From the IMG/VR virus record IMGVR_UViG_3300042545_000473, positions 1-31,072 of that record: a DNA stretch of 31,072 nt. One strand, given 5' to 3'. The position numbers and the translations under genes were made by a program. The notes below the pieces were generated by a model. That model saw only the letters and a list, made by a program, of their open reading frames with translations, was not told the DNA's origin and searched no databases. The DNA is from a virus. Positions 1 to 31,072 of this stretch are shown here, piece by piece (within the stretch, counting starts at the first letter, position 1; every line of letters begins with the position of its first letter).

Positions 1-1690
1 CATTGATACCACTACTGATCTACGCTTCTTAGGTAAAAATTACGCAGGCTATGGCGAAGTACAGAACGAAAATTTCTTACACCTTTTAGAGAATTTTGCC
101 AATACTTCTGCTCCACCAAGAGCTGTGTTAGGTCAAGTTTGGTACGACAGTGCAAATAAAAAGATTAAATTTTATGATGGATCTAGATTTAGAACATCTG
201 GCGGATCTGAAGTTAGTGCAACGGCTCCCTCTGGGCTTGTTGCAGGAGATTTTTGGCTAGACACTACCACTGAACAACTGTATGTATCTAATGGTACATC
301 CTTTGTGTTAGTAGGACCTCAAATAGCAGAAGATCCCGGTGCTACTGCTGTAGAAGTTGTGGTAGTAAAAGACGTTAGTAATGTAAATCACACAATTATT
401 AAATTTACTGTTAGCAGCGATACGCAATATATAATGAGTAAGACTGCATTTACATTAAACCCTTCAGTAAATCCTATTACTGGTTTTAGTGAAATCAAGA
501 AAGGTCTTACTTTAATTAATACTCCGTCAACAGGAGTAACCACAGATGATCATATTCATTGGGGTACAGCATCTAATGCAGCTAAACTAGGTGGATTTGC
601 TGCCAGCGAATATCTTAGAAATACCAATGCACTATTTCCAAATGGTGCAAAATTTTATGACGTTGGCTACACCTTAGGTGACACTGATGATTTAAAAGTA
701 TTTGTCGAATCCGGCGATAGTCCAATAATTTCTAATCAATTAGGATCTTCTGGGTCTCAAACAATTACGATGAGAATTGTTACATCCGGCGGCGATAGAG
801 ACTATGTGTTTGGTGCAGATGCTATCTATCCAGCAGCAAACAATGCAAGAAATCTAGGTGCTACATCTGCAAGATGGGCCACAGTATTTGCCACTACATT
901 TAATGGAGCATTAACTGGTAATGTAACCGGCAATGTTACAGGAAATGTAACTGGAAATGTCACTGGTGCAGTCAACGGATCGTTAACTGGTAATATAATT
1001 TCGTCCACAGGAGTCACTGTATTGAATTCTGGCTCCGGCCCAGGCACAGCGGTATATGTGGGATCAGTCAACGGAACTGCCAGTAACGCTTTGCAATTAA
1101 ACAGTAAAATTCAAGACGCTGCTGCCGTTGCTGATACTATTGCTCTGCGAGATGCTAGCGGTAATCTAGTGGCCAATCAATTCACTGGAACGGCTACCCA
1201 GGCAAACACATTGTTGTGGAGCGGATCGTATAGAACAGCAGCTAGTACTTCGACAGCTAACACCGTTGTGATTAGAGATGCAAGTTCTAACATTTACTGT
1301 AATGTTTTAAATGGAACTGCTACCTCAGCACAGTATGCTGACCTTGCAGAAAAATATCTAGCAGATCAAGAATACGATACCGGAACGGTAGTAGTTGTAG
1401 GCGGAGAAAAAGAAGTCACTGCCAGCACCTGGGGTAAACGTGCCATTGGAGTAGTCAGTGCTAATCCTGCATTTATGATGAATCGAGATCTAGAAGGCGG
1501 CACTTACATTGCCCTTAAAGGCCGAGTTCCAGTAAAAATAATAGGATCAGTTAAAAAGGGAGACAATCTAATAGCAGCTAATGACGGTTGTGCTTCTGTA
1601 GCAGTTCACCATTCTAGTGAAGCGTTTGCAGTTGCATTAGAATCTAATAGCGATACAAGTGTAAAACTTGTTGAAGCTGTAATATTGTAA
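1..1690 (+). CDS. Virion structural / tail-fibre-like protein, 5' end cut by window edge
   Basis: The frame is open from the first full codon at 2, so the gene begins left of the window; the GTG at 125 is only an internal Val codon. About 562 residues are visible. The N-terminal part (motif VWYDSANKKIKFYDG) resembles repeated fibre or baseplate-attached structural proteins of marine T4-like phages. The middle carries a Gly-Asn-Val-Thr repeat. The C-terminal 120 residues (AQYADLAEKY, then IGVVSANPAFMM and IALKGRVPVKIIG) resemble the chaperone or autoproteolytic (peptidase G2-like) end domain of phage fibres; that match is by eye. The next structural gene starts 9 nt after the stop. Structural role is fairly secure, exact fibre position is not. 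Confidence 0.75.
   Translation, partial: IDTTTDLRFLGKNYAGYGEVQNENFLHLLENFANTSAPPRAVLGQVWYDSANKKIKFYDGSRFRTSGGSEVSATAPSGLVAGDFWLDTTTEQLYVSNGTSFVLVGPQIAEDPGATAVEVVVVKDVSNVNHTIIKFTVSSDTQYIMSKTAFTLNPSVNPITGFSEIKKGLTLINTPSTGVTTDDHIHWGTASNAAKLGGFAASEYLRNTNALFPNGAKFYDVGYTLGDTDDLKVFVESGDSPIISNQLGSSGSQTITMRIVTSGGDRDYVFGADAIYPAANNARNLGATSARWATVFATTFNGALTGNVTGNVTGNVTGNVTGAVNGSLTGNIISSTGVTVLNSGSGPGTAVYVGSVNGTASNALQLNSKIQDAAAVADTIALRDASGNLVANQFTGTATQANTLLWSGSYRTAASTSTANTVVIRDASSNIYCNVLNGTATSAQYADLAEKYLADQEYDTGTVVVVGGEKEVTASTWGKRAIGVVSANPAFMMNRDLEGGTYIALKGRVPVKIIGSVKKGDNLIAANDGCASVAVHHSSEAFAVALESNSDTSVKLVEAVIL
914..973 (+). repeat. 12-nt period coding repeat (T-G-N-V units)
   Basis: Five successive 12-nt units encode TGNV four times and then TGAV, followed by a looser NGSLTGN segment. 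The units differ at synonymous positions (GGT, GGC, GGA; GTA, GTT, GTC), so the amino acid repeat is kept while the DNA repeat is degenerate. This is typical of a beta-helical or collagen-like fibre shaft, and codon divergence would limit recombination between units. Confidence 0.8.
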
Positions 1691-1699
1691 GGATTTAAA

Positions 1700-2611
1700 A
1701 TGGCTGCAGGTACAGGATTAATAATTGAAGCAGTAGACTATAATTCAATAAGAACAAAAATTATTAGTATTATGGGAACAGGAGCCGGCCAATCAGGCTA
1801 CGGCCAAACACTGCTGAGTTCACCTGTAGCCCTTGGCAATACAGTGACAAAAGCACAATGGGACAATTTGAGATTTGATATATTCAATGCTAGGCTTCAT
1901 CAAGATGGATTATCGCCAACAATTGTTACTGCCACTTCAGGTCAACCTGTGCGATACGGTGCAGGACATCCCAACAATCAATACAACACTCAAGCAGACA
2001 CCGCAATTGCAAATAAATTTAACATAGGCACAGGCCAATTTGTTATTGAGTCAGCTACGTCAGCTACTCGAACTACAGCATGGAATTCCAGTCTTACAGC
2101 AACAGTAACAGTAACATTCGGCACCGCTGATCAAGCTCGTTATTTCTTTAACAGCGGCAGCAAAATAAGATGCTCAAGTTCTAGAATAGGCGGCTCAGCA
2201 AGTCCACAGAATTCTTCGTGGTCAAACGTATTAGATTCTGCCGGTACAGTAGCATTTGGTGGAAATACCGCAGGATTAAATTTTTATAATTTAACAAATA
2301 GCTATCAAACATTTTTTAACTTGACCTCTAGTGCTCCGTATTCAGCAAATCAATATAGAATTGAAGTAGTATCAAATATAGCCGATAATACAATAGGTGG
2401 TGCTACTACTTTAACTTTTAGAGTTACATATTCTGATACATATACATACACTGGCACCGGTAGTCCAAGTATTCCGGATAATGTTGACGGCACTTTAACT
2501 CTCACAGTAGATGAACTAAGAGCATCTGGTACATTACAACCGTTAGGCACCGGCCCATTTGTTATAACAAGCCCTACTAGCTACTCCATATCTGGCATAT
2601 CTGGCTCTTAA
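1700..2611 (+). CDS. Putative virion structural protein, paralogue 1
   Basis: A 303-residue protein with an AAGGA ribosome site just before the ATG and only 9 nt after the preceding fibre gene. It aligns by eye along its length with the next gene: WDNLRFDIFNARLHQDG near residue 55, NKFNIGTGQFVIESA near residue 105, YFFNSGSKIRCSSSR near 150 and NLTNSYQTFFNL near 195. No transmembrane segment or signal peptide is visible. Low-charge, Ser/Thr/Gly-rich composition and position behind a fibre gene suggest a virion decoration, fibre or adhesin protein of the kind seen in marine T4-like phages. No enzyme motif is seen. Function beyond structural is unknown. Confidence 0.65.
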   Translation: MAAGTGLIIEAVDYNSIRTKIISIMGTGAGQSGYGQTLLSSPVALGNTVTKAQWDNLRFDIFNARLHQDGLSPTIVTATSGQPVRYGAGHPNNQYNTQADTAIANKFNIGTGQFVIESATSATRTTAWNSSLTATVTVTFGTADQARYFFNSGSKIRCSSSRIGGSASPQNSSWSNVLDSAGTVAFGGNTAGLNFYNLTNSYQTFFNLTSSAPYSANQYRIEVVSNIADNTIGGATTLTFRVTYSDTYTYTGTGSPSIPDNVDGTLTLTVDELRASGTLQPLGTGPFVITSPTSYSISGISGS

Positions 2612-2617
2612 CTCCCG

Positions 2618-2625
2618 TATAAATA
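2618..2625 (+). promoter_or_regulatory. T4-type late promoter TATAAATA
   Basis: Exact match to the T4 late promoter consensus TATAAATA in the 41-nt gap between the two paralogous structural genes, 27 nt before the ATG at 2653. In T4 this element is read by the gp55 late sigma factor with the sliding clamp as activator. Its place before a virion gene fits late expression. Confidence 0.75.
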
Positions 2626-2652
2626 GTCTTATGAAAAGGATTAAGGACTACC

Positions 2653-3567
2653 ATGGCGGTTAATGACATTATTACAATTGCAGACTATAGTACATTAAGG
2701 TCTTCTGCAATTTCGATCATCGGTAACGGCTCTGCTACTTTTGGTTACGGCCAATCAATACAAAGTGTTGAAAAAATAGCACACGAAAAAATTAGTCAGA
2801 CTGATTGGGATTTACTTCGATACGACATCGTTAATGCTCGAACACATCAAGATGGAGTAGCGCCAACAATTACCGATATTAACGAAGGTCAGATTCTTTC
2901 TTTTACCAATAATGCACAGTACAGCGGCCTTGCCTCAACTGCGGTATCAAATAGATTCAACATAGGCTCGGGTAGATTTTTAACAGAAAGTGCAGTGAGT
3001 TCTACTAGATCTACATCATGGAATACTTTAGTGGTGTGTGAAGTCACAGCAACTTTTGCTAATGCCGATCTATGCCGTTGGTTTTTCAACAGTGGCGGTC
3101 AGATTAGAATTCAATCTTCACGAACTGGCGGAACTAGTAATGCTCAAAATAATGATTGGTCTAGTTTAACTACTGCCGCTGGGATGCAGGCATTTGGCAG
3201 TCAAACTCCATCTGCCGGATTTAGTCCAATGAATGGTCAAAATTTTTATAGATTAACTAATTCTTATCAAAATTTCTATTCCTTGTCTTCATCTGCACCG
3301 TATTCTGCAAACAGTTATAATTTAGATGCCAAGTGCGATGTTGCAAATAATTCTAGTGGAACAGCTACTACTGTGTTTATTCGAGTTAGATTTGTTGACA
3401 ATTATACTGATCCAGGGCCGGATGGTCCACCTTTCACCGGTGATGATGTTGACGGGACACTAACAGTCACCGTTACTGAAAAAAGAGCCACAGGACCTTT
3501 AGTTCCATCCGGAACTTTTACCATCACTAGACCTACATATTCAATTACTGCAATCGGCGGAACATAA
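2653..3567 (+). CDS. Putative virion structural protein, paralogue 2
   Basis: A 304-residue protein, near equal in length to the previous gene and clearly homologous to it: WDLLRYDIVNARTHQDG, NRFNIGSGRFLTESA, WFFNSGGQIRIQSSR and RLTNSYQNFYSLSSSAPYSAN all have counterparts. AAGGA lies 5 nt before the ATG and an exact late promoter lies upstream, so this copy can be expressed on its own. The pair looks like an old tandem duplication, since the copies share motifs but differ at many positions. The C-terminal segment with DDVDGTLTVTVTEKRA is also shared. Structural or host-contact protein is the best guess; no catalytic motif is seen. Confidence 0.65.
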   Translation: MAVNDIITIADYSTLRSSAISIIGNGSATFGYGQSIQSVEKIAHEKISQTDWDLLRYDIVNARTHQDGVAPTITDINEGQILSFTNNAQYSGLASTAVSNRFNIGSGRFLTESAVSSTRSTSWNTLVVCEVTATFANADLCRWFFNSGGQIRIQSSRTGGTSNAQNNDWSSLTTAAGMQAFGSQTPSAGFSPMNGQNFYRLTNSYQNFYSLSSSAPYSANSYNLDAKCDVANNSSGTATTVFIRVRFVDNYTDPGPDGPPFTGDDVDGTLTVTVTEKRATGPLVPSGTFTITRPTYSITAIGGT

Positions 3568-3585
3568 TTTTTCATCAATAACAGC

Positions 3586-3604
3586 AGCATATAAATAATA
3601 TGCT
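3586..3604 (+). promoter_or_regulatory. T4-type late promoter with overlapping dyad
   Basis: TATAAATA at 3590-3597 is an exact T4 late promoter. It sits inside a perfect 7-bp inverted repeat, AGCATAT (3586-3592), loop AAATA, ATATGCT (3598-3604). The promoter precedes the small gene at 3624 and the cassette of glycosyltransferases and radical SAM proteins, which have no other clear promoter, so it may start the whole run to 11471. Confidence 0.7.
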
Positions 3605-3623
3605 ACTATAACTGAGGATGATT

Positions 3624-3974
3624 ATGGACGACCGTTTACAAACCGCATTGGATTTTTCAAAGTACCGTCAAACACTTGCAATACAAAGAAAGCTTCTAAA
3701 AGAAAAATTACAAACTAAATTAACATATGGTACCGCCGGCGGTATTTTTCATATTGACAGATCTTTAATTTCTTTTGTACAATTATGTATTGACCTGGGA
3801 AGAGTTTCTAATATACCGTTAATTGACAGCAATGAAAATCCTGTTCTGATTGACGATCTAGTTCAATTTCGAGATGAAATTTTTGATAGATATTTCTCGG
3901 CTAGTTTTCAATATATGAGCGAATATGATGCTATTAAAAAAAGCAGAACGGTTGAAAAATTAGTAGATTTATGA
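3624..3974 (+). CDS. Small conserved phage protein of unknown function
   Basis: A 116-residue protein. Two ATGs are possible, 3618 and 3624; the GAGG ribosome site touches the first, so the second, 6 nt after it, is the more likely start. The protein is mixed alpha/beta with hydrophobic segments near residues 45-60 (SFVQLCIDLGRV) and an acidic, aromatic C-terminal part (RDEIFDRYFSASFQY). No signal peptide, membrane helix or metal motif is seen. Its stop overlaps the next start by 4 nt (ATGA), so it is translationally coupled to the first glycosyltransferase. It is the first gene after the late promoter at 3590. Function not recognised. Confidence 0.7.
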   Translation: MDDRLQTALDFSKYRQTLAIQRKLLKEKLQTKLTYGTAGGIFHIDRSLISFVQLCIDLGRVSNIPLIDSNENPVLIDDLVQFRDEIFDRYFSASFQYMSEYDAIKKSRTVEKLVDL

Positions 3975-4828
3975 AAAGAGGAATATTAATATTTGCTCAT
4001 AATAGCAGAGATATTGATTATGCTTTAATGTCTTTAGTATCTGCAAAGTTTGCAAAAGCAAATTTACAAGTTCCGGTGTCTTTAGTAGTTGATAAGTTCA
4101 CTGTGGAATGGATGCAGACATCCAATATCTATGACCTTTCTAAAGAAATTTTTGATAAAATTATAGAAATTGAAAAACCCGTTACTCAAAATATTCGTGT
4201 ACTCAACGATGGATATACTTCAAAAACAGTTCCTTTTGTAAATTCAAATAGGGCTTCAGTTTGGGATCTTACCCCATATGACAGAACGTTATTAATAGAC
4301 AGTGATTTTTTAATAATGTCTGATAGACTTAACGAGTATTGGAACATTGATTCAGGTGTAATGTTATCTCCGTCTATGAAAGATGTTAGAGGAGATAGAA
4401 AAGGTATTTTAGATTCTTGGGTATCTGAAACTGGAATTCCCTTATACTGGGCTACCACAGTGATGTTTACTAAAAACAATGAATCTAAAATATTTTTTGA
4501 TCTAGTAGATGTTATTAGAACAAACTATAATTATTTTGCAGATTTATTTAGATTTAATCCTAAACAATACAGAAATGACATTTCTTTTAGCATAGCAAAG
4601 CATATGCTAAATGGTTTTGAAAATAGAGGAGAAGATCTTCCTCCAATATTAACATTACTAGATAAGGATCTAATTCATTCTATTGCTGAGAATCAACTAC
4701 GGGTTTATCTAAATGACAGTGCAAGTGAAGATCATGTAGTTATTGCATCGATCAAAGATTTAGATGTTCATGTAATGAATAAACAAAGCATAATCAGAAA
4801 TGCAAAAGAATTCTTGGAGATACTATGA
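3971..4828 (+). CDS. GT-A-like glycosyltransferase
   Basis: A 285-residue protein that opens with a hydrophobic strand (GILIFAHNSRDIDYALMSL) and has a DSD motif in LLIDSDFLIM near residue 113, as expected for the metal and nucleotide-sugar site of GT-A fold enzymes such as family GT8. A second conserved-looking segment, IPLYWATTVMFTKN near residue 157, fits the acceptor side. No membrane segment is present, so it should act in the cytoplasm. It is coupled by ATGA overlaps to the genes on both sides. The next gene looks like a distant relative. Donor sugar and acceptor (fibre protein, host polysaccharide precursor or other) cannot be told from sequence. The fold call is by motif only. Confidence 0.6.
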   Translation: MKRGILIFAHNSRDIDYALMSLVSAKFAKANLQVPVSLVVDKFTVEWMQTSNIYDLSKEIFDKIIEIEKPVTQNIRVLNDGYTSKTVPFVNSNRASVWDLTPYDRTLLIDSDFLIMSDRLNEYWNIDSGVMLSPSMKDVRGDRKGILDSWVSETGIPLYWATTVMFTKNNESKIFFDLVDVIRTNYNYFADLFRFNPKQYRNDISFSIAKHMLNGFENRGEDLPPILTLLDKDLIHSIAENQLRVYLNDSASEDHVVIASIKDLDVHVMNKQSIIRNAKEFLEIL

Positions 4829-5664
4829 CTTTTGGATACCTCATTGTAATTTCTAAAAACGATTCAGTTAACTATTTGAAATTGGCCTATGCCCTAGCAC
4901 TAAGCATTAAAAATACTCAACAAGAAGGATTTGATAACGTAGCATTAGTAACTGATAATATCGAAGACGTTAAAAAACTAAAAAGTTCTTGGGTATTTAA
5001 TGAAATTATTGAATGGAATCAAGAAACTTTTTGGGATGGTCGAAGTTGGATGGATAAGTTAAGCCCCTGGGATAATACCATATGCCTAGATGCAGACATG
5101 TTGTTTTTTAGAGACTACAGTCATTGGGCTGAATACTTTATTGATAACTCTGAATTATATATTCCCAATAAGTCATATACCTATCGCGGAGAGATTGTAA
5201 AAGATTTGTATTATAGAAAAACATTTGAACTTAATGATCTCCCTAATCTGTATTCATTTTATACTTTCTTTAAAAAAGATTCTGAAATAGCAGAAGAGTT
5301 TTTTTCCCTAGGTCGATACATTTTAAAAAATCCTAACGAATTTAAAAATCTATTTCTAGAAAAGTATATTCCAAAAGTTGTAGGCACAGACGAAGCATTT
5401 TCTCTAGCTGCAAAAATTTTAGACATTCAAGATGATATAAGCTATGATTTAGAATTTCCTAAAGTAGTACACTTAAAACCAATGATACAAAATTGGCCTT
5501 GGCCTGCTGATAAAGTTTCTGATCATGTCGGATTTTATTTTGATCTGCAAGGTAAATTAAAAATTGGAAATTATCAGCAACAAGATATTGTTCATTATAA
5601 CGAAAAAAATTATGTAACCGACGAAATCATCAGCATTTTAGAGGAAATACTATGGAAGAAATAA
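4825..5664 (+). CDS. GT-A-like glycosyltransferase
   Basis: A 279-residue protein with the same plan as its upstream neighbour: N-terminal strand (YLIVISKND), a SVNYLKLAYALALSIKN helix, and the DxD motif as CLDADMLFF near residue 90, followed by an aromatic and acidic C-terminal half. VGTDEAFSLAAKIL near residue 189 and the late HLKPMIQNWPWP resemble the acceptor region of GT8-like enzymes. GGAG precedes the ATG and the start overlaps the previous stop by 4 nt. Two unequal glycosyltransferases side by side suggest successive sugar transfers or two acceptors. Substrates unknown. Confidence 0.6.
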   Translation: MTFGYLIVISKNDSVNYLKLAYALALSIKNTQQEGFDNVALVTDNIEDVKKLKSSWVFNEIIEWNQETFWDGRSWMDKLSPWDNTICLDADMLFFRDYSHWAEYFIDNSELYIPNKSYTYRGEIVKDLYYRKTFELNDLPNLYSFYTFFKKDSEIAEEFFSLGRYILKNPNEFKNLFLEKYIPKVVGTDEAFSLAAKILDIQDDISYDLEFPKVVHLKPMIQNWPWPADKVSDHVGFYFDLQGKLKIGNYQQQDIVHYNEKNYVTDEIISILEEILWKK

Positions 5665-6242
5665 TTGATTTTGACAGTTGGTTACAGCAATATACTGCGC
5701 CACAGGTAGAATACTGGGCAATTTTTGAACCTACTACCGGTGAAGTTACTGGAATTTATCCTGATATTGCTGCCAGTGACAAACAATATAAAATAAAAAT
5801 TGATAGAGATCTAGCAGAAGATATACATAATGGAATAGTTCAATTGAATTCTTGTTTTGTAGACATGGATTCTGAAACAGTTGAAATTGTCACTAGGCAC
5901 AGTCTTGTTAAGATTGACGATGTATTGCATAGAGTAATTGATAAAAAATATGTGCCCGATCAAAAAAATGATATTATTATTCAATATAATGAATTAGAAA
6001 ATAAAATAATTGTTGTTTTACACAATTCGATTAAAACTAGAAAGATTCAATGGGACGGAAGTACTGAAATGCAGTTTTTTATCACGGCTTACAATGATCC
6101 ACATAATCTTTACCAAACAATAGTTTTTCAATTAAAAGATTTAGAACAAGGTTCTAAAGAATTTATCTATACTGCTCCCCACAAAAGATTTAGTATTTTT
6201 ACAAGAAGAATATTAAAAAATTATGTTTTTGAAAAAATATGA
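5652..6242 (+). CDS. Unknown protein in glycosyltransferase cassette
   Basis: A 196-residue protein with a good GAGGA ribosome site; its start overlaps the previous gene by 13 nt and its stop overlaps the next ATG by 4 nt. The N-terminal half has VEYWAIFEPTTGEVTGIYP, a pattern often seen at the start of phage proteins that carry a small beta-rich domain; the rest is beta-strand-rich with NKIIVVLHNSIKTRKIQW. No Cys motif, membrane helix or catalytic signature is visible. Its strict coupling to glycosyltransferases on both sides suggests a role with them, perhaps acceptor binding, but that is inference from position. Confidence 0.65.
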   Translation: MEEIIDFDSWLQQYTAPQVEYWAIFEPTTGEVTGIYPDIAASDKQYKIKIDRDLAEDIHNGIVQLNSCFVDMDSETVEIVTRHSLVKIDDVLHRVIDKKYVPDQKNDIIIQYNELENKIIVVLHNSIKTRKIQWDGSTEMQFFITAYNDPHNLYQTIVFQLKDLEQGSKEFIYTAPHKRFSIFTRRILKNYVFEKI

Positions 6243-7114
6243 AAACCGTAGAACTAGACATTGTATTTTTAAGCTATGATGAACCTAATGCAGATCTGCA
6301 TTATGCAGACTTATGCAATAAAGTTCCTTGGGCCAAAAGAGTACACGGCATAAAAGGCAGTGATGCTGCTCACAAGGCCGCAGCAGAACTAAGCGAAACC
6401 GAATGGGTAATTACAGTTGATGCCGATAATATAGTAGATGTTAATTTTTTTAACTTAGACATTAAAGAAGATCCTAAAATTGAAGTATGTAGTTGGACTG
6501 CAAAAAATCGTATCAACGGATTGTTGTATGGTAATGGCGGCCTAAAAATGTGGAAAAAAGATTTCATTTTAAATATGAAAAGTCACGAAGCTAGTGATAG
6601 TGATAGAGCGCAAGTAGATTTTTGTTGGGAATCAGGATATCACCAATTTAAAGATTGCTACAGTGAAACAGTTATCACAGGTAGTCCATTCCAAGCATGG
6701 AGAGCAGGATTCCGCGAAGGTGTTAAAATGACACTGCATGACGGAGTTCGAGTGCCTCCTCAAGAAATTAAAGAACGAGTGTGGTGGCATAATTTACATA
6801 GACTGCGTATGTGGTCAACTGTGGGCATGCACGAAGAAAACGGTGCATATGCAATTCTTGGCGCACGTATGGGAACATGGATGACCAACTGCACAAACTG
6901 GAATTATGTTGATGTGAGAGATTTTGAAATCTTAAAAAATATTTACGAACAAAATGTTAATCATGAATCAATAGAAGATGACATAAAAGACTTAGGAATA
7001 AAAATTAAATATTCTTTAGGGTTTGATTATCCATACTTTGATACACAACACAGTAAGTATATGTTTGACATGTATACCGAATCTTTCCGGTTGTTCAACA
7101 CATATCATAGGTAA
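6239..7114 (+). CDS. GT-A-like protein, tandem paralogue 1
   Basis: A 291-residue protein. The N-terminus reads LDIVFLSYDEPNAD, then RVHGIKGSDAAHKAAAEL, then WVITVDADNIV near residue 60, the layout of a GT-A domain with nucleotide-sugar strand, helix and DxD metal site. INGLLYGNGGLKMW and SPFQAWRAGFREGVKM near residues 95 and 152 recur in the next gene. The C-terminal 70 residues are absent from the paralogue. The start overlaps the previous stop as ATGA. Proteins of this type occur in marine T4-like phages, usually unassigned. Glycosyltransferase is likely from the fold pattern; donor and acceptor unknown. Confidence 0.55.
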   Translation: MKTVELDIVFLSYDEPNADLHYADLCNKVPWAKRVHGIKGSDAAHKAAAELSETEWVITVDADNIVDVNFFNLDIKEDPKIEVCSWTAKNRINGLLYGNGGLKMWKKDFILNMKSHEASDSDRAQVDFCWESGYHQFKDCYSETVITGSPFQAWRAGFREGVKMTLHDGVRVPPQEIKERVWWHNLHRLRMWSTVGMHEENGAYAILGARMGTWMTNCTNWNYVDVRDFEILKNIYEQNVNHESIEDDIKDLGIKIKYSLGFDYPYFDTQHSKYMFDMYTESFRLFNTYHR

Positions 7115-7118
7115 TATA

Positions 7119-7814
7119 GTGTTTGAGATATTTTTTATCAGTTATCAAGAACCTAATGCAGACGAAAATTGGACAAAATTAAAATCTAGGTTTCCTATAG
7201 CTCAAAGAATTCATGGAGTTAAAGGAATTCACCAAGCCCATATAGCAGCAGCAAAGCAGTCACTAACAAAAATGTTTTATGTTGTTGACGGAGACTCAGT
7301 GATTGCAGATGATTTTAATTTTAACTATGAAGTAAACAAATTAGAAAAAGAACATGTGCATGTATGGCACAGCCAAAATCCTGTTAATGGATTAGTCTAC
7401 GGATACGGTGGTGTAAAACTATTACCTAAGTTAGAAACAATTAATATGGATGTTACCTGTCCCGACATGACCACTAGTATATCTAAACATTTTAAAGAAA
7501 TGCCAACGATATCTAATTTCACTGCATTTAACACTGACCCGTTTAATACTTGGAAGTCTGCATTTCGAGAATGTGTTAAATTGTCTAGTAGAATAATCGA
7601 TAGACAACAAGATTATGAAACTTCTGAAAGATTAAAAATATGGTGTTCTGAGGGGAATGACAAACCATTTGGCAAATTTGCAATATCGGGAGCGTTAGCT
7701 GGTAGAAAATTTGGTTTAGCTAATCGAAATATTTTAAAAGAACTTAAAAAAATCAACGATTTTGAATGGTTAAAGGAACAATATGAGCAACGAGCAAAAG
7801 ATATTTGTTCTTAA
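7119..7814 (+). CDS. GT-A-like protein, tandem paralogue 2 (GTG start)
   Basis: About 231 residues if started at the GTG at 7119, 4 nt after the previous stop with AGG 7 nt upstream. The frame is open further left, but homology with the paralogue begins exactly here: FEIFFISYQEPNADENW against LDIVFLSYDEPNADLHY. The middle has RIHGVKGIHQAHIAAA, then YVVDGDSVI with DGD in place of DAD, then VNGLVYGYGGVKLL and DPFNTWKSAFRECVKL. It lacks the last 60-70 residues of the first copy. A tandem duplication that has diverged at the metal motif suggests a second specificity. It overlaps the radical SAM start by 32 nt. Confidence 0.55.
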   Translation: MFEIFFISYQEPNADENWTKLKSRFPIAQRIHGVKGIHQAHIAAAKQSLTKMFYVVDGDSVIADDFNFNYEVNKLEKEHVHVWHSQNPVNGLVYGYGGVKLLPKLETINMDVTCPDMTTSISKHFKEMPTISNFTAFNTDPFNTWKSAFRECVKLSSRIIDRQQDYETSERLKIWCSEGNDKPFGKFAISGALAGRKFGLANRNILKELKKINDFEWLKEQYEQRAKDICS

Positions 7815-9156
7815 CGATAAAAGAGATAAAATAAATTTAATTAGTCCTAGCTTCTGTACGGCTAAATGGTTACAAACTACCTTATACCTACAGAACGGAT
7901 ATAATCACAGTTGCCATCATCCTAGTCCCCATAAAATTCCTATTGAAGAAGTAAAAAATAATCCAGCAGCATTACACAACAGCCAACATAAGAAAAAACA
8001 AAGAGAAATGATGTTGGCAGGCGAACGTCCTGCTGAATGTGATTATTGTTGGAAGATTGAAGATTTAGATAAAAAATACTTTTCGGATAGACATTATAAG
8101 TCAGCTGATTATTGGGCCTGGGACAGAATCGATGAAATTGCAACCAGTGATCCTACAACCAACATTTTTCCTAGTTATTTAGAAGTTAGCTTTTCTAATG
8201 CTTGTAATCTTAAATGCAGCTATTGCAGTCCGGAGATTAGTAGCAAATGGTTGGAAGAAATTAATCAATACGGACCTTATCCTATCGCCGAAAGTAATAA
8301 TGATGTTAGTCAGTATAAGAGTATTGGTAGATATCCGTATGCACACAATGCCGACAATCCCTATGTTGATGCATTTTGGAAATGGTTTCCCGAAGCATTA
8401 CCTCATTTGCGAGTATTTCGAATTACTGGCGGCGAACCGTTGATGAGTAAAGATACATGGAAGGTACTAGAATATATTAGAAATAATCCACAGCCTAATT
8501 TGGAAATTGCAATAAACACAAACTTGTCAGTTGAAAATAAACTTATTGATCGATTTATTTCTGAAGTTAATTTAATAAAGCCTTTAGTTAAAAAGATAGA
8601 CATATATACCAGCCTCGAAAGCATTGAACATCGTGCAGAATATTCTAGATACGGATTAGATTACGCTCGTTGGTCGCATAACATTCGACGTTGTTTATCT
8701 GAAACACAATCAACAGTAGCAATAATGACTACTATTAACATATTAAGCATATCTAGTTTTACAGAGTTTATTAATATGGTTATGCAGCTACGAAAAGATT
8801 ACAATCCTAGTTGCGAATTTAATAGAGTGCCAATTAGCATAAACTACCTCCGCTGGCCAGCGCATCTTAGTTCTACATTAATGCCTTTGGAAATGAGGCA
8901 AAAATATGCTAAAGAAATTTTAGAAATTTCAAAAAGTTGGCTAAAATATAACAGTACAGAAAAATTTGCTAGACTTTATTTAGAAGAATGGGATCAAATA
9001 AAAAGATTTTGTGATTATTTTATTACAGCATCTAGCGATTTAGAAAAAAGAAAAGATTTTGTTAAATTTATTAACGAATATGATCGTAGGAGATCTACAA
9101 ATTTCTTAACTACCTTTCCTGAATACGCAGAATTTTTAAAAGAATGGAATGCCTAA
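7783..9156 (+). CDS. Radical SAM protein with N-terminal twitch-type domain, copy 1
   Basis: A 457-residue protein. The radical SAM cluster motif CNLKCSYC (Cys141, 145, 148) and the SAM-binding ITGGEPL (216-219 GGEP) are intact. Upstream lies a cysteine set of a twitch/SPASM-like auxiliary cluster: Cys25 in SFCTAKWL, Cys44 in SCHHP, and Cys86/Cys89 in CDYCWKIE. In known twitch radical SAM enzymes such clusters help bind or oxidise the substrate. AAAGGAA precedes the ATG. It overlaps the next, homologous gene by 8 nt. Reaction unknown; peptide or sugar dehydrogenation or epimerisation are options given the glycosyltransferase neighbours. Membership of the radical SAM family is secure. Confidence 0.88.
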   Translation: MSNEQKIFVLNDKRDKINLISPSFCTAKWLQTTLYLQNGYNHSCHHPSPHKIPIEEVKNNPAALHNSQHKKKQREMMLAGERPAECDYCWKIEDLDKKYFSDRHYKSADYWAWDRIDEIATSDPTTNIFPSYLEVSFSNACNLKCSYCSPEISSKWLEEINQYGPYPIAESNNDVSQYKSIGRYPYAHNADNPYVDAFWKWFPEALPHLRVFRITGGEPLMSKDTWKVLEYIRNNPQPNLEIAINTNLSVENKLIDRFISEVNLIKPLVKKIDIYTSLESIEHRAEYSRYGLDYARWSHNIRRCLSETQSTVAIMTTINILSISSFTEFINMVMQLRKDYNPSCEFNRVPISINYLRWPAHLSSTLMPLEMRQKYAKEILEISKSWLKYNSTEKFARLYLEEWDQIKRFCDYFITASSDLEKRKDFVKFINEYDRRRSTNFLTTFPEYAEFLKEWNA

Positions 9157-10648
9157 GAAATCATACGAAACATTAGTTGATTATCGTAAGCGAGTAATTG
9201 ACATCAAAAGCGAAAGTTTTTGTGCAGCCAAATGGTTAAATGCCACAATATGGTTAGGCAGTGGTTCAACAACCAGTTGTCATCATCCACCTGCACACAA
9301 TATTCCTTTAGAAGAATTGAAAGATAATCATACTGCAATTCATAATACCAAGCATAAAAAACTTATGCGAAAAATGATGATCGAAGGCGACAAGCCAGCG
9401 GAGTGTGAGTATTGTTGGAAAATTGAAGATATTGGTAAGGATAATATTTCAGATAGGATATTTAAGACTGTTATCTATAAAGACCAAGAGATAGAATCAA
9501 TATATAACAACCCATGGGATCACAATACAGAACTTAAAACTCTTGAAATTAGTTTTGACAGAGTATGCAATTTAGCATGTTCATACTGTAATGCAAGTTT
9601 TAGTACCACGTGGGCTAAAGATATAAAGAAAGTTGGAGCATATCAAAATTTAGTCAGCGATGGTGCAGCAGCCTTCCAACAGGATGGGTCGTGGGTAGAA
9701 CCTTACAGTAACGATGCCGATAATCCGTACATACAGGCATTTTGGAAATGGTGGGATGCTGGACTTAGTCAAAGTCTAGATGAATTAAGAATCACTGGCG
9801 GCGAACCCCTAATGAGCGGACATACTTGGAAATTGATAGATTGGTTCAATAATCAAAACAGTAAAATGCGTTTTGCTATTAATAGCAATCTTATTGCCAA
9901 AGATGATATTATAGATAAACTTATAGAAAAAACAAAAAACATCAATCAATTTCATCTATATACAAGTTGCGAAGCAGTTGGCGATCATGCAGAATATATT
10001 CGAGATGGATTAGATTATAAAGTATGGAAGAAAAATGTTATCAGAGTTTTAGAGGAAGGAAACTATCAAGGAGTTCATGTCATGATGACAATCAACAGTC
10101 TTTGTCTTTTCAGTATCACTGACTTTTTTGATGAAATGTTAGAACTAAAAAAACAATATAATAACAATCCTACCATTAGTGTTAACCTATTGAGATTTCC
10201 TAGTTTTCAAAGCCCGCTTGCATTACCTGACCATATAAAAGATCATTGCAGAATTAATTTAGAACAGTGGTATAATCGACACAAGGATACTCAATTATTA
10301 CACGAATTTGAAAAAGCCAGTATTGCTCGATTGATAGATTACCTTATAGTAGTTGATGCTCCGCACCGAAGAACTAGTAACAAGATTACGCTATGGAGAG
10401 ATTTTAAAAGTTTTTATCAACAATATGATCAACGACGTAAAAAAACTATACAAGTTTTTCCTCAGATATTGTTAGATTGGTTAGATAAAATTCCCGAAAC
10501 TAAATTAGATAAGATACAGAGTCTAGTTAATGGTAATAGTACCAAACAGTACGACAATGATCAAGAATTAAAAAAATTGGCCGAAAGCGAAGGCTGGATA
10601 CTAAATCCTGACAATAAAAATATCAATACTCCACTGGCTAAATATTAA
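9149..10648 (+). CDS. Radical SAM protein with N-terminal twitch-type domain, copy 2
   Basis: A 499-residue paralogue of the preceding gene with the same cysteine spacing: Cys25, Cys44, Cys86 and Cys89 at the N-terminus, CNLACSYC (Cys140, 144, 147) for the radical SAM cluster and ITGGEPL near residue 217. Shared blocks include DADNPYIQAFWKWW and AEYIRDGLDYKVWKKN. It carries a C-terminal extension of about 40 residues, charged and likely flexible. The start overlaps copy 1 by 8 nt without a clear ribosome site, so coupling is likely. Two retained copies with all ligands suggest two substrates, two steps or a heterodimer. Substrate unknown. Confidence 0.88.
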   Translation: MPKKSYETLVDYRKRVIDIKSESFCAAKWLNATIWLGSGSTTSCHHPPAHNIPLEELKDNHTAIHNTKHKKLMRKMMIEGDKPAECEYCWKIEDIGKDNISDRIFKTVIYKDQEIESIYNNPWDHNTELKTLEISFDRVCNLACSYCNASFSTTWAKDIKKVGAYQNLVSDGAAAFQQDGSWVEPYSNDADNPYIQAFWKWWDAGLSQSLDELRITGGEPLMSGHTWKLIDWFNNQNSKMRFAINSNLIAKDDIIDKLIEKTKNINQFHLYTSCEAVGDHAEYIRDGLDYKVWKKNVIRVLEEGNYQGVHVMMTINSLCLFSITDFFDEMLELKKQYNNNPTISVNLLRFPSFQSPLALPDHIKDHCRINLEQWYNRHKDTQLLHEFEKASIARLIDYLIVVDAPHRRTSNKITLWRDFKSFYQQYDQRRKKTIQVFPQILLDWLDKIPETKLDKIQSLVNGNSTKQYDNDQELKKLAESEGWILNPDNKNINTPLAKY

Positions 10649-10679
10649 CCATAATAACACATATTTCTAATAGACTATA

Positions 10680-11471
10680 ATGTCAAATAAATTTCAAAAA
10701 TTACATATAACTCTTGATAATATTTGTGAGCTAAATCATTTTGTCTATACTCATTCTACAAAAGAAAAAATGCTAGGAAGAGAGTATTCAACAGTGTATT
10801 TGCATTCTGCAGAACCAGGTGCTATAAACGATCTTTGGCAATATCACATAAACAAATATGGCTACCGAGGTAACAATTGGTCTTTTAATAAAGATGCCAT
10901 TGCTTTTTTTGGATGTAGTGTTACGTTTGGAATCGGAGTAGAAAAAGACATAGCAACTGTGGTACAGGAGAATATAAAAACAGAATGTTATAATATTGGG
11001 CAGCCCGGCGCATCAGCTATAAACATACTCAAGACGTTTAGTAATTTTATTCAATATTGTCCTGTAAAAACAGCAATTATAACTCTTCCTACAGCCGACA
11101 GGATTCATCGTCCAGAATTTAATAATTCTTTTTCAGCATGGGCTTATTTGAATTTAATTCCTAATTGGATAAATCCAAATAACAAAGAATTACACCACCA
11201 CGCCTATAGCTTTTTTAGTACTGATACTTGTTTAGCATACCTATATGATTACATAAGAATGGCTGAATTAACAGCTAAAGTATTCGATGTTGAAATAATA
11301 TGGTCTTCGTGGGATAAAGAAACTTTAGATTTTTTAAGGTCAATTGTTCATAATCAAAAAACTATACCGATAGGAAATTTTAGTGTTGATTGTGGTAGAG
11401 ACAATCTACATCCAGGACCTATTTTTGTAAAAAATTGGTCGGATATAATTATTAATAATTTACCCCAATAA
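10680..11471 (+). CDS. SGNH/GDSL-like hydrolase
   Basis: A 263-residue protein. FFGCSVTFGIG near residue 77 matches block I of SGNH hydrolases (nucleophile Ser in GxSxTxG), NIGQPGAS near residue 102 fits block II, and CGRDNLHPGP near residue 245 supplies the DxxH pair of block V. Such enzymes act as esterases or acetylhydrolases, often on O-acetylated glycans; a few transfer acyl groups. There is no signal peptide. The start has no recognisable ribosome site and follows a 31-nt gap. It closes the plus-strand cassette of glycosyltransferases and radical SAM genes, so a glycan or modified peptide substrate is an inference. Some phage proteins of this family are inactive, but here the expected residues are present. 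Confidence 0.65.
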   Translation: MSNKFQKLHITLDNICELNHFVYTHSTKEKMLGREYSTVYLHSAEPGAINDLWQYHINKYGYRGNNWSFNKDAIAFFGCSVTFGIGVEKDIATVVQENIKTECYNIGQPGASAINILKTFSNFIQYCPVKTAIITLPTADRIHRPEFNNSFSAWAYLNLIPNWINPNNKELHHHAYSFFSTDTCLAYLYDYIRMAELTAKVFDVEIIWSSWDKETLDFLRSIVHNQKTIPIGNFSVDCGRDNLHPGPIFVKNWSDIIINNLPQ

Positions 11472-11504
11472 ACTGTTTAAAACAACTTTTTAGTTTTATC
11501 AGTT
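11471..11504. terminator. Imperfect hairpin at the convergent junction
   Basis: AACTG (11471-11475) pairs with CAGTT (11500-11504) and TAAAAC (11478-11483) with GTTTTA (11493-11498), around a 9-nt loop. The element sits exactly where plus-strand and minus-strand genes meet with 5 nt between them, overlapping both stop regions. It could end transcription in both directions, but it is AT-rich and has no clean U tail. Confidence 0.35.
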
Positions 11505-11782
11505 ATGTCTTGTTTTAGACGCTGAATGTCAATAGAAAAATCTACTTTAGTAATATCTTCTCTATATTCTTGAAATGTGTCTAACAGTTTTTCAGCAACA
11601 ATGTCGTTAGTTGCATTATCCAGCTGCTCTTGAATATCGATTTCCCATATTCTACCATTGTTAAATTCTAACCGGACGCTTTTTAAATATGCTACTGGCA
11701 TAGTATTCATATACATATCTTCAAAAACTTCCGGCCATTCCTTGATCAAATGAATGGGCGGCCTAAATAAATGTTTAGGCAC
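11477..11782 (-). CDS. Conserved small phage protein, unknown
   Basis: A 101-residue protein starting with GTG; it overlaps the end of the upstream gene by 8 nt. It opens with a basic segment (PKHLFRPPIHLIKEWPEVFEDMY), then VRLEFNNGRIWEIDIQEQL, then an acidic helical tail ending in KTKKLF. No catalytic motif is seen. A hairpin covers the start region (see 11761-11780), suggesting that translation depends on ribosomes arriving from the gene upstream. It is the last gene of the minus-strand series behind the late-type promoter at 12887, so a virion or assembly role is possible. Confidence 0.65.
   Translation of the reverse strand: MPKHLFRPPIHLIKEWPEVFEDMYMNTMPVAYLKSVRLEFNNGRIWEIDIQEQLDNATNDIVAEKLLDTFQEYREDITKVDFSIDIQRLKQDITDKTKKLF
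11761..11780 (-). promoter_or_regulatory. Hairpin at a stop/start overlap
   Basis: GCCTAAA (11761-11767) and TTTAGGC (11774-11780) form a perfect 7-bp stem with a 6-nt loop. In the minus-strand RNA the stem covers the stop of the 202-residue gene and abuts the GTG start (11782-11780) of the 101-residue gene. Such a stem would be opened by a translating ribosome, giving coupled translation. Confidence 0.5.
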
Positions 11783-12383
11783 TTTCGGCTTCTTTGGCCT
11801 TTGCCGCTTTCTTTGCTGGAGGATCTAAATCGTCTGCTTGCTTTCGTAGTCTTGCTGCTTCTTTGTACATAGCATCTGCCTGACTTCTAAAATTGCGAGC
11901 TATATCACGATCAGTAAGCACTTCATTGGTTGAGGCAGCTGCGCTAACAGTTTCTTGAACTGATGTTGCAGTTTCTTTCTTAGCAGGAGCACCTTTGGTA
12001 AACGTATACAAATCATCTATTGCACAATTTTTTTGTTCTGCAATAAATGAATTTAGCTCATGCAGTGAAATTTCTGAATTTGGAGTAGGTGTCATGATAA
12101 TAGTATCAGTGGCTACTTTTATCAAACGATTATCTGCCTGTAATGCCTGTAACATAGGGCGTCCGTCAGGGAATGGTCGAGTGAAAAGGATTTCTCCAAA
12201 TTCCCATGCATCCTGTGCAACATCTTGGTCCACAAGATCAATAATTGCATTATGATATTGGTCTGGCAACGGAGATGTTTGCACAACCAATGCCATATTT
12301 GACTCACCAGGTAACGTTCTAAAAACTACAAGAACTTTTGATCCTGTGTTTTTTATCTTACCTACGTGTTTAAGATTTTTCAT
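11775..12383 (-). CDS. Conserved phage protein with charged C-terminal tail
   Basis: A 202-residue protein from the ATG at 12383, which has AAAAGGAA before it; the frame continues upstream but without a ribosome site. Residues 1-110 form a compact domain (HVGKIKNTGSKVLVVFRTLPG, then GEILFTRPFPDGRPMLQAL). Residues 110-202 look like a Lys/Ala-rich, probably helical and extended tail (ARNFRSQADAMYKEAARLRKQ) ending in AKKAAKAKEAESA. This two-part plan suits a scaffolding or structural protein. It follows the preceding gene with 1 nt between stop and start. I do not recognise a named family; late-type promoter upstream hints at virion assembly. Confidence 0.65.
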   Translation of the reverse strand: MKNLKHVGKIKNTGSKVLVVFRTLPGESNMALVVQTSPLPDQYHNAIIDLVDQDVAQDAWEFGEILFTRPFPDGRPMLQALQADNRLIKVATDTIIMTPTPNSEISLHELNSFIAEQKNCAIDDLYTFTKGAPAKKETATSVQETVSAAASTNEVLTDRDIARNFRSQADAMYKEAARLRKQADDLDPPAKKAAKAKEAESA

Positions 12384-12384
12384 A

Positions 12385-12606
12385 TTATTCCTTTTTAGCT
12401 GCAACAGATTCTAGAAAAGTATTTAACTTATTAAAAGTCTTACCAACAGCTTCTAGCTCTGCTGCTTTGAATGCACCCCTACTAGATGCAACTTCCAAAA
12501 TACTTCTAAGAGATGCAAGATCGCTTAGATTAAGATCTGGTGCTGCTGGTGCTGCTTGTGGCTCTGTAGCTGGCGCCGTTTGCGCTTGTGTAGTTTCTTG
12601 GTCCAT
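12385..12606 (-). CDS. Small conserved phage protein with Pro/Ala linker
   Basis: A 73-residue protein from the ATG at 12606, with a strong AAGGAG site 6 nt upstream; the ATG overlaps the previous stop as TAATG. Residues 3-28 are Gln/Thr/Pro/Ala-rich and disordered in appearance; residues 29-73 form two likely helices (LASLRSILEVASSRGAFKAAEL, in part). This helical block is familiar from small unassigned proteins in marine T4-like phages. No enzyme motif. Tight coupling to its neighbours suggests joint action with the 202-residue protein. Confidence 0.7.
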   Translation of the reverse strand: MDQETTQAQTAPATEPQAAPAAPDLNLSDLASLRSILEVASSRGAFKAAELEAVGKTFNKLNTFLESVAAKKE

Positions 12607-12878
12607 TAGTTTCTCCTTAGATATGGGCATGCTAACATAAAATATGTCAGTTCTTTATGATCTTCAAATCCCGCAAATATTGCGGATTTCAATTTGCTAT
12701 CGTTTTCTATACTTGAAAGTTTCACGACAGCATATCTACCTTTTAATTTGATTCGAATCCAGTTTTCAACTTCACCTGTAAAAAAATCTATTTCTTCGAG
12801 TTTAATTTTTCCAAAATGTGGAGGCATCACTCGAAGTGATCTTTTCTTTAAAATGTCTAAAGGATTATATTCGATCAT
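12606..12878 (-). CDS. Small phage protein, unknown
   Basis: A 90-residue protein if started at the ATG at 12878. The frame stays open a little further to a TTG at 12902, but that would place coding sequence through the late promoter at 12887-12894. No ribosome site precedes 12878; the Met at codon 18 is an alternative, also without a clear site. The protein is basic at the start (ILKKRSLRVMPPHFGKIKL) with a beta-rich middle (NWIRIKLKGRYAVVKL) and a FEDHKELTYFMLACPYL end. No known motif. Start uncertain, gene itself likely because the coding frame is intact and packed between neighbours. Confidence 0.6.
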   Translation of the reverse strand: MIEYNPLDILKKRSLRVMPPHFGKIKLEEIDFFTGEVENWIRIKLKGRYAVVKLSSIENDSKLKSAIFAGFEDHKELTYFMLACPYLRRN

Positions 12879-12886
12879 TGTAAAAA

Positions 12887-12894
12887 TATTTATA
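12887..12894 (-). promoter_or_regulatory. T4-type late promoter TATAAATA
   Basis: Exact TATAAATA on the minus strand in the 33-nt gap between the genes ending at 12912 and starting at 12878. By T4 spacing, transcription would begin about 3 nt before the ATG at 12878, giving a nearly leaderless message for that gene but a normal leader for the next three genes. Confidence 0.55.
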
Positions 12895-12911
12895 GATAAC
12901 AAATAATTTGA

Positions 12912-13304
12912 TCAGGATTCTTGGCTAAGCCTTTGATGCATTGCTTTGGCATAACCCATTTTTCTTACATCTCCTGAAAACAAATACAGTTCAAAGGCAG
13001 ATTTTTCTCTTAAAACAACAATATGTTTTTTAGTTAAATGGTATGGGGACTCGATAAATTGATCTAACCAAACTAGTATTTGTGGAGTTATACTAATTTC
13101 TTTTAATATTTCAACTTTATATGTTTTGATTTGAGAATAAGTTTCTACAAATTCTAACCCTTGATCTGTAAGTCTTAAGCCGCCGCAGTCTTTACCTCTG
13201 ACATTTTGCCACCAGGTACTACGAAATTTTTTTATGATATTCTCGTCAAAGGGTTGACCAGCGGCTTTGAGGAATACCGAAGTATAGGTATCCTTTAAAT
13301 CCAT
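12912..13304 (-). CDS. Conserved phage protein, unknown
   Basis: A 130-residue protein directly abutting the gene upstream (stop at 13305, start at 13304). It opens with MDLKDTYTSVFLKAAGQPF and contains TWWQNVRGKDCGGLRLTDQG near residue 30 and YHLTKKHIVVLREKSAFELYLFSG near residue 92. The order looks like a small winged-helix-like or single-domain protein with a C-terminal helix; LRLTDQGLEFV resembles the helix-turn-strand seen in winged helices, which is only suggestive. Unassigned proteins of this kind occur in marine T4-like phages. Function unknown. Confidence 0.65.
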   Translation of the reverse strand: MDLKDTYTSVFLKAAGQPFDENIIKKFRSTWWQNVRGKDCGGLRLTDQGLEFVETYSQIKTYKVEILKEISITPQILVWLDQFIESPYHLTKKHIVVLREKSAFELYLFSGDVRKMGYAKAMHQRLSQES

Positions 13305-13589
13305 TTAGTCTACTCGTTCTCCGGCATTTAATTTAAACACTGCAAAGTCTGTGGTCTTAAACAACTTGTTCAGTTTCTTGGCTAAATTTCTTGCGTGTCC
13401 GGGATTACTAAAACTAACCTTTTTGTACTTTGGGCCAGGATAACTGGATACCATACTACCACTTTTCAAATTAAAAGGCTGATCTTTGTAAAACACAGCC
13501 CAAATGGCATCACTGTTGAGAATTTGCTCAACTTTGTAGGTTTCCTTGTCAGTGTATTCAAGAATAACTTTGGGTTTAGGTCGACTCAT
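13305..13589 (-). CDS. Conserved small phage protein, unknown
   Basis: A 94-residue protein, the first gene after the promoter and dyad at 13593-13631. It is basic, with KVILEYTDKETYKVEQIL, then AIWAVFYKDQPFNLKSG, then PGHARNLAKKLNKLF, a likely amphipathic helix. The ATG at 13589 has only a weak ribosome site. It abuts the next gene without spacing. No known domain recognised. A nucleic-acid or virion-binding role would suit the charge, but there is no direct evidence. Confidence 0.65.
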   Translation of the reverse strand: MSRPKPKVILEYTDKETYKVEQILNSDAIWAVFYKDQPFNLKSGSMVSSYPGPKYKKVSFSNPGHARNLAKKLNKLFKTTDFAVFKLNAGERVD

Positions 13590-13592
13590 ATC

Positions 13593-13631
13593 TATACGTG
13601 TTATTATAAAGCACGTATATATTTATGTCTA
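13593..13631 (-). promoter_or_regulatory. Composite sigma70-like and late-type promoter with dyad
   Basis: On the minus strand TAGACA (13631-13626) and TATAAT (13608-13603) are separated by exactly 17 nt, a near-consensus sigma70 promoter. CATAAATA (13627-13620), a one-base variant of the late promoter, overlaps the -35 box. A perfect 8-bp inverted repeat, TATACGTG (13593-13600) and CACGTATA (13612-13619), flanks the -10 box with an 11-nt centre, as an operator would. Confidence 0.6.
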
Positions 13632-13880
13632 ATTAAAGTTGCCACCATCAAATTTAACATTGATGTTGGTAGTAGATTCACGTATTTCCGCCAGCATTGT
13701 GTGTATTTCTAGAACGGTTTTTCCTAATCTAGAAGTCATCACAGCTAATTCTTGAGTAAGCTCTCTTGCTTCTTGAATTGTTATTCTTATATCTTTTTGC
13801 TGACCACGCTCTGCAACTGCTATGCGTTGAATAAGTTTTTCAACACCTGGTAACGTATTTGGAATATTATTTTGAGACAT
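13629..13880 (-). CDS. Small coiled-coil phage protein
   Basis: An 83-residue protein, almost all helical in prediction by eye: GVEKLIQRIAVAERGQ, then TIQEARELTQELAVMTSRL and EIHTMLAEIRES show heptad-like spacing of hydrophobic residues, followed by a short Gly/Asn tail. It overlaps the upstream gene end by 14 nt. Its stop codon overlaps the -35 region of the promoter for the next genes. Oligomeric adaptor or virion protein is possible; unknown. Confidence 0.6.
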   Translation of the reverse strand: MSQNNIPNTLPGVEKLIQRIAVAERGQQKDIRITIQEARELTQELAVMTSRLGKTVLEIHTMLAEIRESTTNINVKFDGGNFN

Positions 13881-14343
13881 TAGCCAACACCTGTTTCATC
13901 TCAATTTCGGATTGAAACGGCCCTTGATACTCGTATCTTTGTAATGTTATCAATTTAGGACAAAAACTTTTTACCCATCCTTTATCGAACCTTATCACAT
14001 AAAAGCCTGCACAGTATAAACTCTTGCTATCGCCGCTCTTTGTAAACAACGGTAACTTTCTTTTTATATCATACATTGCATTATGCGGCTCGGCACTTGT
14101 GGCGTAACCGTGAACTTCGTTAGGTAATGCATCGTTGGCTTCTTTAATAATTTTAGCCACAAAGAAATTTTTACCAAATTGTCTAGTAAGACTTTCTTTT
14201 GTATCATAGATTTGAACCCCTAATTCGTTACTCATAACAAATCTATTATCCTCATTCTTTCTTAGAGTGGCAAATTTTTCACCGTCTCGTTCAACAATCC
14301 AGAATTTGTTTTCTATAATTGGTTTAGCGTGTAAGTCTGTCAT
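13867..14343 (-). CDS. Conserved phage protein, unknown
   Basis: A 158-residue protein from the ATG at 14343, preceded by GGGAG; the frame is open further to 14427 but there would overlap the RNase H gene and lacks a ribosome site. The protein begins MTDLHAKPIIENKFWIVERD, followed by GEKFATLRKNEDNRFVMSN, beta-rich, and ends with a helical part after YEYQGPFQSEIEMKQVL. It is of a type familiar from marine T4-like phages without a function. Position next to RNase H suggests DNA metabolism, but a virion role is equally possible. Confidence 0.65.
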   Translation of the reverse strand: MTDLHAKPIIENKFWIVERDGEKFATLRKNEDNRFVMSNELGVQIYDTKESLTRQFGKNFFVAKIIKEANDALPNEVHGYATSAEPHNAMYDIKRKLPLFTKSGDSKSLYCAGFYVIRFDKGWVKSFCPKLITLQRYEYQGPFQSEIEMKQVLANVSK

Positions 14344-14386
14344 AGTGTTCTCCCAACAGTTATTAGTTTTTGATTCACAAGTATCT

Positions 14387-15394
14387 TCATACGGACAAAG
14401 TTTTAATTTCATTCGAATACCTTGCATTCAGTGGCTCGGCATAGGCCTGTGCTTGATCGGCAATCTTTTTAAGATCATATAGATTGCAAAATTTCATTAA
14501 TCTAATACCAACTTGACTAATATTCTTATTTGCACTTGTTGCTGTAGCAATAGTTTCTGTAATGATGTTTTTAATTTCTTCGGGCTGTGCAGAAAGATCA
14601 ATTAAAATACGATTACGTTCGTAATCATCTAGCACACGATGTTCTTTACCTTCGTGGTCGGACCAGCGCTGAAGCATGAGATTGTTCCACGCATAGCCTT
14701 TTAAATCTCTGTCACCGTAAGCCTCACGGAGACCAACCTTATTTTTTGTGCCTTTTTCCCGTACTCCCGGATATGCAGAGAATACATTGTCTGAGGTATC
14801 GCCTCGCATACACTTCTCAAAGAGTAACCACTGGGGGTCCGGAATGGCTTTTGGTTCTTGAGTCTTTTTATCAATAACTCTCTTACCTTTTGCATCAAAA
14901 ATACCTTCATGTGTAATAGTAGTTTCCATAACGCCGTTAAATTGGCGTACATTAGGTGCAATCAATTGTACAAAGTCTGTATCGGTTGAAATGATAACAT
15001 GGTCATCGTTTGGATGTGTCTGTATCCATCCAGCAATTAAATCATCTGCTTCTAGGCGTGAATGTTGTAGTACTGTGCAGTTTGTCTTTTCTGTTACAAA
15101 CTCTTTGAATGTATCAAATGCTTCCCAAAACACTTTCTCTTCTTCTGCTTCACGTTCTGTATGTGCGGCACGACTAGCGGCTCTTTGTGCCTTGTAAGGC
15201 TTATAATGATCTTTACGCCAGCTACGTCCCTCGAGGCAGAACACCACATGACTTCCACCAAAGTCTTGCCACGCTTTTTTAATACTGTTTAAAGTAATAT
15301 GAAAGGCCATACCTAGTTTGATATCAGCGTCACCGTTGATAACGTGCCTAGCACGAAAGAAAGTGTTTGCAGTATCAACTAAAATATATGTCAT
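14387..15394 (-). CDS. rnh: T4 RNase H-like 5'-3' nuclease (FEN family)
   Basis: A 335-residue protein of the flap nuclease family, slightly longer than T4 RNase H. The acidic metal-binding residues are in place: D7 in ILVDTANTFFRA, RLEADDLIAGW, IISTDTDFVQL and MRGDTSDNVFSAYPGV, the last matching the GDxSDNxPGV signature of FEN/5'-3' exonucleases. In T4 this enzyme removes RNA primers and short flaps from lagging-strand fragments with gp32 and the clamp. It overlaps the upstream gene by 4 nt (ATGA). Family identity is solid; that it is the primer-removing enzyme rather than another FEN-type nuclease follows from the T4-like context. Confidence 0.85.
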   Translation of the reverse strand: MTYILVDTANTFFRARHVINGDADIKLGMAFHITLNSIKKAWQDFGGSHVVFCLEGRSWRKDHYKPYKAQRAASRAAHTEREAEEEKVFWEAFDTFKEFVTEKTNCTVLQHSRLEADDLIAGWIQTHPNDDHVIISTDTDFVQLIAPNVRQFNGVMETTITHEGIFDAKGKRVIDKKTQEPKAIPDPQWLLFEKCMRGDTSDNVFSAYPGVREKGTKNKVGLREAYGDRDLKGYAWNNLMLQRWSDHEGKEHRVLDDYERNRILIDLSAQPEEIKNIITETIATATSANKNISQVGIRLMKFCNLYDLKKIADQAQAYAEPLNARYSNEIKTLSV

Positions 15395-15858
15395 AGATTC
15401 TTTTTTCTAATTTGATTAATGTCAACAACGCCAGTGTTTACAGCGCCACCAAAATCACCGTCAACTACCACATTAGCACATAGTTCACGGAACCAACGAT
15501 CTACAATTTCTTCGTCTTTGTCTCCGTCAAAACCATATCCCTCTTGCTTTAATTTTAACACAAAATGCTCGTTCCAGTCAAGCTCAAAAAAGCCATTACG
15601 TATGTTATCTTTATTAATATGTGTATTGAGAACACCTACCCAGGGTTCTTTTAATTTGGTTGCACGATCTTTTGGTGCTAATTTTATTAATGCTTCTTGT
15701 TCTAGAGCAACGGTTGTCTTTTGTTCTACGATTGCAATCTCATCAGTTTTTTGATCAGCTAGTTTTGTAGCTTCTTCAATGGCTGTTTTAGTATCGATAA
15801 GTTGTTGCTCTAATTTATCGATACCCATTATTTTTTTAAAGAATTTTGTTAGCATCAT
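15391..15858 (-). CDS. Conserved phage protein with N-terminal coiled coil
   Basis: A 155-residue protein starting at the ATG at 15858, whose TGA overlap with the QueE stop (ATGA) and GTGGGG upstream support this choice. Residues 1-60 form a long charged helix (DKLEQQLIDTKTAIEEATKL). Residues 75-135 hold a compact domain, ELDWNEHFVLKLKQEGYGFDG then EEIVDRWFRELCANVVVDG, which I know as a recurrent unassigned block in marine T4-like phages. It sits between QueE and RNase H with overlapping stops and starts on both sides. Function unknown. Confidence 0.65.
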   Translation of the reverse strand: MMLTKFFKKIMGIDKLEQQLIDTKTAIEEATKLADQKTDEIAIVEQKTTVALEQEALIKLAPKDRATKLKEPWVGVLNTHINKDNIRNGFFELDWNEHFVLKLKQEGYGFDGDKDEEIVDRWFRELCANVVVDGDFGGAVNTGVVDINQIRKKNL

Positions 15859-16709
15859 GTACCCCACTCATTTTTAAATAGTGGCACTTGTAGTCTATCG
15901 CTATAACGCCAGCCACGTTTCATAGCTGCCAATGCTACATTCTTTGCGTTAAGTGTATAAACACTTTCTACACCACCTACTGGCATTAGATATATATGAC
16001 CGGTAAACCCAGCATGTCGAAATGCACCTGCCGCACACTCTGCATCTTTAATATCTTCTTCCGTTGCCACTACAAATTTCAAATATGCTGTACCAACTTG
16101 TTCGTACTCGCATACAATCTCTGGACAGATAGCTTCTTCCCACTTCTCACCACTTGCTGGCAGTTTAGCACTTACACTAAATGTAACTTCTCTGCCTACT
16201 ACGCTATTCCATTTAGCCAAGTATGCTTTAAATTCTGGTGTAAGCTTCTGAGTACCGTTTGTTTCGAAGGTAATCTCTTTCAAGTCACGCATCTTAGTAT
16301 TGTTTAACAAGTCTGGGTAAGCACGTTGCCAGCCTAGCAACGGCTCTCCGCCTGTGATGACCAAGTGTTCATCGACCCAGTAATCCTGTGGAAGAATTTC
16401 CATAATGCGATCTGTGATAGCTTCGCTTGTAAGCATCGGCGACAAATCTTTAAAGTCTGGATGCCAACTAGCATAACTGTCACAGCCTGTGCTAACTAGG
16501 GGTAAGTCTTCATACTTCTGAAAAGACTCTATTATTGTATGTGTAGCCGCAATGTCAGTTGCTTCGTGACTAACTTCTCCACGCGGCATACCAAAGCCAG
16601 CACATTTGAAATTACAACCAAATGTGCGCAGAAACACACTCGGTACACCCATATATCTACCCTCTCCTTGTATAGAGTAGAAAAGTTCCGCTATCTTAAT
16701 CTTTGACAT
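15855..16709 (-). CDS. queE: 7-carboxy-7-deazaguanine synthase QueE (variant cluster motif)
   Basis: A 284-residue radical SAM enzyme that converts carboxytetrahydropterin to 7-carboxy-7-deazaguanine. IAELFYSIQGEGRYMGVPSVF at the start is the QueE signature, followed by FLRTFGCNFKC, ITGGEPLLGWQ near 118-127 and EITFETNGTQ near 145. The cluster motif is unusual: Cys32 and Cys36 are present, but the third cysteine seems to be Cys76 in STGCDSYASW, 39 residues further on, where the canonical form is CxxxCxxC. The D-S-Y-A-S-W stretch corresponds to the CDSxxxW after the third Cys in bacterial QueE. AAAGGA precedes the ATG; the HNH gene upstream overlaps by 14 nt. Works with FolE, the QueD-like protein and DpdA in this window. 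Confidence 0.9.
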   Translation of the reverse strand: MSKIKIAELFYSIQGEGRYMGVPSVFLRTFGCNFKCAGFGMPRGEVSHEATDIAATHTIIESFQKYEDLPLVSTGCDSYASWHPDFKDLSPMLTSEAITDRIMEILPQDYWVDEHLVITGGEPLLGWQRAYPDLLNNTKMRDLKEITFETNGTQKLTPEFKAYLAKWNSVVGREVTFSVSAKLPASGEKWEEAICPEIVCEYEQVGTAYLKFVVATEEDIKDAECAAGAFRHAGFTGHIYLMPVGGVESVYTLNAKNVALAAMKRGWRYSDRLQVPLFKNEWGT

Positions 16710-17898
16710 CTGTATCCTTTATTATTTCTAAGTTTAACATATTATTCGATAAATGTAAATTCTTTTGGAGAGTTTTACAATTATCCCCGTGCCATCTATT
16801 ATAGTTGGCTGTATTTGATAAAACTTTACCACAGTGTTTACAAGTTTTTTTTGGTTTGTCTAACATTCTTTGTCTTCGCATTTCTAACATTTCAGGAGAT
16901 AATGTTTTACCTAATCTGCGTTCACTCATTGCTTTGCGTTCTTCTTCAGATTTTTTCTTTCCAAAATTAGGATTGTTTTCTCCTCTTGTCCACCACCTAT
17001 CTACTTTCTTGTTACTTTCAGAAATCTTCCTTCTGTGTTCTTCGGATTTTGGGCGTTTTCCTACTTCTCTGGATGCTTCACGCTGTCTGTCTTTACCTTC
17101 CGGAGTATATACTTTGTTTTTAGCCGATGCTCTCATATGTTCAATCTGCTCCGGCGTGTAAATTTCTTTCCAACTTTTGCCTTTTCGAGCAGATGCCGCT
17201 TCTCTCATTTTTTCTGTATGGGCAGGATCTCGTTTTACACCTTTTGTTCTACCACTAGTATTTTTGCGTTGTTTTATCCCTTCAGGTGAATTAAAAAATG
17301 CTTGACGTTTAGCTATCATCATTTCTTTGTATTCTGGATCAGCCCAACGTTTAATGATCGCGGCACGTTGTCTTTCTTTTCCTTCAGGAGTTACTTTAGA
17401 CGGTTTACCCCAATTAGGATTTTCTGGGCCGCGTTTAAACTCTTTTAACTTACTTTTCTCGCCAATCTTCTTTTTAGATTCTTCTGAGTGTTTTCGTCCT
17501 ACCCAAGTGCCGCCTTCTTTGGCATACTTCTCTTTTAACATTTGAGAATAGTGTTTTCTAAATGTTTCATACATCCTACTGGAAATTGTATAGGTATGAT
17601 TTACGCCGCGTTCCTTAGTAGTCATTTTGTTAATGAATGTATTAAACGCAAATGCCATTTTGCTACCGTATATACCTTCAAACTTCATTTTCCATAACAA
17701 TGCGTGAGCAATGTAATGTTCGCGGGCAGTTAGTTGGACTACGTTTGATTTGATATTATCGCCGCCGAAACTACGAGGAATAATATGATGTGTTTCTTTA
17801 TACCCTTGTATAGAACCTCGTAGTTGTGCTTTGTGTATGAGGGATTCATACCACTTACTATATTTGCTTTCTACAAATTTTACGGGCCAGTTTATCAT
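16696..17898 (-). CDS. HNH homing endonuclease with NUMOD3-like repeats
   Basis: A 400-residue basic protein from the ATG at 17898 (a TTG precedes it). The HNH nuclease core is THHIIPRSFGGDN near residue 36, with NVVQLTAREHYIAH following. Residues 120-330 hold repeated basic helices of the NUMOD3 kind (GRKHSEESKKKIGEKSK, KRPKSEEHRRKISESNKK, GKKKSEEERKAMSERRLG), which in homing endonucleases grip DNA. A Cys pair, CKHCGKVL, and a later C sit in the last 50 residues as a possible zinc knuckle. No clear ribosome site. It is inserted between the MazG-like gene and queE and is free-standing. Likely a selfish gene; no intron signs are seen around it. Confidence 0.85.
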   Translation of the reverse strand: MINWPVKFVESKYSKWYESLIHKAQLRGSIQGYKETHHIIPRSFGGDNIKSNVVQLTAREHYIAHALLWKMKFEGIYGSKMAFAFNTFINKMTTKERGVNHTYTISSRMYETFRKHYSQMLKEKYAKEGGTWVGRKHSEESKKKIGEKSKLKEFKRGPENPNWGKPSKVTPEGKERQRAAIIKRWADPEYKEMMIAKRQAFFNSPEGIKQRKNTSGRTKGVKRDPAHTEKMREAASARKGKSWKEIYTPEQIEHMRASAKNKVYTPEGKDRQREASREVGKRPKSEEHRRKISESNKKVDRWWTRGENNPNFGKKKSEEERKAMSERRLGKTLSPEMLEMRRQRMLDKPKKTCKHCGKVLSNTANYNRWHGDNCKTLQKNLHLSNNMLNLEIIKDTDVKD

Positions 17899-17964
17899 CA
17901 ATGTTAAGCAGAATTAGAACAGCATACCTATATAGTGTTCTTCACTCTGTAATTTTAATCTTAC

Positions 17965-18267
17965 TCATAAGTTAATTTCACTTTCAAATATGTTTGACCA
18001 TTTTTTTAATTTAGCAATTTTGTTATCTGCTGATACAAGCACTTCTTTTTTGTCTACTAGATTGTACACAATACAAAGATCAATCATGGCCTGTAAATCT
18101 CCTAACTCTTCTGCTAGATGTTGTCTATTAGTAAGTGGCTTACCAGGTTTGACATTATCTAAACCGAATCGACTAATCTTGCTGATAGCAACAATTACTT
18201 CTGCACATTCCTCTTGAGTAATGTCTAGAATTTCTTTTTCTTTATTATTCATATTACTATTATACAT
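17965..18267 (-). CDS. MazG-like nucleotide pyrophosphohydrolase domain
   Basis: A 100-residue all-helical protein. EECAEVIVAISKI near residue 19 and EELGDLQAMIDL near residue 53 form the EExxE...ExxD metal site typical of MazG-like NTP pyrophosphohydrolases. Family members hydrolyse nucleoside triphosphates or alarmones; marine phages often carry one. Starts at 18267 (overlapping the previous gene by 8 nt) and 18252 are both possible, neither with a clear ribosome site. A substrate among modified dNTPs or ppGpp cannot be told. The 63-nt gap downstream, 17902-17964, separates it from the HNH gene and holds no convincing promoter. Confidence 0.7.
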   Translation of the reverse strand: MYNSNMNNKEKEILDITQEECAEVIVAISKISRFGLDNVKPGKPLTNRQHLAEELGDLQAMIDLCIVYNLVDKKEVLVSADNKIAKLKKWSNIFESEINL

Positions 18268-18424
18268 TCTTTTTTGATAAAGACCAAGAGCCGTCTTGAT
18301 TATCTTTCCAAACTAACTCATCGCCTTCTTTCCAACCTGTTTCTTCGAGCATATCTTCAGGGAAGGGTAATATCAAGTCACCTGTTTCAGGATCGTCTTG
18401 TAGTTCAATTGTCCAATTTTTCAA
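18260..18424 (-). CDS. AbrB/MazE-like small protein (TTG start)
   Basis: A 54-residue protein. The frame is open to 18496 but the strong AGGAG site lies 6 nt before a TTG at 18424, where the SpoVT/AbrB-like pattern begins: NWTIELQDDPETGDLILPFPE then GWKEGDELVWKDNQDG. The beta-hairpin swapped fold binds DNA in AbrB and MazE. The start lies inside the end of the dCMP deaminase gene (20-nt overlap). Similar short proteins are common in phages, and with MazG-like downstream no toxin is apparent, so a small regulator is likelier than an antitoxin. Confidence 0.65.
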   Translation of the reverse strand: MKNWTIELQDDPETGDLILPFPEDMLEETGWKEGDELVWKDNQDGSWSLSKKNV

Positions 18425-18926
18425 TGTTAACTCCTGATTTTTTAAGGAACTCAATTCCTGAATCATCTCTATAGTTTTCACTATAGTAGACACCATTTAT
18501 GCCAGTCTGATATATAAGTTTGGCGCATTCAATACAAGGGGCATGAGTAATGAAAATATCAGCACCATTGCCGCTGTCATTCGACTTTGCTAATTTTGCA
18601 ATAGCATTTGATTCAGCATGAAGTACCTCTGGCTTGGTTTTTAAAGCATATCTCCTAGCATATCCTATATCGGGATCAAAGTCTTCCTCTTCAAAAGGCC
18701 AACGTTCGTAGATCTCATCGGGGTCTAGCCAGCCGCCTGCATCTCGGCTCATATAATCTCGGTATTCACAATCGTTATCCCAACCTGCCGGCATACCATT
18801 ATAGCCAATAGAGATAATACGATCATCTTTAACTACAATAGCACCTACGTGAAGTCTACGTGCTGAACTGAGTTCCGCGAATATCTTTGCGGTCTTCATA
18901 TACGTTTGTTTGAACTTTTCCTTCAT
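18405..18926 (-). CDS. cd: dCMP deaminase
   Basis: A 173-residue zinc deaminase that makes dUMP from dCMP for thymidylate synthesis. The zinc and proton-transfer motif HAE is at residues 103-105 (VLHAESNAIAKL) and the zinc cysteines at 131 and 134 (APCIECAKLIYQTGI). RLHVGAIVVKDDRIISIGYNGMP near residue 25 is typical of phage and bacterial dCMP deaminases. An insert of about 35 residues between 55 and 90 (YMSRDAGGWLDPDEIYERW in part) is acidic and aromatic. The start overlaps the upstream membrane protein gene by 71 nt. No thymidylate synthase is in the window, so the partner enzyme lies elsewhere or comes from the host. Confidence 0.88.
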   Translation of the reverse strand: MKEKFKQTYMKTAKIFAELSSARRLHVGAIVVKDDRIISIGYNGMPAGWDNDCEYRDYMSRDAGGWLDPDEIYERWPFEEEDFDPDIGYARRYALKTKPEVLHAESNAIAKLAKSNDSGNGADIFITHAPCIECAKLIYQTGINGVYYSENYRDDSGIEFLKKSGVNIEKLDN

Positions 18927-19107
18927 TTTCTTTTTTCCATTGTTGGTGTTTGAGTTCTCGACATTGTTTTTTTACTTCTAGAGGAATATCAGGATGCCAT
19001 TCAGCCATACCGCAATCGTATACTCTATACTCGGGCATTGGTGTTAGACTGAGCACTAATACCCACATTAAAAATCCTATTGCAAATCCCACTAGATATT
19101 TTATCAT
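18856..19107 (-). CDS. Small membrane protein, unknown
   Basis: An 83-residue protein with one N-terminal transmembrane helix (YLVGFAIGFLMWVLVLSL), then TPMPEYRVYDCGMAEWHPDIP and a charged tail. Its start overlaps the upstream stop as ATGA. The last 24 codons overlap the beginning of dCMP deaminase in another frame, which is long for an overlap; the membrane part and the MAEWHPDIP segment are the conserved-looking regions. Short inner-membrane proteins of this layout occur in marine T4-like phages. Function unknown. Confidence 0.6.
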   Translation of the reverse strand: MIKYLVGFAIGFLMWVLVLSLTPMPEYRVYDCGMAEWHPDIPLEVKKQCRELKHQQWKKENEGKVQTNVYEDRKDIRGTQFST

Positions 19108-19298
19108 AGTCTATCACTGAGTAGTATTGCACACATGAGTTTATCTTCTGCTGATTTAAAAAAGAATTTCATATAGTCTACAGAAACTTCTGTGGTGTAT
19201 CTATGCCCCGGCAATCCAAAATGTTCTATTATCAAGGCACAACTTTCATTCCACCATTTGTTTTCCTGTGAGTTCCAGGTCAAATTAACGACGTTCAT
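19104..19298 (-). CDS. Small conserved phage protein, unknown
   Basis: A 64-residue protein. FGLPGHRYTTEVSVDYMKFFFKS near the middle, then EDKLMCAILLSDRL, is the kind of short single-domain protein found repeatedly in cyanophage and pelagiphage genomes. It overlaps the upstream gene by 14 nt and the downstream one by 4 nt. No ribosome site is clear, so coupling is likely. Unknown function. Confidence 0.6.
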   Translation of the reverse strand: MNVVNLTWNSQENKWWNESCALIIEHFGLPGHRYTTEVSVDYMKFFFKSAEDKLMCAILLSDRL

Positions 19299-19476
19299 CG
19301 ATTAATACTTTTCTAAATCTATGAATAAAACTTTCTTTTAAGCACGAGTATTCGAGATAGTCTTTAAGACGCATATAGTGTACCCAAATTTGATCCCCCA
19401 AATTAACTACATCAATTACTCGAAAATATTCTCGAGCACCCGCTTCCCATATTTCGCCAGTACTAATTTCTTGCAT
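19285..19476 (-). CDS. Small beta-rich phage protein, unknown
   Basis: A 63-residue protein from the ATG at 19476, which has AAAGGG upstream; the frame extends to an ATG at 19506 without a good site. The sequence, ISTGEIWEAGAREYFRVIDV followed by IWVHYMRLKDYLEYSCLKESF, looks like a small SH3-like barrel of the type that handles bulk small phage proteins. It overlaps the cupin gene end by 14 nt. Unknown function. Confidence 0.55.
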   Translation of the reverse strand: MQEISTGEIWEAGAREYFRVIDVVNLGDQIWVHYMRLKDYLEYSCLKESFIHRFRKVLIDERR

Positions 19477-19930
19477 TTTTAGCCCTTTCAGATAGATATG
19501 TTTCATTATGAATCCACCTGTTATTTACTAAAAATCCCCATTCACGTTTCTGAGGACCGGGCATAAACAATGTCCATGCAGTTACGCTAGGATCAAGCTC
19601 AATACGATGATAGCTGTTAGCCCTACATATACGAAAATGGCCGGGTCCTCGCCATTTACATATCTCATTAAATTTACAACCCTGTTTGTCAAATTGAGGA
19701 GTCCATTCATAATATCCACCTTTAAGAATTAGTGTTGCATAGGGCCAAGGATGATCGTGTACGTCATCCGGATCTGATTTAAGAAATTTATGAATAAAAA
19801 CATTAAACGGAAACCAATCTCTATCTTTTAGAAAAACGTAATACCTTTCAAGATATGGTTGATCGTTTACACGATCCATTATAATTCTTTTACGTTCTAA
19901 TCTTTCTAAAAAATCAAGAAACCATTTCAT
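19463..19930 (-). CDS. Cupin-fold protein
   Basis: A 155-residue protein starting at the ATG at 19930, which overlaps the previous stop as ATGA and lies 8 nt after AGGA; an ATG two codons earlier is the alternative. VHDHPWPYATLILKGGYYEWTP near residue 58 and RGPGHFRICRANSYHRIEL near residue 90 form the two cupin motifs, with histidines able to hold a metal. PGPQKREWGF follows. Metal-bound cupins include dioxygenases, isomerases and simple binding proteins. Placement between modification genes and nucleotide metabolism genes does not settle the role. Confidence 0.65.
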   Translation of the reverse strand: MKWFLDFLERLERKRIIMDRVNDQPYLERYYVFLKDRDWFPFNVFIHKFLKSDPDDVHDHPWPYATLILKGGYYEWTPQFDKQGCKFNEICKWRGPGHFRICRANSYHRIELDPSVTAWTLFMPGPQKREWGFLVNNRWIHNETYLSERAKNARN

Positions 19931-20142
19931 TTGCATGTTCCTAAGAAATCATCTAATCTTTTTGCAGCCTCGTCGAAGTCTACAGCCCAAACTTTTGCTT
20001 CAATTTGGTTATCAATAATACTCATATCAAAAGGAACAACGCCATTAAACCTAAAGTTATCTGGGACCTCAGTAGTAACAGTAAACTCGTGCAGGTTCTT
20101 TGCCCTAAAAATAAGATTATTTGCCATATCTACTGAGTTCAT
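19927..20142 (-). CDS. Small phage protein, unknown
   Basis: A 71-residue protein with AAAGGA 6 nt before the ATG. Beta-rich in the middle (EFTVTTEVPDNFRFNG, then EAKVWAVDFDEAAKRLDDFLG), ending in a short helix. The AVDFDEAAKRLDDFL end resembles short phage proteins of unknown role. The stop overlaps the cupin start. Gap of 16 nt to the upstream gene. Confidence 0.6.
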   Translation of the reverse strand: MNSVDMANNLIFRAKNLHEFTVTTEVPDNFRFNGVVPFDMSIIDNQIEAKVWAVDFDEAAKRLDDFLGTCK

Positions 20143-20158
20143 AGTAATCCTTTAGTTA

Positions 20159-20380
20159 TTACACAAAATCGTATGTTCGTTCAAAAATAGGACCGTCGCA
20201 GATATAAAGTTCACCGTCGATGCCCTTCATAAGATAGTCGCCGGGATTACCTTGTTTGTAATTACCTTCTAGAGTATTGACTCGAAATTCCTCATCAATC
20301 TTTTTAGCATGTACTACAATGGGTCGCTTTACACAAGCACCCATGTCTTCTACTTGTTCAAATGTATCAAATGTTTTCAT
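20159..20380 (-). CDS. PGDYL-motif small protein
   Basis: A 73-residue protein. KRPIVVHAKKIDEEFRVNTLEG leads to NPGDYLMKGIDGELYICDG and FERTYDFV, the pattern of the PGDYL family found in many phages and some bacteria; no biochemical role is established for it. AAGGAA precedes the ATG, which overlaps the stop of the 38-residue gene upstream. Confidence 0.7.
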   Translation of the reverse strand: MKTFDTFEQVEDMGACVKRPIVVHAKKIDEEFRVNTLEGNYKQGNPGDYLMKGIDGELYICDGPIFERTYDFV

Positions 20381-20493
20381 ACTAGTTCCTTAATAAAGTA
20401 TTTTGATGCAGGATATTTTGCCTGCAACCACTCTAATAGGCCCTCTTCAACTGGCAAGCGAACGCTATCAAATTTGTTGGTAATATATTTCAT
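20377..20493 (-). CDS. 38-residue micro-ORF with strong ribosome site
   Basis: ATG at 20493 is preceded by AGGAG with 7 nt spacing. The 38-residue product begins MKYITNKFDSVRLPVEEG and ends LQAKYPASKYFIKELV. Its TGA overlaps the next ATG (ATGA), and the gap to the upstream gene is only 10 nt, so it fills an otherwise empty 123-nt stretch of the operon. Small helix with a hydrophobic face likely. Function unknown. Confidence 0.65.
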   Translation of the reverse strand: MKYITNKFDSVRLPVEEGLLEWLQAKYPASKYFIKELV

Positions 20494-20503
20494 TCTTTAA
20501 CTC

Positions 20504-21052
20504 CTAGTGTATTTCTATATTGCCGGCCAATACAATTCGCTCGTCTTGGGACATGCACTCGGGCACCCCGTGATCTATCCACCCTGGGAATATGATCAGC
20601 ATACCTTCTGTAGGAGTAATATTGTGATCAATTGATTTAAACTGCAAAGGGGTAGGTGGCTCATCCATCTTTAAATAATAACAAAAACTAAATGCCGAAG
20701 CAAAGTGATTATGCGGGTTAGCATAATCACCGGTGTGATAGATAGCACCCCATAACGAACTAATTGAATACGAATAGGGTGGCTGGCGACTGTAATCAAT
20801 AGGTTTAAGTAACTGAGTGATACTGTCCACTACGCCAACCCGCAGAAGATCAAAGAATTGGTTGTAGGGCGCCGCTTGATGATCAATAGGCAAGAGCCAT
20901 TCGGTCATGTCTGCTTTAATATTAGTTTTCCTGCCCTGCTTATCGCCCTGGATTCGTATTAGATCAATCAGAGCAGCGTTAACTGTGTCAGCGTTTTCTA
21001 ATGTGTACGTGTTGATTAGACGTGTGGTGTCAAACATCAGCTTATCGTTCAT
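20504..21052 (-). CDS. Putative 2OG-Fe(II) oxygenase, copy near FolE end
   Basis: A 182-residue protein from the ATG at 21052, which has GGAG 6 nt upstream; an ATG at 21064 lacks that spacing. NPHNHFASAFSFCYYL near residue 117 and GMLIIFPGWIDHGVPE near residue 150, followed by DERIVLAGNI, give the His...His...Arg layout of phage 2-oxoglutarate/Fe(II) dioxygenases (the family with HxH, FPxWxxH and R). The substrate is unknown: protein side chain, lipid or DNA base are all possible. It lies directly after folE. Confidence 0.7.
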   Translation of the reverse strand: MNDKLMFDTTRLINTYTLENADTVNAALIDLIRIQGDKQGRKTNIKADMTEWLLPIDHQAAPYNQFFDLLRVGVVDSITQLLKPIDYSRQPPYSYSISSLWGAIYHTGDYANPHNHFASAFSFCYYLKMDEPPTPLQFKSIDHNITPTEGMLIIFPGWIDHGVPECMSQDERIVLAGNIEIH

Positions 21053-21065
21053 TCTTCGCTCCATT

Positions 21066-21809
21066 TTATCGCTTGTTAGATTCTTGAAGACTCAGTGTAT
21101 CAAAAAACTCTTTCTTAGTGCCAGCATCGTTGGTGAACGCACCTTTAAGTACTGTAGTAGTTGTTGAACTATCGTGGGCCATTATTCCCCTGTTCTCACA
21201 GCACCCGTGAGTCATTCTTAAATAAACACCTACGTTTTCTGAATCTGTTGCTTTTGAAATTTCACGAGCAATGTCGTTGCACAATTCTTCCTGTAGCGTA
21301 CCACGACGAGAACACCACTGAGCAATACGAGTGTACTTGCTAAGGCCAATGAGCTTTTGAGCGGCAATAATCCCGATATAAGCAACGCCACTGACAGGTT
21401 GGTGATGATGACTGCACATACTGCGAAGCTCACTACGTACCACAAGCATTCCTTCGTATCGGTCCTGCGAATCGTTCGGGAATGCTGTAGCGTCTGGTGC
21501 TGGTTCATATCTTCCTTCCATTATTTCGTTAAAATACATTTTAGCAAGGCGTCGTGCTGTACCCTTGCTGTTAGGATCGTTTTCGCGATCAATAAGTAAT
21601 CGATCAAGTACTAGTTCAAATGCTTCTGCGGCTTCGTCGATGAGTTGCTCTTTGTTATGATCGTTAACATATTCACTAATGTTATCGCCTGCCCAGAAGC
21701 GTTTGTTGTCGCGTCTCATCTTTGCGCGAAGGTAGTTTCCTAGATACTTTTCTTCCTGGTATCCGCCATCGCCTGCCATTGCGTCCAGGCCTGTTTCTTT
21801 ATTTGTCAA
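21066..21809 (-). CDS. folE: GTP cyclohydrolase I (FolE)
   Basis: A 247-residue protein, catalysing GTP to dihydroneopterin triphosphate, first step of folate and of 7-deazaguanine synthesis. RSMCSHHHQPVSG (Cys132, His134/135) and MTHGCCENRGIMAHDS (Cys203/204) give the zinc ligands; GLSKYTRIAQWCSRRGTLQEEL is the GTP-binding signature. The start is TTG at 21809 with GGAG 8 nt upstream; a Met at codon 11 is an alternative. A near-perfect sigma70 promoter precedes it. The first 50 residues are a phage-type extension. With QueE, the QueD-like protein and DpdA nearby, its role is more likely deazaguanine than folate. Confidence 0.92.
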   Translation of the reverse strand: MTNKETGLDAMAGDGGYQEEKYLGNYLRAKMRRDNKRFWAGDNISEYVNDHNKEQLIDEAAEAFELVLDRLLIDRENDPNSKGTARRLAKMYFNEIMEGRYEPAPDATAFPNDSQDRYEGMLVVRSELRSMCSHHHQPVSGVAYIGIIAAQKLIGLSKYTRIAQWCSRRGTLQEELCNDIAREISKATDSENVGVYLRMTHGCCENRGIMAHDSSTTTTVLKGAFTNDAGTKKEFFDTLSLQESNKR

Positions 21810-21849
21810 TTTATATTCTCCGAGTTAATGACGTGGATGTCTTTGTACT

Positions 21850-21878
21850 ATAATATAGGTTTATTTAGGTTTTGTCAA
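21850..21878 (-). promoter_or_regulatory. Sigma70-like early promoter before folE
   Basis: On the minus strand TTGACA (21878-21873) and TATTAT (21855-21850) are 17 nt apart, a near-perfect host sigma70 promoter. Predicted start near 21843 leaves a leader of about 34 nt with a GGAG site. It lies in the 87-nt gap between the 2OG oxygenase and folE, one of the largest gaps in the window. Supports early expression of folE and the genes after it. Confidence 0.75.
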
Positions 21879-21896
21879 GTAGTTTAAGAAAATATT

Positions 21897-22517
21897 TCAT
21901 TTTATTGACAATGATGCTTCTCGAAAGCCAAGATTTCCTTTAACGAACACGTTAAATGCAATAGAAATTCTATCATCCTTGGAATTGTTTATTTCCACTG
22001 AATGCATTAGATTTGAAGGAAATATAATTATTTGATTTTCGATTGGAGCAATAGACCATGTATCACAATTAAAAATATTCCATTCTGCAAATCCTAATTG
22101 TAATGTAGGAGAAGAAATATTTAAATATTTTTGATATTTATGAAATGTAATCCGCCCGGTATCTTCTGCTGCCTTTATATATAACACTCCTGAAAACAAC
22201 GAATTGCTATGAGTATGTTCTTTTGCAAACCCCTCCGGCAAAAATTTAACAGCCCACGAAGTTGTTATATAAAATTCTACTTCGGGTTTAAATTTTAAAA
22301 GATTATAAGCATAATCATCAAATGCGTTGAGAATTTTATTTCTAATTTCTAAACACCTAGGGTCATCTAATAATGTAACACTTTCAGTAATAAACCCGTT
22401 GTTATCAGACATCGGGTAAAACTCTAAATCTAAAATGTAGTTAACACTTTTAGATGATAGTGGGGCTATATCAGATGTGTAAAGAGGAACACCAAATAAA
22501 GAGGAAGCTGAAGGCAT
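21897..22517 (-). CDS. Putative 2OG-Fe(II) oxygenase
   Basis: A 206-residue protein of the TIGR02466-like group of 2-oxoglutarate/Fe(II) oxygenases. LFGVPLYTSDIAPL starts the protein; KEHTHSNSLFSGVLYIKA near residue 98 (HxH), then GRITFHKY, then NQIIIFPSNLMHSVEIN near residue 160 (second His) and DDRISIAFNVFVKG with the 2OG-binding Arg near 182. No recognisable ribosome site; 16 nt after the glycosyltransferase. Substrate unknown. It is distinct from, but related in plan to, the 182-residue oxygenase on the other side of folE. Confidence 0.75.
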   Translation of the reverse strand: MPSASSLFGVPLYTSDIAPLSSKSVNYILDLEFYPMSDNNGFITESVTLLDDPRCLEIRNKILNAFDDYAYNLLKFKPEVEFYITTSWAVKFLPEGFAKEHTHSNSLFSGVLYIKAAEDTGRITFHKYQKYLNISSPTLQLGFAEWNIFNCDTWSIAPIENQIIIFPSNLMHSVEINNSKDDRISIAFNVFVKGNLGFREASLSIK

Positions 22518-22533
22518 AGGTTATACTCTATAG

Positions 22534-23634
22534 TTATGTTAACATCTTTAATAGTTTATTACAACTAAAGAATTGTTTTGTTAATGTATCTACTTGTTTA
22601 TTTAGGCTAGGTAAGAATTTTTCATAATTATTCATATACTGAATAATCTTAGCACACACTTCTGGCCTATGTGCCTCGTATGCACCATAGCTTTCAGTCC
22701 ATTCGCTAGGATACTTAAATGCATCAAAAGCCATTTCACTGTAACTTAGTCTATCTGGCACCATAGGAATAGCATTGACAATAGCACCTTCATACCAACT
22801 GATGCCTAGAGTTTCTTGTAAGTTAGCACTGAACACTAGTTTAGCTTCACCTAACAAATTATGATATTCATTTTTAGTTAGTTGCTGATCTTGACAAACA
22901 ACAAATTCATATTGCGGCAAGTGTTCTTTTAAGTCACGGAAGATTTCTACCTGCTTCTCAGGAGCAACACGATGAGGAAACAAGATAAGATCACGCTTGG
23001 GCATGTTTTTGTACATTGCCAGGGTGTCCTGCATATATTCCATGGGCCATCCTGTGCGAACAAACTTAGGATACTCTCCGCTTAGGATTTCTTCAAGTTC
23101 CTCCTCGTACCAAGGATTTTCTACACTATGTCCATTATTTAATAGTTCCCTATGAAACATTTCTATATGAAAGTCAGTGGCAAAGTAATTGTGATCAAAG
23201 GCAGAAAAGAATGATTTTTCTGCATTACGCACCCACGGCTTATTGCCAACGAGACGTCCGAGAAAGTCTTGAGGATCATAACTACCAGCATGCCATAGGC
23301 CGTGTGTGATTACTGGAATGCCCAGTAGCTCACTCATATACTTTAAGTTTATAATGCCTGGATGCCAAGCGTCAGTAAAAATAAAGTGGTCGCCGGGACA
23401 AACGGATCCGCTGCAAAATAACCGACCCATCTGTTCAACCTGACTAGCCTTGTAGATATTAGTGCCGCCAAAATTAAGAAAGGCGCCAGGAGTAGTGGCA
23501 CTAGGAATGTCCGTAGGACCAGAGATAACTTGAACATTGTGTCCTGCTTTTTGTAAGAGAGTAGGTACATGAGTCTTCCATTGACCTGTGTACCTTGTCT
23601 CAACTGACTCTAAATCAACGAGAAAAATTGTCAT
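22534..23634 (-). CDS. GT-B fold glycosyltransferase
   Basis: A 366-residue protein from the ATG at 23634 (the open frame extends to 23763, but only as a shadow of the gene upstream). MTIFLVDLESVETRYTGQW opens the N-terminal Rossmann-like domain; the C-terminal half has LILFPHRVAPEKQVEIF near residue 240, LLGEAKLVFSANLQETLGISW and AIPMVPDRLSYSEM near 300-330, the GT4-like donor site. The last motif recalls the tRNA-queuosine mannosyltransferase family, though only by eye. It overlaps the 84-residue gene by 20 nt and lies near the QueD-like gene, so glycosylation of the modified DNA base is possible; other acceptors are not excluded. Confidence 0.7.
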   Translation of the reverse strand: MTIFLVDLESVETRYTGQWKTHVPTLLQKAGHNVQVISGPTDIPSATTPGAFLNFGGTNIYKASQVEQMGRLFCSGSVCPGDHFIFTDAWHPGIINLKYMSELLGIPVITHGLWHAGSYDPQDFLGRLVGNKPWVRNAEKSFFSAFDHNYFATDFHIEMFHRELLNNGHSVENPWYEEELEEILSGEYPKFVRTGWPMEYMQDTLAMYKNMPKRDLILFPHRVAPEKQVEIFRDLKEHLPQYEFVVCQDQQLTKNEYHNLLGEAKLVFSANLQETLGISWYEGAIVNAIPMVPDRLSYSEMAFDAFKYPSEWTESYGAYEAHRPEVCAKIIQYMNNYEKFLPSLNKQVDTLTKQFFSCNKLLKMLT

Positions 23635-23869
23635 TGCGCTGACGATAGTTGTTGTTGCCACTGCGATTGTATTCACCTCGTGGCTTACGTGGTCGTGTGC
23701 TGTAGTAGTAGTTGTTCCATACTTGGCTATCTCTATTGTAGAGATTAGCCTCATTAAAGTCACACAGTTCGAATCGACAAAAATCGTGAAACTTTTCTAG
23801 ATCATCAAAGATTTTAACAATCTCAGGTTTAGCTTCCCAATAGTTAACATCGCGATAGTTCTTAGCCAT
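23615..23869 (-). CDS. Small protein with Arg/Asn/Tyr-rich tail
   Basis: An 84-residue protein with GGAAAG before the ATG at 23869. The first 50 residues form a compact helical domain (YWEAKPEIVKIFDDLEKFHDFCRFEL); the last 35 are low-complexity, rich in Arg, Asn, Tyr and Gly (YYYSTRPRKPRGEYNRSG), which is typical of nucleic-acid-binding disordered tails. It is coupled to the glycosyltransferase by overlap and follows the QueD-like gene by 11 nt. Function unknown. Confidence 0.65.
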   Translation of the reverse strand: MAKNYRDVNYWEAKPEIVKIFDDLEKFHDFCRFELCDFNEANLYNRDSQVWNNYYYSTRPRKPRGEYNRSGNNNYRQRNDNFSR

Positions 23870-23880
23870 TATAGCTTTCC

Positions 23881-24270
23881 TTAATATTTAATAAATGAAC
23901 CATTTTCTCCGTCTTCGGAGACCTCAATCCAAACCTCACGGTTGGGATACTTTGCAGAGATAGCGTCAAACAAATCGCCTGACATCATCTCACAACTCTT
24001 AAAGTCTAAACTTAGTGTAGCATCTTTATAAAGATTTAGCAACCATCGTTTGAACTGAATAAACTCAATATCACGATCATCGTGGGTAACACCAATCCAC
24101 ACTTTAAAGTGAAAGATGTGACGATGTGGATAGCCTAGAAAACTCACATCATACTCGTCACCTGTTGCTAGGTTAGGATCTGTAAGTGCGGCTGGATATT
24201 TGTGCATACCTTCTTTCTGGAAGGTAACCCAAATCATTTTATTAGGACGAATGTCTTGTCGAATAATCAT
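23881..24270 (-). CDS. queD: QueD-like 6-carboxytetrahydropterin synthase
   Basis: A 129-residue protein with the T-fold pattern of QueD/PTPS: EGMHKYPAAL (His23) and GYPHRHIFHFKVWIG (His49, His51) supply the three zinc histidines, DRDIEFIQFKRWL corresponds to the DFxxLK helix, and VWIEVSEDGENGSF to the C-terminal Glu motif. It would turn FolE product into carboxytetrahydropterin for QueE. The cysteine that precedes HxH in bacterial QueD is absent, so the reaction may differ. The start overlaps the previous stop as ATGA; a Met at codon 12 is an alternative start. Assignment rests on the motif set and the folE, queE and dpdA context. Confidence 0.7.
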   Translation of the reverse strand: MIIRQDIRPNKMIWVTFQKEGMHKYPAALTDPNLATGDEYDVSFLGYPHRHIFHFKVWIGVTHDDRDIEFIQFKRWLLNLYKDATLSLDFKSCEMMSGDLFDAISAKYPNREVWIEVSEDGENGSFIKY

Positions 24271-24470
24271 TCTGTTAAAGCCTTTGAAACAGAGTTAATA
24301 TCATTTTGATCCATAAAGAATTCATAGATAGATTCGCTATCAATCTTACCTTCTTTGTCTTTAGTTGCCTGAATAAAATTCACAGCAAACAATCCTTTGG
24401 GACTTTGACATTCCCATTTTTTAACACGCAGTTGAAAACCTGCTGTGTCTTTAAGGATAACTTCTTTCAT
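24267..24470 (-). CDS. Small phage protein, unknown
   Basis: A 67-residue protein between the 134-residue gene and the QueD-like gene, with ATGA overlaps on both sides. LRVKKWECQSPKGLFAVNFIQ then SESIYEFFMDQNDINSV. Beta-hairpin followed by a helix, no known motif. Complete coupling suggests co-production with the QueD-like protein. Unknown. Confidence 0.6.
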   Translation of the reverse strand: MKEVILKDTAGFQLRVKKWECQSPKGLFAVNFIQATKDKEGKIDSESIYEFFMDQNDINSVSKALTE

Positions 24471-24871
24471 CTTAAACTCTCCATAGTGATAATTTTTGCT
24501 AGTTCTTCACCGAGATCTTTGTCGTCTGTGACCACGTGTAAGCTGTGTCTATGATCATCCTTTTGACGATCATATTTGGTAGTTTCAATAATAGTTCCAC
24601 CGGCTGCACCGTATATGTTTAATCGAAATCCCTGTGACTGAATATTTGGGCCGTCACTATCGACGCTGATAGCATTACCATACTCGAGTTCGTCAGTGTC
24701 GTCCATTAACCATTTACGAAGTTTTTGTTTAAATGTTAATTTCATAGGTTTTTCTTCTGTATACGGGTTTGATCTAATTCTTTGTTTAAGAACTGCTGAG
24801 GATTTATTCAACGCACGTTGTAATCGATGGATAGACTTTGCAGTTGAGGCATATTGCCCAATATTACTCAT
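24467..24871 (-). CDS. Conserved phage protein, unknown
   Basis: A 134-residue protein from the ATG at 24871, which overlaps the previous stop as ATGA; an internal Met at codon 43 (24745) is where the more conserved-looking domain starts and could be the true start. That domain reads MKLTFKQKLRKWLMDD, then GFRLNIYGAAGGTIIETTKYD, then HSLHVVTDDKDLGEELAKI. The first 42 residues are basic and helical. I know this C-terminal block as a frequent unassigned protein of marine T4-like phages. Unknown function. Confidence 0.6.
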   Translation of the reverse strand: MSNIGQYASTAKSIHRLQRALNKSSAVLKQRIRSNPYTEEKPMKLTFKQKLRKWLMDDTDELEYGNAISVDSDGPNIQSQGFRLNIYGAAGGTIIETTKYDRQKDDHRHSLHVVTDDKDLGEELAKIITMESLR

Positions 24872-25401
24872 TTTATAATCTCATCTTTGCCATATTGATC
24901 CCAACTAGTAAACTTATCTCTACCAAGTAGGTCGTGGAGGTTATGACACCACACTCCGGGATTAGTTGCTTTAAAATCTTTATCGTCTATCTTTATTGTA
25001 GCATTATATCCCAGCTGTTGTAAATAGGGCAGTTTAACCGAAATCTGCGGAATAAACTGACGCTTCTCTACAAGACCGCTTTCCAATAAGCCTTCAACTT
25101 GTGCTAGATCTAGATCCAGCGTACACCAAAAATCTTCGTCGGCATCTAGACAAACATAGATCATATCTTCCCATAGACGCCATTGTTCTGCATTGTTGAT
25201 TTCTAATTTAGGAAAACTTTGATTAGCACCAAAGTAGATATGAGTACATTTATGGTCACGAGCAAGTTCCATAATTACATAGGCATCGTGTACACCTGTT
25301 ACAAACAGAGTTTTCATTCCATATGCAGGGGTCTTTTCGATCTCAATGCCTGTAAAAAATGTAATGCTATCTGCAACACCCGATTCGTAATTTCTTTTCA
25401 T
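24868..25401 (-). CDS. Conserved phage protein near QueD, unknown
   Basis: A 177-residue alpha/beta protein with ATGA overlaps on both sides. MKTLFVTGVHDAYVIMELA looks like a Rossmann-type strand and helix; later WCTLDLDLAQVEGLLESG, then FIPQISVKLPYLQQLGYNA and IKIDDKDFKATNPGVWCHNLH near the end, all with conserved-looking aromatic and acidic residues. No canonical active site is recognised. In the run between dpdA and the QueD-like gene it is the best candidate for an extra enzyme of the deazaguanine pathway, by position only. Confidence 0.6.
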   Translation of the reverse strand: MKRNYESGVADSITFFTGIEIEKTPAYGMKTLFVTGVHDAYVIMELARDHKCTHIYFGANQSFPKLEINNAEQWRLWEDMIYVCLDADEDFWCTLDLDLAQVEGLLESGLVEKRQFIPQISVKLPYLQQLGYNATIKIDDKDFKATNPGVWCHNLHDLLGRDKFTSWDQYGKDEIIK

Positions 25402-25805
25402 ACTGTTTGTTTTCTTTGTTGACGCTCTGCTTCGTGATGATCACACAGAGTTTTAATCCACCCACCATCTCTTCTTTTACCCGGCGAGCCACATTCTTCA
25501 CAACTAGCATCTGCCCACGCTTCTGCCATACGAACCATTCCATTAATATATTCGTCGCCGCCATCATAGTAGAAACGTAGTCCGCCAAACTTCTCTTTAA
25601 TCTGTGCCACTGTTACCTGTGGCACTACTTCTAACTGTTTGTTTTTCCAATCAATGTGATGCTGAATATTAGAGCACAGTTTTTCTAGAATAGGCCACCA
25701 ACCTTCACCGCAGGCAAATCCGCCATACTTGCCGCTAAACATCTTTGGAAAACGTTCTTCCATCTGTTTAGCAAATGCATTGTATTTTTCAAATTCGTCA
25801 CTCAT
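25398..25805 (-). CDS. Phage protein with zinc-ribbon-like end
   Basis: A 135-residue protein. GGFACGEGWWPILEKLCSNIQ and KEKFGGLRFYYDGGDEYING are followed by a likely zinc site, CEECGSPGKRRDGGWIKTLCDHH (positions 101-124), with two Cys pairs or Cys-Cys-Cys-His ligands. It is a known type of unassigned phage protein. Its ATG overlaps the previous stop (TAATG), and its stop overlaps the 177-residue start. Nucleic-acid or protein binding through the ribbon is possible. Confidence 0.7.
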   Translation of the reverse strand: MSDEFEKYNAFAKQMEERFPKMFSGKYGGFACGEGWWPILEKLCSNIQHHIDWKNKQLEVVPQVTVAQIKEKFGGLRFYYDGGDEYINGMVRMAEAWADASCEECGSPGKRRDGGWIKTLCDHHEAERQQRKQTV

Positions 25806-25993
25806 TACCAGTTACTCACGTCAGTATTGTCAACTTTAACTTCCTTGCCCAATAGTTCAAATTGAACTGTTGTGGTAGGCCCAATGCCGCTAGAGTGTTC
25901 CTCAACAATTTCAAATTGAGGAATCTCCGGAAAACGATTAGCAATATCTGCCAATGTTTTAATCTGTGTCTGTGTTAGTATATATTTTTTCAT
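25805..25993 (-). CDS. Small phage protein, unknown
   Basis: A 62-residue protein with ATGA overlap to the coiled-coil gene upstream. YILTQTQIKTLADIANRF forms an N-terminal helix, then FEIVEEHSSGIGPTTTVQF a beta hairpin. No motif recognised. Coupled on both sides. Confidence 0.6.
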   Translation of the reverse strand: MKKYILTQTQIKTLADIANRFPEIPQFEIVEEHSSGIGPTTTVQFELLGKEVKVDNTDVSNW

Positions 25994-26199
25994 CGTTCGT
26001 CATCAAAATCGACAGTTTCGTGATCGTGTTCCCATTGCTTACGTCTTAGTATAGCAAGTTCATCTCTTAAAAGCAACCTCTGTTTCTTCAATTCTTGCAT
26101 TTTCATATCTTCAAACAGTCCATTCTTTTCTAGTGTATCGATTTTTTGGTCCAATACTCTATGAGATTCCTCTAAATGTTTAATTCTGTTTTCGTACAT
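25990..26199 (-). CDS. DUF465/YdcH-like coiled-coil protein
   Basis: A 69-residue helical hairpin protein: RIKHLEESHRVLDQKIDTLE, then DMKMQELKKQRLLLRDEL. This matches the layout of the DUF465 (YdcH-like) family, where L..H..LD..I and LKK..L.LKDE recur. AAGGAG precedes the ATG and the gene follows dpdA by 9 nt. Role in this family is not established. Confidence 0.65.
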   Translation of the reverse strand: MYENRIKHLEESHRVLDQKIDTLEKNGLFEDMKMQELKKQRLLLRDELAILRRKQWEHDHETVDFDDER

Positions 26200-26208
26200 A
26201 GTTACTCC

Positions 26209-27744
26209 TTATTCCGCTACAAGTTTATCCAATTCACCATCTTCACGATCGTCGTTCCAGGAATCTTTATCTTCACTACCTTCTTCATAGAACAGGTCGT
26301 TTGAAATATTTGTAACACCACCACGTAGGCGTGAGCCTTCCAAATTCTGCATAAAGCCTCTGGTTTCTGCATCAGCAATCATAGCAAATGCAGATTCTTT
26401 GTCTGGACAATTAAACAGTTCTTCAACAAAGCGATCAAAATACAAGATATTACGAGGAACCCAATCGCTATACTCATCGCTCATATCACGATCTTTGTTC
26501 TTCTTCCACATTCTCCAATCTGGACGAATCTTAGCTTGTTCAATATCTGCCAAATTGTTAGCACGTTGTACAGCTACAATGTGTTGATAGACATTATGTC
26601 CCATCATTAGTGCATAACCAAAACTGTCCCAAGATGTTTTGCCTTCTTTGCCGATCTTGTTTAACATTCCCGGCTTGTAATGACAAACGTCTGCTACATT
26701 AAGTCTACGGCCGATCTCGCTTTCGAACGGAAACGGAATGTCTGGACGTGATGCAAGTGCTTTATTATCCGGAGCCTTGTCCATAATAACACTCCAACGC
26801 TTGGCTGTGTGCTGACTATTGGTATAAACCAGTCCGTGTGCAGTTGCAATGAATGGCGAAGCACAGTCAAAGCTGATTGTAAAGTTAGGATTAACGTGTT
26901 TACGGATCTGACGTTGAATACTAGTTAGGTAGCATGACCAATCTAACTGTGCAGTACCCAAGAAGTGCATCCAATCCTTGCCTTCTAACATACCGTCAAA
27001 GCGCATAGTGATCAATCGACGCAGAGTAATATGCATCTTGCACATATTAGCACCACCCATCGCCCAACCCTCAGCGGCTTTATCGCCCCAAACTTTCTTA
27101 TCACTGAATTCTTTAACGCCTTCGTACCACGCTTCCGCAGTATCCCAGTTACTACCCTGTAGAACATTCAAGAACTTGGTAGCACCTAAACGATTTTCTA
27201 AGAAGTACTTGTTATTGTGGCGAGTCTTTTCTAGACAGTCTTCAAACGATTTTAATCCAGTCTTCGGACTGTGAATATGATCACAAGCCCAAGTAGGAAC
27301 GTCAAGCATCATTGACCAATCAGCAGTTAGTTCAAGCCAGTTAAGGATATCGTCTCGAGTTTTATTAGCTGCTTTACCTTCGAAGTCTAACCAATCAAAC
27401 TTAAGAATGCCTTTACCAATCTGGTAACCACCAGAGTCTCCTAAGATCATTGTCTTACTACGATCACGTTGTTGAATCATTGAATCGTGATCCATTGTTT
27501 TAGTAAGATCTAACTGTGCATGACCTGCTGAATACAAACCATACTTGTAATAAAAGTAGCCTTGTTCGGGATTTAAAAAATTCATACCTTCAATACCACG
27601 ATCGAATCCTGCTGGAATACGATCTTTAGGTACAAACTCTTCCTTACGTTGTTTTGCAATGTAAGTGCTGTAAAAACTACTAATCGCAGGCAAATAGACT
27701 GCGTAGTCTTTCTGTAGGGGTGTTAAATCAACTGGTTGTTTCAT
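26209..27744 (-). CDS. dpdA: DpdA-like DNA guanine transglycosylase
   Basis: A 511-residue protein of the tRNA-guanine transglycosylase superfamily. MILGDSGGYQIGKG (Asp102 region) matches TGT TDSGGFQ; FLNVLQGSN near 191 matches the QGS segment; GWAMGG near 226 the base pocket; HFLGTAQ near 260; and SFDCASPF near 291 carries the nucleophile aspartate (Asp293), as FDCxxP in TGT. The C-terminal CxCxxC zinc site of TGT is absent, as in phage DpdA proteins, which exchange guanine for 7-deazaguanines in DNA. GAGAGA precedes the ATG. It overlaps the upstream gene by 17 nt. With FolE, QueE and the QueD-like protein this forms a DNA-modification set. Confidence 0.85.
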   Translation of the reverse strand: MKQPVDLTPLQKDYAVYLPAISSFYSTYIAKQRKEEFVPKDRIPAGFDRGIEGMNFLNPEQGYFYYKYGLYSAGHAQLDLTKTMDHDSMIQQRDRSKTMILGDSGGYQIGKGILKFDWLDFEGKAANKTRDDILNWLELTADWSMMLDVPTWACDHIHSPKTGLKSFEDCLEKTRHNNKYFLENRLGATKFLNVLQGSNWDTAEAWYEGVKEFSDKKVWGDKAAEGWAMGGANMCKMHITLRRLITMRFDGMLEGKDWMHFLGTAQLDWSCYLTSIQRQIRKHVNPNFTISFDCASPFIATAHGLVYTNSQHTAKRWSVIMDKAPDNKALASRPDIPFPFESEIGRRLNVADVCHYKPGMLNKIGKEGKTSWDSFGYALMMGHNVYQHIVAVQRANNLADIEQAKIRPDWRMWKKNKDRDMSDEYSDWVPRNILYFDRFVEELFNCPDKESAFAMIADAETRGFMQNLEGSRLRGGVTNISNDLFYEEGSEDKDSWNDDREDGELDKLVAE

Positions 27745-28093
27745 GTTCTCTCGATAAAATTGCTGTAAGTTCTAATCTTGTTTTTGCCTGTTCTAACTGT
27801 TCTAATGCTATACGAACAGCTTCGTTAGTTGTTGCTAACTTGTACCACGCATTTTCTTCATCTCGCTTCTTACGTGCCCATTGAACTATGTCTAGTACAT
27901 CTTGATCTAGGCCTACAGTTGCATAACTGGTAGATAGCATTTGCCAATTGCTACCGTTAAACACTTCTATGTCTGTGTTGTGTATGCGTAGCATACCAGT
28001 CATTGGATTGCTAGAGTTTGGGCCAACATACGGTAAGGAAGTATTACCTGCACTAACTGTTACACCCGATATGCCTTGTAGACCTTTGATCAT
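27728..28093 (-). CDS. Phage protein with coiled-coil end, unknown
   Basis: A 121-residue protein. The first 60 residues are Gly/Ser-rich and beta-like (PMTGMLRIHNTDIEVFNGSNW resembles a fibre or baseplate repeat), and residues 65-121 form a long helix (DVLDIVQWARKKRDEENAWY, then LEQLEQAKTRLELTAIL). The mixture of a fibre-like start and a helix is curious next to replication genes. No ribosome site is visible; 2 nt separate it from the clamp gene. Function unknown. Confidence 0.65.
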   Translation of the reverse strand: MIKGLQGISGVTVSAGNTSLPYVGPNSSNPMTGMLRIHNTDIEVFNGSNWQMLSTSYATVGLDQDVLDIVQWARKKRDEENAWYKLATTNEAVRIALEQLEQAKTRLELTAILSREHETTS

Positions 28094-28095
28094 AT

Positions 28096-28833
28096 TTAGG
28101 CAGCTTGAGCTGGAATAATATATTTGTAAGTAGCAAGTCCACTATCTAGTGTAATCTGAATAGCACCTTCATTTGACAACGACATCTTGGTGTTGTTGAC
28201 ATCTGCAATTTTAAGAATACTCAAGATCGGCAACACCGGCCAAGTCCAACCGCGATCAAGTTTACCAGTTACACCCATTGCAAAAATAAATTCGCCACCG
28301 TGTGTACTAGCATCACCGAATATGAATTTTAATTTATCACCATCAGTCTTTGCCAAGAATGTTGGATGTTCGTTGTTAGCACCTGCCTGAAAGTTAAAAC
28401 GTTGCACAGCACTAACTGTTGGCTCAATCTCTACGTCCCACTTAACGCCACGGAACTTGACAGTTTTCATCTTTTCGTTGATGATTTCTGTATTCATGAA
28501 ACGATAGTCGTTCTTGAAGTCACCGTCTTTGTTTTCAAAGTGTAAGCCTGTCGGAATCGTTTCGCCATTGCGATCTGCAGTAGTAATACTAATCTTGGCA
28601 TTTTCTTTGTACTCAGCACCGTCTAACAAATATTTCAATTTGTTTAGTTGCGGCATACCAAACACACCTATCATATCTGGATATGGTGCATTGGTTTCAG
28701 CCTCCATAATCACTGAACGGTCTTCAGCCATTGAATTGATCAAAGTTTTATTTTGATCACCGGTGACTTTAACTGTGGTCAAGAAGCCTAGGTTCTGTGT
28801 GTGTGACACGATGTCTTGTAGTATATCTTTCAT
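28096..28833 (-). CDS. 45: Sliding clamp, gp45-like
   Basis: A 245-residue protein, near the T4 gp45 length (228). IGVFGMPQLNKLKYLLDG near residue 56, AKISITTADRNGETIPTGLHF near 78, and GGEFIFAMGVTGKLDRGWTWPVLPIL near 180 fit the marine T4-like clamp. It holds gp43 on DNA and, in T4, also activates late promoters with gp33 and gp55, which links it to the late promoters in this window. AGGAG lies 7 nt before the ATG and a sigma70-like promoter is just upstream. The order gp43 then gp45 differs from T4, where 45 precedes 44 and 62. Confidence 0.88.
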   Translation of the reverse strand: MKDILQDIVSHTQNLGFLTTVKVTGDQNKTLINSMAEDRSVIMEAETNAPYPDMIGVFGMPQLNKLKYLLDGAEYKENAKISITTADRNGETIPTGLHFENKDGDFKNDYRFMNTEIINEKMKTVKFRGVKWDVEIEPTVSAVQRFNFQAGANNEHPTFLAKTDGDKLKFIFGDASTHGGEFIFAMGVTGKLDRGWTWPVLPILSILKIADVNNTKMSLSNEGAIQITLDSGLATYKYIIPAQAA

Positions 28834-28856
28834 TTAGAATTCTCCTGTATATTAAG

Positions 28857-28885
28857 ATTATATTTAGATCTAGAGTAAAAAGCAA
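28857..28885 (-). promoter_or_regulatory. Sigma70-like promoter before the clamp gene
   Basis: Minus-strand TATAAT (28862-28857) is an exact -10 box; TTGCTT (28885-28880) lies 17 nt upstream as a weaker -35. The expected start near 28850 gives a short leader with AGGAG. It sits in the 59-nt gap between gp43 and gp45. Confidence 0.5.
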
Positions 28886-28892
28886 CCGCAAT

Positions 28893-31072
28893 TTACTCAA
28901 AGTCAAAAAGTTTTGCGAATGTGTTGTCACTGCGAGTTGAACTGATGTCCCATTCCAAGACTCCAATCAAATTTTCTAATTTTTCATCGATGACTGCATT
29001 TTCCATTTCAGCATCGTTAAAAGGCAAGTCTTTGAACCATTGAGGCAATCTCAGTTCATCCACCGGGTAGGCAACTGATGTATAGCCCATAGGATTATCT
29101 TTGACCTTACAGACAATAACTTTTGCACCGTCTGTAATAGCTACTGAGTATTTGTCATCCATCATACGCTTCAAAGTGTTCCAGTTAAGACTTGCACGAA
29201 CGTGTCCGGGCATATTAGCCTTGCCAGCTTTCTTTTCTTTGTCTCGATATTCACTAATGTTGTTAGCACGTTTTGGGCTACCCTTCTCCCAACCTGGTCT
29301 AGTTTTAAACTCAGTACGGAAGTTAGTGATGTATTCTAATACTTCTTCTTTTCCTGCACCGTTGAGAACTCTGGTAAGCACTTCGCTGAGAAAATCTTGA
29401 ATTACCACGGGAGTATCGGATCTTTTTAAATCAAGTCCCATTGCTTTGATTTTGCCAGGAGTACCCCCAATGTCTGCTCGCTTGCCTTCTTTGTCATAGT
29501 AAAGGACTGCATATCGCTTCTTGGTGATGAATAGTCCTTTGGAAGCAACAATCTCGCGACCTGCTTTGATGACCTCTCCTCGAGACTTTGGGCAGTGAAA
29601 TGCATCTTGCATAAACTTTGGGAAGGTTCCATTAACAGTTTCTCCTATTGTATCGTAAAGTTCAACAACTGATTCCTTGCTCCAAGGAATAGCCCCTTTC
29701 TCAATGTCCTTCTTTAACGTAGCATACGCTGAGAAGTAACAAGAGTCTGTGTCACCGTAGATGATCGCTTTGCCAATATGATCATTATCTCCGGTTATAA
29801 TTTCGTTTACTTTACCTGCCATGTGACGAGCAATAGCACGACCTGTAAGTGTAGTCGATTGTCCAATACGATTGTCAAAGAATCTACAACCAGGATTAAG
29901 AATAGCACCATACAGGCTGTTCAAATTAATCTTCTTAACCAACTGTCGCTTGTCCCAGTATTCTTCTTCAATTTTATTACCGGCTGCAATACAATCCTTT
30001 AGTTTGGCCTGCATTTCTTTACGTTCAGCATACCAACGTTTTAACAAGCCGGGAATGATACCTTCTTTCTCATAGGTAAAGATTGTGCCGTTAGCACTAA
30101 GCATCCAAGGCTGATTGCTTTCAAAGATTAGATCGTAGGCTTGAGCAGCACTTAGCGTATCAACACCGCCGTCTTCCCAGTCGATAGTAATTTCACGCCC
30201 GACATTTCTTTCTAGTACGGCTGCGTATTCTAGTGATCCAAACACACCTTCCCATGCTGATGCAAATGATTTACCTTTGGCAATTTCAGCAGCAATATAA
30301 TCTTTAGTGCCGTCTTGACGCAACTGACCAACAATAGTTTCCGGACCCATGTTCAACGCTCTAATAGCTGACGGATACAGCGAGTTAATATCTAACGAAC
30401 CAATCCATTCGTGAATGCCTTTCTTGGGATAGGCCACATAAGCACCAGCGGCTTGATTACTAAAGCCTTCTTCACGACTTATTCTATTAGGAACAATCAT
30501 TCCACGCTTGTGAGCTTCGTTGATAATGGCCTGCTCAGTTACAGCTACAGCACCCATTGTGGTCTGTAGTAGCACAGTACATTCGTGTGCCAGTGTGTTA
30601 GCAAGAGCCAGAAACTTTAATTTCTTATCTAACTTTTCTAACAACATACAGTCTTGTCTATTGTATTCAATAAATCTACGGAAGTCATTGTTATACAGTT
30701 GATCCAACGTGCCTTCGTAGACAGTTTTGTTCTCACCGATCTCTGCTTCACCGATAGCATCTAGTCTATAGGTATGACGTTCTTCATATGTGTACTTGCG
30801 ATACAGTTCAAGACTGTCTAGGTGTACACGACCAATAAGATCGTATGTGACAGCGGCCTTACCGTATTTTTCGTACTCACGCTTCTTGGGAAACTGATTC
30901 CACAAACAAAAACGTCTTGTATCTTCTTTACTTAGAACTTTGGCCACACGATTAACTGTGTAAGGAATATCAAAGCCTTCTGAGTTCCAACCACTTAGTA
31001 CATCTGCATCTTGTATTAGATCCAAGAACATGTCTAACATATCTGCTTCGTTATCAAACAAATACGTGTTAG
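28893..31072 (-). CDS. 43: Family B DNA polymerase gp43, N-terminus beyond the right edge
   Basis: The frame is open to the right edge, so the N-terminal part (residues before the exonuclease II motif) is missing; about 726 residues are seen. DVLSGWNSEGFDIPY is exonuclease motif II, EYNRQDC exonuclease III (YxxxD). Polymerase motifs follow: SLDINSLYPSAIRA (motif A), KINLNSLYGAIL (motif B), and IYGDTDSCYF (motif C), then FITKKRYAV. All catalytic acids are intact. The C-terminus ends in FAKLFDFE, a clamp-binding-like tail. It is the replicative polymerase, acting with the gp45 clamp encoded just downstream. Confidence 0.95.
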   Translation of the reverse strand, partial: NTYLFDNEADMLDMFLDLIQDADVLSGWNSEGFDIPYTVNRVAKVLSKEDTRRFCLWNQFPKKREYEKYGKAAVTYDLIGRVHLDSLELYRKYTYEERHTYRLDAIGEAEIGENKTVYEGTLDQLYNNDFRRFIEYNRQDCMLLEKLDKKLKFLALANTLAHECTVLLQTTMGAVAVTEQAIINEAHKRGMIVPNRISREEGFSNQAAGAYVAYPKKGIHEWIGSLDINSLYPSAIRALNMGPETIVGQLRQDGTKDYIAAEIAKGKSFASAWEGVFGSLEYAAVLERNVGREITIDWEDGGVDTLSAAQAYDLIFESNQPWMLSANGTIFTYEKEGIIPGLLKRWYAERKEMQAKLKDCIAAGNKIEEEYWDKRQLVKKINLNSLYGAILNPGCRFFDNRIGQSTTLTGRAIARHMAGKVNEIITGDNDHIGKAIIYGDTDSCYFSAYATLKKDIEKGAIPWSKESVVELYDTIGETVNGTFPKFMQDAFHCPKSRGEVIKAGREIVASKGLFITKKRYAVLYYDKEGKRADIGGTPGKIKAMGLDLKRSDTPVVIQDFLSEVLTRVLNGAGKEEVLEYITNFRTEFKTRPGWEKGSPKRANNISEYRDKEKKAGKANMPGHVRASLNWNTLKRMMDDKYSVAITDGAKVIVCKVKDNPMGYTSVAYPVDELRLPQWFKDLPFNDAEMENAVIDEKLENLIGVLEWDISSTRSDNTFAKLFDFE

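Follow-up and report, generated by a model that had tools for sequence, protein, structure and literature searches.

A probable QueC-free route to a 7-deazaguanine in the DNA of an uncultured phage

How might a phage that carries genes for making deazaguanine and inserting it into DNA do so without a visible QueC? The question is raised by the window, an entire IMG/VR contig of 31,072 bases that represents a genome fragment. A preliminary description had reported a deazaguanine DNA-modification set without QueC, consisting of FolE, QueE, a QueD-like protein and a DpdA-like transglycosylase. All four open reading frames were present where they had been described, on the minus strand and scattered among other genes rather than in a block. 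The analysis indicates that the phage probably swaps some of its DNA guanines for an altered guanine by an unusual route.

The assignments of FolE and QueE were clear, as had been proposed. The product of 21066..21809 (minus strand) matched the Pfam family of GTP cyclohydrolase I (PF01227, GTP_cyclohydroI) with 128.8 bits against a cut-off of 27 (E = 2.1e-37). The product of 15855..16709 (minus strand), a 7-carboxy-7-deazaguanine synthase, matched phrog_2076 in PHROG (E = 3.2e-50), and its matches to the NCBIfam QueE models fell far under their cut-offs. The three cluster cysteines C32, C36 and C76 align with the CX3CX2C motif of other QueEs, and the alignment with phage QueEs places approximately 37 additional residues between the second and the third.

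The transglycosylase candidate (26209..27744, minus strand, 511 aa) was not matched meaningfully by any Pfam, PHROG or NCBIfam model within the limits applied. Since sequence-profile searches of the PDB returned chance-level matches only for this protein, for the QueD-like protein and for the family of the product of 24868..25401, structure prediction was needed. The AlphaFold2 model of the transglycosylase (mean pLDDT 83.5) was compared with the PDB using Foldseek, where the best 13 matches were all TGTs (E 1.2e-7 to 1.8e-4), and in a VIA comparison (Z 19.6, rmsd 4.7, 304 aligned), where TGTs fill all 50 among the matches listed. Structural alignment had been set beforehand as a test of the DpdA call, and it places the model within the TGT family. 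The two motifs recognized in the preliminary description are located at D103 (DSGGYQ) and F292 (FDCASP). D103, D148, Q196 and D293 are invariant across 39 aligned DpdA-family sequences, and G230 is kept in 90% or more of them. Paired by motif rather than by model coordinates, these residues are the counterparts of D102, D156, Q203, G230 and D280 of Z. mobilis TGT, which we take to be its catalytic aspartate pair and substrate-pocket residues. The C-x-C-x-x-C zinc motif, which reads CDCYTC in E. coli Tgt and whose absence had also been remarked on, occurs in 0 of the 39 aligned members. On the predicted structure, the identification of a TGT-family transglycosylase without the zinc motif holds; its substrate would be DNA, by analogy with its DpdA relatives.

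This enzyme represents a family with the TGT fold that differs from DpdA2 (phrog_10773). The phrog_10773 profile had no match in the window DpdA or in the contigs G004, G005, G001 and G014, PA5oct or Phosso, and hhalign showed a distant relation only (89%, E 2e-6). Against the 9g DpdA (DpdA1), the hhalign probability was 0.5% with a single 9g sequence as target. Viral contigs contain 405 stretches related to the window DpdA, and relatives occur in PA5oct, Phosso and Vibrio 2.275.O; as viral-contig queries, the Phosso DpdA retrieved two loci and that of PA5oct none.

The QueD-like gene (23881..24270, minus strand) encodes a 129-aa member of phrog_17812 (E = 2.8e-30), a family with "unknown" as its PHROG function entry; the window protein has no Pfam match. 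Its AlphaFold2 model (mean pLDDT 89.8) has the QueD/PTPS T-fold, with E. coli QueD as the best PDB match (VIA Z 10-11). At least 598 stretches in viral contigs match this module, and a scan of genome contigs found 10 loci, each in a metagenome-assembled genome and probably on a contig of phage origin. All 11 named phages that carry phrog_17812 encode a candidate transglycosylase, and these candidates fall into three types. One of these, the small phiST type, is tied to the TGT family only weakly, scoring 28-40% against the window type and 1% or less against E. coli Tgt; it is labelled DpdA by homology to immuto gp206, which carries that annotation in its own record. Between DpdA and the phrog_17812 gene, the window encodes a conserved 177-aa protein (24868..25401, minus strand) that has no Pfam match and was found in 77 of 80 phrog_17812 loci and also in Acidovorax phage ACP17.

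A profile search found no QueC match in the window record over the whole contig, in agreement with the earlier observation. Because the record is a fragment, this absence carries little weight by itself, and the search was extended to relatives. No match was found in 23 of 24 distinct records of window relatives, which may themselves be incomplete. Among named phages encoding QueE, full-length QueC was found in 0 of the 11 that carry phrog_17812 (QueE is present in all of them) and in 12 of 12 that do not (3/3 in a first set and 9/9 in a further set), an exclusion with a Fisher p of 7e-7 that ignores relatedness and relies on controls hand-picked by the analyst. Partial QueC-profile matches were observed over the cut-off in G014 (two, with 25.7 and 22.5 bits) and in the carrier D479 (Pfam cut-off), and under the cut-off in X1. 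These were judged not to be QueC by motifs only: the open reading frames of G014 and X1 lack the zinc motif, and that of D479 has no SGGxDS and is similar to an additional QueC-like open reading frame located beside the full QueC of KVP40. Faecalibacterium phage Roos carries phrog_17812 and has no QueC and no detectable FolE, QueE or QueD.

A pair of phages may represent a matched swap of the two genes. Cellulophaga phage phiST encodes QueD, QueE, FolE and phrog_17812 and no QueC, whereas Flavobacterium immuto_2-6A encodes QueD, FolE, DpdA and QueC, together with a QueE that is 76% identical to that of phiST. Since phrog_17812 and QueC are mutually exclusive in the 23 QueE phages tested, phrog_17812 appears to replace QueC. 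This pattern in the relatives supports the proposal of a modification set without QueC. It also separates the bases that had been considered, given that a carboxy or derived form fits the mutual exclusion better than preQ0 supplied by the host.

We therefore propose, with a probability of about 0.6 for the whole pathway, that the phage replaces guanine in its DNA with a 7-deazaguanine by a QueC-free route. FolE, of an established family, would start from GTP, and a QueD encoded elsewhere by the phage or supplied by the host would make CPH4; 6 of the 16 records of relatives contained QueD. QueE, whose family is likewise established, would then make 7-carboxy-7-deazaguanine (CDG). As the mutual exclusion suggests, the phrog_17812 protein would take the position of QueC and process CDG. 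It would most likely be a decarboxylase, and the likeliest chemistry would be a metal-assisted decarboxylation to 7-deazaguanine by the histidine triad and a pterin-type glutamate pocket. DpdA, with its TGT fold and active-site motifs, would exchange the base into DNA. The phiST gene between phrog_17812 and the transglycosylase was considered as a decarboxylase and rejected, as it reads to us as a P-loop kinase; of the 16 loci searched, only those of phiST and MA9V-3 contained it. We found no nucleoside analysis of a phrog_17812 carrier in the accessible literature, in which the texts on DpdA, DpdL and deazaguanine phages do not settle the inserted base.

Directly downstream of the phrog_17812 gene lies a glycosyltransferase-like gene (22534..23763, minus strand), on which the preliminary description was silent. 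Its product, probably of the GT-B type, has 409 aa from a GTG start, approximately 43 residues upstream of where its relatives begin. The window protein itself has only a weak Pfam match to Glyco_transf_61 (E 0.04), and its homologues match Glycos_transf_1, that of X1 over the cut-off at 8e-12. Further clear glycosyltransferases were sought near the tail genes and not obtained, with four open reading frames at 3971-7814 giving one weak sub-cut-off Pfam match (E 0.037). Homologues occur in 5 of 11 named carriers and 8 of 10 genome-contig loci, and in 142 of 151 loci with both genes, overlapping loci included, the glycosyltransferase is within 300 bp of phrog_17812. It accompanies the window-type DpdA or DpdA2 in 5/5 named carriers and 7/7 further contigs, and the phiST-type enzyme in 0/6 and 0/2, respectively. 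Vibrio 2.275.O carries a window-type DpdA together with QueC and without the glycosyltransferase, so that the product cannot be read from the transglycosylase type alone.

The pattern among carriers suggests a glycosylated 7-deazaguanine, and the nearly constant neighbor of phrog_17812 would probably add a sugar to the inserted base, judging from gene association only. In its complete form, a repurposed QueD would decarboxylate CDG, DpdA would insert the product and the glycosyltransferase would decorate the inserted base, perhaps on the nucleophilic carbon 7 to give a C-glycoside; this full sequence we advance tentatively, as something rather less than an even bet. No glycosylated 7-deazaguanine in DNA is known to us or appears among the literature matches listed, which is a weak negative.

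There is close to an even chance that the glycosyltransferase has nothing to do with the modified base and acts on the cell surface, on another base or on a protein. The gene is missing from 6 of 11 named carriers, its acceptor chemistry is only putative, and the accessible part of Iyer et al. 2021 (PMC7824862) assigns glycosyltransferase clusters of large phages to surface polysaccharide. A hydroxymethylpyrimidine acceptor would be possible in the 5 of 13 records tested that encode a thymidylate-synthase-family protein (PA5oct, Phosso, G017, G018 and G020). BUCT-ZZ01, ACP17 and X1, which have both phrog_17812 and the glycosyltransferase, are unlikely to contain such an acceptor, as they show no protein of this family (PF00303), hence no gp42-like maker of it. 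The association with the base is also favored by the proximity of the gene to phrog_17812 in unrelated phages, by its dependence on transglycosylase type, and by PhiXhv-12, where a related glycosyltransferase comes after Gat-QueC and a PIG-L deacetylase.

It is unlikely, though not negligibly so, that CDG itself is inserted and phrog_17812 has a different role, for instance delivering CDG to DpdA or modifying the carboxylate into an acceptor for the glycosyltransferase. With QueC missing, CDG is the last certain intermediate, and at position 7 of plain 7-deazaguanine there is no evident oxygen or nitrogen atom for a glycosyltransferase to use. Moreover, T-fold structures with other chemistries, such as QueF-like ones, also match the phrog_17812 model. 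Against this reading, the conserved metal-type histidines and KSCE motif of the family argue for catalysis, and the phiST-type carriers, with phrog_17812 and no glycosyltransferase, indicate that its role is independent of glycosylation.

We consider it improbable that 23881..24270 is a divergent QueD, with host QueC turning the phage CDG into preQ0 for insertion by DpdA. The earlier QueD-like call is borne out by the fold, which is the best PDB match of the model, and by three PTPS-like histidines (H23, H49 and H51); it does not extend to the role of the pathway's QueD. The catalytic cysteine that precedes the H-G-H/Y motif, and likewise the Asp-His pair, are kept by all 11 aligned QueDs and have no counterpart in the phrog_17812 family, in a profile alignment of only 71% probability. 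Canonical QueD is also encoded by 10 of the 11 named carriers (Ahp1 only weakly), and 5 of the 11 records of large relatives contain it as well. phrog_17812 excludes QueC and not QueD. Control genomes often match the QueC profile (12 of 14, with 11 over the cut-off), which would suit a host route, and neither D479 nor G004 shows another QueD. For the latter (186 kb, with a DpdA 97% identical to that of the window), the phage may rely on its host, or phrog_17812 might have more than one job there. It is highly improbable that the genes serve queuosine formation in the tRNA of the host, as the accessible part of Hutinet et al. 2019 (PMC6884629) proposes for phages with pathway genes and no DpdA. 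The window encodes a TGT-fold enzyme that lacks the zinc motif of TGT, and the phage pathway departs from the preQ0 route before QueC and alone would not feed queuosine.

The QueC-free route offers a reason for deazaguanine phages without QueC, namely that another enzyme stands in, and names phrog_17812, a small family without function in annotation, as the candidate. Cultured carriers such as Synechococcus phage BUCT-ZZ01 and Pseudomonas phage PA5oct are open to testing. If the glycosyltransferase acts on the base, this would be a new class of purine DNA hypermodification, relevant to phage resistance to restriction and other DNA-targeting defences and widespread in uncultured large phages and PA5oct-like Pseudomonas phages.

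Among known systems, the deazaguanine pathway of Vibrio phage nt-1 was studied by Hutinet et al. 2019 (PMC6884629, seen in part), and KVP40 was used here for comparison with the KVP40/nt-1 system. Like the window, KVP40 has FolE, a QueE with the same kind of insertion, and a DpdA that is related to TGT yet distant from Tgt in sequence; unlike the window, it encodes QueC, its transglycosylase is DpdA2, it lacks a glycosyltransferase of the window family, and phrog_17812 is not among its matches. PA5oct has already been credited with a system for deazaguanine synthesis and incorporation (Iyer et al. 2021, PMC7824862), an account that in its accessible part mentions no substitute for QueC and no glycosyltransferase among the components. 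Its DpdA is 44% identical to that of the window, with the glycosyltransferase and phrog_17812 adjoining and QueE nearby, but canonical QueD matches too. phiST shares FolE, QueE, phrog_17812 and the lack of QueC with the window, and differs in its canonical QueD, its small 259-aa putative transglycosylase and the absence of a glycosyltransferase of the window family. Finally, phrog_17812 is perhaps the published DpdL, which is reportedly a predicted 7-carboxy-7-deazaguanine decarboxylase and would thus act on CDG, as proposed here for phrog_17812.

At 31,072 bases, the window takes in the whole of its IMG/VR record, which is itself a fragment of a larger phage. The four deazaguanine genes named in the preliminary description are real open reading frames, all on the minus strand. 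FolE (21066-21809, minus strand) was recovered by a strong Pfam match and QueE (15855-16709, minus strand) by a match to the phage QueE family in PHROGs, and the reported absence of QueC held over this 31,072-base fragment. In an alignment with phage QueEs, the second cluster cysteine of the window QueE is separated from the third by an insertion of approximately 37 residues. A similar insertion is found in PA5oct, BUCT-ZZ01, X1, Ahp1, and KVP40, with a short one in phiST and none in Phosso, ACP17, MA9V-3, and 9g.

Several neighboring genes were also observed. A homing endonuclease (16696-17901, minus strand; phrog_655, NUMOD3 motifs) overlaps the queE start by 14 bases at its 3′ end, and folE is flanked by two 2OG-Fe(II) oxygenase-family proteins (20504-21064 and 21897-22517, minus strand), each found in 2 of 80 phrog_17812 loci. 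A 157-residue protein (19463-19936, minus strand), cupin-like by eye and with no Pfam match, is kept in 57 of these loci. On the plus strand lies a tandem pair of twitch-domain radical SAM proteins (7783-9156 and 9149-10648; NCBIfam NF033640, E values of 4e-103 and 4e-90).

The 511-residue protein encoded at 26209-27744 (minus strand), proposed to be a DpdA of the TGT family, was not meaningfully matched by any family of Pfam, PHROGs, or NCBIfam. Related stretches number 405 among viral contigs, and distant homologues occur in PA5oct-like Pseudomonas phages (44%), in Phosso (31%), and in Vibrio phage 2.275.O (29%). An AlphaFold2 model obtained with 39 aligned sequences (mean pLDDT of 83.5) retrieved TGTs as its 13 best Foldseek matches (E values of 1.2e-7 to 1.8e-4), the next being a radical SAM enzyme (1e-3), and VIA-align of the model against TGT gave a Z score of 19.6 over 304 aligned residues. 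This structural comparison, which could have placed the protein outside the TGT family, favored the proposal. The protein carries D103-SGGYQ, D148, Q196-G, G230, and F292-DCASP, which correspond to the TGT active site (Z. mobilis numbering); D103, D148, Q196, and D293 are invariant across the 39 sequences, and the C-x-C-x-x-C zinc motif is absent from all 39. The profile of DpdA2 (phrog_10773, KVP40 type) did not match the window DpdA, and hhalign indicated a distant relationship between the two (89%, E value of 2e-6). With single sequences as targets, the window profile reached hhalign probabilities of 16% (E. coli Tgt) and 0.5% (9g DpdA), both weak. The identities of FolE, QueE, and DpdA are established by homology and fold.

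The protein encoded at 23881-24270 (minus strand), described as QueD-like, matches phrog_17812, a PHROGs family without assigned function. Its model (mean pLDDT of 89.8) has the QueD/PTPS T-fold, with E. coli QueD as best PDB match (E values of 5e-4 to 1e-3, TM of ∼0.62 to 0.68, VIA Z of 10 to 11), so that the likeness was upheld at the level of fold. All 22 aligned sequences share H23, H49, and H51, with PTPS-like spacing, as well as the pair E119-D120. Counterparts of the Cys preceding the H-G-H/Y motif and of the Asp-His pair, kept in 11 of 11 aligned canonical QueDs, are missing in a profile alignment of only 71% probability. Because these residues are missing and a canonical QueD is also encoded in 10 of 11 named phages carrying phrog_17812 (weakly in Ahp1, 24.9 bits versus a cutoff of 22.4), phrog_17812 is a repurposed QueD fold and not the QueD of the pathway. 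The family also occurs in fusions: in Vibrio phage Bakedbeans (L092, 7212-8363) it is joined to an extra N-terminal part, and in Chryseobacterium phage MA9V-3 (L095, 7464-8345) to a region resembling endonuclease VII.

The distribution of QueC was compared between 11 carriers of phrog_17812, one per lineage out of 26 phage records, and 12 QueE phages outside the phrog_17812 matches, hand-picked for host spread and not at random. All 11 carriers have QueE, and a full-length or nearly full-length QueC was found in 0 of 11 carriers versus 12 of 12 controls (3/3 and 9/9; Fisher's P = 7e-7, uncorrected for shared ancestry and with hand-picked controls). The same split separates a close pair with QueEs 76% identical: phiST has phrog_17812 and no QueC, and Flavobacterium immuto_2-6A has QueC and no phrog_17812 match. 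Hence, phrog_17812 appears to replace QueC. Partial matches in carriers D479 (69 of 210 positions, 32.8 bits, above the cutoff) and X1 (below the cutoff) were rejected as QueC, each of their open reading frames lacking one of the two QueC motifs given in the accessible part of PMC13329287, the SGGxDS loop or the zinc motif. A QueC-like open reading frame with zinc-type cysteines and no SGGxDS loop occurs in D479 (L238) and in KVP40 (L239, 133 to 135 kb), where it shares the genome with a full QueC. One carrier, the twelfth, departs from the pathway association: Faecalibacterium phage Roos (homologue at L229, 9004-9312) has no detectable FolE, QueE, QueD, or QueC.

Of 24 distinct viral records with window-type genes, each of which may be incomplete, G014 alone gave QueC matches: two partial ones (25.7 and 22.5 bits), both in open reading frames without the zinc motif. 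Searches for QueE succeeded in 12 of 13 records and those for QueD in 6 of 16; in the 186-kb record G004, with a DpdA 97% identical, a profile built from 11 QueDs also failed to detect QueD. The QueE matches of G004 and G005 span two TAA stops, and the G004 open reading frame itself (L019) has 282 codons.

The glycosyltransferase-like protein encoded at 22534-23763 (minus strand) has a weak Pfam match of its own, and homologues retrieved with it match Glycos_transf_1, one above the cutoff (X1, 8e-12). Of 151 loci with both genes, some of them overlapping, 142 have the glycosyltransferase gene no more than 300 bp from phrog_17812. In 80 phrog_17812 loci, many clipped by contig ends, the glycosyltransferase is present in 75, DpdA in 71, FolE in 59, and QueE in 46. 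A 177-residue protein (24868-25401, minus strand), kept in 77 of the 80 and located between FolE and DpdA2 in Acidovorax phage ACP17, may be an additional component of the module.

Searches with the window protein alone found the glycosyltransferase in PA5oct and Phosso, which have window-type DpdA, and in BUCT-ZZ01, ACP17, and X1, which have DpdA2. A profile including these five found none in the whole genomes of phiST, RHph_I1_18, Bakedbeans, Ahp1, and D479, and MA9V-3 was scored absent (weak, stop-broken match, E value of 6e-4). In these six carriers, the putative transglycosylase is small and of the phiST type, in MA9V-3 by homology; profile comparison with phiST and MA9V-3 gave 97% for D479 (flank only), 88% for Ahp1, 75% for Bakedbeans, and 49% for RHph_I1_18. 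The six-member profile matched immuto gp206, annotated as DpdA in its record (99%, E value of 1.6e-18). The relationship of these small enzymes to window-type DpdA is weak (26 to 40%) and that to E. coli Tgt negligible. Among carriers, the glycosyltransferase thus goes with the large transglycosylase types (5/5) versus the phiST type (0/6; P = 0.002). Ten genome_contigs loci, a separate set not used in forming this rule, agree with it: all 7 loci encoding window-type DpdA or DpdA2 have the glycosyltransferase, neither of the 2 phiST-type loci does (one is a 5.3-kb contig), and the tenth has it with no transglycosylase seen. The rule fails outside the carriers, with no glycosyltransferase in KVP40 (DpdA2, QueC) or Vibrio phage 2.275.O (window-type DpdA, QueC).

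A thymidylate-synthase-family protein was found in 5 of 13 records tested. BUCT-ZZ01, ACP17, and X1 have none and therefore lack a T4-like enzyme that would produce a hydroxymethylpyrimidine acceptor. Xanthomonas phage PhiXhv-12 (L285, 6911-10145), whose DpdA is distantly related to the window type (E value of 3e-7), encodes in a row a Gat-QueC, a PIG-L de-N-acetylase, and a relative of the window glycosyltransferase. This gene order again ties the glycosyltransferase family to deazaguanine genes, and it hints at an amino-sugar-bearing deazaguanine.

In the pathway that we propose, FolE, QueD, and QueE would convert GTP to 7-carboxy-7-deazaguanine (CDG), phrog_17812 would process CDG, most likely by decarboxylation to 7-deazaguanine, and DpdA would insert the base into DNA, where in the window lineage it would probably then be glycosylated. 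A CDG decarboxylase, DpdL, was reportedly predicted by Cui et al. in 2023, with the nucleosides of 7-deazaguanine (dDG) and CDG (dCDG) said to occur in phages. phrog_17812 may be DpdL; its role would then not be new, and what is added here is the fold, the QueC exclusion test, and the glycosyltransferase association.

Since the accessible parts of two published studies describe Bipper as a phage lacking QueC alone, with CDG suggested as a possible base (Hutinet et al. 2019, PMC6884629), and credit PA5oct with a deazaguanine synthesis and incorporation system (Iyer et al. 2021, PMC7824862), systems of this kind have precedent, and the present module, without QueC and with a glycosyltransferase, represents a variant.
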